Shown: positions 1 to 64,000 of the stretch, one piece after another
How the letters are laid out: each line of letters opens with the position of its first letter
Position numbering within the stretch: the first letter of the stretch is position 1
Assembly: GCA_963682175.1 (NCBI GenBank)
Contig: OY821770.1
Span: 19,498,501-19,562,500, forward strand
Length of the DNA: 64,000 nucleotides
Source: Triglochin maritima
Lineage: Eukaryota > Streptophyta > Magnoliopsida > Alismatales > Juncaginaceae
Direction of reading: 5' to 3'
Notes under the pieces: generated by a model
Seen by the model: only the letters and a program-made list of their open reading frames with translations
Told to the model about the DNA's origin: nothing
Database searches by the model: none
Program-made: the position numbers and the translations under genes

Positions 1-699
1 CTCATGATATTAAGAATATTTAACAAAGTAGAAATGTGTCACCTTTGTATTCTATATTCATTTCATGATTTCTTAAGCTAATTATAAATATGTGACTATA
101 CATAAGTCACATTGTGCACATTAAAATTTTGCTTTATCAAGGGGCCACTAATATTATCACTCAAGTCAAGAGAGACAATGATAATTTTTTGACGAACTAT
201 CTTTTCCAGCACAAGTTATGTTTAACCAATTATTGCCTTTATCACTATGCTTAATGATAAGTTTTAACAATAATCAAATTAAATACTTCTTATGTGAAAA
301 GACATAAGTCTCATATCTTAGGATTCAAGACACAGTGAAACATTAATGTCACATAACATAATTCCATAATGTTTCACTTGCTAGGTCTATTCAACATATA
401 AAAGTAATGTTCTTCTTCTTTTATATACTCGTGTCATTAAATATTTGTAGAGCTACAATACTCTTTAACCAACACGACAATCTTATCTCGGTAATTAATG
501 TTCCTTGTCAATTACCATGATTGTGAATAACTTTCGATTTATGTAACATTATCTTTTATTGCTCTACGATTAATGATCAAGAGCATCTTTCTTAACACTT
601 TTAAAAAAACGAATACATTAATCAAGAAACAAAATGTTTGCACATTTAATTCATAATAATTGACATATAAAAAAATACTTTTAGAATACATTCCCTTCA
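1..699 (-). repeat. Copia-A LTR, cut by the window edge
   Basis: This stretch matches, with many substitutions, the outer part of the LTR family seen more completely at 11879-13929, 41475-43575 and 59704-61647. It ends with the same terminal CATTCCCTTCA. On the minus strand that is the LTR start, TGAAGGGAATG. Only this end lies in the window, so I cannot tell a solo LTR from part of a longer element. It looks more diverged than the copies near 43, 45 and 61 kb, suggesting an older insertion. Confidence 0.75.
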
Positions 700-1165
700 A
701 AGAGAAACCACCATTTGTAATTATTCTTTGTTAATCAAGTGTGATTTTCTTTTTCTATGTGTTCTTGTCTTTTAGTTGATCCAATTTGTATTCCATTATT
801 TTGGTTATATTTAGATTTCTTTACTTGTTCATATGTTATTTTTATTTTGTTGTTTTCTTTATTATGATAATGATTAATGAGTAGTCCGTCCTATTAGGGG
901 TGGAGGATGACGTGAAGTGTGGATATAGTTAGATTAGTGTGTGTGTGTTTAATCTTAACCTTTGAGCTTCATATGATTTCCATAGCCATTTTGTTGGGTT
1001 CACACTCTTGTCTTTGATGTGTTAGTGATCTTAATGGATGCTTAGCACATACTTTGGTTAGTGAGACTACTTAATAGGCAATGATAAGATTAAAGTAGAT
1101 AAAGAAATAAGATTGACATGTAAGCATGTGATTATCTTTGGCCTTCTCTTGAGTATTATTTTGTA
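700..1165. other. No gene recognised
   Basis: AT-rich DNA between the Copia-A LTR and the next insertion. It has no convincing reading frame or repeat. Its sequence resumes at 4150, beyond the insertion at 1171-4144. Confidence 0.5.
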
Positions 1166-1170
1166 TGTTT

Positions 1171-1824
1171 TGTTAGATGCAGGAGAAAGACGGGGAGCAC
1201 CAGACCGAGTCACCCTAGAAACCCACCTTCCACCAGGTGCACTTGGACCGTCACCAGCGGTCCCAAACCACCAATTGGTGTTTCAGAAGCTACGCTTGGT
1301 GCACAGTTTTGGCTCGCCTTGTTCTCCATGCTGAGGGTCTTCTATTGTCATCACTAGAACCATACTTTGATTTACACAATTGGTGGGCACGAATGAAAGA
1401 AGAAAAATAACTACTTAACACTCAAAAGCAAAATGGGATTTGCATCAAACACATATTTTCTTTCTTCTTTCTCACTTACATTTTTCTTTCTTTTTCTCTT
1501 TTTCACTCATGTCTCTTATGCTACAAATGGAGAGCTCTTGTGCTTATATAGGCACTTAAAATGACTCTTCAACTTAGCCTAAAACATAAACATAACATAA
1601 ACTACGTAAAGATGACCATTTAAGATCATTACAACCTCTACTGAAATTGCACCATAAAATAAGGACGAAAATCATGGATAAATGGAGAGACTCTTTGTCT
1701 CTTCTTTTCCTTCAACATTTTATCTTACAACTTGTTGAGTCATCAACTCCTAGATGACTCACCCTTCATAGATGATGTGGCTAGTGACTAGGATGCCACC
1801 TAGGATTAAGTTCAATTCTCAATA
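1171..1824 (-). repeat. 3' LTR of TR-GAG copy 1
   Basis: It is nearly identical along its length to 3490-4144. It ends at CTCAATA (1824), followed by a purine-rich stretch on the minus strand (AAGGAGGAG, the polypurine tract). The boundary is fixed by the TGTTT duplication. Confidence 0.9.
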
Positions 1825-1915
1825 CTCCTCCTTGAACTTAATCCTCTTCCATCCACCATCCCAAGTAGGTTGCGCATCCTTTCCTGCAACCTTATTAGCA
1901 ACCCTTTTGTTTGAT

Positions 1916-3467
1916 CTAAAAGACACACCATGTGAACCTCACTTGTTCATAAGCCACACAAAGAGGGATTGTCTCCATGCATGCCACCGGTGCGAACACT
2001 TCTTCATAATCTATGTCGGTCCTTTGCTTGTAGCTTTTTTGCCACCAATCGTGCCTTGCATCGCTCGACCCCTCCTTGGGGTGTTGTCTTCTTCTTATAC
2101 ACCCACCTGACACTAATGTTTTTGTGACATTTTGGAAGCGAAGATAGCTCCCAAGTCTCATTCTTTTCTATCGACTGCATCTCCTCATTGATCGTGGCCC
2201 ACCTTCTTGCATTTGCCACCACCGCTTCTTCGAACGGGATGCTCTCACCTTGAGCAAAGAGGCAAACCATGTGTAGTTCACTTGTTCCCTCGTATAGATC
2301 ATGAAGACTCCTTGTCTTCCTCGGTCTTGTGTCTTCATCATCGTATGATACAACTTCGTGCTCGGTGGGATCTACCACCTCCACCTCTTGCTCCTCATTT
2401 TCATTGTTCTCTTCGTATTCCTCCTTATGCTCATCATCAACTTGAGCATGCATGACATGATTTTTCACCTCCTCGTGGTTAACAAACAAGGCCATTCCAT
2501 CACCGCGGGCATCTTCCTCCACGGCAATAAGGTTGGAACTCTCCTCCACCTTCTTCTTCGATCAACACTCACTAGCAAAGTGTCAATGCTTCCCACAGTT
2601 GAAGCACTCAACCTCATTCTTTGATCCACGATCACCACGGCCACAGTTGGAGCTCTCCTCCACCTTCTTTTGCGATCAACACTCTTTCATAAAATGGCCA
2701 TGCTTCCCACACTTGAAGCACTCGCCATCCTTCTTGTTTGAACGGCCTCCATAGTCACGACCGCTTCCACGATCTACGTTGCAAGGTTTATCCTCCTTAA
2801 GAGACATCTTCTCTTGCAATGCCTCCTCCAAGACATTTTGCCTCTTCTTCTTATTTCTTTGCTCGTGTGCCTCCAACGAGCTTGCTAGGTCGTCAATGGT
2901 CATCTTCTCGAGGTCATTTGATTCCTCGATAGCACACACAACATTTTTGAATTCTTCGGTGAGAGAACGCAACACCTTCTCCACCACTCTTCCTTCAGTC
3001 AACGCCTCCCCATTTCTTTTAAATTTGTTTTCCACCACGCGAACCCTCATCACGAAATCGGCAACACCTTCCGATTCCTTCATTTCCAACGCCTCGAACT
3101 CGCCTCGAAGCATTTGGAGGTGCACTTGCCTCACTCGATCATCACCCTTATAGCTCTTCTCAAGGGTGTCCCACGCCTCCTTCGACGTCTTGGCTTCAGA
3201 GATCTTCTCAAAGCTACTCTCATCCACTGTTTGGAAGAGAAAGAAGAGAGCACTCTTGTCTTTGGCTCTTCTCTCCTTTTGTGCTTTGATTTGTGCGACA
3301 GTTGCTACCCCCGTCACGGTCTCCTCCTCGAAGTTGCTCTCCACAAGATCCCAAGCATCATGCGCACTGAGTAGGGCACGCATTTGGATACTCCAATTGT
3401 CGTAGTTGCCATTCGAGAGGCGAGGCAACGATACATGACCAAACGAGGTCATTCCTGAGCTCCCCAT
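1916..3467 (-). pseudogene. Copia gag (UBN2-type) fused to an RT stub
   Basis: Gag would package the element RNA into virus-like particles. The minus-strand frame starts with MGSSGM at 3467. It continues through a gag_2/UBN2-type domain containing NYDNWSIQM and a basic region to a CCHC zinc knuckle (CFKCGKHGHFMKEC). The frame stops at TGA (2676-2678), where the sister copy has TGG (Trp), so this is a nonsense change. A second knuckle and an acidic linker follow in later segments. The stub then matches the start of Copia RT ([22 protein letters not shown]) and stops after WCVF at about 1916. No YVDD catalytic motif, integrase or protease is present. The gene is broken and no longer makes full-length Gag. 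Confidence 0.85.
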
Positions 3468-3472
3468 AGAAC

Positions 3473-3489
3473 GAGGCTCTGATACCAGA
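3473..3489 (-). other. Primer-binding site
   Basis: The minus strand reads TGGTATCAGAGC next to the LTR end, complementary to the 3' end of plant initiator tRNA-Met. This is the usual start site of minus-strand DNA synthesis and confirms the orientation. Confidence 0.85.
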
Positions 3490-4144
3490 TGTTAGATGCG
3501 GGAGAAAGACGGGGAGCACCAGACCGAGTCACCCTAGAAACCCACCTTCCACCAGGCGCACTTGGACAACCAACCAACGGTCTTAAACTGCCAATTGGCA
3601 GTTCAAAAGCCGCGCCTGGTGCACGGTTTTGGCTTGCGTTGTTCTCCATGCTGAGGGCCTTCTATTGCCATCACTAGAACCATACTTTGATTTACACAAT
3701 TGGTGGGCACAAATGAAAGAAGAAAAATAACTACTTAACACTCAAAAGCAAAACGGGATTTGCATCAAACACATCTTTTCTTTCTTCTTTCTCACTTACA
3801 TTATTCTTTCCTTTTCTCTTTTTCACTCATGTCTCTTATGCTACAAATGGAGAGCTCTTGTGCTTATATAGGCACTTACAATGACTCTTCAACTTAGCCT
3901 AAAACATAAACATAAGATAAACTACATAAAGATGACCATTCAAGATCATTACAACCTCTACTTAAATTGCACCATAAAATAAGGACGAAAATCATGGATA
4001 AATGGAAAGACTCTTTGTCTCTTCCTTTCCTTCAACCTTTTATCTTCCAACTTGTTGAGTCATCAACTCCTAGATGACTCACCCTCCATAGATGATGTGG
4101 CTAGTGACTAGGATGCCACCTAGGATTAAGTTCAATTCTCAATA
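3490..4144 (-). repeat. 5' LTR of TR-GAG copy 1
   Basis: It pairs with 1171-1824. On the minus strand it begins TATTGAG at 4144 and ends TAACA at 3490. A TATA-like TATATAGGC lies near 3863 in plus-strand view. Confidence 0.9.
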
Positions 4145-4149
4145 TGTTT

Positions 4150-4514
4150 ACACACGTGTCATACATCTACACTTCTGCACGTATTCTCCACCTCCTACGA
4201 GACTAGTCATATTAGGGTTTTTTTGTTAATTAGAGTCGCATAGTTAGTTTTGATACTCACTCGTGCACTCTTCATTTTCTTTTGCCACTCGAGTATTGTC
4301 GAAGACTCGCTCTCTCTCTTCGTGGATATGATCCGTACTTACCACTACTTCAACGCGACCCTACACTTGCGGCTTTAAGCTTTACAATCAAACAATAGAC
4401 GTCAAGCCCATATCACAAAATAATCGCCATATATGCTCATATCACGCTTTTAGGTAGACCTAGGTAGCATGACAACCACGTCACATTTCTTTTATTTCAT
4501 GTGTATAATAACAA
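4150..4514. other. No gene recognised
   Basis: Moderately AT-rich DNA with a CTCTCTCTCT run near 4310. It continues the pre-insertion sequence that ends at 1170. No coding match was seen. Confidence 0.4.
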
Positions 4515-4904
4515 TCCGTTGTTTGGTAGTTATTAACAATCTAAGTGAGTTGTTAGTTTGCTAAATCATTCGTCTAGAAGAAAATCGAGATATGAAGAAA
4601 CCCTAGATGGGTGGAGTTCTCAAGCATGCCCACATACACATATCGCAAGGGACACTCAAACCCTAACAAAACAAGGAAGGTGGCAGAACTCTAATTCTAA
4701 ATTTAGGCATTCTCTTATTGATGATTGATATTTATACACGATTAGATGGCTTTGGCTTATTGACCCTCATTCCATGGACCGGACTCAAACAAAAAATAAC
4801 TCCAACTACTGGCGACTCTAAATACAAAGTATAACATAAATAACTCGAATTACAAACAGTAATAAAATTAATTACTACACATGAACAACTAGGTAATACC
4901 CTCC
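4515..4904 (-). repeat. Probable 3' LTR of Copia-C
   Basis: It lies just downstream (minus sense) of the Copia-C RNase H end and of a purine tract, TGAGGGAGGG. On the minus strand it contains GTGTATAAATATC, a good TATA box, as expected of an LTR. Its outer boundary was not found, so the extent is approximate. Confidence 0.5.
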
Positions 4905-5234
4905 CTCAAACATGGTCACGGAACAAGGCCAAGTTTGGAACACAGGATGTGAAAAGGAGGCTTAGATAGGGACTTAATTTGTGAACAACTTTGCAAGCTA
5001 GTCTTCAGTCTTGACGAACTCAGTGAAAAGCAATCAAAGTGTCACCCGGTCCCGAACGTAGTTATAGTCAACCTCGATGTGCTTCATCATGGCAAGGAAC
5101 ACAAGATTTATAGACATTAAATAGCAGAGATATTATCAGAATAATGTCTAGGAGTAGAAGGTAAAGATATGGAAAGGTCCCTGAGTATATATGACAACTA
5201 GTAAGGTCAGCGGTGGTTCTGGCCATAGCCTGAT
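4905..5234 (-). pseudogene. Copia-C RNase H, C-terminal end
   Basis: The degraded minus-strand frames match the end of a Copia polyprotein: MARTTADLTS at about 5229, then KHIEVDY-like and VRERVTLDL-like text, then a FVKTEDQLADLF-like stretch before the polypurine tract. It joins directly to 19839. There the minus strand ends SSSETEYQ, which reads on into AMARTTADL, the usual SAEAEYRAMA region of Copia RNase H. The two halves were separated by the solo LTR inserted at 5235-19833. Many frameshifts show the element is long dead. Confidence 0.8.
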
Positions 5235-5920
5235 TGTTAGAACCGTAAACCTAAACCTTATTTAAAAGAGAGATTTGTTATGTTGAGTGGTTAATTAGGT
5301 TAGTGAATTGTTTGATGGTTATCTTTGGCTTGGAGGGAAGGATAAGATGAAGAGTAACGTGTAGGATAGTTGAGAGGTTGAGATGCTAGCTTATGATTGG
5401 AGGATAGGGAGGTGAGTTAAGTTGTGTGTATGTTAGATCCCTAACCTTGTTTTGCACTAATCCCGTGATTAGTGGCTTTTGCATGGGGAAAGGCTCATGC
5501 ACAGTGTTGTGCGTGGGGAAGGGGAGGACAATAGTGATGGGTGATGGGTTAGGGTGGCTGTGGTGATGGGCTTTAAGAGAAAAACGTTTCTCTCCATCTT
5601 TCCTTCCTTTCTCACTTTTCTTTCATTCTCTCACCCTTTCTTCTTCTCTTCCGGCGACCAGGAGACGTGGAGGTTGCTCCGACGTGAGGTGCGGAGGTCA
5701 GTGTGCGAGGAGGCGCGCGTGCGGTCGTGGATTGGAGGTGGCGCCGCGGTTTCTCCGACGGGCGTCGTTGATCACACATTTGAGGTATGCTGGCTTCTAG
5801 TTTGGTTTTGTTGCTTCCCCACGTTGGGGGATGTTGTTGAACGCTCGGGGGAGGTCGGAGACCTCCCCGGTGACGAGATATGCGTAAATCCTCGACTGGC
5901 GGGAGGTTGAAGACGACAAC

Positions 5921-6364
5921 CGGTCGACCGATGTAGTGTTTTACTCAATTTTAACCATCACCGGTTGAACGATGCCTTGCGGCGGTCGACCGGTTGTGTA
6001 TTTGTGCTGGTGAATCGGGGCTTCCTGTTGTGTTTCGGTCGACCGTCCCTTGTTTTGGGGTCGACCGGAACTTAAGTGTACTTGAGATTTATGCATGTTG
6101 TTCGACCGTTTTATGTATATCGTTCGACCGTTATATGACGTAGACTATTATGATGACCCTGGTCGATTTCTGTCGACTGAGACCCCTGAGTCGGTCGACC
6201 AAATAGTCTTTGGTGATTTTGACCTCATATTTGGTCGACCGGTTTTAGACTTCTGTTCGACCGTTTGGACTTAAGTGACGCGTAGAATAGTTCGACCGTT
6301 GTAGACTTTCGGTCGACCGAACCTTTTGGGGACGGTCGACCGTTTAGGCTTTTTCGGTCGACCG
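5921..6364. promoter_or_regulatory. CGGTCGACCG palindrome array, Gypsy-1 5' LTR
   Basis: Exact decamers CGGTCGACCG occur at 5921, 5983, 6036, 6310, 6333 and 6355. Several near copies or half-sites (TTCGACCGTT, GGTCGACCGG) lie between them. The intervening sequences differ in length and content, so this is not a simple tandem repeat. The partner array in the 3' LTR is at 15866-16348. Confidence 0.8.
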
Positions 6365-6654
6365 TTTGTGTGCAGAACTGAATTCCTGGTCTTGTGGTCG
6401 TGTCAACTCTGTCCACGGAAACCCGTGTCCTCACTTAGAGCGTGAGCCGGGAGGTGACGGCGGGTACGTGCTCGTACCGCCCAGGGACCGTCGTGTGGAA
6501 GAGTGTGCACACTTGGGTCGCGCCACCTCCGGATTGGACGTGGTGTGACATGTTGATGCCTTACTCTCTGATGAGTAGCAGACCTGAGGGATCGCAGATT
6601 CCAATGCGTGTGACACATGGCTCGTGGAGCATGATGACCCTGCAGACTACGGTC

Positions 6655-6850
6655 TGGACCCGTCCGATGTTGTGTCGGACGTATGTTGTATCGCCGATGT
6701 TGTGCCGCCGATGCCGCCGAGGTGGTTGCCGGCGATGATGATGCCGACGATGTTCCGGCTTGTGGTTGTGCCATCCGATGTTGTGCCAGAGGTATGTTGT
6801 ACCGCCGACGTTGTGCCGGTGATGCCGCTGATGTGGTGCCAGCGATGATC
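6655..6850 (+). repeat. GC-rich minisatellite in the Gypsy-1 LTR
   Basis: Imperfect short repeats built from CCGATGTTGTG and GTATGTTGTACCG. The same block occurs at about 16645-16830 in the other LTR. Confidence 0.7.
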
Positions 6851-7543
6851 CCCGATTGGGCACCTATCCTGGGATGTTGACCAACCGGGCTACGGCTCCC
6901 TCGAAGGTGGTGTAGACCACGTGGTTCTTTGCGTGGAAGTGCGGACGCTCCTCACCGATCCCTTTGGCTCGAGTAGTCGCATGTGGGGGGACGCGTTGCG
7001 TACTGTCCGTAAGACCGTATGTGCCTACGGTAGATTTCCGAGGGAGACCCGTTGTTTTTGTTGCTGGACTGATGTCCTTGTGAACCCCGTTGAGGGTCGT
7101 TGTTGTTGGACTGTGGTCCCGTTTACCCTGTTGAGGGACTTGATGCATTACAGATGTGACATGACATGCTTCTAGTATGATAGGTTCATTTACCGTACTA
7201 TTGGATGCATCTAGGTGAGCTTGGCATACGGGGTTTCCTAATGGGAAACTCAAGCATCGTTGTTTGATTCATGTTTCAAGACCATAGTAGGTTCTGCAGG
7301 GTGGTGACAGCGGGCGCACACATTTTGGGGTCAGGATCCTCATCGGACTCTTCGAGGTCGTCGTGATTGCATTACCTGTGTTTTCATTGTACTGTTGTAA
7401 TCACGTCTTTTGACAAACTCTGTTGTATTATTGGTGCACCGACTGTTGATTTACTTGAGTGACATTCCCGTTGATAAGTTTATTCTGATATTCTCTTGTT
7501 AAATTAAAATTTTAAATTTCCGCTGTTTCGGGATGTTACAACT

Positions 7544-7555
7544 TGGTATCAGAGC
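7544..7555 (+). other. Primer-binding site of Gypsy-1
   Basis: TGGTATCAGAGC begins 3 bases after the LTR end, complementary to initiator tRNA-Met. Confidence 0.9.
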
Positions 7556-7664
7556 GGTCGGTCCCTATGTGTGGCTCCAAAAGAAATCACACAGTGTAGT
7601 AGTGTAGGTTGCACTTTACATTTTGCATGTATTCATGACTGATTTTGACTGTTTCTTGTGCCAG

Positions 7665-8530
7665 ATGCCTCCGAGATGTGTGAGGAACGTTGCGAATGAG
7701 CGTGTTGCCAGTGATGCCACTGAGGGCGCTACCTGGGATAGGTTGAGCGAGTTCCTTGAACGTCAGGCAGCTAGGGCAGAGCAGACAGGGACAGGTGCGG
7801 AGCATGATTGCTTCATGAGGCAGCACCCGCCTAGTTTTGATGGCAGGAGTGACCCTGAGGCTGCAGAGGACTGGGTCCTTAAGATCCAGAGGATTTTCCA
7901 GGTGATCGGCTGTGTACCGGAGCGGATGGTGAGCCTGGCCACCTATGTGCTGGATGGAGAGGCAGCAAACTGGTGGAGGACCGCATCTGTTGTGGTGTTC
8001 GCTGACCGAGTTGACGTGGGCTGGGAGGAATTCCTTGTGGAGTTCAACCAGCAGTTCTTCCCGCAGCACGTCCGAGACAGGAAGAAGGAGGAGTTTTTGG
8101 CCCTCGAGTAGAAGGAGATGTCCTTGGCTAGTTACGTCAGCAGGTTTAACGCCTTGAGCGTTATTGTTCTGAGACCTACGTGACGCCGGAGCGGCATGCA
8201 CGAAAATTCATCAAGAAGATGAGGAAGCATCTCAGGTCGCGTGTGATTACCAGCATGCCGCAAACCCTGGTGGATGCGGTGAAGTATGCGATTCTCATCG
8301 ATCAGGACTACCAGGAGAATTACCAGGAGGCGCGGAAGCCGCCAGTGAGCACGGGAGGACGTGCAGTTGGACGTTCCACTGGGAACCCGGGCAAGAGGCC
8401 CCGGGTTGATGGAGGAGGATCACGCCAGTCTGGTGCGTGTGGTACGTGTGGGAGATTTCACCTAGGTCAGGAGTGCCCCCGACGTACAGGTGCATGTTTG
8501 GGATGCGGTTAGATGGGACATTTCATCCGA
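7665..8530 (+). pseudogene. Gypsy-1 gag
   Basis: Retrotransposon Gag (capsid and nucleocapsid). I chose the ATG at 7665 (MPPRCVRN) because it follows a splice acceptor and matches the Gypsy-2 start MPPRRKR. The Retrotran_gag core is clear (RQHPPSFDGR, DWVLKIQRIF, NWWRTA, FNQQFFPQHVRD). The frame is broken by TAG at 8109-8111, then by a frameshift before 8180. The nucleocapsid has one CX2CX3HX4C knuckle (CGTCGRFHLGQEC) and a second (CLGCG-stop-MGHFIRDC) that carries an in-frame TAG at 8510-8512. It is not translatable as one protein. Confidence 0.9.
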
Positions 8531-10747
8531 GATTGCCCGAGCAGGCAGGGCGAGACGAGTAGGAGGCCAGGACCACCGGTCTCAGGGAGGAGCAGAGGCA
8601 GCAGGTCCGTCGTCCCGCAGAGCCAGACAAGGAGAGCAGGTCGAGTCTTCACCGTCCGGGCTGAGGAGGCGAAGGACTCCAACACTTTTGTGGAAGGTAC
8701 CCTTGTCATTTCAGGTTTGGTTGCTCGTGTTTTATTTGATTGCGGCGCCACGACTCCTTCATTTCGTAGAAGTTTGCGAGCGAGTTGGATCGGACCCCTG
8801 AGCTACTGACTGATTTGTTGGAAGTCAGTACGCCCATGGGTGAGGTGGGCACTGTGGGGAGCTTTCGCCCCGGCACCACAGTTGTTTCGGGAGACCATGA
8901 TTTTCATGCAGATCTGGTCTTACTACCGATGGAGGACTTCGACGTCATATTGGGGATGGACTGGCTATCACAGTACGATGTGCGATTCTTTTGCCGTGAG
9001 ACGAAGATCTTTATTCCGAGGAAGGACGCGCCTGATGTGTTGATCAGAGGGACGAGGAGTAGAGGAGGTTGTCTGATTGTGTCTGCAGTTAAGGCACAAA
9101 GGTTGTTGTGTGAGGGTTGCAGGGCATTTGTGGCGACATTAGTTGTTCCTGATCCTGAGACGAGGAGGCTGGAGGATATAGAGGTCGTACAGGAGTTTCC
9201 AGATGTGTTTCCTGCAGAGATTCCTCGTTTACCGCCACACCGAGAGATCGAGTTCGGCATTGAGTTGACGGCTGACACGACACCCCAGTCGAAGGCACCG
9301 TATCGGATGGCACCTGCTGAGTTGACAGAGCTGAAGAAGCAGTTGCAGGAGTTGATGGACTCTGGATTTATCCGACCGAGTGTCTCGCCGTGGGGAGCGC
9401 TTGTGTTGTTCGTGAAGAAGAAGGATAGGTCGTTGCAGATGTGCATCGACTGCAGGATGCTGAATAAGGTTACTGTCAGGAACCGGTACCCTTTGCCCAA
9501 GATTGATGACCTGTTTGATCAGTTGCAGACAACGAGAGTGTTCTCGAAGATTGATCTGCATTCCGGTTATCACAAGTTGCGGATCAGAGAAGCAGATGTT
9601 CAGAAGACAGCCTTCAGGACACGATACGGGCACTACGAGTTCTTGGTGATGTCGTTTGGACTGACGAATGCACATGCAGCATTCATGGACCTGATGAATA
9701 GGACCTTTCAGCCGTACCTGGACAGATTTGTTGTCGTGTTTGTGGATGACAACTTGGTGTACTCGCCTGACAGGGAGCAGCACCGGGAGCACCTGAGGAT
9801 TATGCTTGGAATCTTGAGAGATCAAGAGTTGTATGCCAAGTAAACGAAGTGCGAGTTTTGGTTGGATCAGGTGGCATTTCTGGGGCATATTGTGTCAGCA
9901 GATGAGATTTCAGTGGATCTGGCGAAGGTTGAGGTTGTGACTCAGTGGAGAGCCCAACCGAGCATGACAGAGATCAGGAGCTTCGTGGGACTTGCTGGGT
10001 ATTACAGACGGTTCATTCAAGACTTCTCCAGACTTGCTTCGCCGCTGACAGCGTTGACGCAGAAGGGCGTCAAGTTCGTTTGGTCCCAGAAGTGCGAGGA
10101 CAGTTTTCAGGAGCTGAAGAGGCGACTGACGACAACGCCGATTCTGACGCTACCGAGTGGCAGTGGAGGCTATATGATTTACAGTGATGCATCAGGGGTT
10201 GGCTTGGGCTGTGTTCTGATGCAGCACGAGAAGGTAGTGGCGTACGCTTTGAGACAGCTGAAGGTACACGAGAAGAACTACCCTACTCATGATCTGGAGT
10301 TAGCAGGGGTGGTTCACGCGTTGAAGACCTGGCGACATTATCTTTATGGCGAGCAGTTCGAGGTCTTCACAGATCATCAAAGCTTGAAGTATTTGTTCTC
10401 ATAGAGGGAGCTGAATATGAGGCAGCGCTGATGGCTCGAGTTCATTAAGGATTACGACTTCACCATCTCCTATCATCCGGGAAAGGCGAATTCGGTTGCG
10501 GATGCACTGAGCATGAAGGTTGAGGTGTCAGTTGCGAGCTTGTGCGTGCAGGAGTGGAGGCTACTCGAGACGTTGTCAGAGTGGAGGTCGTTCACAGAGG
10601 GCTCTGAGAGAGCAGTGATTGCTGGGCTTCGGGTGGAGCTGCAGACCGTCTCGCGTGTGGTGCAGGCGCAGCGTGACGATGAGGAGTTAGCTGGTCAGCT
10701 ACAGTTGGCTGCCAGAGATGGATCAGACTTCAGTGTGGGGGTTGATG
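8531..10747 (+). pseudogene. Gypsy-1 protease, reverse transcriptase and RNase H
   Basis: The aspartic protease is seen at about 8640-8990 (LFDCGAT active-site motif, then [12 protein letters not shown]). A frameshift at about 8760-8785 splits it. RT spans about 9280-9840, including [15 protein letters not shown] and FVVVFVDDN. The catalytic box reads VDDN where the sister Gypsy-2 has VDDI. RT ends in TAA at 9841 after YAK. RNase H (9862-10404) has [21 protein letters not shown] and [11 protein letters not shown], then a TAG. The remaining linker runs to the CACTA insertion at 10748. Order and motifs place it in Ty3/gypsy, and the stops show it is dead. Confidence 0.92.
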
Positions 10748-12340
10748 CACTAGTGAAGAAAAGGCCATATATGTTGGATATACAGGGGTATAGACGTCGG
10801 ATTTTGACGGTCCAAGTACCTGACGTATATTTCCCCATCACCTATTCCTTGTTGTATAGACGTCGGCTATAAACCACCGACGTCTATACAATGTATAGAC
10901 GTCGGCTATATACGACCGACGTCTATTATACGTTCAATTAAACCCAAAAAATACATTACATCCTATATCGGGCATTCTGCACTCACATTAATCAAGCCCA
11001 AGATACCCAAGTGCCAATCTTTTGACAAATAACCAAGAATATCAAAACCAACATGCCCAGGTGCACCAACTCGTTCGCGTTCAGCAGTAAAGGAGTGGTA
11101 GAGTACATCAACCACACCAACAAAAATAAATTCTCCGATGTGGGACTAAACTTTTATGCCCTATAGACGTCGGATATATAGGTTGACCGACGTGTATACT
11201 TAGAGCATGACCTATAGACGTCAGTCATGCTATACATCCGACGTCTATACATTGATATATCAATAATTAATAAAAAAATATGCCCTATAGACGTCGGTCA
11301 TGCTATACATCCGACGTCTATACATGAGTTAATAGTAAAAAAAACGTTGCAACCATTTTGAGCCCAAAATGCCCAAGTGCCCCAAGTGCCAATCTTTTGA
11401 CCATTAAATATATGTATACCTCACTTGCATGTTGTAGTGTGGTACTAAACTCCTATTTAGAAGTAAAGGAGTGGTGGAGTACTTCAACTCCACCAATAAA
11501 AAAATTTCTCTAATGTGGGACTAAACTTCAGCACATGTGACCATACACACACATGTGATAGCTACATTGATGTAACTTTTTTAAATTCACATTATTCTTA
11601 TACAAAATAAATCCACCTAAATTCTTACACACAAAAAACCCAAAAAATTTCATTAATTCTTAAACAAAATAAATCTTAAAAAATTACGTTAATTCTTACA
11701 CGAAATAAATCCCAAAAAACTGATTTATTTCTTATACAAAATAAATCCACATAAATTCTTATACGAAATAAATCCAAAAAAATAAACAAAAAATATTTTC
11801 TTCTTTCAGGAGGTATAGACGTCGGTTATACTAAAAAATCGACATTTATACAAACAGATAGACGTCGAATGTAAAAATTGTTGGATTTCATGTTTAATTA
11901 TACATATATATTTTCGAAATTTTTATGTATAATAAGGATCATCTACAATTTTCTACGATTTATTTCATGCATGTATTGGTTTGTTTCAATAACTAGTTTT
12001 AAAAACTTATTAAAACAAACATGAGTCTACGAAATTCATACCTAGAAGTTCTCTAAAACTTCTTGAAGATTCGGAGACGCTGTGGATGCTTGTTGCTGCG
12101 CCGGATGCCTCCGAGTATTCACCAAACTCTAAACAAGATCGGAGAGAAGGAAGCTAGTCTCTCAATCTCCGATAGGGTTTAGAATCCAATTACTAACCCC
12201 TCTTTAATTCCCTTGAGAAGATGATCTCTTAAGAACTAAAACTAAACTTAAGAATTAAGGAATTTTCGTGGAGAATTATGGAGAGAGAATTTTTTTGCAT
12301 GAGAAAGCAATGAATGAATTTAGGAGGTAATGAGATAAAC

Positions 12341-12353
12341 TTGTATTTATAAG
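12341..12353 (-). promoter_or_regulatory. TATA box of the Copia-A LTR
   Basis: The minus strand reads CTTATAAATACAA, an excellent plant TATA box. The same position is kept in the other copies (about 41938-41950 and 60163-60176). The palindrome array starts about 180 bp upstream in each. Confidence 0.65.
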
Positions 12354-12531
12354 TTCTCTCCAAATTACCTATTCATGTGCAACCTCTTGCCCATGATTTC
12401 ATGCAAAATTCCATCTAACCATCCATTATTTAATAATAAATAATCTTAGCCACAAATTAAATCAATTATGGACCAATTCCATGCATGATCTAATTAATTC
12501 TTAAATTAATTCTGCTGAAAACCGTCTGGAC

Positions 12532-12760
12532 CGGTCGACCGTTTCAAGGTTCGGTCGACCGCTCGAACCAGGTGTCGGTCGACCGTTCAATAACTCGGTC
12601 GACCGTTCGTAACAGGAACTATTCCATCGCAATGTTCGGTCGACCGACCGATCACATTCGGTCGACTGTTCGAACAGATGAAAATTCCCTGTTATCGGTC
12701 GAGACACGTCCGGTCGACCGTGCCCGATCGGTCGACCGTTTACTGCTAACCGGTCGACCG
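12532..12760. promoter_or_regulatory. CGGTCGACCG array, Copia-A solo LTR
   Basis: Eight exact decamers lie within about 230 bp (12532, 12552, 12576, 12596, 12637, 12711, 12729, 12751), plus a TCGGTCGACTG variant. Spacers are 8-64 bp and unlike one another. It sits upstream of the TATA box, in the U3 position expected of an enhancer. Confidence 0.85.
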
Positions 12761-14021
12761 TTGGAGCACTGTTCTGCAGACTTGTCAAATTTCGGTTTAA
12801 CCCCTACAAAATTTGACATTTCGGGATTAGTAGTAAATTCACAACTTATGCAACATATTATCCTATGTAATGATCAATCATTACACCCCATAATATTTAC
12901 ATCACATATGAATTTAATTTAGATTCTAATTACGTTATTAATCACAACATAATTTTGATTTTGCTTGTTCACCCCATGTGTCATATTTTCTACATGAAAC
13001 TCGACACATCTTATGAACTCAAAATCCCATTTCTGGTTTCCCAGTTTTGTGGTATGACCTATGGGAGGATCTAAACTAAGTTGGCAGTGATATTAAGAGC
13101 TTAATATCACAAGCTATAAGCGGTATCTAGCTACACATTATAGCTCCCAATTAGTTAGATGTCTTAATTCCACTCGAACCAAAACCCGATCCATTTAGTG
13201 ATGGAGTGCACCACTTGTGTCCGTCCCTTGCCTCATGATATTAAGAATACACACAAAGTAGTATTGTGTCATCTTTGTATTAGTATTCATTTCTTGATCT
13301 CTTTAAGCTAGTTATAAATATGTGACTTAACTCAAATCACATTGTGCACATTACAACTTTGCTTTATCAAGGGGCCCACTAATATCATCACTCAATTAAG
13401 AGGGGCAATGATAGTCTTTTGACTAACTATCTTCTCCAACAAAAGTTGTACTTAACCAACCAATGCCTTTACACTACACTTATTGATAGTTCAAGACACT
13501 GATCTAATTAAGTATTCCTTAAGTGATCAGATATAAGTCTCATATCAAAGGACCAAAGACACAGTAAAATATTAATGACACAGAAACACATTTCTATAAT
13601 ATTTTACTTATTAGGTCTATTCAGTATACAAAAGTAATATTTTCCTCTTTTGCATACCCGTGTTGTCACTCACTTGTAGACTACAATGATCTATGACTAA
13701 CACGACAATCTTAACCCGGTAATAAATGTCCCATGTTAATTACCATGATTGCGAATCTCTTTTGTTTTATGTAAACCAATATCTTTTAGAGCTCTACGGT
13801 TAAGGACCAAGAGCCTCTTCCTCAACACTTCCAAAAGACGAATAACATAAACAAGGAACAAAATGATTTCTCATTCACTTCATAATAATTGACATTTAAA
13901 AGTAAAACTTTTAGAATACATTCCCTTCAAACATATCCGACGTCTATATCTATAGACGTCGGATGTTTTTACATCTGACGTCTATTTGGTGACGTCTATT
14001 GAGCATTCTGCAGTAGTGATG

Positions 14022-15342
14022 GTGGTCTGAGGTTCAGGAGTCGGATCTGGGTGCCGCAGGTTGATGGACTGAGAGATGACATCATGGAGGAGGCACACCG
14101 AGCGAGATATACCATCCACCCTGGGAGTACGAAGATGTATAAGGACCTGCAGCGGAACTTCTGGCGGAAAGGGCATGAAGAGAGATATCGCGGAGTTCGT
14201 GGGCCGGTGCTTAGTCTGTCAGCAGGTGAAGATTGAGCATCAGCGACCAGCGGGACCGATGCAGTGTATTGAGCTTCCTGAGTGTAAGTAGGAGCACGTG
14301 ACGATGAATTTTGTCACGGGGCTGCCGAAGACGAGGAGATTCCACGACGCGATTTGGGTGATAGTCGATCGACTGACCAAGTCGGCGCACTTCTTAGCGA
14401 TCAGGACCACGTTGCCTCTGGAGGGTCTAGCTAAGTTGTACGTAGAGGAGATAGTCAGATTGCACGGAGTACCAGTGAGCATCATCTCTGATCGAGATCC
14501 CAGGTTTACATCTAGGTTTTGGGGGAGTCTGCAGCAGGCTTTGGGGACACGACTAAGATTCAGTACATCGTTTCACCCGCACATAGATGGTCAGTCAGAG
14601 AGGACGATCCAGACCCTGGAGGATATGCTGAGAGCATGTACTTTGGATTGGTCAGGACACTGGGATGAGCATCTGCCGCTGATAGAGTTCGCCTACAACA
14701 ACAACTACCATTTGAGTATTTGGATGACACCGTACGAGGCCTTGCAGATCACCAGTATGCTAGAGTGATGTGGGTGAGAGGTAGTTAGTGGGGCCAGAGC
14801 TCGTGCAGATGTATGCAGAGAAGGTGGATGTGATCCGGAGGAGATTGGCCACGACACAGAGCAGGCAGAAGAGTTACGCTGATAGACGCAGACGGGCGTT
14901 GAGCTTTGAGGTTGGTGACCATGCGTTCCTAAAGATCTCCCCAGCTCGGGGAGTGATGAGGTTTGGGAAGAAGGGGAAGCTCAGTCCGAGGTACGTCGGG
15001 CCGTTCAAGATCCTAGACCGTGTTGGAGAGGTTGCCTACTGGATTGCATTTCCACCACAGTTTTTCGGTCTTCAGAACGTCTTCCATGTATCGATGTTGA
15101 GGAAGTATGTTGTAGATCCAGCTTACGTGATTGAGATTGCAGTGCCAGAGATCCAGCAGGACTTGTCACTCGAGGAGAGACCAGTTGAGATCGTTGATCG
15201 TATGGATCACCAGCTCAGGAGGCGGACCATTCCGATGGTGAAGGTCCGGTGGCAGCATCACAGTGAGCGCGAGGCCACTTGGGAGATCGAGGAGGAAGTT
15301 CGGAAGCAGTACCCGGAGCTTTTCGGTGAGTTGCTTGTTTGA
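14022..15342 (+). pseudogene. Gypsy-1 integrase with chromodomain-like tail
   Basis: This resumes the pol gene after CACTA-1. The zinc-binding H2C2 region ([11 protein letters not shown], then a frameshift, CLVCQQVK) is followed by the DDE core at 14298-14768. The usual first catalytic Asp context MDFVTGLP reads MNFVTGLP here, so that residue is lost. The second Asp (ISDRDPRF) and the Glu ([11 protein letters not shown]) remain. A stop after 14768 and a short gap precede the C-terminal part (14788-15342), which has SPRYVGPFKIL and a chromodomain-like end (VRWQHHSEREATWE). Such tails direct Tekay-type elements to particular chromatin. Integration activity is not expected. Confidence 0.9.
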
Positions 15343-15375
15343 TTTTGGGACAAAATCCTTTTAAGTTTGGTGGAT

Positions 15376-17519
15376 TGTTAGATCCCTAACCTTGCTTTGC
15401 ACTAATCCCGTGATTAGTGGGTTTTGCATGGGGAAGGGCTCGTGCACAGTGTTGTGCGTGGGGAAGGGGAGGAGAATAGTGATGGGTGATGGGTTAGGGT
15501 GGCTGTGGTGATGGGCTTTAAGAGAAAAATGTTTCTCTCCATCTTTCCTTCCTTTCTCACTTTTCTTTCATTCTCTCACCCTTTCTTCTTCTCTTCCGGA
15601 AACCAAGAGATGTGGAGGTTGCTCCGGCGTGAGGCGCGGAGGTCGGTGTGCGAGGAGGCGCGCGTGCGGTCGCAGATCGGAGGTGGTGCCGCGGTTTCTC
15701 CAGCGGGCGTCGTTGATCACACATTTGAGGTATGTCGGCTTCTAGTTTGGTTTTGTTTCTTCCCCACGTTGAGGGATGTTGTTGGTCGGTCGGGGGAGGT
15801 CGGAGACCTCCCCGGTGACGAGATATGCGTAAATCCTCAGCTGGCGCGAGGTTGAAGACGACCAACGGTCGACCGGGTCCCTTTGGGCGGTTGACCAATG
15901 TAGTGTTTTACCCGATTTTAACCATCACTGGTCGAACGATGCCTTGCGGCGGTCAACCGGTTGTGTATTTGTGCTGGTGAATCGGGGCTTCCTGTTGTGT
16001 TTCGGTCGACCGTCCCTTGTTTTGGGGTCGACCGGAACTTAAGTGTACTTGAGATTTATGCATGTTGTTCGACCGTTTTATGTATATCGTTCGACCGTTA
16101 TATGACGTAGACTATTAGGATGACCCCGGTCGATTTCTGTCGACCAGGACCCCTGAGTCGGTCGACCGAATAGTCTTTGGTGATTTTGACCAACTCCGGA
16201 TTTTGACCTCGTATTCGGTCGACCGGTTATAGACTTCTGTTCGACCATTTGGACTTAAGGGACGCGCAGAATAGTTCGACCATTGTAGACTTTCGGTCGA
16301 CCGATCCTTTTGGGGACGGTCGACTGGTTAGGCTTTTTCGGTCGACCGTTTGTGTACAGAACTGAATTCCTGGTCTTGTGGTCGTGTCAACTCTGTCCAC
16401 GGAAACTTGTGTCCTCGCTTAGAGCGTGAGTCGGGTGGTGACAGCGGGTACGTGCTCGTACCGCCCAGGGACCGACGTGTGGAAGAGTGTGGACACTTGG
16501 GTCGCGCCACCTCTAGATTGGACATGGTGTGACGTGTTGTTGCCTTACTCTCTGATGAGTAGCAGACCTTAGGGATCGTGGATCCCAATGCGTGTGACGC
16601 ATGGCTCGTGGAGCATGATGACCCTGCAGACTACGGTCTGGACCCGTCCGATGTTGTGCCGGACGTATGTTGTACCGCCGATGTTGTGTCGGCGATGCCG
16701 CCGAGGTGGTTGCCGGCGATGATGATGCCGACGATGTTCCGGCTTGTGGTTGTGTCGTCCGATGTTGTGTCGGACGTATGTTGTACCGCCGATGTTGTGT
16801 CAGCGATGTCGCTGATGTTGCCAGCGATGATCCCCGATTGGGCACCTATCCTGGGATGTTGCCCGACCGGGCTACGACTCCGTCGAAGGTGGTGTAGACC
16901 ACGTGGTTATTTGCGCGGAAGTGCGGATGCTCCTCACCGATCCCTTTGGATCGAGTAGTCACGTGTGGGGGGACGAGTCGCGTACTGTCCGTAAGACCGT
17001 ATGTGCCTACGGTAGGTTTCCAAGGGAGACCCGTTGTTGTTGTTGCTGGACTGATGTCCTTGTGAACCCCGTTGAGGGTCGTTGTTGTTGGACTGGGGTC
17101 CCGTTTACCCTGTTGAGGGACTTGATGCATTGCAGATGTGACATGACATGCTTCTAGTATGATAGGTTCATTTACCGTACTATTGCATGCATGTAGGTGA
17201 GCTTGGCATACGGGGTTTCCTAATGGGAAACTCAGGCATCGTTGTTTGATTCATGTTTCAAGACCGTAGTAGGTTCTACCGGGTGGTGACAGCGGGCGCA
17301 CACATTTTGCGGCCAGGATCCTGATCGGACTCTTCGAGGTCGTCGTGATTGCATTACCTGTGTTTTCATTGTACTGTTGTAATCACGTCTTTTGACAAAC
17401 TCTGTTGTATTATTGGTGCACCGGTTGTTGATTTACTTGAGTGACATTCCCGTTGATGAGTTTATGATATTCTCTTGTTAAATTAAACCTGTAAATTTCC
17501 GCTGTTTCGGGATGTTACA
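15376..17519 (+). repeat. 3' LTR of Gypsy-1
   Basis: It begins TGTTAGATCC after AAGTTTGGTGGAT, the likely polypurine tract. It ends GGGATGTTACA at 17519. It repeats the 5' LTR plan: splice-donor-like GAG/GTATGTC at 15730, palindrome array 15866-16348, GATGTTGTG minisatellite about 16645-16830. Scattered substitutions and small indels separate the two LTRs. Confidence 0.92.
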
Positions 17520-18007
17520 GTATATATATGTAGAATTGGTGTGAAACGGGAGAAGGTTTTGGCTGGATAAGGATTTTAGAAGTGGGGGAGTATAGGAGAA
17601 GGTGAGAAGCGTTGGAAGCAGGAGGTGAGGTGTTTGGTGCTGATAAATGCTTGTGGAGGTGTAAGGTTTAAATAGAGAAATCAGCACCCGTTCTTTCAAT
17701 CAACGAATTTCTCCCTCAAACTTATCTTCGATACCTCATTCGGGTGGAGAGGCGTAGGGAGTTCAGTGGAGTCAAATGAGCTGAAAGAAGAAAAGTGGTG
17801 GGCTATTATTCTCGCAATGGAGCACCGGAGGAGTGAAGAAAAGAAAGGAAATAAGATTGTCGAGATCGTGTGGAACTCCGGCAAACGTGAAGAAAAGGTA
17901 TGTCAAGTTCGAATTAATGGCTCACACTAGGTGTGAGAGGGTTTAGGTGGGTCGTCGAAGGTCTGAAACCTCACTAGAGCAAAGTTCAGTTGAGATACAT
18001 GGTAGAA

Positions 18008-18594
18008 CGGTCGACCGATTTGAGTTTCGGTCGACCAAATGAAGTGTAAAGTTAAGAATTATCCCTCACCAGTCGAACGACGCGATTAGCGGTCGACCGA
18101 TTAAATGTGATTTGGGAAGAAGATGTAGACTCTGGTAGTTTTCGGTCGAACGGGTCCCCTTTGTCGTTCGACCGTTTGAAGATAAATAATGTTGGTTTGA
18201 ATTTATACTGTGAGACGGTCGACCAAATTAATGTATTGTTCGACCGTTAACTTAAATAATTAAGTGGATTGTTCGACCGATTATTAAGAATGTTTGACTG
18301 ATTGATGACTAGAAATTCTAGGTTGCCCCTGGTAGATTTCGGTTGAACGGGACCCCTTTGCCACTATACCGTTAAAATGAATATTACAATATGTTTTAAG
18401 TTTTGAAGTGGTCGACCGAACGTGTGATATTGTTCGACCGTTTAAATTATGTTGGTCGACCGATTACGTGATTTTGTCTGACCGTTAAAGTTGTGTGATT
18501 GACCAATTATGTTTATATTATTCAATTAAATTCAGAAGTTTTGGTCGACCGGTGTTACATGTTTGTTCGACTGTTTAAGAAGTTCGGTCGACCG
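18008..18594. promoter_or_regulatory. GGTCGACCG array in solo LTR-2
   Basis: Decamers or near decamers occur at 18008, 18585 and many sites between (GGTCGACCGA, TTCGACCGTT, GGTCGACCAA). It begins about 110 nt after a splice-donor-like AAAAG/GTATGTC, matching the arrangement in Gypsy-1 and Gypsy-2. Confidence 0.75.
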
Positions 18595-18809
18595 ATTATG
18601 TCAAGTGGTTCGACTGTTTATGCTATTATTTCAGTAATATATATTGTTATTATTCAACTATGTAGGGGCGTGGAGAGACTGCCTAGCCTTTATGGCGGTG
18701 GAGTAGATGGACTCCGTGAGGTGAGGTTGTTGCCCAGCCTTGACGGCGGCGGAGTTGACCACCAGGTCATTATTATTCGGTGGATGTTATGTTGATTAAG
18801 TATTCATTT

Positions 18810-18985
18810 ATATGTGGCCGATGATATATTCCGGCAAAGTATGTGGCTGATGATTATTCCAGCAAAGTATGTGGCCGATGATATATTCCGGCAAAGTATG
18901 TGGTTGATGATTATTCCAGCAAAATATGTGGCCGATAATATATTTCGGCAAAGTATGTGGCTGATGATATTTCCAGCCAAGTGAA
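18810..18985 (+). repeat. 28-bp minisatellite in solo LTR-2
   Basis: About six imperfect units of the form AAGTATGTGGCCGATGAT followed by ATTCCGGC. It occupies the same place relative to the palindrome array as the minisatellites in the other gypsy LTRs. Confidence 0.8.
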
Positions 18986-19061
18986 TGTTACGGGTGACCT
19001 TGTAGGGCCCACATTTATTTATAATATGTAGGTTTTCTATCATGTTAAGTAAAGTTATGTT

Positions 19062-19410
19062 CACTAGTGCAGAATAGACTTTACTCGTCGACAAATAGAC
19101 GTCGGCCGTTATAACAGCCGACGTCTAGGAGGGACAGCATAACATAGACGTCGGGTTTTACTAAGACCGACGTCTATGTGGTAATATAGACGTCGGCTAT
19201 TGTATTACCGCGTTTATCCGACGTCTATGGGTTATAGATGTCGACAAATAGAAGTCGGATATGAGAATACCTTGTGAGGCCGACGTTTATAAGGTATAGA
19301 CGTCAACATATAGACGTCGGATGTTATAAATATACGACGTCTATAATCCCTGCATATAGACGTCGGGGTATAGACGTCGGAGATTTATAACATCCGACGT
19401 CTATAGGTCT
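19062..19410 (+). mobile_element. CACTA-1-type element, truncated
   Basis: It starts CACTAGTGCAGAATAG, close to the inverted right end of CACTA-1. Repeated AGACGTCGG and CCGACGTCTA motifs continue to about 19400. I could not find a matching TAGTG end or a clean 3-bp duplication, so the right boundary is approximate. Confidence 0.65.
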
Positions 19411-19838
19411 TAAAGAAAACGAACAGACGTGTTTTCTGTCATTCATTTCAGACAATTATATGTCATGTATACTATCATGTTAAGTTTTATGAATACAATT
19501 ATCATATGCATATAGGCGAATTTCACATACGGGATTTTCTTATGGAAACTCAGGAATAGTTCCGTGTTTATTTTCAGGCGCAGAGCGGCAGTGACTGGGT
19601 GGGGACTGAGGACGAGCACACTGTTACCGGATCCTGCTATCTTATTTTGAGGTTGTTATGATTACATGTGTATAATCTATCTTCTCATTTTGAATGTAAT
19701 CATACTCTTGACAAACTCCTGTATATGGTGCACCTTTGTTATGTTGTGTGATCTGAGTAGCGTCCTCAGGTGTTTGAGTTGATCCATTGTGTTCAAAAAG
19801 TTTAAATTTCCGCTGTGTTTTCGGGACGTTACACTGAT

Positions 19839-20920
19839 ACTCGGTTTCAGAGCTAGATTTGACCACTCTGGTTGCTTCTAGGCCCTCCATGAAATCAAAT
19901 TTGATCCAAGGAATGTATAGAACCTGTAGTTGATCTTCTACACGTTGGGCATCCAGCCCAATACGAATCTGTAAGACATAACAATCAAAGGTTGACTCAT
20001 CTTATAAGAGTTCCTAAATAAGCAATTCCATTAAGATCAAAAGGATCGATATGCTTATAACTAATGATAATGATACACTGCTGATGAATGCATAAACCGG
20101 CAAACATGATGAACTAGCTACATGATTCCTATCAGGCCTAGTCAAGAGTAATTACTGAAGTGCACCAACAAGTTGCCTAAACAATGTAACATCACTTAAT
20201 GCAGTGTTATCCTTAACATACGACTTAACAGGAAGAGGAGTATCTAAATAACTAGCTGAGAGGAGGCCACCTTTCTTGAGAATAGAAGACGCTATAAATG
20301 TTGCTGACAGAGAAACAAATATGAGCCATTCCTTGTAATTTTATGCCAAAGAAGCGATAGATTTCACTAAATGCTTCGTACGAAGGACAGATACAACTAA
20401 GTTGTAAAAAACTATAAGAAAAGTAGGATTATCTCCAGTAATTATACACATATCACCAACATATAAAATCAAGACTAACATTCTTTGAGAGGAGTTATTA
20501 ATAAAGAGAGTGATCAACGTGCTACTTAAAAAACGTGCTCCAATAAAAAACAATTGAACATTTGAAACCATGCCCTTGAGGTCTGTTTGAGGCCATAAAT
20601 GGCCTTGTGTAACCTGCAAACATGAGTGGGATGAATAATTCCTATAGCCTGGGGGTTGAGACATATATATACACCACTTCAGATAATGAGCCATATAAAA
20701 AGCATTTTTCACATAGACCAATTTTTAGAGCAACCAAGACTCAAAACAATCCGTATATAGTTACAAGTTTAATATCAAGAGAAAAGGTCTCGAAGAAACC
20801 CACATCTTTTTTGTTGTTTGTATCATTTAGCGTCCAACCTTACCTTGAGTACTCTATCTAGAGATCCATCAGATTTCAATATACACCCATTTTCACCCTA
20901 TAGTATGTATATACCAAGAC
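19839..20920 (-). pseudogene. Copia-C reverse transcriptase and start of RNase H
   Basis: The degraded minus-strand frames carry Copia RT text: WVYILKSDGSL near 20870, MVYVKNAFYMAHYL and YMSQPPGY near 20700, LYVGDMCIITGD near 20450 (normally LYVDDMIITGDD), then RQLVG-like RNase H sequence near 20170 and SSSETEYQ at the left end. The catalytic YVDD reads YVGD, so the enzyme would be dead even without the frameshifts. The right edge abuts the TR-GAG copy 2 insertion and continues at 23858. The left edge continues at 5234. Confidence 0.8.
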
Positions 20921-20925
20921 TCCCT

Positions 20926-21548
20926 TATTGAGAATTGAACTTAATCCTATGTGACATCCTAGTCACTAGCCACATCACCTATGGAGGGTGAGTCATCTAG
21001 GAATTGATGACTCAACAAGATTGAAGACAAAAGGTTGAAGGAAAGGAAGAGACAAAGAGTCTCTTCATTTCTCTATGATTTTCGTCCTATTTTATGATCC
21101 AATTTAAGTAGAGGTTGTATGATCTTGAATGATCATCTTTATGTAGTTTATGTTATGTTTATGTTTTAGGTTAAGTTGAAGAGTCTTTGTAAGTGCCAAT
21201 ATAAGCACAAGAGTTCTTCATTTGTAAAACAAGTCAAGTGAAGTCAACTAAAGTCAAGTTAAGTGATAAAGAAGAAAGAAAAGATGAGTTTGGTGCAAAT
21301 CTCGTTTTTGCTTATGAGTGTTAAGTAGTGAGTTCTCTTCTTTCATTCGTGTCCACCAATTGAGTAGATCAAAGTATGGATCTAGTGATGACAATAGAAG
21401 GCCCTCAGCATGGAGAACAAGGCGAGCCAAAGCAGCCCACCAGGCGCGACTTCTGAACCGCCAATTAGCGGTCCATGTACGCCTGGTGGAGGGCGTGTTT
21501 CTGGGGTGGCTCGGTCTGGTGCTCCCCGTCTTTCTCCCGTATCTAACA
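20926..21548 (+). repeat. 5' LTR of TR-GAG copy 2
   Basis: It begins TATTGAGAATTG and ends ATCTAACA, immediately before the primer site. It is closely similar to 23209-23852. Confidence 0.9.
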
Positions 21549-21550
21549 TC

Positions 21551-21562
21551 TGGTATCAGAGC
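21551..21562 (+). other. Primer-binding site of TR-GAG copy 2
   Basis: TGGTATCAGAGC lies two bases after the LTR end, complementary to initiator tRNA-Met. Confidence 0.9.
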
Positions 21563-21570
21563 CTCGTCTG

Positions 21571-23117
21571 ATGGGGAGCTCAGGAATGGCATCGTTTGGT
21601 CATGCATCGTTGCCTCGCCTTTCGAAGGGGAACTACGACAATTGGAGTGTCCAAATGTGTGCCCTGCTCGGTGCGCATGATTCTTGGGATCTTGTGGAGA
21701 GCGGCTTCGAGGAGGAGGCCGTGACGGGGTGGCAACCGTCGCACAAATCAAAACACAAAAGGAGAGAAGAGCCAAAGACAAGAGTGCTCTCTTCCTTCTC
21801 TTCCAAGCGGTGGATGAGAGTGGCTTTGAGAAGATCGCTGAAGCGAAGACGTCGAAGGAGGTGTGGGACATCATTGAGAAGAGCTACAAGGGTGCTGATC
21901 GAGTGAGGCAAGTACGCCTCCAAATGCTTCTAGGTGAGTTCGAGACGTTGAAAATGAAGGAATCGGAAGGTGTTGCTGATTTCGTGACGAGGGTTCGCAT
22001 GGCGGCGAACAAATTGAAGAGAAATGGGGAGTCGTTGACTGAAGGAAGAGTGGTGGAGAAGGTGCTGTGTTCTCTCACCGAAGACTTTTAAAATGTTGTG
22101 TGTGCTATCGAGGAATCAAAGGACCTCGAGAAGATGATCGTCGACGACCTAGCAAGCTCGTTGGAGGCACACGAGCAAAGAAATAAGAAGAAGAGGCAAA
22201 ATGTCTTGGAGGAGGCGTTGCAAGCGAAGATGTCGCTTAAGTAGGAGAAACCTTGCAACGTAGATCGTGGAAGCGGTCGTGACTATGGAGGCCGTCAAAA
22301 AAAGGAGGTCGAGTGCTTCAAGTGTGGGAAGTGTGGCCATTTTGCGAAAGAGTGTTGGTCGCAAAAGAAGGTGGAGGAGAGCTCCAGTCGTGGTCGTGGT
22401 GATCGTGGATCAAAGAAGGAGATTGAGTGCTTCAATTGTGGGAAGCATGGACACAATGTTAGTGAGTGTTGGTCGAAGAAGAAGGTGGAAGAGAGTTCCA
22501 ACCTTATTGACGAGGAGGAAGATGCTTGCGGTGATGGAATGGCTTTGTTTGTTAACCACGAGGAGGTGACAAATCATGTCATGCATGCTCAAGTTGATGA
22601 TGAGCATAAGGAAGAATACGAAGAAAACAATGAAAATGAGGCATAAGAGGTGGAGGTGGAAGATTCCACCGAGCACGAAGTTGTATCATCCGATGATGAA
22701 GAGACGAGACCGAGGAAGAAAAGGAGTCTTCGTGATCTATACGAGGGAACAAGTGAGACACACTTGGTTTGGCTCTCCGCTCAAGGCGAGAGCATCCCGT
22801 TCGAAGAAGCAGTGGTGGCAAAAGCAAGAAGGTGAGCCACGATGAATGAGGAGATGGAGTCGATAGAAAAGAATGAGACTTGGGAGCTAGCTTCGCTTCC
22901 AAAACGTCACAAAACCACTAGTGTCAGGTGGGTGTATAAGAAGAAGATAACAACCCAAGGAGAGGTCGAGCGATGCAAGCCACGCTTGGTAGCAAAAGTC
23001 TACAAGCAAAGGACCGGCATAGATTATGAAGAAGTGTTCGCACCGGTAGCATGCATGGAGACAATCCCTCTTTGTGTGGCTTATGAACAAGTGAGGTTCA
23101 CATGGTGTGTCTTTTAG
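21571..23117 (+). pseudogene. Copia gag fused to an RT stub, copy 2
   Basis: It starts MGSSGMASFGHASLPRL at 21571, nine bases after the primer site. The gag frame shifts at about 21730 and resumes as ATVAQIKTQKERRAKDK. It stops at TAA (about 22089) where copy 1 reads EEFKN. The zinc knuckles are CFKCGKCGHFAKEC and CFNCGKHGHNVSEC, here still followed by Trp. An acidic linker leads into RT-start sequence ([30 protein letters not shown]) and stops after WCVF at 23117. The text beyond resembles the extreme C-terminus of a Copia polyprotein (NLLGMVDGRG), suggesting one deletion from early RT to near the pol end. Confidence 0.85.
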
Positions 23118-23208
23118 ATCAAACAAAAGTGTTGCCAATAAGGTTGCATGAAAGGATGCGCAACCTACTTGGGATGGTGGATGGAAGAGGATTAAGTTCA
23201 AGAAGGAG

Positions 23209-23852
23209 TATTGAGAATTGAACTTAATCCTAGGTGGTATCCTAGTCACTAGCCACATCACCTATGGAGGGTGAGTCATCTAGGAGTTGATGACTCAACA
23301 AGATGGAAGACAAAAGGTTGAAGGAAAGGAAGAGACAAAGAGTCTCTTCATTTCTCTATGATTTTCGTCCTATTTTATGATGCAATTTAAGTAGAGGTTG
23401 TAATGATCTTGAATGATCATCTTTATGTAGTTTATGTTATGTTTATGTTTTAGGTAAGTTGAAGAGTCTTTGTAAGTGCCAATATAAGCACAAGAGTTCT
23501 CCATTTGTAAAACAAGTCAAGTGAAGTCAACTAAAGTCAAGTCAAGTGAGAAAGAAGAAAGAAAATATGAGTTTGGTGCAAATCTCGTTTTTGCTTATGA
23601 GTGTTAAGTAGTGAGTTCTCTTTTTTCATTCGTGTCCACCAATTGAGTAGATCAAAGTATGGATCTAGTGATGGCAATAGAAGTCCCTCAGCATGGAGAA
23701 CAAGGCGAGCCAAAGCAGCCCACCAGGCGCGACTGCTGAACCGCCAATTGGCAGTTTGGGACAGCTGATTAGCCGTCCATGTGCGCCTGGTGGAGGGCGT
23801 GTTTCTGGGTTGGCTTTGTCTGGTGCTCCCCGTCTTTCTCCCGCATCTAACA
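23209..23852 (+). repeat. 3' LTR of TR-GAG copy 2
   Basis: It pairs with 20926-21548. It has about 20 bp extra near the right end (CTGATTAGCCGTCC region), which suggests a small internal duplication. Confidence 0.9.
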
Positions 23853-23857
23853 TCCCT

Positions 23858-24087
23858 ACGGACAAGAGCAGTCAGTTCATCACCCATAGCAAATTTGTAA
23901 CCATAGTGGGATAAAGCTTCCTCAAGATAAGAAAATTCGTACATAACAGTAGAGGAGGTTGAAGTAAACAATGTATATTTTTGTGCATAGGAAACCATAT
24001 ACGGTGGTCAAAGTAAAAACAATGGAAAATAAAATCAGAGGAAATTAGTTTTCTTTTGACTAAGGTTCTGTTGTTTGTGCAAACCAC
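23858..24087 (-). pseudogene. Copia-C, region just before RT
   Basis: The minus strand reads YGYKFAMGDELTALVR, matching the AMxxEL-ALxxNxTW start of Copia RT. It runs on into the WVYILKSDG segment at 20870 once the TR-GAG insertion is removed. Upstream text (VSYAQKYTLFTSTSS) fits the variable linker before RT. Nothing recognisable lies farther right, so integrase and gag of Copia-C are lost. Confidence 0.7.
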
Positions 24088-24090
24088 TAG

Positions 24091-24595
24091 AATCCACTAG
24101 AAAATTAAAAAAACTGAATTTATTAACTGTAATTTCCGGAAATTGATATTATCTATAAATGTCGTATATATAAATGTATAATTTTATTGTGAAGAGTATG
24201 TTGTACATTGAGATTTAAATAAGCATTGACATTTCAGTTTAATTTAACTAAAAAATGTGATGTATGAATTGTATATTATATACATATACTTCTTATTGAA
24301 GAGTAAATTAATTAATATATAAGAGTATTGTAGTCATACACTTCTAAATAATACACTAAATTAAAATTTGAATAATAGTTTATTTTATAATTTTATTTTA
24401 ACAAGACAATATGAAGTTCAAGGTGTATTCTTAATCTTTATTATCTAGTTCATGGTACAATTTTGTAATATATTGCCATGATTTTTTAAAGATAATCATA
24501 TTGTTTAATTTTTAAAATATGATTTTAATGTTTTTGTAGTTAAGTTTTCATGTAAAAAAAATAATATTAAATAAGTTTGATAGACGTGTATATTT
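24091..24595. other. AT-rich DNA, no gene recognised
   Basis: Very AT-rich sequence without frames or repeats that I can assign. Confidence 0.5.
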
Positions 24596-24596
24596 T

Positions 24597-24905
24597 TTAC
24601 AACTTTTTGACACTTTCCATTTGTTTTCTGTGAGGGGTATGAGAAACTAAAAGAAAAGACATCTTGTGTCTCTCATAGGCGAATTTGATTTTCAAGAAAT
24701 ATATGGCTTTGTCGATGTTTTTAATCGCAATGTATTTCTTTGGACACTCTTTTGTCATGCATATTCTGTTGGTATGGTTCCATGTGGTTAGAATATCATC
24801 TACATATACCGCTAAATATACAACTTGTTGTTTGATGAATAATGAATGACCTACATCACATTTTTTGAATCCATCGTCCATAACAATCTCTCGGCGAAGC
24901 ATCCG
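24597..24905 (-). pseudogene. Copia-D reverse transcriptase fragment
   Basis: The minus strand carries GFKKCDVGHSLFIK followed by VVYLAVYVDDIL and IKNIDKAIYFLKIKF, the C-terminal RT of a Copia element (YVDD intact). It cannot be part of Copia-C, which has its own copy of this region at about 20440. Only about 100 residues survive. The left end breaks in AT-rich DNA and the right end meets CACTA-type repeats. Confidence 0.75.
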
Positions 24906-25095
24906 ACGGATAGTGTATTTCGTGTGTGTAAAAAAACTACACTGACAGATACTCTTACTAACACTGACAGAAAAACTCATTCGGTAATATTTTTGTAATA
25001 TTCTTAGAACAAGAAAGTTACACCGACCTATACGTACCGTCGGTGTATTTTCAAAAGAAAAAAAATCCATAGTGAAATGGTTTTTTGCGCCAAAC
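24906..25095. repeat. CACTA-2-type subterminal repeats, detached
   Basis: Several copies of ACACTGACAGATA, CCGACGGATA and CGTCGGTGTA lie here, the same motif set as in CACTA-2. No CACTA terminus bounds this piece, so it may be a truncated related copy. Confidence 0.5.
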
Positions 25096-26282
25096 ACTAC
25101 AACAAAATAGGATTCACCGATAGTATATATATGTCTGTGTTTGTCCTTATCCGTCGGTGTATTTGAACACCGACGGATATACTTACCATCAGTGTTATAT
25201 TTGTCGATGTTTCTTTACTCTGACGGATAGACGTCGTCGGTGTAAATTTTTGTGTGAAATTTCCTGCCAAAATATTTTGCCTAATTTCGTCGATCGAAGA
25301 ACACTGTTGGCTATTCGTCAATGCTCTACATCGACGGAAACATTCATTGGTGTACGTCACACCGACTAATACGTATGCCGACAAACACCTGCCGTTGGAG
25401 ATCAATATTGTTAAGCTACATCGATGGAGTCGTACCATTTGTGTACGTTTACCAACAAATGTCATACCTAAACTGACAGATACGACCCGTTAGTGTATGT
25501 CCACCAACAAATGTCAGACCTTACACCGACTAATCTGTATCATCGGTCTAAGTCTTGTCCAGTTCCCGCAAGAACCTAGCTATTTACTCTTTTCGTTATC
25601 TGATTTTCCCTGCAACTAAACAATCATCACAATTCATTCATTATTTACTGAACATTCATACATCGCTACTCAAACATATAAACACAAGAACTCATATATA
25701 TATATTCATCTAAAAAAACATACACAAAAGTTGTAATTTAATTAAAATTATGTTTTGAATTCATTAAGTAGTCAAACAAAGTTCAACAATGATAATATAA
25801 AAAAAACAAAAAACACTAAGTTGTGAAACCTCCCGCGCATGCTCCGTTCGATGGACTGTCATCGTCGTCTTGACTTGGTGGCTAAGGTGGTTTGTGCAAA
25901 TGACTATTAATGAACTTAGTAAATGTAATACAACCTATTAAATTACAAATAAATACCTAAGGATTATAACCCCCTTCGCCATCAAATATTCGATCATCGA
26001 CTGCATGTATGCAAGCTTGTTTTTCGTCAACGCTAGCTCGCATCTCACCAAGTTTAGCTTCTGATCTTGTCGGACGCCTTGCTCAACCTGCAATCTAACA
26101 TCCATCTCTTCTTGGGATAGCTTCCCTTGCGGTTTGTACATGTTTGTCGAAGTGACAAGACTGAATTATGTTTGTGCCAATTGCCTAAAAGAGTCCCTAC
26201 TGGATCCTAGGTGGCAGCCGCCGAAGTGATAGAGCCCTGAGAGCTCGTCTCACCTGGTCCTTGTAAAACGCAATTGCGTGGC
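25096..26282 (-). mobile_element. CACTA-2, partial element
   Basis: The terminus CACTACAACAAAATAGG (25096) is typical of plant CACTA elements. It is followed to about 25560 by subterminal motifs TCCGTCGGTGTA and CACCGACGGATA in both orientations. Coding sequence behind it runs on the minus strand toward this end. The other terminus is missing: a Copia-A LTR begins at 26283. Confidence 0.7.
25830..26280 (-). pseudogene. CACTA TNPA-like (transposase_24) C-terminal fragment
   Basis: The minus-strand frames read SQGSITSAAAT, then a charged helical stretch, LSQEEMDVRLQVEQGVR (about 26120), likely coiled coil. An acidic C-terminus (SQDDDDSPSNGA, about 25870) follows after an apparent intron. This layout fits the C-terminal part of the second protein of plant CACTA elements, which binds subterminal repeats. 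The DNA-binding part is absent. Assignment rests mostly on position and composition. Confidence 0.4.
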
Positions 26283-28320
26283 TGAAAGGAATGTGTGTTC
26301 TATAAATATTCCCTTATATGTCTTTTATTAAAAATTGAATGTATAAACATTTTGTTCATTGATGAATGTATTCATCTTTTAGAAGTGTTAAGAAAGAGAC
26401 TCTTGGTTCTTAACTATAGAACTCTAAAAGATAATGGTGTGCATAAATTAAAAGTAATTCTCAATCATGGTGATTAACATGAGACATTAATTACCGAGAT
26501 AAGATTGTCATGTTGGTTAAAGGATATTGTAGTTCTACAAGTATCTAACAACATGAGTATATGAGAGAAGAAAATGTTTACTTTTATATATTGAATAGAC
26601 ATAATAAATGAAACATTATAGAATTGTGTTTGTGTCATTAATGTTTTTATTGTGTTTTTGAATCCTAAGATATGAGACTTATATCCTTTCACACGAGAAA
26701 TGTATAATTTGATTATTATAAAAACACTATCATTACGTATAGTGATAAAGATATTAGTTGATTATATATGACTCGTGCTGGAAGAGATCATATGTCAAAA
26801 GATTATCATTGCCCCTCTTGACTTGAGTGATGTTATTAATGAGTCATTTGATAAAATAAAATTATAATGTGCACAATGTAGCTTATGTATAGTTATATAT
26901 TTATAATTTGCTTAAGAGATCAATAAAAGAATATATAATACAAAAATTACACATTCCTACTTTGTATAATATTCATAATATCACGAGGCAATGGATAGAC
27001 ACAATTGATATTACTACATATCACTACCAAATGGATCGTGTTCTGTTCTAGTGAACAAAACAACTTTGTTATTTGAGTAACTATAATGTGGAGCTAGATA
27101 CCGCTTACAGTGTCAACTATAAAGTGTTTATGTTATTGTCGATATAACTTAAATCCTTCTGTAGGTCACACCACAAAATTGAAAAACAAGAAATATAATT
27201 TTATATTTTATGAGATGTATTAAGTTTTATGTGATATGAAATAATATACATATGATAAAATAGTAAAATTAATAAGCCGTGATAACGACATGGTTAGAAT
27301 AACAATTAAATTTGTATAAGATGTATGTAATATGGGGTATAATGATTTGACATTATATATGATAATATATTACATAATATAATGTAATCCATGATATTAT
27401 AACATATAAATTTGCTAAAACCCCAAAGCTCAAATTTTATTGGATATTAATCCAAAATTTGGTAAAGGCAAAAATAGTGAAAAATGGTTTAACGTTTTGA
27501 GGAATCAGACGAATGAATTTAACAGTAACTTTTGAGTTCGGAAACGGTCGACCGGCTGGATGCACGGTTCGATGAAATTATCAGGAGCTTTCCTGGTAAG
27601 GGAACGGTCGACCGGTGTGGTTCATGGTTCGACCGAAATTATCAAGAGTGTTCTTGTAAGCGAATGGTCGACCTACATGAAAAATGGTTCGACCAAAATT
27701 ATCATGGACTTTTCTTGGTAGCAAATTGGTCAACCGTTTTGGCTTGCCGTTGGACTGAAATCATCTTTTGATAACTTATCGGTCGACCAGAGCGATTTGT
27801 TCGACCGTTTGCCCATATTTTTGCACATATTAATAGGATATTATTGTTGATCAGTGACTGTATTTAATAAATTTTGGTCAATGGAAGTTATTGGACGATG
27901 ATGTGTCAAAATATGATTGATTTAGAGAAATTAACAAAGATCATGTGTAAGTGGTTTGCACGTAATGTGGTTTGGAGAATACCATATAAATATGTCTCTC
28001 CCCCTTCCTTTGTTGATGGATACAAATTAAAATTCTTTCTTCTCCATATTTTGTCCATCCTTCCATCAAACTCTCTCTCAATTAATTAAGTACTGGAGAT
28101 TAAATTCTTTGGAGCATAGAATAGATTATTAGCTAGATTCTAACATTGCATTAGAGTTGATTGGCTAGCTTCATCACTCTAATCTTGTTTAGAGTTTGGC
28201 GAACACTTAGAGAAAGGCTTCAAGACGATCCACATTGTAACATGACTTTCGACAATTAAAAGGGGTTGACAATCGTTTTAGGTATGATTTTAACAATGCA
28301 TTTTAATATTATATAGTATA
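26283..28320 (+). repeat. Diverged Copia-A LTR
   Basis: It starts TGAAAGGAATGTG at 26283 and follows the Copia-A LTR in the opposite orientation to the other copies: the CATGGTGATTAACATG region near 26470, the GTGCACAATGTAG region near 26870, the palindrome array at 27545, and a TCTAATCTTGTTTAGAG block near 28180. It is much more diverged than the other copies. The right end is unclear and no target duplication is evident. Confidence 0.75.
27545..27800. promoter_or_regulatory. 60-bp tandem units each carrying GGTCGACC
   Basis: CGGTCGACCG occurs at 27545 and 27605, then as changed copies near 27666 and 27728. These are four units of about 60 bp that also share GTTCGACCGAAATTATCA. A final TCGGTCGACCAG follows near 27780. 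Here the motif number grew by tandem duplication, unlike in the other arrays. Confidence 0.8.
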
Positions 28321-28600
28321 CAATATATTGAAATACAATAAGGAAGTCTTGTACATTGAATTATTGATAAAATATTAAATAAACGATCTTGATTGTGAAA
28401 CCATTCTACTTTACATGGAATTTAAAAGAGAAATTTCTATATTCTCCCATTCTGAAACCATTCTACAAACACCATTATCCAATTCAGTTAAAGTGAAATT
28501 GACGTTCCATTATGTTTTACATTGCTTTCCGTTTTGACTGCGAAATTAACTTTCCATCGATTTCTTGCCACTAACACCCGCTAAGGTTGAGAACTAGGTA
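28321..28600. other. No gene recognised
   Basis: AT-rich DNA between the old LTR and the LINE relic. The phrase GAAACCATTCTAC occurs twice (about 28400 and 28455). No assignment. Confidence 0.4.
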
Positions 28601-28721
28601 ATGTAATCCCAAGATAATGAAGCCCCGGGAATAGTGAGGGATGCCACTATAAAGCAGAAGTGGTGAGATACACTACGACTACCAATGTGGGGTAGAACGC
28701 CTTATTTTTTGTTGGTCTACG

Positions 28722-29845
28722 TAGGGGTGTGCAACAATCGGGCGGTCCGGGTTTTTGGACCGGACCGGACCGATCGGGTCGGTCCAGACCCGGACGAAAG
28801 TCGGTTCGGGTTTCGGGTTTTGTTTTTGGTAACATTCGGGTTTCGGTCCGGTCCAGACCGAAACCCGACGAAACCCGATATAACCCGACCCGACCCGAAA
28901 ACAAAATCCGTTAACCCGTTAACCTGAAACAAAATCCCGTTAACCCGAAACAAAACTCGTTCTCTCCGTCGCACCCCTAATTCCCTAAATCCCTAATCAG
29001 CTAAACCTCTTCAGTCTTCTCCTCCGTCCCTAATCAGCCCACCTCGACTCCGTCCCCTTCGACCGCGCCCTCCGTGACCCCTTCCACGTCCTCGACAAGG
29101 AGGCCACTGGCTCCGTCTCCGTCGCCCAGCTCAGGCACGTCCTCACCAGTATCGGGGAGAAGCTCGACCCGGCCGAGTTCGACAAGTGGATTCGGGAGGT
29201 CAATGTGGTTGCGGATGGGACCATCAAGTATGATAATTTCATTGCTAGGATAGTCGCCAAGTGAGGTCAGGAGATTAGGTTCATGTGTTTCCATCTCAGA
29301 TTTGGATTTGTTGTTTCTTTGGAATGGATGTTTAAGATGATTGTGTGGTTGGAACTTGTGTGCTTTCTGTTTGTTTTACTTTCTAATTGGATTGTTTGCT
29401 CTCTGGTAATGGAGTTGTAATGTGTTGATTTGATTTTGTTTATCGTGTGGGAACTTGAGGGGTTAAAGGTTTGTTTTGATCCTTGGATTTGTTGTGGTTT
29501 GGAATTGGTTTAGTTGGGAATTTAGATTAAATGATGAATATTAGGTAAAACAACAACTACTACAACAAAGCATTTGATTCGAAATTAGTTGGGGGTATGC
29601 TTGAAAATTCAAATGGATCCTATCCTATCCTTTAAGTCTCTCAGGTTTCCTTTTTAATCCCAAACAAGTCCAAACCGACCCGGACCGGACCGGTTTGACC
29701 GGTCCGGTCTTCGGTCCTCTACATTTCCCACCGGTCCGGTCCGGTCCAAACCCGGACGCTAACCGGTCTGGGTTTCGGTCCAGACTTTTAAGAGGGTCCG
29801 GGTTCGGTCCGGTCCGGTCCGGGTTTGGACCGGTGCACACCCCTA
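28722..29845. mobile_element. Non-autonomous hAT element carrying a host gene fragment
   Basis: Perfect 12-bp terminal inverted repeats TAGGGGTGTGCA / TGCACACCCCTA bound this 1124-bp element. The exact 8-bp target duplication GGTCTACG lies at 28714-28721 and 29846-29853, the hAT size. Both ends are packed with inverted GGACCGG / CCGGTCC and CGGGTTTCGG motifs (28735-28960, 29670-29830), likely subterminal transposase-binding sites able to fold on themselves. No transposase is present. Between the arms lies the 3' end of a calmodulin-like gene with 3'UTR-like sequence, making this a Pack-type hAT. It interrupts a LINE. Confidence 0.93.
29042..29264 (+). pseudogene. CML13/14-like calmodulin-like gene, captured 3' part
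   Basis: The plus strand encodes about 70 residues from [19 protein letters not shown] to IARIVAK and a TGA stop (29262-29264). This matches my knowledge of the C-terminal half of plant CML13/CML14-type EF-hand proteins (usual length about 148 residues). The third EF-hand loop ([13 protein letters not shown]) and fourth ([12 protein letters not shown]) lack several calcium ligands, as in that subfamily. No start codon, N-terminal EF-hands or promoter are present. The frame is open with GC-rich codon use unlike its surroundings, so capture seems fairly recent. A 3'UTR-like tail follows. Confidence 0.85.
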
Positions 29846-30897
29846 GGTCTACGTGACGATTGGGGTGATATTTATCCCATTAGTAAATATAAACTTGCAA
29901 TAGTCAACAATTTCTTTGGCGACCACCCCTTTCTCCCACCTTGGATTAGATCATGGTTCACACATGTTTCCTATAGGTGAACAAATATGGTGCTTGTATC
30001 AGACATACATTGGCTTCTCCCCTACTCATGGTGCGAACATTAGAACTTGGAGTCTAAAACAAAATGGGAAATTCACTTCTAAAGCGTTCTATTCCCTAAT
30101 GATGGACACTTGATCCTGATTCCCTTTAATGAACCAAATTTGGAAATCAACTTGCCCTGTGAAAGTTAAAATTTTCTCTTGGCTCACTACCGATGGGAAA
30201 CTACTTACATAAGACAACCCAATTAAAGTGGGTTGGCTAAATGTTACCCCTATTTGCTAACTCTTTGGTATTCAAGAAGAGACAACAAACAACCTCTTCT
30301 TTGAATGTGACTTTGCTTGTCTATTTTGGGGAAAATGTGGGCCCTCGACATGAACTTAACCTTTTGAAATAATCCAACCTATTGGCTTCTTGCCTGAAAT
30401 CACCTTGATTTATGAAATACCAACTGGAATTTGTTGTTGTATGCTTACTTTCAAATCGTTTGGTGTGATAGAAATGATAAGATTTTTAGAATTCTCTCAT
30501 CTCCAAATAATATCTTGTTAATTAAATCCTTTGACGTAATAGACTTTTGGTTAGGGGATCACAAAAGGAGAACGGGTGATCCTCTGAAGCAAATCTCGGC
30601 CATTATTAGGGCACGATGTTTGCTCCTCGATCAAACAAACTCTCATTCCCTGTTGAATGTTTATTCACCCACTGCGGTCGTTCTTCCTCGATGCTCAACC
30701 TCTAGACTCTACTAGGGATGTGGTAGCACTTTCTCGGATGGAGACTCCAGCTAATGATGGTGACCTTGCTATTCTAACTATTCTAGATTCGATGGGGCCT
30801 TTGGAGGAACTTGACCATGTACATGTTAGAAGTCGTTGGTGGAAGCTTAGTAGACTTTGTTGGACTCTACAAAGACCCTTTTTCTACTTTTTATAAG

Positions 30898-33064
30898 TGT
30901 AACACCCCTGATCCGCACTCAGGACACAGCAATGAGTACAACACTAAAGTAAGCGAAAAAAGGACATTAACTAAAATAACCAACTCGAGGCCTCAATTTA
31001 AAATATATAATAAGATGAAGTCAAGGTACAATGCAGAAGGGAAATATAAGCAATCCGAAACCTACTACATAACTACTAAGAGGAGTAGGAAACAAATACA
31101 TGACAACTAAGCTCAACAGATCCAGTCCACGCGTCCAAAGCCCAAGTCGACTCCAGCCACCTACCGCGTCCCACCTGCACACGAACAAGCACGCCTGAGT
31201 CTCAAAACAAGACCCAGTACACCACCCCAACCCGACACCGAACAAGGTTTAGCTGTCCCTGACGGCTCACACTGGTCTTGTGTTCCAAGGCGGTCACGCA
31301 CTCAACGAGGCCGAACGTGCACCTCGACCCCCACCGCGCATCCAACCAACAAGGCAACACTCAACCCGCTCTCATGGCAGAACTATCAGGCGTCCCAAGG
31401 CAACCACGCGCCCAGCCAGGTCGAGCGTGCACCCTCGACAAGACTGTGCATCCAGACCACCAGGCAACGCCCTACTCCAACCACGCCCCCGAGCCCGTGA
31501 GCAACGCTCCCAAATGGCCACTCGTCATAACGCTGGTGAGCTGACCAGTTCTGCATCCGGCTTCGGAAGTCGACCTCACGCCCGAACCCGTGAGCAACAC
31601 TTCCTAATGGTCACTCGTCACAACGTGGGTGGACCTTTTCGAACCACACAGACAGGGAAGCACCCTAACATCTAGTCATACGTTCCTCACACGTCATCTC
31701 CACTACTCGACCACACGCCCGAGGTTGTGAGCAACGCTCCAACGACCACTCGTAACAACGTGGGTGGACCATCGGTTCCACGAACCTCTCACATTCTTGA
31801 GTCTCACAAGACAATGGGGGTAAAAGCAATTTACTCCAATCGCACGGGTCCACAACCACAACAAGGCATAGAGCAATAAAGAATAAACAATACTATAAAA
31901 TCATGTAAGCAACGTAGTGAAACTATAACTCTAAGTCCACAGATCAAGGTACATGGGTATATGTGTAATTTACCCCAAATTTTCGTACAAAGCGTAATTC
32001 TCATAAGTCCAAGGAAAGAACAATAAATTTCCCAATTAATAAAATTTTATGCAATTATATAAAAATCCCACGGAGAATAAAGCAATTTCTCTAAATTCAA
32101 TCAATTAAACAAATACAATCAATTTCAGGGTTTTCAATGCAATTAACCCATGTATTCACATTTAATTCAAATACACTTAAACCACAAGATCTCTTATGCA
32201 ATTCACCCAGATTAACTTATTTTACCAAATACTCAGAAGCGGTTTATTCTGCAATTCTCCCAGTTATTATTAATTAAACAAATACTTTAATTTACTGGTT
32301 TAGTTTGTAATTACTCTAATTAACTCATATCAACTCAAATAATTAAAACATGCATAAACTATATGCAAGTTTCCCCATCTCTATCCCTTACATTGCCTAA
32401 ACCACCAAATCCAGCACGTCAGCCGCCAGACGTCTTTCCTCCGGCCACGCCATCACCGTCAAACGGGCGGGCGCAGCTGCAGCAGCCCATGGCCACCATC
32501 CCCGCGTGGTGGCACGGCTCACCCGGCCGCACAAGCGGCTCTAACCTCGTGTGCGGCTGCCCGCCGGCACAACTCTGACTGGTTGCTCGTGGCGCCAGCC
32601 CGCATGCCATTTCCAGCTCCTCCTCCAACCTCCCCAACGTCCTTAACTCTACACACGAGGGAGGGATGGCGTACTTCACGAGAAGAAGAAGACCGGAGAA
32701 GAGGATGATTCTTCTCCACACCTACACGCGGTCGCCGGAGTCGTCGTCGTCACCGGAGCTTCTGGAAAGAGGAAGAGATGTTAGGGATTTGGGGAAGAGA
32801 GGTGAGAGAGAATTGGGTTTGGGTTTTTATAATAAGACATAAGCCAAAACTTTGTTTTTTAGTTTTAATGGTAACCAACTATTTACTTGTTACTCAACTT
32901 TGGTTTGGGCTTTTGTTCATAGCTCAAAACCTTTTATTTAACTTATAACCCATTTTTCAAAAAAGTAAAATAAAATACAAACATAGCTCAATCAACCAAC
33001 ACGTGCAAACGTTGACTTTTATTCTTGTGTTCAAATATCAAATGAGTTATTGGGCACTATAACA
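30898..33064 (-). repeat. Gypsy-like LTR, probably solo
   Basis: It starts TGTAACACCCC (30898) and can be ended at CACTATAACA (33064), so it reads TGTTATAG...GGGTGTTACA on the minus strand. A TATA-like ATTATAAAAAC lies near 32830 (minus strand) with a C/T-rich leader beyond. Half of it is repeated in inverse orientation at 35866-36850. The flanks ATAAG and ACCTC do not match, so the outer boundary is uncertain. No gene lies inside. Confidence 0.55.
31477..31772. repeat. Imperfect internal repeats of the gypsy-like LTR
   Basis: Three blocks (about 31477, 31567, 31710) share CGTGAGCAACGCT and CCACTCGTCACAACG text followed by GTGGGTGGACC. Related text is inverted near 36160-36400. Confidence 0.65.
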
Positions 33065-34172
33065 ACCTCCCAGAAAAGTGGAAGAAAAGGAGAACCTCAA
33101 TACTACCAAAAGTGTTCGTGAGGAAGTTCCGAAGGTCTTGGGCCCTTGGCCCAATGCAGGCTTTCGTGAGTCAATTCAGATTGGCGAATTCACGTTTGAG
33201 TTAGCGCCTGGCGGAGTGGGGAGAAAGGAAGAACTACAGTAAAAGATTCCAACTATGATTATTTTACTATAAGAATTGAAGTGACTATTAATATTACTTT
33301 TTTACACGGTGGTCTGTGACTAGGATTCCAGGGGAACAAGCATAAAAGTTTTAAAAAAATCCTTTGACCAACCAAATTCTTGGAAAGCAAGAAAACAACT
33401 TTCCATTGCTAACACACACTACGTTGGAAAGCAAGGAAAAGTGACAAAAAATTAAAGTTGATCTAGTTTTTATTTTTGATATACTTATTTTTATTTTTCA
33501 GTTAGAGTTTCAAAATTTTGTTTTCTTTCGCATGTTTTGTCAAATTATTTTTAGTGGCCATTTTTTTAGTTTTAGTTTTTATTTGGAAAGGGCTTTCAAC
33601 TTTTGATCTTTATTTCTTAAATATTTTATTTATTGTATGTTCACATAAACAAATTTAAAATTTAATTAAGTCCATGTTTTGTTTCTTATGGAATTATTTG
33701 AATATAATAGTTATTTTTCATTATAATAAAACTTCATAACCATTATTATCAAAATGTTTGAACTTCTTTGAAATTATGTTTACCGAGTAAAAACATAATG
33801 TTCTAGTAAATTCCATGAGATGCGTTGACAAAAGAATTGAATTCCACTATATATATTTGAAAAATGATTTATGGCCGCATCCAAGGACGTTTTTCGCGGA
33901 CGCTTAGCTGACAAGTCCAGCTCAGCAGAATAAGAAAACATTTTTTTATTGGGGTTTCTGTTTGCTTTCCTTGGGGTGGTACACTCGCATTTAATGCTTG
34001 TCACTAAAATTCTCTCAAATAAGACCTTTCATCCCTTTTGGCGCTACGTTCTTCGGACGTTCCATCTTCCGTAGGGACTTACCCTATGAAGATGCACATA
34101 ATGGCGCGTATTTTTCGTCTTCCTATCTATTTCATCCCTTTCTTTTTCATTTGGGGAGTATTTTTCACTCAA
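33065..34172. other. No gene recognised
   Basis: AT-rich sequence upstream of the FAR1/MULE relic. It may hold that element's 5' terminal region, but I found no clear inverted repeat. Confidence 0.35.
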
Positions 34173-35168
34173 ATGGAGATTTTAAAGATGTCTACCCAAG
34201 AAGACATCCCGTTAAACGTTCCCGAGGTGATGTTTTTTCGTTCTTTCGACGAAGTAAGAACCTTTTACAACGACTACGTCGATTCTTGTGGTTTTGGTGT
34301 TAAGCTAAAACAAAATACTCATTACGAAGGTGGTGTTGTTACCCGGGGTACACTTACTTGTTCGAAGGAGGGCAATACACCAACAGACCAAGGACAAGGA
34401 AGAGTGAAGCCCCGTTTATCGGGTAGAGTGGAGTGCACGGCTCGCATCAGGGTTTCTGGAAACCCAACAAGGGGTTACCAAATTAACTTTTTCGAACTCA
34501 AGCATAACCATGAAATGTTTCACGAGGACCAAATGCGTTTTCTAAGACAGAAACGTTTTGTACCTAAGGTCGCGATTGTACGAATAGCGTGCAATGATGC
34601 TTCCGGTATTTCGACCGCCAAGACCAAGCAATCGTTTATTGTCGAGGTTGGGGGGCATGACAAACTGACCTTCAACAATAGGGACAAGGTTTGTGTTTTT
34701 TCAATGTTATTGTTTTCCATGTCATCTCTGTCCTTAATAAATATATGTGTGCAAGAATGTTATAACCGAAGTCTAATTTGAAAATGGGACTTGGCAATGC
34801 ATAAGCTCTTCATTACTATTTTATTAAGATGCAAAGATTGATTCAATGTTTTTCTATGTCATGGACATGGATGGCGAAGGAAAGCTAAGGAACTTCTTCT
34901 AGGTCGACTTCCATTCTAGAGCTGTCTATTCATATTTCGGGGATGCTATATGTTTCAACACTACATACCTCACTAACAAATACGACATGCCGTTTGCACC
35001 CTTTGTAGGACTTAATCATCATTTCGAGTCTGTGTTGCCCAGTTGCTCTTTGTTGTCCTCTGAGACCACTGAAAATTACATATAGATGTTCGAGAAGTGG
35101 CTTTCGTGTATAGGTGGTGCGTGTGAAGAGATTGTACCACCATATTCATCGTATTGGTCTTGTCTTTT
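34173..35168 (+). pseudogene. FAR1-domain MULE transposase relic
   Basis: From the ATG at 34173 the frame carries a FAR1-type zinc-binding domain: FFRSFDEVRTFYNDYVDSC, GTLTCSKEG, ECTARIRV, FELKHNHEM. A splice-donor-like break follows at about 34690. After a short intron the MULE transposase core continues near 34840-35165 (FYVMDMDGEGKLRNFF, FNTTYLTNKYDMPFAPFV, EKWLSCIGGACEEIV). A stop replaces Trp in the NFFxVD and ENYIxMF segments and the protein ends early, so it is inactive. Host FAR1/FHY3 factors descend from such transposases, but the stops and the TE setting make a transposon relic the better reading. Confidence 0.85.
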
Positions 35169-35190
35169 TTAAGGAATAGTTTGCCTTTTT

Positions 35191-35840
35191 TATCTTTTGA
35201 TTTGTCCCATTTTAAGTATGAGTTCGTCCATTTTATTTACCTACATTCGGGAGAAGTACTTATTGTGTCTAGGTTCTTGGTCTTGTAGTTTTTAAGTAAT
35301 GATTTGTCCTTTTTGAACATGAGTTCGCCCTTTGAATGATCAATTGTGTCCTTTATAGGTATAGTTAGTGTACTTCTCAACTTATTGGTTTGTTACTTTT
35401 TATGTTTTCCTATTTCCTTTTTATGAATAAGTTTGTCCCTTTTAAGTATGAGTTCGTCTTTTTTATTTACCCGTATTCGGGAGAATTAGTTATTGCGTCT
35501 AGGTTATTGGGCTTGTACTTTTAAGTAATGATTTGTCCTTTTTTTAACATGAGTTCTCCCTTCGAATGATCAATTGTGTCCTTTATAGGTATAGTCAGTG
35601 CACTTCTCAAGTTATCGGTTTGTTACTTTTTATGTTTTTCTATTTCCTTTTTAGGAATAAGTTTGTCCCTTTTAGGTATGAGTTCATCCTTTTTATTTAC
35701 CCGTATTCGGGAGAATTACTTATTATGTCTAGGTTCTTAGGCTTGTACTTTAAGTAATGATTTGTCCTTTTTGAACATGGGTTCGCCCTTTGAATGATCA
35801 ATCGTGTCCTTTATAGGTATAATCAGTGTACTTTTGAAGT
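35191..35840. repeat. 230-bp tandem repeat, about 2.8 units
   Basis: The landmark AGTTCGTCC/T recurs at 35221, 35451 and 35681, giving an exact 230-bp period. Units share TTACCCGTATTCGGGAGAA and TGATTTGTCCTTTTT. The units are T-rich on this strand and non-coding. The array lies just after the MULE transposase relic. Confidence 0.9.
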
Positions 35841-35865
35841 TTCTCATTTTCCCTAGATTTTTCAG

Positions 35866-36850
35866 ATATCTGTAGTAAATTACATGAGTTGTGTAATTTA
35901 CTATTTTCCTCTGAGCTTATGAGAATTATGATTTGTATAGAAATTTTGGTAGAATTATACCCCTGTACCTTTGATTATGGGTTCAGAGCTATAGTTTCTT
36001 TATGCTGCTTATATGATTTTATAGTCCTATTTATGTTTATGGTGCTATATCTAGTTGGGTTTGTTTGACCCATGCTTTTCGGGGCAAACTGCATTCACCC
36101 CATTGCCTTGTGAGATTGTGAGAGGTTCGTGGCATTGGTTGTCCACCTACATTTTGACGAGTGGTCGTTGGAGAACGTTGCTCACAGACTCGGGCATGGG
36201 GTGGTAGTGAGATGAAGTGTGAGGTACGTATGATTAGATATTAGGGTTTTCCTCCTGTGTTGTGGCGGTCTAGGATTGTTTACTAGCGTTGTTACGGGTG
36301 ACCGCTGGAGCTGGGCTCGCGGGCTCGGGCGTGTGGTTAAATTTCCAGAGCCAGATGCAGAACTGGTAAACTCATCTGTGTTCGTACGAGTGACCACTGG
36401 AGTCAGGCTCGCGGGCTTGAGCGTATGGTTGGAGTAGGGTGTTGCCTTGTGGATCAAATGGGCGGTCTCGTCGTCTTGGGATGTGTGACACAACTCCATC
36501 TCCTCCCAGCCGGGTTGGGATGTGAACGGGGTCTTGATTCAAGAGTTAGACGTTATTTGTGTGTGTGTATGCAGGTGAGACGCGATAGTTGGTTGTAGGC
36601 AACTTGGGCTTGGGATGCGTGGACTGGATCCATTGAGATCAGTTGTCTTGTAATTTCTTGATCCTTTAGTAGTCATGTAGTAAGAATTTTAGAATTCTTA
36701 TATTTCCTTTCGCATTGTACTTTGATCTTGACTTTATATTATGTTTATGATCCATTGAGACCTCAACTTGATTATTATTAGTTAATTATGTCCTTGTTTT
36801 GGTTGTTATAGTTGTGATTGATTGTTATGTCCGAAATGTAGATTAGATAT
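35866..36850 (+). repeat. Fragment of the gypsy-like LTR, inverted relative to 30898-33064
   Basis: The reverse complement of about 30915-32030 aligns here over most of its length: GAGAATTATG...TGTAATTTAC-like text near 35890, GACGAGTGGTCGTTGG near 36158, and the CTTATATTTCC end near 36700. It lacks the terminal GGGTGTTACA and the other LTR half. The MULE relic and the 230-bp array lie between the two inverted pieces. Confidence 0.7.
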
Positions 36851-37559
36851 CTACTCCTCATTTATTGGTCTTCTTATGCATTTAACCAAATTAGGATCTA
36901 ATACTTTTAGCATTTGACGCATTGAAACTGGCTTCCGAATTGCTTTATAGATGTATGGGAGTTATAAAAGCATACAAACTCTCTAAGTGTTGCGTTGAAC
37001 ACATACCTGTAGGATTAGTTAAAAAATGGGTTATGTAACTGGAATTACCCTTTGTTATATTGAAATTTACTCTAATTCATCTATAAAATTACCTGCCTCA
37101 GAATACTTTGTGCAAGTTCGGGTGAGTTTGTATTCCTTCATGTCCAACCAATCAAAACTGCATATTTTGTCTGACATTTGAAAACTTGGAAATAACATTC
37201 TATAATAATTTAGAGATTCAAAATACTGATGATCATAGAGAAAAATTGACCTCTGGGAATTAGATTGCCCAATAACTCCATTAATCTCTACCACACAATT
37301 TAATGTACCCTAACATTAACATGAAAATACCCTGACATGAACACAAAAATATCGTAACACACCCACTAAAACACCCAAATGTGTTTCCCAAAAATATATC
37401 AAGACCCAGTAAAACAAATTACCTTTTATTCCATGTTACACATACACATCTAGTTATCCAAAATATAAAAAAGAGATCCGGGTTCCCTAATGCATCGACT
37501 AGTTATTGCTTGAGTCATAATCCACATCTATATGATACAAGGAAAAACAAGTTTAAGAG
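36851..37559. other. No gene recognised
   Basis: AT-rich DNA with repeated TACCCT and TTACCC words (37045-37390). Similar words recur at 39400-39770, suggesting one sequence split by the LTR-B insertion. No coding match. Confidence 0.35.
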
Positions 37560-38890
37560 TCGAATTTGTCCCAAACGGACGAATAAGTCCCTTTCGGTGC
37601 ACTATTTCTATCTATTGAGTAGCATTCAGATATTCTATGGAATTCCTGTTTTGGACTACCTTTATGTGTAGAAGTCAATTGATTCCATCTACTCAGTAGC
37701 ATTCAGACCTCCCCTGGAATTCATGTTTCGGTCTACTGAATTTCTATCGGTCATCCGAACGTAACGTTTGTTTTTAATCCTATCGACCAGATCCTATTGG
37801 CCCACGTGGTAATAAATCCGTTGAAAATTTTCAACGGACTTATCTTTTGTTGTCTAGCACATTTTGAAATGTCCCAAAACGGTCTACTGAGCCTTCTTCA
37901 GTCGACTGAGGCCTTTGTTGCTAATCAAAACGTAATGACTCTTTTCCACTTGGCGTTTGATCGTTACCCGTTAACCAACTTTTGAGCCACAATTGTCACC
38001 AGAAAACCCACGCTTACTTTGGTCTATCGAATACCCTACGGTCGATCGATCTTGATCATTAGTGCTTGCCCATTCCTTTTATGTCCATCTTTGCCGGTTA
38101 ATCGAACTATATTCGGTAAACTGAATTTAATTGGTCGAAATTAGAGAAACATTTTTGGAAGTTGGTGACCGGTTATCTGAATGAGATTTGGTCAACCGAA
38201 GGCTTCAATCTTGCCAAGTCATTCACATTGTTTCAGACAACCATTTATTGCCCAGTCGACTGAACCAATTCTAAAATTTGCCCATGATTAAGTCATTTCT
38301 TTCTTCTCATTAGTCCAAATTTCACCAACTCCCCATAACGACTCTATTGGCTTTGAAGGCTATAAAAGCTTCATCTAAGGAACACAATTAACACTTAACT
38401 TGCCAAAAGTCTTTCATACTCTTGTGCTCTCAAACTCCAAGTCTTCAAACCTCCGCCAACTCTCAAACTTCAATCCAATTCACTCCAAGTTCAATTCCAA
38501 TCCTTGAGTGCATTCAAGTTAGAGTTCAACAACAACCATCACCTTATATTGTGTTGTAAAGCTTTGAGGAAGCTCCCTGTCGGGTTGTGAGAGGAGATTC
38601 AAGCAAGGGGAGACTATTTGTCAGGCTCTGATTGTAAGAGGGTTTATCTTCGACTAGGAACGAAGAGATTAGTGAATTCTCGAGTAGGGATCGGAGGAGC
38701 GATCAATATTTGAGGAGATGACTAGATCACGGTGGTGTGATCGAACTTTTATAAAATCTCCAGAGTCGACTTTTAGTTTGCAATCTTTTCATTTCTATTT
38801 AATTATGCATTGTTTAGTTTAATTAGCAAATAATCTATCCACCCCCCATCTAGATTACATCTAGATTAGTGATCGATCTAAACTTATAGA
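37560..38890 (+). repeat. LTR-B copy 1, left end missing
   Basis: It is similar to the right two thirds of the solo LTR at 57046-58750. Shared blocks are GAAGGCTATAAAAGCTTC (TATA box, about 38356), CTTGAGTGCATTCAAGTTAGA, GTGTTGTAAAGCTTTGAGGA, ATTCTCGAGTAGGGATCGG and CACCCCCCATCTAGATTA. A degenerate palindrome array (CGGTCTACTGA, CAGTCGACTGA, CGGTCATCCGA) lies at about 37730-38264, ending about 95 bp before the TATA box. The CACCCCC-CTAGATTA end resembles SIRE/Maximus-type Copia LTRs, but no coding region proves the superfamily. Confidence 0.75.
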
Positions 38891-39961
38891 ATGTACCATT
38901 ATGTGTTAAACAACACTAATGTGTGACAACAAACATTATTCCATGAGTAAAACATGTTTAGGAAATGTTGACTATTAAAATAATTAGTATTTCTTATCCC
39001 TCAAAACAACATCTATTAATGCATGAGAGGAAGAAAAACCACCACCTCGTAAAAGGAACGACACCACAAATGGCACATGTTGTAAAAGGAAAACTAAAAT
39101 AAGATCGGCACCACAAATGTAAATAGATACATTTTTGTCTTGAAACATGTCCTAAAGCATAGTTTTTCTCTTGCTAAAACTATAGTGAATAGCATACTTG
39201 TCTTGTCTTTCTCTATGTCTTTGATTCTGGAAATAAAGAGTACAACATTGATATCCAGTAAACAAAAAAGCCATGTACGAATCAACAAATGACTATTCAT
39301 AACACAAACAATAGCGTACCTAAACAATTTGCCAAAATAATCACACCGACAAAAAGTAGTATTCCGGACCCGAAAACCATAAACTCAAATGCAGATTAAT
39401 TGTCCAGTATTTTGCATCACTAACAATCTACACCGTTAAGGTTCCAAAAATGAATCTACCCCACTCCTAGTTAATGACTTTTATTACAACATTACCCTAT
39501 TTATGTTATGAATTTACCCACTCCTATCAATAAAATTTAGAATGATGAATTAGATAAATTTACCGACTTCGTTAGGACTCTACGAAACTACCCATGGTAA
39601 ACAACCTCAAACTTTAGAATGATGAATCAGGTAAATACAGAAGTAGAAGCGCATTAATTAACGAAAAAATAACTACCCAAGGAGTGTGAAACAAACATAC
39701 CCTAAGTACAATATGAATTTACCTTGAGTACAATATAATTTTACCAAACCACAACTAAAGCATGAAATGAACTGGATTGGGTGGTCTGGATTGTCAGCGT
39801 TGAGGGTAGTTAGGGTCGCTGGGAACGTCTGGGAATGGGAGTTGGCCGCTTGCTCGAGCCTCTGAAAGTAGGAGAGACGAAGGTCAGCGATGAAACAAGA
39901 GAAGACTGGACCACTTAAGTGAAGGCTAGACCGCGGGAGTGGAGATCAGATCAGACCTTTG
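38891..39961. other. No gene recognised
   Basis: Mostly AT-rich DNA with TACCC-rich text at 39400-39770 and a GC-richer stretch at 39770-39955. No recognisable coding sequence or defined repeat. Confidence 0.35.
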
Positions 39962-40650
39962 TTGGATTTTTTGCCTTAGTTTTTATTAACTTTGATTATT
40001 AATCAAACTAATCTGAATCAATCAACCTAATCAATCAAAATAAGCAAACAATATTACATGCATTGCATACACACTTGTATAATTGCAATCATCTTAATAA
40101 GTTGATCAAGACAACCAAAGAAAGGAGCATTGGGACAAGGACATCAAGACTTGTAATCAAAACTTTGTACCAAGACATGTAATTTTGTATTTATTGAGTC
40201 CATAAGGTTTTATGTAAAGTTGAGCACTAGGATTCTATCCCGTCAAGATTCGGTAAACCGAACCTTTCACTGTCAACCGAAACCTGTCTAGTTCGGTCCA
40301 CTGAACACCTATCGGTTACCCAAATCCTTCCCATCAGTAAACCTTAGGTTGTTCTCTGGAATTGCACTGACGAAAGACCGAACCACTTTTGGTCGACCGA
40401 ATAGCCCTGGACCGATTTTGGAATTTGCTCCAACAGTCGCATTTGAATCGGGTCTTTAGAGCCCAATTGACTTCTCATAATTCGGATGACCGAATGTCTA
40501 TCGGTCAACCGAGTTCTTCTTGGCTTTAGGCGCCTAACGACTATTTACACGTGACACTTAACTGTTGCACCCAACGACAATTTGGGCCTTAACTGTTAGC
40601 GCAAAACTCACGCTAACTTCGGTCTACCGAAGTGTATACCGAAGTGTACA
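39962..40650 (+). repeat. LTR-B copy 2, 5' part only
   Basis: It starts TGTTGGATTTTTTGCC, the family 5' end, and is similar to the start of 57046-58750 (AATTTTGATGATTAA-like, CAAGACTTGTAATCAAA, TATGTAATTTT). Motifs of the palindrome class occur at 40251 (CGGTAAACCG), about 40393 (TGGTCGACCGA), about 40503 (CGGTCAACCG) and 40620 (CGGTCTACCG). It breaks off at about 40650, before the TATA-box part. Confidence 0.7.
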
Positions 40651-40818
40651 CGGCCATCCTTCTTATCGATCTTGCCTTCCACCCCATCCTCAACCTCTCT
40701 GTCGACAGCGCCAACGAGGTGGATCCCGATCTTAAACTCGACAAATGCCACGACGGGTTTTTGCGCCGGGAGAAAATGATGGAGAATAGAAGGTTTTTGA
40801 GGGATAATGGAAGGTTTT
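40651..40818 (+). pseudogene. Unrecognised GC-rich coding-like fragment
   Basis: A short GC-rich open stretch (AILLIDLAFHPILNLSV ... KMMENRRFLRDNGRF, then TGA at 40818) stands out from AT-rich surroundings. Codon use looks gene-like. The left edge coincides with the break in LTR-B and there is no start codon of its own. I do not recognise the protein. It could be a captured or retroposed gene end. An overlapping minus-strand frame of similar length also exists, so the strand is not certain. Confidence 0.35.
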
Positions 40819-41474
40819 GAGGATATATATGGTGGAAACCAAATTTCGTACAGTTTAGCGTGCATGTGATTTTTGCTAATAAAATGTGATTTAATTAATC
40901 TTTGTTAATAAAAATTATGTGATTTTTGCTGACTGGATTAACCACGTCAAATAGCATTTGGGACGCACCGCGTCATCAAATCATTTTTCTTATCTTACAG
41001 AACTGCCTAGGACGCTTGATGGAACGTATATTAAATTACACTTTCCTGAAGTTGACAAACCATGTTACCGGACTAGAAAAAATGAGATGCCGACAAATAT
41101 GCAGGTCATATATGTGCTCCCTGGTTGGGAGGGACCGACTGCTGACTCAAGAATGCTTCAAGATGCTTTATCAAGAGAAAATCGTCTCAAAATCTGTGTT
41201 GGTAAGATATAACCTAACGATGATACTCTCTACTTTTCATTAAAAAAAGTTGATTAATTTTTTTACACTCCACACGATGTTACTATGCAGTGGTTGCGAG
41301 GCACAGTAATTGTGAGGGATCTCTCACACCATATAGAGGGCAAAGATACCATCTACATGAATGGTGCGATGCAAACCATCCAACCACTCCAAAGGAATTC
41401 CTTAACTTGAAGCATTCAGCTGTTAGAAATGTTATAGAAAGGTGTTTCGTTTTGTTAAAATTGATGGGCAATTT

Positions 41475-43575
41475 TGTAGTATTTCATGTTTAATTATACA
41501 TATATATTTTTCGAATTTTCATGTATAATAAAGATCAATTACAATTTTCTTCGATTTATTTCATGCATGCATCGGTTTGTTTTAACAACTAGTTTCAAAA
41601 ACTCATTAAAACAAACACAAAGGGACTCCGAAATTTATACTTAGAAGTTCTCAAAAACTTCTTGACGTTTCAGAGACGTTGAGGAAGCCAATCGTCGCTT
41701 CTCGTTGCGCCGGATGCCTCTGAGTGTTCACCGAAACCCTAAACAAGGTTGGAGAGAAATGAACTAGCCAATCAATCTCCAAACAAGCTTAGAATCTAGC
41801 TACAAACCCCTTCCTTAGCCTCTGAGATTTCTCCTTCAAAGACTTAGAAAACTAAGAGAATTTTCGTGGATTTTTGTGGTGAATTTTGGAGAGAAAATAA
41901 TTAGAAAACAACTTATGTCAATTGAGGAGAATAAGGACCTATTTATAGGCTCCCATCTTATTCTCCATCATAGCTATTCTTAAGCCACAAATTCTTGACA
42001 TTTTCTCTCACAAACTAATTCCAAAATGCATTACATGCATCCACAAAACGTTTGACCAAGTTTGAAGCTAATTTAACCATCGATCAAATTAATCTCTTAA
42101 TTATCAAAGGCAGAAAATCGATCGTGCTTCGGTTTACCGAGTCCCACTCGGTTAACCGAATATGTCACCATTGTTTAACCGAGTACGCGACGAATGACCG
42201 AATCTTAAGGATAAAAATTATCCTTAACCGATCAGACTAATTCTCGTCTAAGACCGAGTGCTATTCGGTTCACCGAAAATATCGGAACTTGACATTGTTC
42301 GGTCGACCGTTTCTGGTTCGGTACACCGTACCAAAGATCCAGGCACTTTGGTAAAGTTCGGTCAATCAACTACGACTATCCGTTCCACGTTCGGTTGACC
42401 GATCCATAGATCATTCGGTCGACCGAACCATAACGGATTACCGAACTTCTACCCGATTTTGCCTTTTCAAATTTTGGATTTATTTCCAACAAAATTTGAA
42501 CTTTTGGGGTTTTAGCAAATTTACAACTTATGCAATATATTATCTTATGCAATAATAAATTATTACACCCCATAATATATGCATCTCATATGAATTTATC
42601 ATGATTCTAATTATGTTATATGCAACATAATTGATTTTACTCGTTCACCACATGAGTCATATTTTCTATAAGAAACCCGACTAATCATATGAACCAAAAA
42701 TCAAGCTTCTTGTTTCCCGGTTTTTGCGGTGTGACCTATGGGAGGATATAGACTAAGTTGACAGTGATATTAAGAGCTTAATATCACAAGCTATAAGCGG
42801 TATCTAGCTACACATTATAGCTCCCAATTAGTTAGATGTCTTAATTCCATTCGATCCACTTGTGTCCGTCCCTTGCCTCATGATATTAAGAATACACACA
42901 AAGTAGTATTGTGTCATCTTTGTATTAGTATTCATTTCTTGATCTCTTTAAGCTAGTTATAAATATGTGACTTAACTCAAATCACATTGTGCACATTATA
43001 ACTTTGCTTTATCGAGGGGCCCACTAATATCATCACTCAATTAAGAGGGGCAATGATAATCTTTTGACTAACTATCTTCTCCAACGAAAGTTATACTTAA
43101 CCAACCAATGCCTTTACACTACACTCATCGATAGCTTAAGACATTAGTCTAATTAAGAACTCCTTAAGCGATCGGATATAAGTATCATATCAAAGGACCA
43201 AGGACACATTAAAATATTAATGACACAGAAACACATTCTTATAATATTTTACTTGTTAGGTCAATTCAGTATACAAAAGTACTATTTTCCTCTTTTGTGT
43301 ACCTGTGTTGTCACTCACTTGTAGAGCTACAATGATCTATGACCAACACGACAATCTTAACTCGGTAATTAATGTCCCATGTTAATTACCATGATTGCGA
43401 ATATCTTTTGTTTTATGTAAACCAATATCTTTTAGAGCTCTACGGTTAAGGACCAAGAGCCTCTTCCTTAACTCTTCTAAAAGACAAATAACATAAACAA
43501 GGAACAAAATGATTTCTCATTCAATTCATAATTATTGACATTTAAAAGTAAAACTTTTAGAACACATTCCCTTCA
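41475..43575 (-). repeat. 3' LTR of Copia-A
   Basis: Runs TGTAGTATTTC to CCCTTCA (plus-strand view). It contains the TATA box at about 41938-41950 (minus) and the palindrome array at 42130-42443, and continues directly into the polypurine tract. Confidence 0.92.
42130..42443. promoter_or_regulatory. CGGT-NN-ACCG array, Copia-A 3' LTR
   Basis: About eight sites of the form CGGT, two variable bases, ACCG: CGGTTTACCG (42130), CGGTTAACCG, CGGTTCACCG, CGGTCGACCG (twice), CGGTACACCG, CGGTTGACCG. The arms are kept while the centre varies. The array begins about 180 bp upstream of the TATA box. Confidence 0.8.
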
Positions 43576-44992
43576 ATCTCCCACTTGTTATCAAAGTTTT
43601 CTTTCACATACATTCTTAATGCATAAAACATTAATAACTAGGGTAACCTTCCCAAATCACCTATCAAGCCAATCCACATGGATCCTCGGATCCATGGACT
43701 CGAAATATATTTCGTCTCTTAGCTTGGTATGAAGGTTTGTTGAATGGATCAGTTGTGCCACTGTTGTGTCCACCTATTTATTTATTTTGTCTTTCGTTGG
43801 TCGTTGAGTTAGCTGTAGTGATATTACTCCTAACTACACTAGCTCATACCTCTACCTTCGATAATGATGACGCATCATCATTCCAACCTCTTATTGTCTA
43901 GAATTCCTATAAGAATTGCATCAAAATAGCCCTCGGCTATTTTCTCCTTTGTCTTCCATAAACAAGAACCTTATCTTCAGTCCAGTTAAGGTACTTCAGA
44001 ATATTCTTGACCGCAATCCTATGATTAGGACTTGCGTTGGATTGGTGACCTCTTGTCACGTTTAGAGCATACGAGATATTGAGTCTTGTGCAAGTCATCG
44101 TGTACATGGTCCTTCCTTTTGCCGAAGCATAAGGGATACCTTCATGTACTCCAAGTCTTTGTGTGATTGAGCACATTGAGACATCTTGAGTTGCACACCT
44201 ATACTCATACTTATTGGCATATTGTCCATATTGGAATTGTTCACCCTGAACATTTCAAAGACCTTGTCAATGTATGCACGTTGACTGAAGCCAATGAGTC
44301 TACGGGATGTATCTCAATGTATCTTGATTCTCAAGATGTGTTGAGCCTCATCCTTTTCTTTTCATTGCGAATGCCAATTTCAATGAAGTTTCTCGTTTGC
44401 TAATGCTAAGGTATATGATTGCTCATGAGCAATATGTCATCGACATATAAGATCAGAAGTACTACATGACTCCCACTAATCTCCTTGTATCAACAAGGTT
44501 TTCCTTTACTTTGAATGAAGTGAATCTCCTTCACCTCTTTGTCAAAGCGTTTGTTCCAACTCCTCGATGCTTGTTTCAATCCATAAATGGATTTTCGAAA
44601 CTTGCATTTCTTCTCGCTATTATTTGGATCATCAAAACCTTGAGGTTGTACCATGTACATATCCTCCTCCAAGTTCCTGTTTAAGGAACACCATTTTGAT
44701 ATCCATCTTCCATATCCCACAATTGTGAAATGCGGTAATAGTGAGCATAATCCGAATAGATTTTAATATGACAATTTCTCAAAAATTTCATCAAAGTCAA
44801 TTTCTTGAATTTGAGTATAACTTTTGCTACAAGTCTTGCTTTGTAGGTTGTCAATTTACTATCCATGTCTATCTTCCTCCTAAAAGCTCATTCATACCAA
44901 ATGATATTTTCTTTTGAGGAAGGCAAATCAAGTTCCATACTTGATTACTATACATGGATTCTACTTCGGATTCCATGGCTTTTAACCATAGT
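43576..44992 (-). pseudogene. Copia-A pol fragment (RT and RNase H)
   Basis: Minus-strand order: AMESEVESMYSNQVW-like start at about 44970, KARLVAKV at about 44840, EEDMYMVQPQGF and KSIYGLKQASRSWN at about 44600, an RT C-terminal part, then YASAKGRTMYTMTCTRLNISYAL and NILKYLNWTEDKVLVYG of RNase H near 44000. Multiple frameshifts and stops. The fragment starts abruptly at the truncated 5' LTR. Confidence 0.88.
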
Positions 44993-45876
44993 TTGTGGTG
45001 TGACCTATGGGAGGATCTAAACTAACTTGGCAGTGATATTAAGAACTTAATATCACAAGCTATAAGCGGTATCTAGCTACACATTATAGCTCCCAATTAG
45101 TTAGATGTCTTAATTCCACTCGAACCAAAACCCGATCCATTTAGTGATGGAGTGCACCACTTGTGTCCGTCCCTTGCCACATGATATTAAGAATACACAC
45201 AAAGTAGCATTGTGTCATCTTTGTATTAGTATTCATTTCTTGATCTCTTTAAGCTAGTTATAAATATGTGACTTAACTCAAATCACATTGTGCACATTAT
45301 AACTTTGCTTTATCAAGGGGCCCACTAATATCATCTCTCAATTAAGAGGGGCAATGATAATCTTTTGACTAACTATCTTCTCCAACGAAAGTTACACTTA
45401 ACCAACCAATGCCTTTACACTACACTCATCGATAGCTTAAGACATTAGTCTAATTATGAACGCCTTAAGCGATTGGATATAAGTCTCATATCAAAGGACC
45501 AAGGACACAGTAAAATATTAATGACACAGAAACACATTCCTATAATATTTTACTTGTTAGGTCAATTCAGTATACAAAAGTATTATTTTCCTCTTTTGTG
45601 TACCCGTGTTGTCACTCACTTGTAGAGCTACAATGATCTATGACCAACACGACAATCTTAACTCGGTAATTAATGTCCCATGTTAATTACCATGATTGCG
45701 AATATCTTTTGTTTTATGTAAACCAATATCTTTTAGAGCTCTACGGTTAAGGACCAAGAGCATCTTCCTTAACTCTTCTAAAAGACGAATAACATAAACA
45801 AGGAACAAAATGATTTCTTATTCAATTCATAATTATTGACATTTAAAAGTAAAACTTTTAGAACACATTCCCTTCA
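44993..45876 (-). repeat. 5' LTR of Copia-A, inner part deleted
   Basis: Closely similar to about 42730-43575. It begins abruptly at GTGGTGTGACCTATGGG, lacking TATA box, array and primer site, and ends CCCTTCA at the target duplication. Confidence 0.9.
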
Positions 45877-46052
45877 AATTTCACGTATTCTTTCATTTTG
45901 TCCTGTCAAAATACAATGTTGTGTAATTATGGCATGTTGCATGTCACATAATTGCATTAGAAGGGAGATGGCCATAGATCCTACTGAGCCGAGAACGGAT
46001 TTGAAGTTGGGCACTTGCTTGTCTTGAAGGGAGATGGCCATAAATCCTCCAA

Positions 46053-46760
46053 TGAAACTGCATGTTTCATTTGAGGCTATTTTGTCAGTATATCATGAGG
46101 GAACCTACTCAGCCCAGAACGGAATTGAAGTTGGACACTTGCTTGCCTTGGAGAAACAACTTGAGGTCAGCTTACCTGGGCATGGCCTTAAAAGTCGACC
46201 CACGTGTTGATTCTAGATTGCGTACTTCGAAAAACATTTTTGGATTTACACAGATGTTAAGGTAATATTATCTTGTCATATCATTGATTGTTTTGGATTT
46301 AACTTTGATTAGTATCTTATTTTATTTTTTTGTCTTTACTATTGTTTTATTTGATTCTAACGTTCACATCCTTCTTCATTATAGACTAAGAAGGATGTAA
46401 AAGGATTACGAAATAAACCTCCTCAGTATGATAGCCTCGCACTTGTGTTTGGGAAAGATGGTGCAAAGAAGCTGTAGAGGGGTTGCTGCTGGCGAACGTG
46501 TAGAGGGGTTGCTGATGCTGTTGAAGAGATAAATAGGGAAGAAAACAATATTGATGATGCCAGAGCTAATGACATATCTCCTGAGGCACCAAGCATACCA
46601 TGTGATGAAGGAACTTCCCATGGACGTAGGAAAAGGCAACACGGGGTTGACATTCTTATTGCTGGGTTCTAAGGCATTGCAAATGCCATGGAATTTCGTT
46701 GAGAAAATGGATGCTTATTTCGATCAAATTATCGATGCTTTTTGTAAATGACCAAGCCAA
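46053..46760 (+). pseudogene. Myb/SANT-like protein of the Harbinger element
   Basis: The first exon (to about 46260, before AAG/GTAATA) reads NGIEVGHLLALEKQLEVSLPG, matching the Myb/SANT-like domain (GFKPGYL-x-LE pattern) of the second Harbinger protein, which helps the transposase bind DNA. A second exon begins at about 46384 (TKKDVKGLRNKPPQYDSLALVFGKDGAKK), then stops and degenerates. Just upstream, 45970-46020 is a partial duplicate of 46100-46150 (CTTGCTTG-containing block) next to a repeated AAGGGAGATGGCCATA, a small scrambled duplication at the junction of the two genes. Confidence 0.7.
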
Positions 46761-48016
46761 AGAAGAGAAAAGGCAGTTTTTTTCGAGGAAACCACAAAAA
46801 TACCTAGTATTTCCCTTAGAGATGGCTTAAAGGCGTCCTCAAAATTGGTTAAGGAACTAACAAAAATGGATCTTTTCTTCAGTTTACCTATTGAAATCCA
46901 AGGATAATGGATGGATATCTTCATACATTACCTTATCTAATTGCTAGATGTTTGACCTTTAAATACTCATGATGATGATGATGTTTGTGGTTTAGTAAAT
47001 TTGTAGTAATTGTGACTCACGTGTTTATAGGTTGTTAATTGTAACATGATGCAGTTTATTAAGATTTTAATATGTTTACAAGTTAGATTTAACATGGTTG
47101 GAGGTTTATTAATTTATCATGTTTACAAGTTATTAAGATTTAACATATTTACATTACAAGTTAGAATTAAAATGTTTGCAGGTTGTTAATTTTCAATGGT
47201 TTGTACGTCATTAAGTTAAACATGTTTACATGTTATTAATTTTAACATATTTACATGATGTTAATTTATTTAAGGTTGTTAACTTCAACATATTTAAGCG
47301 TTATCAAAGTAAACATTCACGTTTACATTTGTTTTTTTTCTTTCAAAATGACATGAATAGGATTGGGAACCTTTAAAAATGGTATCACATTTTTTTCCAA
47401 AACTAGTGATATAATAATTAGACTTATCAAATATGTGTTTTGTAAACCACGATCAAATTACACAAGGAACTCAGATCATAAAACGAATTACAGCTAAAGA
47501 AATTGCCTTACAAAACAACTGTTGTAATGTAATTACATAGGAATTCATGTGCTAGATTTCTTGATGTTACCAAGCAATGTAATTAGTTTCCATTGAATTG
47601 AACTCCTTGGAATGTTATCTGATTATATGTAAATGAATTTCACGGAATCCAGTTACGACGAACCAAGAATAGCCTTAGTTTCTTATTCCCAAGTATCACT
47701 GTCCTGGCCTCAATGAATCCATCCCTAGTGAGGAAAATGTGAAATTAACTAAAGATGCATAAGAGTAGTTTAGTGAAAATAATGTTATTTTTCTACCGTA
47801 CCTAACATCCTATTGGTTGAAAGTTAAAATTTACATATCCACCAACCTCAACAACGAAACTAACCTCTGTCTTAGATGCTCTAATTCTGGGCATGTCAAT
47901 AATAATTGCTTTGGTCGTACCGGTACTCGTACCCACCTATATAAATGGGTCCGGGTATATACTCATTTCAATTTTGTTGTACCCGTACCCATCTCATACT
48001 CATTTAATAACGGGTA
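46761..48016. other. No gene recognised
   Basis: AT-rich DNA. At 46990-47330 words such as GTTATTAA and TTTACA recur irregularly. At 47930-48015 degenerate TACCCGTACCC/GGGTACGGG words appear, as in some plant MITEs. No defined element. Confidence 0.4.
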
Positions 48017-48790
48017 TGTTACACCCCAAAACTTGTCCTAAATTAGCTAATAAAAATGATTAGTGTGGAATATAATGATATTAGTCTACTATTACAACAC
48101 CTAACCGACTTAAGTCTTTGTGGCAAATTCAGGGTGGTTGTGGGACATTGGTTCAACTCCAAAGGGGTGAGAGTCACCTCGAAAATCCTACAACGCATGT
48201 TCATATGATTGATGGGCTTTACTCTGCCGAGGACGTCAAGTGTTCAAGAAAAATATGTTGTAACACAAAATGTTCAGTCCTACAATGGCTAATAAGAAAT
48301 TATTAGTTTTGGATATAATGATAAGAGCCTACCACTACAACACCTAATTCAGGGAAGGTGTTGTAGGACAATGTACTCATAGACTTAGGTGACCTTCCAA
48401 ACTCAAAGTTGTCTAGACTCGGGGACAAGACTTTACAAATGGTATCAGACCATTGACTTACAAGATTTATAGGAACTAAGTGCTACACCGAAGAGGTGAT
48501 AGCCAACTCTAGAATCAACAACGCCTGATCGATCGATTGATGTATTTGACAAGTGTTCAACCGGGATAGATGTAACACCCCAAAAGTTTAGTCTCACATC
48601 GGCTAATAAGAAATTATTAGTGTAAGAGATAATGATATGAGTTTACTAATACAACCGTATCGGCTTAATCTTTTGAGGCAAATTCAGGAAGGGTGTTATG
48701 AGATGGTAAACTCGTAGATGACATTCCAGACTCAGGTTCGTGTGGCCACTGGGACGGGACACTAGATGGAGTGCATCGACTCCTACTATT
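48017..48790. repeat. Three diverged tandem units beginning TGTAACACCCC
   Basis: Units start at about 48017, 48259 and 48570. Each begins TGTTACACCCC/TGTAACAC, then GGCTAATAAGAAATTATTAGTGT, then TATAATGATA and ACAACACCTA text. Lengths differ (about 240, 310, 220 bp). The phrase TCTCACATCGGCTAATAAG is common in plant repeats. A primer-site-like TGGTATCAGACC lies in the second unit (about 48440). Nature unknown. Confidence 0.65.
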
Positions 48791-49153
48791 TAGAGTAGTT
48801 GATATTTATATTGTAAATATAATTCATGTTGTAAGGTTGGTTGACATATTTTCAAGTATAAATGGTTTCTCTTGTAATTTACATAATAGGAGAGGTACAT
48901 TTTTTATTCTATCCATTTAGAAAGGACTATTTTTTAATTTCGTTGAATATGTGCTGTATTTTATGTTTTGCTCAATTGTGGGAATTTTGTGTGACTTATT
49001 TTGGTTTCTTAAGGTTGTTTTACTTTGATTGGACGGACGCTCAAAAATCCTATTTTGCTCTCGAACATGCATGTACGTAAGGTACATGACATCACATGTT
49101 TTATTTTTCTTCTCCTTTCATCAATAAGGAAGCTTTTATAATTTTCAGAGGGT
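48791..49153. other. No gene recognised
   Basis: AT-rich sequence up to the start of CACTA-3. Nothing assigned. Confidence 0.4.
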
Positions 49154-49480
49154 CACGGCTACAAAAACACATAATAACGTCCCCATGACACGTGGAGTAT
49201 TTTGTACCCGACGTGAAAATGACGTTGGTTGTCACAAAACTGACGTGACATGTATCCATATCACGTCGGTTAAACACAAACCGACATGTTTTAGTATTGT
49301 GTCACGTCGGTTAAACAACAACCGACGTGATATGTTGCATTTTATTTTAATTTTTTTGAACCTATGTATCACGTCGGTTTACATAGGTTCAAAACCCACG
49401 TGTTTACATAGGTTACAATTTTTTTTATACCGACGTGATAGATGGTATTTGCCACGTCGGTTTTCACCAAAACTGACATG
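49154..49480. repeat. CACTA-3 subterminal repeats
   Basis: Six or more copies of CACGTCGGTT or its inverse AACCGACGTG (and GACATG variants), about 30-60 bp apart in both orientations, next to the terminus. These are likely binding sites of the element's own TNPA-like protein. Confidence 0.75.
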
Positions 49481-50828
49481 TTTGATGTTTTTTCTCCTCG
49501 TTTTCTCCACCCAAACACAAACAAAAGTAATCTTTATTTTACAACATTATCTCCATCGTTTCCTCCGCCCTAGTGTGTGTTTCCTCCACCCAAAGCCAAA
49601 CACAACCCAAACACATCCCACTCCGACCCAACCCAAGCCGCACCACCCCCCCACACCGCACCACCTCTGATCCAACTCTGATCCACACAACCCAAGCCAC
49701 CTCCCCACGCTGATCCACCTCCGATCCAACCCAACTCCTTCGGTCACCAAAAACTCGTCGAGCTCCTCCAAACAAGTTGTGCTCCTCCGACCTCTACGCC
49801 TCCAACCTCAGAGTGCAAGGTAACCCTTTGAAGATCATGTATTTGGTAATACATCCTTTAACATACCCTTTAACCACATGTAATAATTCTATTTTCTCTG
49901 GTCAAAACTGACCTCAAATTACATGATTTAGATTTTGAATTTATGTTGAAAACATATTTGATTCTACAAACAACCACGTTGTTACTCATTCATAGTTTCT
50001 AAAGTGTTTAGTGTTGTTTTTTCTTAAGTATAAAAGTATTACTTTGAAAAATAGTTAATCAAAGTATTATGTTGCTAATGTACCTACTTAAATAAAAATA
50101 GTAGTTGTAGTTTTAGAAGGAATAAAACAAGACAAATTGGTTTAGGATTATATAAAAAATAGAAAATGTGTTTTTGTTAGAGTACTCGTGTAGATTGCAT
50201 TTATATTAGTACTTGTGTTTTCATTGCTAATGCATGAAAAAGAGTGAGCTTTCATGAGCCAACTTGAACCTTGAGATGCTTTAACATGGTAATACATCCT
50301 TTAACGTGGTTCTTTTGTGCCTTTTTGTTTCCTTAAACTATTGGGAAAAGTTGTGGTGTGTGGGGAAAAGGGTAGTTAATTAGTTTGTGAGATAATAATT
50401 AGAGAGGGAGTGGAAGGGGTAGAGTAAAAGGTTTGGCATGGTGTGAGTGTGGTAATTTTGTGTGATACATCCTTTAACATACCATCTGAACGGAAATGGA
50501 TCAATACAATAAATGTTTTTGTAAAATCTTACATTTTACCATGTATTGTACATTTTCTATGTCATGTTCACGACTTCAAATAGTCTATGTTAAATAAATA
50601 CAAGAATTGAATTTATTGTGCAAATATATTATGTATAGTCTAGTGTTTGTGTGGTAATGGTTGTATTGAAGTTTTTTGTTATATAGTTGTGGCTTGTTTG
50701 TGTTTTTTCCTACAGGAATTGTTTTATTACTATAAAATTTAAGGGGAGGTTTTGCCAAAATTTTGAAGGATTCCTATATATTAGGTTCATTTTGTATTAC
50801 GATTGTTTGTGTTGTTGTGTAGATAACA
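49481..50828 (+). other. CACTA-3 leader exon and intron
   Basis: A C-rich transcribed-looking stretch (49540-49817) ends in GTGCAAG/GTAACC, a splice donor. The AT-rich DNA to 50822 ends TTGTGTTGTTGTGTAG, a splice acceptor just before ATAACAATGG. No protein is assigned to the leader. Confidence 0.45.
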
Positions 50829-51005
50829 ATGGATCGAAATTGGATTTTTGCAACTCAGTTGAGTGATGAGTATGAGTACGGAGTTGATAAATTTCTAGAG
50901 TTTCTACAAAAGAATGCACATTTTAGAAACGAATGAAAAGTCTTCTTAAGAGATGTAAAAGAAATCAAGGCTCATTTGTTTGAGAAAGGTTTTGATGAAG
51001 GATAT

Positions 51006-51414
51006 TGTAACATCCTCGAAAGCGGAAGAAATTTAAATTTTTAATAAAACACAACACGAGGATATTACCGAAGAAAATGGACAACTGGTCCACCAACATA
51101 TATACAATATATATCTGAGAGTTTTACAAAAGTGTGATTACAACAAAAGCTAAGGAAAATATACATGTAATCACTCAGACCTCAAAACAAGGAAAGCAGG
51201 ATCGGGCCCCGGAAGCGCTCCTCCTCGGTCACCACCTCCTAATTCTGCCTATGACCTGACATAAAAGATGAATATGCCTGAGTTTCCCGAGAGGAAACCC
51301 CGTATACCAAACATCTATCACAATAAAAGAACTAGACAGCTAAAACATGTATAAGATGAAATGCAATAACCATCCATCGTCTCACTGGGCCCCCGGGAAC
51401 TCTCTCCCTACCAC
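51006..51414 (-). repeat. 3' LTR remnant of Gypsy-2
   Basis: Matches 54867-55275 with few differences, then switches abruptly into pol sequence at CCTACCAC/TCACC. Confidence 0.9.
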
Positions 51415-54400
51415 TCACCTGCTAACAAACCAGACATCTGCCCACAAACTCTGCTATCTCAGTCTTCATCCCCCTCCACCAGAAATTTCTCTGAAGATCC
51501 TTATACATCTTCGTGCTACCCGGGTGGATGGAATAACGGGACCTGTGTGCCTCCTCCAAGATTTCCTTCCTCAGATCTCCCCCATTTGGTACCCAAACTC
51601 GGCCTCTGAATCTCAGACCTCCGTCAAATCCTATACTGAAATCTGATCCTTCTCTGGCAACCAGCTGCAACAACCTAGCTAACTCCTCGTCAGCCCTCTG
51701 AGCCTGAACAATACTTGTGACCATCTGAGGCTCCACTCTCAGTCCAGCTATCACCGCGCCCTCAGAGTCCGTGGTGAATGGCTTCCATTCTGACAATGTC
51801 TCGAGCAGTTTCCACTCCTGAATACACAAACCAGCGGCTGAAATTTCCACCTTTCTGCTCAAGGCATCCACGACTGTATTCGCCTTCCCCGGATGGTAGG
51901 AGATGGTGAAATCATAGTCCTTGATCAGCTCAAGCCACCTACGCTGCCTCATATTCAGCTCTTTCTGCGAAAACAGATACTTCAGACTCTGATGGTCCGT
52001 GAACACCTCGAACTTCTCCCCGTACAAATAATGACGCCAGGTCTTCAGCGCATGAACTACTGCCGCCAACTCCAAATCGTGAGTGGGGTAGTTCCTCTCG
52101 TGCACTTTCAACTGCCTCGAAGTATAAGCTACTACCTGACCGTGTTGCATCAGTACACAACCCAACCCCACACCAGAAGCATCACTATAAATCACAAAAC
52201 GTCCACTGCCACTAGGGAGAGTCAGAACTGGAGCAGTCGTCAACCGACTCTTCAGTTCCTGAAAATTGTCCTCACATTTGTGGGACCAAATAAACTTCAC
52301 TCCCTTCTGTGTCAGTGCCGTCAAAGGTGAAGCAAGCCTCGAGAAGTCCTTGATGAATCGACGATAACAACCCGCCAATCCAACAAAGCTCCTGATCTCT
52401 GTCACACTCGTCGGGGCTCTCCACTGAGTCACTGCCTCCACCTTCGCTGGATCCACTGATATCCCAGCCCCAGATACAATGTGACCAAGAAAAGCGACAC
52501 TGTCTAACCAAAACTCGCACTTCGAAAACTTAGCGTACAACTGATGATCTCTCAGAATGCCAAGTACGATCCGCAAGTGCTCCCTGTGCTGCTCTATGTC
52601 CGGTGAATATACCAAGATGTCATCTACGAAGACCACCACAAATCTGTCGAGGTACTGACTGAACGTCCTGTTCATCAGATCCATGAAAGTTGCAGGCACG
52701 TTCGTCAATCTGAACGGCATCACTAGAAACTCATAGTGACCGTATCTCGTCCTAAACGCGGTCTTCTGAATGTCTGCCTCTCTGATCCTCAACTGATGAT
52801 ACCCGGATCGCAGATCAATCTTCGAATATATCTTCGCTGACTGCAACTGGTCAAACAAGTCCTCAATCCTGGGTAAAGGATACTGATTCCACACAGTAAC
52901 ATTGTTCAGCATCCTGTAATCGATGCACATCCGCAATGAGCCATCTTTCTTCTTCACAAATAGTACCGGAGCTCCCCAAGGCGAGACACTGGGGCGGATA
53001 AACCCAGTATCTAACAGATCCTGCAGCTGCTTCTTCAGCTCAACCAACTCAGCCGGTGCCATCCTATAAGGAGCCTTCGACTGTGGAGTGGTCCCCGCCA
53101 CTAAATCAATACCGAACTCCAACTCCCTGTGAGGCGATAGACTAGAAACATCAGAAAATACATCACCAAACTCCTGGACAATCTCTATGTCCTCCAACGA
53201 CCTCATCTCTGGATATGGAACGACCAAGGTAGCCACGAAAGCTTTGCAGCCCTGCTCAAGCAGCTTCCGTGCCCTCACTGCTGACACTACGACCCGACCA
53301 CCACGGTCCTTCCTTCCCCTGATCAGTAAATCAGGTAGCCCCTTCCTCGGGATCAGAATCTTCTTCTCCCGGCACAAAACCCGAACATCATACTGGGATA
53401 TCCAATCCATCCCCAGTATAACATCGAAATCCTCCATCGGCAACAAGATCAGGTCAGCAGGAAACTCCTGATCTTCTGAAACAATCGTGGCGCCGGGGAG
53501 GAAGCTCCCCACAATGCCCACCAGACCCAAGGGTGTACTGACTTCCAACGTGGCAGTCAACATCGCAGGGGTACGGCCCAACACACTCGCAAATCTCTCA
53601 GAAATGAACGAATGCGTGGCCCCACAATCGAACAACACTCTGGCTACCAAACCCGCAATAAGGAGCGTACCTTCCACCACAGTGCGGGCGTCCTTCGCCT
53701 CCTCCGCCTGAACGGTGAATACACGTCCGGTCCTCTGTCCCTGCTGAGGTGGTGCAAAAGGACGACGACCTCCGTCTCTACCCACCACTGGGGGTCTCGC
53801 TCGAGAACTGGACTCGCCTGGTCCGCTCCTGCAATCTCTGGCATAATTGCCTGGGTGACCACAACTGAAACAAACTCCAGGACGACTCCCACACTCTCGA
53901 CCTGGGTGGACTCTACCACACTTCCTGCACGGCTCAGGCTGGCGTGCACTGCTCCCCTCTATCCGGGGCCTCTTGCCCGGATTTCCTGACAGTGGAGCTC
54001 CCGGACGTCCACTGCTCTTCCCCTGGGGCCTCCTGGACTCTGCATAATTTTCCTGATAGTCTTGGTCTATGAGAGTCGCGAACTTCACGGCATCTGCTAA
54101 GGTCTGAGGCATGTTGTAAGTCACGCGAGTACGAAGTTGCTTCCGAAGCCCCCGAATAAACTTCCTCGCCCTCTGAATCCGGGTCACACAAAACTCCAGA
54201 CAATAACGCTCCAAAGCGTTGAACTTCCGGATGTAATCCGCCAGTGTCATCTCACCCTGCTCGAGGCTCATGAACTCCTCTCTCTTCCCGTCCCTGACAT
54301 GCTCCGGGAAGTACTGCTCATTGAATTCCCTGAGGAACTCATGCCAACTGATATCAATCCTGCCCGGAAACACCACTGCAGCCGTGGTCCTCCACCAGTT

Positions 54401-54736
54401 TGACGCCTCGCCGCCCAACAGATACGTGGCCAACCCCACCATCCTCTCCGGTGGACTGCCAATCGCCTAGAAGATCTCCTGGATCTTAAGGACCCAGTCC
54501 TCGGTGGCCTCAGAATCTTCTCTGCCATCAAATGCAGGCGGGTGTTGGCGCATAAACCGGTCGTGCACAGCCCCTACCCCTGCCGTCTCCTCTCTGCCAG
54601 ACTGACGATCTAAAAGAACGCCCATCCTCTGCACAGTGTCGTAGAGCATCCGGTGCTCCTCAGCCCAATCCGTGGCTCCAGTCTCCTCACTCGTACTCGG
54701 GCCAAGTGGGGGAAGTCTCTTGCGTCTCGGAGGCAT
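51415..54736 (-). pseudogene. Gypsy-2 gag-pol, nearly open but without integrase core
   Basis: It starts MPPRRKRLPPL at 54736, directly after a splice-acceptor-like TTGTCTCGTGTGTAG. Gag core: RQHPPAFDGR, WVLKIQEIF. One TAG follows (54464-54466, normally Gln). The rest stays open for about 1,000 residues: zinc knuckles ([13 protein letters not shown], and [14 protein letters not shown] where Asn replaces the usual His), protease ([21 protein letters not shown]), RT with the intact box FVDDILVYS, RNase H ([22 protein letters not shown]) and the start of the integrase zinc finger ([20 protein letters not shown]). A TAG follows the last Cys. Loss of integrase means it could only act in trans, if expressed. 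Confidence 0.93.
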
Positions 54737-54851
54737 CTACACACGAGACAACAAAACTGAAGATCAGATGATTATGGATGCATGGTCTAAAATGCAACTA
54801 TATAAAAGACATCTAAGGTGGCTTCTTTGGACAAGTGCGTCGGAACAGACC

Positions 54852-54863
54852 GCTTTGATACCA
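54852..54863 (-). other. Primer-binding site of Gypsy-2
   Basis: The minus strand reads TGGTATCAAAGC, three bases from the LTR end, one mismatch from the tRNA-Met consensus. Confidence 0.85.
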
Positions 54864-55379
54864 ATTTGTAACATCCTCGAAAGCGGAAGAAATTTAAATT
54901 TTTAATAAAACACAACACGAGGATATTACCGAAGAAAATGGAGAACTCGTGCACCAACATATATACAATATATATCTGAGAGTTTTACAAAAGTGTGGTT
55001 ACAACAAAAGCTAAGGAAAATATACATGTAATCACTCAGACCTCAAAACAAGGAAAGCAGGATCGGGCCCTGGAAGCGCTCCTCCTCGGTCACCACCTCC
55101 TAATGTTGCCTATGACCTGACATAAAACATGAATATGCCTGAGTTTCCCGAGAGGAAACCCCGTATGCCAAACCTCTATCACAATAAAAGAACTAGACAG
55201 CTAAAACATGTATGAGATGAAATGCAATAACCATCCATCGTCTCACTGGGCCTCCGGGAACTCTCTCCCTACCACAGTAGACACCAACCAGTGACGGGTC
55301 TCGCGGGTCCTCTAGCCCAACCCTCACACGTGCCCCAGGCACCACAGCCGGAAACATCCTCGGCTAACACGCTGGATCA

Positions 55380-55645
55380 CTCTCAGGTCGGTATCGTCTG
55401 TACCGCTGCCATCTTGAGCTGCTCCAGAAGACCACTCTCAGGCCGGCACCGTCACCCCTCTAGGGCCGGAGATCCGTTGCCATCTTGAGCAGGCCTCACA
55501 CACGAACCACCCTCAGGCCGGTACCGGTCACCCTCAAGGGCCGGAGATCCGTTACCTTCTTGGGCTAGCCCGCCAACACTCGTGAACCACTCTCAGGCCG
55601 ACACCGGTCACCCCTCTAGGGCCGGAGATCCGTTGCCATCTCGAG
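55380..55645. repeat. About 77-bp tandem units in the Gypsy-2 LTR
   Basis: CTCTCAGGCCGG-type starts at about 55380, 55435, 55513 and 55590, each followed by GGGCCGGAGATCCGTT (absent from the first). This is the same relative location as the unrelated minisatellites of the Gypsy-1 LTR and LTR-2. Confidence 0.8.
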
Positions 55646-55697
55646 CTGGCTCCACAACACAAAAACCGTACCAAACGGTCAAACAAAACCTCTCAAC

Positions 55698-56191
55698 CGG
55701 TCGACCGAATCCTCTCCACAGGACTGACCCAACCAATAAAACTGTCAACCGGTCGAACGGCAAAGGGGGTCCCGTTCGACCGAATTCGACCAGTGAAAAC
55801 TCACTCCACAGTAAAAAGCACCAACGGTCGAACCACACGCAAACACCGGTCGACCGAAAACGGCCAGGACCAAACTCAATCTGAACATAGTGCAACGGTC
55901 GACCGAAACAACACTTCGGGTCGACCGGCCAATAAGTTAACTTAAGTTCCGGTCGGACAAAGTCAATGAGCGGTCGACCGTTTAGATGGTCAACGCCCCC
56001 AACCGACATACTACAGTGCTTTCGTTCGACCGGCAAAGGGGTCCCGTTCGAGCGAAAACACACAGAGTCTCCATCCCTTGCTCGAAATGTACTACCGGTC
56101 GACCACCACCAATGTATCGTTCGACCGGTACAAGGGATTTCGCCCAAATTATACTACGACCGGTCGACCAAACCATGCCACCGGTCGACCG
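55698..56191. promoter_or_regulatory. CGGTCGACCG array, Gypsy-2 LTR
   Basis: Exact decamers at 55698 and 56182, with many further sites between (ACGGTCGACCGAA, CCGGTCGACCACC, CGTTCGACCGG and others). On the minus strand the array starts about 110 nt after the splice-donor-like site. Confidence 0.8.
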
Positions 56192-57321
56192 TTTATAGTG
56201 CAGAACGCAGCTGCACGGGTCCCACGAGCCCTCCGGCCTACCGTCGACCACCCCAACACTCACCAAAGCATATGTGAGCATCAAAGTAAAGCTTGACATA
56301 CCTTGAAGACTTGAAGAAGCCTTCGAAGACCCAACGGCGAGCTTCTCCTCACCAAACACCTTCTCCGACGAACTCCGACCGAGCAACGATGTACCCTCAC
56401 CGGCGAGCGTCCGATCCTCGCCTCGCCTTCTGAAACCCACGGTTCGAGCTCCTCCGCACACCGGAGATCTGATCAGAGAGAGAGGGAGAGGATTTGAGCA
56501 GGAGAGAGAGAGAGGAAACGAGAGAGAGAGAGAGAGAGTAATACTGACCAATATATATATACTTTTCTCCTCTAATCTCGACCATCCATCACATCTCTTC
56601 CAAATCAATCTCAGCCCTCCATCCAAACCACCAATTAAGCACCTAATCAAGGCCAAAACATGATTAGTCCTAAGTAAGGATTTAGGATATTACAGATATA
56701 CACGTTGGATATGGCATGGTTAGAATGAAATACGTATGAAGGAAGAAATTGATAGTCCTTCAAATCAAGATGTTAAAGATGAAGAACTGTTAGATGATAT
56801 GATTTGAGATGTTGCCGATAAGTTTGATGATAAACCCAAGTACTTAGTAGTCTGTTATCTGATAATGAAGAATGTTTGTATTCAGGTTGCACCAATTTCA
56901 ATAGATTGTCTGCAGTGTTCCAGTTATATACCTAGAAAGCCTCGAACGGTTGGAGTGATGTCAGTTTTACTGCCTTACTTAATTTGTTAAAAGAAATTCT
57001 TCCAGGAAAGAATGAACTTCCAGATGGGAATGCAGTATAGGAAAATGATGGCTTTTTGGCCCTTTAATCTTAATTTTGATGATTAACAAACTAATAGTAT
57101 GCATAACTTCAATTACAACATCACACACATCATATTGTCAAATTGCATAGATTTTGTGTATTCCTAACAATGTAGGTGATCAAACCAAAGGACTAATCAA
57201 CTTCAAGATCAAGGCTCAAGACTTGTAATCAAAGCTGAAGGACTTAATATGTAATTTTCCATTTATTTGAGTTATAGGATCAAATATACACTTGATTTAC
57301 AAAAGGATAAACCCGTCTGTC

Positions 57322-58156
57322 TCGGTCGTCCGTGTCCTTATCAGTTTACCGAACCAGGTTCCCAACGGATAAACGAGTGTCTATCGGTAAACTGTTCCCT
57401 ATAGAGTCAGTAACCACTTGATCTCCTGGAACCCTTGTTTCATTGTACCGAACCTTATTCGGCCAACCATCCCCTTAGAGTCACTAAAAACTTGATCTCC
57501 TGGAATCCTTGTTTCGGTGTACCGAACGTTATTCGGTCAACCATCTCCTTAGAGTCAGTAGAAAACTTGATCTCCTGGAATCATTGTGTCGGTGTACCGA
57601 ACCTTACCCGGTCGACCGTGTACCTATTCCCAGTAGCTTCAAAACTTCTCTGGACATGGCTATTCGGTATTCCAAAGCGAGATCGGTCATCCAAACTTCC
57701 ATGTGTCTTTTGGCCTAAACCAACTTCATCTTATTGGTCGACGTGGCACAACTAACTCCACCGGACTTATATTTTGTCGTTTAGCCACATCCTTTGAAAC
57801 ATCCATACCGGTCTACCGATGGCTCTTCGGATTACCGAAGTGTTGTTATATGTAAGATCGTAACGGCTATTTTTCCACGTAATATTTCAACCGTTATCGA
57901 TAAACCAATTTCCCATACATGTATCGGTCAACCGAACATGCCACGGTCTACCGAACTTGATCACCGAATCGCACCAAAACTTTACTGTCCACTTTTGCAC
58001 GGTGCGCCGACGCAGTCTCGGTTAACCAAAATTAATTATCCGATATTAGGAAAAAGTTATTGGAAGTTGGTGAATGGTTATCCGACCTATATTCGGTTAA
58101 CCGAGTTCTTATGTCTGACCATTTATTCGGACTACCGTGTTTCTAACGGTCGACCG
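57322..58156. promoter_or_regulatory. Degenerate CGGT-NN-ACCG array, LTR-B
   Basis: About 18 sites, e.g. CGGTGTACCGAAC (twice), CGGTCGACCGTG, CGGTCTACCGAT, CGGTCAACCGAAC, CGGTTAACCGAG, CGGACTACCGTG and CGGTCGACCGAA at 58147. The arms are kept more than the central two bases. The array ends about 100 bp before the TATA box. Confidence 0.75.
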
Positions 58157-58252
58157 AATCTGTCTCGATTTCTGCCCGAGCTTAAGTCACATCTTGTTTT
58201 CCCTTGGTCCAATTCTCACCAACTTACCATAACGGCTCAATTTGTTTTGAAG

Positions 58253-58263
58253 GCTATATAAGC
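58253..58263 (+). promoter_or_regulatory. TATA box of LTR-B
   Basis: GCTATATAAGC, kept in LTR-B copy 1 as GGCTATAAAAGC at about 38356. A C-rich leader follows. Confidence 0.65.
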
Positions 58264-59582
58264 TTCTTTTCACTTAAGAGACACATCCACCACCTCACTT
58301 ACAAAATATCAATCCTACTCTTGTGCTCTCAATCTTCAAGCCTTCAAAGCTCCACCAACTCTCATACTTCCACTAAATTCACTCCAAGCTTAAATCATAT
58401 CCTTGAGTGCATTCAAGTTAGATTTCAACAACCACATTCAATTTCCATTGTGTTGTAAAGCTTCGAGGAAGCACCCTCTCCGGTTGTGCAAGGCGAGGGT
58501 GTTCGCAAGGCTCCGATTGTAAGAGGGTTTATCTTCGACCCGGAACGAAGATAATAGTGAATTCTCGAGTAGGGATCGGAGGATCGATCGGAACTTGAGG
58601 AGAGGACTAGATCACCGTGGTGCGATCGAACCTCTATAAATCTTCGGAGTCATTTGCATTCTTTCCCTTATTGTTTTAATTGTGCAATTGTTTAAGAAAA
58701 TTAGGAGATAATCTATTCACCCCTCTAGATTAGTGACCGATTAACTTACAGAAAATACATGCATGCCCTAATGATTGCATATTATATAGGGTCGAATATG
58801 AAAATCTGCATCGTTGCCCGTTTTGTAATGTGTCATGGTACAAACATAAGAAAAATGGTAGTGGTGATATACCAGTACAAGGACCACCTGCGAAGGTGTT
58901 GTGGTATCATCCGATCATTCCAAGGTTGAAACGTTTGTTTGTCTGCCCTGTGGATTCAAAGAATCTGACACGGGACGCAGATCGTGATAAAGTGAATGAT
59001 CAGATGCCTCGACATCCTGCAAATTCTCCCCAGTGGAAGAAGATCGATTCATATTTTCCAGTGTTCGGTCAAGAATCCAGAAATCTAAGACTTGGTATGT
59101 GTACTGACGGAATAAATCCTTACGGGAGTTTGAGTAGCCTTCTTAGTTCGTGGCATGTTCTACTGGTTATGTACAATCTGCCTCCATGGTTAAGCATGAA
59201 ACATAGATACATGATGTTATCTTTAATGATTTTTTGTCCAAAATAACCGAGTAATGACATATATGTGTATTTGGCTTCCTTGATTGATGACTTGAAGAAA
59301 TTGTGGAACGATGGTGAGCAAGTGTGGGCTTCCTACCATCAACAATCATTTACAATTCATGCGATGATATTTTGCGCAATTAATGACTTACCCGCTTATG
59401 GAAATCTATCTGGCTATTCTGTGAAAGGGCACAAAGTGTATCCTATTTGTGAAAAAAACACATGTTCTTTGCAGCTTTTTCATGGCAGTAAGATAGTGTA
59501 TCTTGTTCATCACAAATTTCTTCCGATGAATCATCTGTACTGTAAAATGAAGAAGGCTTTTAACGAAAAGAAGGATTCAAAC

Positions 59583-59583
<1 letters not shown>

Positions 59584-59619
<36 letters not shown>
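59584..59619. repeat. 36-base poly-C run
   Basis: An uninterrupted run of 36 C within the TNP2 coding text, after AACAC and before GCAGAAATCAG. Translated it would give polyproline. Confidence 0.95.
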
Positions 59620-59620
<1 letters not shown>

Positions 59621-59703
59621 CAGAAATCAGTGTAAGGCAAGTTGTTGAGAGGGTAAAGAACATCCAATGCGAATTGGGCATGCCTTACAAACAATGAATA
59701 TTC

Positions 59704-61647
59704 TGTAGGATTTCTTGTTTAATTATACATATATATTTTTCGAATTTTCATGTATAATAAGGATCAATTTTCAATTTTCTAGAATTTATTGCATGCATCG
59801 GTTTGTTTTAACAATCTAGTTTCAAAACTCTATTAAAACAAACATGAAGGAGCTCCGAAATTCATACCTAGAAGTTCTCTAAAACTTCTCGAAGATTCGG
59901 AGACGGTTGGGATGCTCCTCGCTGCGCCGGATGCCTCCGAGTATTCACCAAACTCTAAACAAGATCGGAGAGAGGGAAGCTAGTCTCTCAATCTCCGATT
60001 GGGTTTAGAATCTAATTACTAACCCCTCTTTAGTTCCCTTTAGAAGATGACCTCTGAAGAACTAAAACTAAACTTAAGAATTAAGGAATTTTCGTGGAGA
60101 ATTATGGAGAGAGATTTTGCATAAGAAAAATAATGAATTAATTAAGGAGGTAATGAGATAACCTTGTATTTATAGGTTCTCTCCAAATTACCTATTCATG
60201 TGCAACCTCTTGCCCATGATCCCATGCAAAATTCCATCTAACCATCCATTATTTATTAATAAATAATATTAACCACGAATTAAATCAATTATGGACCAAT
60301 TCCATGCATGATCTAATTAATTCTGCAGAAAACCGTCTAGACCGGTCGACCGTTACTGTTCATCGGTCGACCGGTACTGTTCATCATGGACCGGTACTGT
60401 TCATCGGTCGATTGGTTACTGTTCATCGGTCGACCGGGTACTGTTCATCGGTTGACCACTACTATTCATCGGTTGACTTTTGCGCAGTACTGCAGACTGG
60501 TCAAATTTTGGTTTAACCCCTACAAAATTTGACATTTCGGGATTAGTAGTAAATTCACAACTTATGTAACATATTATCCTATGTAATGTCAACTCATTAC
60601 ACCCCATAATATTTACATCACATATGAATTTAATTTAGATTCTAATTATGTTATTAATCACAACATAATCTTGATTTTGCTCGTTCACCCCATGTGTCAT
60701 ATTTTCTACATGAAACCCGACACATCTTATGAACTCAAAATCCCCATTCCTTGTTTCCCAGTTTTGTGGTGTGACCTATGGGAGGATCTAGACTAAGTTG
60801 GCAGTGATATTAAGAGCTTAATATCACAAGCTATAAGCGGTATCTAGCTACACATTATAGCTCCCAATTAGTTAGATGTCTTAATTCCACTCGAACCAAA
60901 ACCCGATCCATTTAGTGATGGAGTGCACCACTTGTGTCCGTCCCTTGCCTCATGATATTAAGAATACACACAAAGTAGTATTGTGTCATCTTTGTATTAG
61001 TATTCATTTCTTGATCTCTTTAAGCTAGTTATAAATATGTGACTTAACTCAAATCACATTGTGCACATTACAACTTTGCTTTATCAAGGGGCCCACTAAT
61101 ATCATTACTCAATTAAGAGGGGCAATGATAATCTTTTGACTAGCTACCTTCTCCAACAAAAGTTGTACTTAACCAACCAATGCCTTTACACTACACTGAT
61201 CGATAGTTCAAGACACTGATCTAATTAAGTATTCCTTAAGCGATTAGATATAAGTCTCATATCAAAGGACCAAAGACACAGTAAAATATTAATGACACAG
61301 AAACACATTTCTATAATATTTTACTTATTAGGTCTATTCAGTATACAAAAGTAATATTTTCCTCTTTTGCATACCCGTGTCGTCACTCACTTGTAGAGCT
61401 ACAATGATCTATGACCAACACGACAATCTTAACTCGGTAATTAATGTCCCATGTTAATTACCATGATTGCGAATATCTTTTGTTTTATGTAAACCAATAT
61501 CTTTTAGAGCTCTACGGTTAAGGACCAAGAGCCTCTTCCTTAACACTTCTAAAAGACGAATAACATAAACAAGGAACAAAATGATTTCTCATTCAATTCA
61601 TAATAATTGACATTTAAAAGTAAAACTTTTAGAACACATTCCCTTCA
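59704..61647 (-). repeat. Copia-A solo LTR in the CACTA-3 transposase
   Basis: 1944 bp, TGTAGGATTTC to CCCTTCA. There is no matching 5-bp duplication. Instead a 22-bp stretch (AATTGGGCATGCC...) occurs directly after the right end (61648-61669) and again at 59672-59693, separated from the left end by ten extra bases. TATA box (minus) at 60163-60176. No internal Copia sequence remains. Confidence 0.92.
60343..60480. promoter_or_regulatory. Homogenised CGGTCGACCG array, Copia-A solo LTR
   Basis: CGGTCGACCG at 60343, 60364 and 60427, with variants between. Most are followed by the same spacer TACTGTTCAT, giving a period near 20 bp. The corresponding array in the 11879-13929 copy has unrelated spacers. 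Confidence 0.8.
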
Positions 61648-63469
61648 AATTGGGCATGCCTTACAAACACGGAAATGATAAGAGAAGTTGGAAGAAGAAG
61701 AAGAAAAAATCCATTTTTTAACCTTCCTTCTGGGAGACCTTAGAAGTCAGACATTGTATTGATGTGATACATGTCGAAAAAATATTTGACACAGTTTGTT
61801 AGGAACTCTTTTGAACATATCGGGTAAGACTAAAGATGGATATAATGTCAGACTTGATCTACTTGAACTTGGTATTCAAGCAAAATTGGCACCAGAGAGT
61901 AAGGGTACTCGTAAGTATTTACCACCAACCTATTACACTCTGTCCAAAAAGGAGAAATTAGTTTGTGTCAGTGTCTACATGGTGTCAAAGTGTCGCAGGG
62001 GTATTCGTCAAATATTATCAATCTTGTTTCAATGAAAGATTTGAATCTAATTGGTTTGAAGTCTCATGATTGTCATGTGTTGATGCAGCAATTGTTACCA
62101 ACTGCCATTAGATCGATATTGCCGAAACACGTTAGACATGCTATTATCAATTTTTGTTTGTTCTTCAACAAGATTTGCACCAAATCAATTGATCCAAAGT
62201 ATTTGAATAAGTTACAAAATGAAGTGGTTGTTACGATATGTCAGTTGGAGACGTACTTTCCGTCGTATTTTTTTGACATTATGGTTCATTTGGTTGTTCA
62301 TTTGGTTAGAGAAGTCAAGCTACTCGGTTCGGTTTTTTTGAGGTGGATGTATCCTTTTGAGCGTTACATGGTTAAGTTGAAAGATTATTGTATGAATCGC
62401 CGAAGGCCAGATGCGAGCATCGTTGAAGGTTACATAACTCAAGAGGTAATTGAGTTTTGTAATGAGTACTTAACTCATACTAAGAGTGTGGGACTTCCTA
62501 ATTAGAACCGACATGAAGATAGAATTGAAGGTAAAGGTACGCGTTGTCCGAAGATGATAAATCCAAAATTTGAGGATCTCTTGAAAGCATATTTCTATGT
62601 ATTGTGCAATTTTGATGAAGTCCAACCTTATTTCGATGAGCACGTGAATATAGTGAGGAAAAACATCCTTCATGGACTGATCAACAAGTAATTAATGCTC
62701 ACAATAGGGCTTTCGTTGATTGGTTCAGGGAAATTATGTACAACCGTATTGTTTCCGAAAATTTGAAATGGTTGGCATACAAACCAAATCTTGTAGTGAC
62801 ATCTTATAATGACTATGATATCAATGAGTTTTATTTTTATACCAAACCGGAGGACGAGAAAAGTACATTGCAGAATAGTGGGGTCACTTTGGTAGCTGAA
62901 TCGTTGGACATCTCTAGTTCGAAAGATAGAAATCCCATATATGCCAATATGTCTTATTATGGTCGGATTGAAGAAATATGGAAGCTGAACTTTACTAAAT
63001 TTAATGTTGCGGTATTTTAAATGCAAGATGGAGGACAATAAAAATGATCTTCAAGTCGATGAGTTGGGGTCTACTGTGGTGAACCTAAAAGAAGAAGGTT
63101 TTAAAGAAGATTCTTTCATTTTGGCATCTCAAGCAAAATAGATTTTCTATGTAACAGACCCATGTGCTAATTAATGGTCGGTAGTTTTAGAAGGAAAGCG
63201 ACAAACGTTGTCAAGAAGATGTTAATGAGGTTGGATAAATTCCTCCATTTGCAGAACTACCTGAACTTAAATCGCTCGAGGACGATAGAACTGTTGACAA
63301 CTTACTTATCCGAGATGGTCATCATGGAGTATGGATCGAGGATCCTATGAGCAAGAAAAGAAAGTAAAGTTGCATGCATGTATTAATCTTATGTTATTTG
63401 TATATTATTTCATACTTTATAACTTGAACTAAACTTTTTTTTTATTTCAGGTAGATGGGTATGAAGAAG

Positions 63470-64000
63470 AAGGCCGATCGGTGAAAGCCGGACATTGATG
63501 TCCCAAACACTGACGTCGACGTTGAAATTGAAAGAAATGATGAGGATTTAATTACATCTCAAAGACGTGGAGCTACTTTGATGGTGCAGTTTCAGTTATC
63601 GGTTAAGAAAGAAGGTCCATTCCCTCTCCAGTTTGATGAAGTGTTGTATCCAATCGGACCAAACCAGTTATACTGGAGAAGTTATTTGTGTACTCTTACG
63701 AGAACGAAAGTCGACATCTACGTCGAAAAATAGTTTGCGGTCGACGCTTCACTAAAACACCAAATTTGGCAAGATGTGTAATGGTAAGATTTAACTTCCT
63801 ACATTGTGAGTGAGTTTTGTCTTGTATGTTTTTTTATCTAACTCTCTATTGTTGTTTAATGTAGGCAAAATTTACTTTTGAGCCCATGAAAATTTTAAAA
63901 AATAAATGGATTTCATATGTGGGCAATCGGTGGAAAGATTTTAAAACAAAGTTGACATCCAACTTTATGTTTGGGGAGTACAAGGATCAAAATCCTTGTT
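63470..64000 (+). pseudogene. CACTA-3 TNPA-like (transposase_24) gene, partial
   Basis: Starts after an acceptor-like TTTATTTCAG (about 63450). The frame carries DVPNTDVDVEIERNDED, SQRRGATLMVQFQLSVKKEG and LYWRSYLCTLTRTKVDIYVE, then a stop. After a short intron (GTAAGA at about 63783 to TTTAATGTAG at about 63864) it reads AKFTFEPMKILKNKWISYVG. This matches the conserved part of the second CACTA protein (RGxTxM ... G ... W-x-FK pattern), which binds the subterminal repeats. It continues beyond the window. Confidence 0.65.

Follow-up and report, generated by a model that had tools for sequence, protein, structure and literature searches.

Copies of the palindrome CGGTCGACCG in LTR arrays of Triglochin maritima retrotransposons lie mostly on one face of the DNA helix, and this helical phasing is the main new result here. 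Of 121 spacings between neighbouring sites in 12 array clusters, 104 were at most 2 bp from a whole number of 10.5-bp turns, compared with 43% expected. The window, that is the whole stretch analysed, comprised 64,000 nt (assembly GCA_963682175.1, contig OY821770.1, 19,498,501-19,562,500, forward strand). The sampled set of 234,551 bases consisted of the window and 18 loci, each 10 kb long; L011 and L012 were in part N.

The window contained 37 exact copies of CGGTCGACCG, while 20 first-order Markov simulations contained 0; sites with at most one mismatch numbered 70, exact copies included. CGGTNNACCG was found 52 times, against 0-2 per simulation. The genome-wide count proposed in the initial annotation gave 359,535 copies of CGGTCGACCG in 1.06 Gb, and the reversed control gave 90. 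No other 10-bp palindrome came close to its over-representation in the 234,551 sampled bases (116 seen against 0.03 expected); CGG and CCG were separated by a gap of 4 in 188 cases but by each gap of 0-3 or 5-8 in only 13-46. At least one exact copy was present in 9 of the 18 sampled loci, and each of the 12 cluster representatives carried many copies of this palindrome with its CGG-CCG core (6-18 sites with at most one mismatch). The motif clusters had first been described as lying in LTRs, and every exact copy in the window does fall inside a cluster named there.

For sites with at most one mismatch in the 12 clusters, the mean cosine was 0.665, and the maximum in 20,000 random placements was 0.218. 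Over all pairs within 300 bp, the best period was 10.48 (bootstrap 10.46-10.52), or 10.45-10.50 when the phase was left free; 164 spacings taken from 42 exact-site groups gave 10.5. For exact sites in the representatives of 9 clusters, 53 spacings gave a mean cosine of 0.69, whereas 5000 random placements reached no more than 0.29. The phasing was also present in 18 later-fetched arrays. Their sites with at most one mismatch gave 0.61 over 205 spacings and a period of 10.50, and 5000 jitters never exceeded 0.145; their exact sites gave 0.475 over 108 spacings and a period of 10.55 (jitter maximum 0.238). Phase with the exact sites was 0.67 for sites with one mismatch (n=35), 0.45 with two (n=37) and 0.11 with three (n=32). 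As controls in the same arrays, 53 3-mers averaged 0.00 and 15 4-mers 0.03, with a maximum of 0.24. In-phase spacings were found in all groups: chromoviruses 34/41, Sirevirus group 20/22, Copia clusters B, I and J 23/27, and clusters K and M 27/31. The 17 out-of-phase spacings include conserved ones, which in the Gypsy-1 group measure 57, 25 and 40 bp. The chromovirus clusters are related to one another, which brings the effective count of independent arrays closer to five than to twelve. Phasing on one DNA face favours a DNA-bound protein over RNA hairpins; it also favours such a protein, though less decisively, over a nucleosome signal. It strongly supports the bound factor suggested in the initial annotation, although the factor itself is a prediction.

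Three deep groups of elements carried the arrays, in agreement with the earlier claim that the host LTR families are unrelated: Ty3 chromoviruses, Copia elements other than Sireviruses, and Sireviruses. The Ty3 features in the window were as follows.

5417..7540, plus strand: Gypsy-1 5' LTR (Ty3 chromovirus); LTR pair 92.4% identical, PBS at 7544
5921-6364, plus strand: array of the Gypsy-1 5' LTR, 10 sites with at most one mismatch, 6 exact
7608..15339, plus strand: Gypsy-1 coding fragments (gag, protease, RT, RNase H, integrase, chromodomain), with a Copia-A LTR interrupting them
15361..17519, plus strand: Gypsy-1 3' LTR, array 15866-16348
17540..19853 (start approximate), plus strand: solo LTR-2, chromovirus-like, array 18008-18594
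51425..54466, minus strand: Gypsy-2 gag-pol ORF (Ty3), by Pfam
54866..56694 (start 56694 read by eye), minus strand: Gypsy-2 5' LTR; PBS-like word with one mismatch at 54863, minus
55698-56191, minus strand: array of the Gypsy-2 5' LTR, 12 sites with at most one mismatch, 5 exact

The internal region of Gypsy-1 matched Retrotrans_gag, RVP_2, RVT_1, RT_RNaseH, SH3_Tf2-1 and Chromo in Pfam, with rve under its cut-off. Its C-terminal chromodomain scored 25.5 bits (E 1.3e-05; cut-off 25.1), and that of L014, with which Gypsy-2 groups, scored 21.9 bits (E 0.00017), under the cut-off. Gypsy-2 and L018 had Ty3-type RT and RNase H, and no chromodomain was found in their scanned ORFs, which stop short of the pol end. 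At its end, solo LTR-2 was related (64%) to the end of the Gypsy-1 LTR.

The second group was represented in the window by Copia-A (cluster B).

11879..13930, minus strand: Copia-A LTR, apparently solo, within Gypsy-1, array 12532-12760
26283..28434, plus strand: diverged Copia-A LTR, sparse array 27545-27800 with two exact copies
41475..43576, minus strand: Copia-A LTR; 42130-42425 holds seven CGGTNNACCG, including two exact copies
43577..44972, minus strand: Copia-A internal-region remnant, RT pieces and PPT-like AAGTGGGAGAT directly before the LTR
59703..61648, minus strand: Copia-A solo LTR, array 60343-60436

The array-bearing Copia-A LTRs of the window were on the minus strand, with 26283-28434 as the sole exception. 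The Sirevirus PPT octamer was not found in Copia-A, which has AAGTGGGAGAT followed by TG instead (window position 43577, minus), and L001 has the same flank. Its RT pieces matched family I and not L010 (E 1e-5).

The Sirevirus group was represented in the window by the Sirevirus-like LTR-B and in the sampled loci by L023 (cluster H), L021 and L010 (cluster F).

37593..38896, plus strand: LTR-B copy related to 57045..58750 (67.7% alignment)
40251..40629, strand not assigned: three CGGTNNACCG sites (40251, 40502, 40620) in the site scan, no exact copy
57045..58750 (boundaries approximate), plus strand: LTR-B, judged by eye to be Sirevirus-like because its LTR start resembles that of L023

L023 had the Sirevirus PPT, with five AGGGGGAG octamers at 3174-3459 on the minus strand, the terminal one reading AGGGGGAGAT followed by TG; gag was the only coding domain detected. 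The gag of L010 was 39% identical to that of L023, in line with a Sirevirus relationship. The L010 array (4652-5164) lay downstream of the Copia pol end (4463) in a long linker of 0.7 kb from pol end to array end; no PPT octamer was found in this linker, and a Copia-A LTR followed at 5692. Three LTR-B clusters had been annotated. The one at 57322-58156 stands as a degenerate array (57323-58156), followed by TATATAAG at about 58255. The one at 37730-38264 is weak, the array of that copy being nearly absent (a single one-mismatch site at 38039 and zero CGGTNNACCG), and 40251-40629, with its three CGGTNNACCG, lies in a region of weak similarity to 57323-58156, L021 and L033.

The position of the array within the LTR differed between groups. 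In Copia-type LTRs the array was followed, after about 50-190 bp, by a TATA box placed by pattern. Short distances to a downstream TATA were seen, either by eye or by pattern, in L023, L032, LTR-B and Copia-A; TATAAATA was at LTR position 1580 of 11879..13930, about 180 bp past the array. In family I, TATA was placed downstream of the array in L030 but not in L029. In chromovirus LTRs a TATA-like word preceded the array in 5 of 9 sequences only, and the array lay past a conserved splice-donor-like AAGGTATG (about 17895 by eye in solo LTR-2). The Gypsy-1 5' LTR had a donor-like AGGTATGC at LTR position 367, ahead of the array at 505-939. The TATA words are pattern matches, and some LTRs contain several. 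Since Copia arrays stand before TATA and chromovirus arrays seemingly after it, one promoter mechanism is not obvious.

Repeated short motifs are known from other transposons. VANDAL elements of Arabidopsis carry short motif arrays bound by VANC, a sequence-specific, transposon-encoded and family-specific protein. The motif here is common to unrelated elements, including L023 with only gag detected, which points to a host protein. The U3 enhancer boxes of Tnt1 and Tto1 are repeated activator sites upstream of TATA in Copia LTRs; however, they have few copies and other motifs, and each belongs to one family only. The closest system is the one that the initial annotation missed when it stated that no such system was named, namely the palindromic CGG-CCG "repeated motifs" (RM) of Sirevirus (Ty1/copia) LTRs (Bousios et al. 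2010, PMC2829016). The RM of a Vitis Sirevirus is exactly CGGTCGACCG; many copies lie upstream of the LTR TATA box and more in the pol-env linker, the arrays border CpG islands, and no binding factor could be named (PMC2829016). A literature search for factors binding Sirevirus palindromes returned none, and a word search of PMC2829016 for RM spacing found nothing. The arrays here resemble RM in the multicopy CGG-CCG palindrome and in the extra copies downstream of pol in L010. RM were called Sirevirus-specific, absent from the other Ty1/copia elements examined (PMC2829016). This restriction fails here, where arrays occur in Ty3 elements and in Copia elements with a non-Sirevirus PPT. CpG observed/expected outside the motifs was 0.65-1.05 in nine LTR sequences.

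From the sequence we consider it fairly probable that each array is a cis-regulatory module, most likely an enhancer, assembled from sites that a host DNA-binding protein recognises, and that the lineages gained these arrays separately. The same motif across superfamilies makes it probable that the binder is a host protein, which would bind the symmetric CGGTC-GACCG site as a dimer. Bound copies would line up on one DNA face and touch or bridge neighbours at whole turns (2, 3, 4, 5, 6, 7 and so on), and might act cooperatively to activate transcription. At least three deep lineages (Sireviruses, other Ty1/copia and Ty3 chromoviruses) would have gained arrays separately and would keep them while spacers turn over. 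In chromoviruses the array, standing after the splice-donor-like AAGGTATG and, where found, the TATA-like box, may lie in a leader intron.

Alternatively, the host might use the palindromes to recognise the elements and silence them, by way of RNA hairpins feeding small RNAs or of a bound repressor; we regard this as unlikely, though it is the best of the alternatives. According to PMC5311732 and PMC10760457, palindromes of maize Sireviruses belong to the cis-regulatory region, are small-RNA hotspots, which would fit silencing, and lie in a rapidly evolving, palindrome-rich LTR region. As described in those two papers, the maize clusters (Bousios et al. 2016, Genome Res 26:226) resemble the arrays here in LTR cis-region location and rapid evolution; the differences are that the maize palindrome is CACCGGACNNNGTCCGGTG, also present in structured regions of Helitrons (PMC10760457), and that small RNAs were mapped in maize while the arrays here are known from sequence. 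Spacers here also differed more than flanks in Copia-A and Sirevirus-group LTRs. Copia-A arrays 60343-60436 and 12532-12760 had mostly unlike spacers with flanks 91% identical, and L023 and L021 had identities of 0.88-0.94 in motifs, 0.54 in spacers and 0.75 in flanks, which bears out the earlier claim of kept motifs and diverging spacers; these identities come from motif-anchored alignments in which a site is defined by the presence of the motif. Spacers of the Gypsy-1 group changed no faster than its flanks. RNA pairing does not need 10.5-bp spacing, and purely harmful sites would hardly be gained and kept in several lineages. A DNA-binding repressor may nevertheless be involved.

Somewhat less likely still, one ancestral array was passed from family to family, by recombination or by template switching, and then diverged, perhaps to complete spacer turnover. 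Arrays within one family do descend together, and chromovirus clusters share short spacer pieces: Gypsy-2 (cluster D) with L018 (cluster G), L042 and L047, and Gypsy-1 (cluster A) just one 15-bp piece with L018 (E 0.01). With pol of Gypsy-1 and Gypsy-2 about 77% alike over 1.5 kb, the Gypsy families probably did not gain their arrays independently, and the recurrent gain proposed earlier loses this part. The part between groups is supported: with motifs masked, a comparison of the chromovirus, Sirevirus and other Copia groups gave no spacer match from one group to another at E 0.1, so spacers copied between superfamilies were not seen, as had been claimed, and the dissimilarity holds between the chromovirus group, the Sirevirus group, Copia-A and families I and J. 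Placement relative to the TATA box also argues against one origin.

It is improbable that phase arose without selection as a by-product of the duplication of units, each a motif with its spacer and about 21 or 73 bp long. Short tandem units do occur (LTR-B 74 bp, Copia-A 44 bp, 60343-60477 21 bp), and family J spacings alternate 22, 51, 22, 42; but spacings vary by family with 10.5 bp rather than one unit length as the common rule, diverged one-mismatch sites are also in phase, and Tandem Repeats Finder gave short units in only some window arrays. Least probable is a nucleosome or chromatin signal in which CpG-rich palindromes set rotational positioning or an architectural complex without a sequence-specific transcription factor, since, although the arrays are helically periodic and free-phase adjacent spacings (at most one mismatch) fit 10.15 slightly better than 10.5 (0.707 vs 0.667), close to the nucleosomal period of 10.2, over all pairs within 300 bp 10.2 scores about zero at zero phase and 0.29 with free phase against 0.56-0.58 for the best period, and the full 10-bp sequence with its fixed 4-bp gap is kept beyond the needs of a rotational signal.

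The 10.5-bp grammar gives a sharp and cheap test, with in-phase against half-turn probes, and can also serve to filter candidate factors. Confirmation would mean that unrelated retrotransposons converged on one host factor with hundreds of thousands of genomic sites. More tentatively, one host protein polymerising along the DNA face could be the shared regulator of several unrelated retrotransposon lineages, these having converged on a palindrome-at-whole-turns grammar (about 360,000 exact sites), and this factor may read or resist methylation.

The three CpGs of each site would be symmetric methylation targets. The WRKY box is TTGACC, and methylated TmCGACC may resemble it on both strands, so that silencing would itself create the activator site.

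The palindrome arrays are a real and strong feature of this genome. The exact palindrome CGGTCGACCG (CGG, a 4-bp gap and CCG) occurs 37 times in the window and never in simulated sequence, and all 37 copies lie inside the clusters that the initial annotation had listed. Genome-wide (1,063,122,952 bases, 167 contigs) there are 359,535 copies, against 90 of the reversed word. In 234,551 sampled bases it was unmatched among 10-bp palindromes, with 116 observed and 0.03 expected, and CGG...CCG pairs were strongly concentrated at a gap of 4 (188 cases). At least one exact copy was present in 9 of 18 fetched 10-kb loci.

Single-mismatch forms near exact sites were counted in the fetched loci, folded by symmetry and with related copies included. 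G3T (CGTTCGACCG) was the most frequent (34 of 85), followed by C1T (18), G2A (8) and C5T (7). Genome-wide, CGTTCGACCG occurs 31,079 times forward and 30,577 times reverse, 61,656 on both strands, with controls at 132 and 166. The change is a transversion and not CpG decay, so CGTTCGACCG is perhaps a second accepted half-site.

Array regions were clustered with the motifs masked, leaving out groups with under three sites within one mismatch. This gave 13 clusters, and 18 further loci contributed two more. The elements carrying arrays were as follows.

Gypsy-1 (LTRs 5417..7540 and 15361..17519 of the window) and fetched locus L014: Ty3 elements with a chromodomain, which in L014 is under Pfam's cut-off
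Gypsy-2 (5' LTR 54866..56694) and locus L018: Ty3 elements, on the basis of RT and RNase H
L023: Copia element whose PPTs are those of a Sirevirus, with five copies of AGGGGGAG, of which the final one reads AGGGGGAGAT followed by TG
Copia-A: LTRs of 2.0 kb, PPT-like AAGTGGGAGAT, Copia RT pieces
Family I (L029, L035, L030): a further Copia element, with PPT-like AGGTGGAGAT preceding the LTR, by eye
Family J (L032): Copia-like layout, with a TATAAATA box 3' of the array

The two LTRs of the Sirevirus-like element at L023 1665-7030 are 99.8% identical, and gag was the only coding part detected; it is a recent, probably non-autonomous insertion. L010 has Copia pol and then an array in an apparent Sirevirus linker; gag identity between L010 and L023 is 39%. 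Judged from sequence by the PPT test, Copia-A is not a Sirevirus, since its PPT-like AAGTGGGAGAT is not of the Sirevirus type in that test. Another Copia-A LTR fragment, without array, lies at 1-705 of the window. The family I RT is about 34% identical to that of L010 and 37-42% to the Copia-A pieces, and no retrotransposon coding part was detected adjoining the array LTR of family J. Two mutually related Copia-type copies in the window are array-free and would make good negative controls: 1171-4144, where gag was detected, and 20926-23854. Both have short internal parts and repeats of about 0.65 kb. Arrays are therefore not universal.

The copies within arrays mostly follow the turn of the DNA helix. 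Distances between exact copies, related copies included, peak near 21-22, 31-33, 40-42, 50-54, 63-64 and 72-74 bp, and further at 94-95, 104-106, 115-116, 124-127, 134-138 and 146-149 bp; they are absent at 26-30, 34-39, 97-101, 108-111 and 140-143 bp, and off-phase distances do exist at 44-48, 57 and 77-79 bp. In this set, 7 of 42 groups were single sites contributing no spacing, and at C1:195226-195750 the second LTR copy, whose spacings match those at 188451, was reduced to one site.

Relatedness was reduced by taking one representative per cluster, omitting three single-member clusters of the 13 (window 40390, L012 and L023_9729). Exact sites gave a mean cosine, the phasing score of the spacings, of 0.69 at 10.5 bp (53 spacings, 9 clusters), against at most 0.29 in 5000 random placements; cluster E, represented by LTR-B 57323, was too short of exact sites for this test. 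Sites within one mismatch gave 0.66 (90 spacings, 10 clusters; random maximum 0.20 in 5000), and with 12 clusters the score was 0.665 over 121 spacings versus at most 0.218 in 20,000 placements. There, 104 of the 121 spacings deviated from an integral number of turns by at most 2 bp, where 43% were expected. Phasing weakened with site divergence, from 0.67 at one mismatch to 0.45 at two and 0.11 at three, and control 3-mers and 4-mers from the same arrays showed none (no 5-mer reached 25 spacings). The 18 later-fetched loci scored 0.61 within one mismatch (205 spacings) and 0.475 for exact sites (108 spacings), a partly dependent retest, as 13 of the 18 joined earlier clusters and all were picked for the G3T variant. 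Against the phasing stand the 57, 25 and 40 bp spacings, recurrent across the Gypsy-1 group, and the shared ancestry of the chromovirus-group clusters.

With all pairs up to 300 bp the best period was 10.48 (bootstrap 10.46-10.52), and 10.2 scored -0.03. When the phase was left free, all pairs peaked at 10.45-10.50 (0.56-0.58) versus 0.28-0.29 at 10.2, adjacent spacings within one mismatch at 10.15 (0.707, versus 0.667 at 10.5), and adjacent spacings of exact sites at 10.55.

Mechanistically, the likeliest reading is that a dimeric host protein assembles on one face of the DNA along the array; activation by the arrays seems more likely than silencing. Literature searches for a binder gave one unrelated paper for LOB domain with palindromic CGG, and none for a CGGTC/GACCG factor. 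Insertion-target palindromes (PMC6911290) were considered as an alternative reading. Nucleosome positioning could also phase the copies, and we regard it as improbable, the more so given the all-pair period of 10.48; the scores with free phase raised its odds slightly. RNA-level roles such as kissing loops or packaging were set aside because the arrays follow the DNA helical period.

In PMC2829016 these repeated motifs are named in 13 Sireviruses, that of the Vitis element being CGGTCGACCG; the motif is said to be absent from other ('classic') retrotransposons, and a shared recognition site for one binding factor could not be identified there. Among the matches listed from open-licence full texts, the excerpts report neither the motif in Ty3 elements nor its helical phasing. 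As far as searched, the occurrence of the arrays in more than one superfamily is new, and so is the 10.5-bp grammar.

Between the Sirevirus-group LTRs L023 and L021, identity was 0.88-0.94 in motif columns, 0.54 in spacers and 0.75 in flanks; for the Copia-A pair at 12 kb and 60 kb it was 0.74-0.77, 0.44-0.46 and 0.91. In the Gypsy-1 group spacers changed no faster than flanks (0.73 and 0.65, 5' LTR versus L031). Separate gain of the arrays by lineages is the best reading, because among 12 representatives no spacer similarity linked chromoviruses with Sireviruses, or either of them with the other Copia groups. An old exchange between lineages, with spacers turned over later, is possible.

Copia-type LTRs have a TATA word 3' of the array, at about 180 bp in Copia-A, 95 bp in L023, 98 bp in LTR-B, 54 bp in L032 and 77 bp in L030; L029 has none where L030 has one, and some of these LTRs hold other TATA words besides. 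Of nine chromovirus LTR sequences, six have donor-like AGGTATGC 5' of the array and five a TATA-like word there, which in Gypsy-1 is just the weak CTTTAAG. By eye, AAGGTATGT is present in solo LTR-2 and Gypsy-2, and the Gypsy-1 3' LTR is without the exact donor-like word. A conserved AAGGTATG(C/T) or AGGTATGC precedes the arrays in L018, L014, L027, L028, L031 and the window chromovirus LTRs, and may be the splice donor of a putative LTR leader intron.

A plastid identity of contig C2 (152 kb) was unsupported, with no tRNA and no 150-aa ORF in 2.7 kb. A host protein resembling PR-1 matched Rhododendron (62% identity) and Vitis (53%) at the lowest E-values, and Zostera at the highest identity (74% over 87%), so that the host can safely be placed no more closely than among the flowering plants; matches to the Copia pol were plant retroelements. 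The window also holds an ORF with a FAR1 DNA-binding domain (34023-34778), which may be a host gene or be left over from a Mutator-like element. At 58737-62502 there are Transposase_21 (tnp2) pieces and DUF4218, of CACTA-type appearance, with a Copia-A LTR inserted within, and 59584-59619 is a run of 36 consecutive C.
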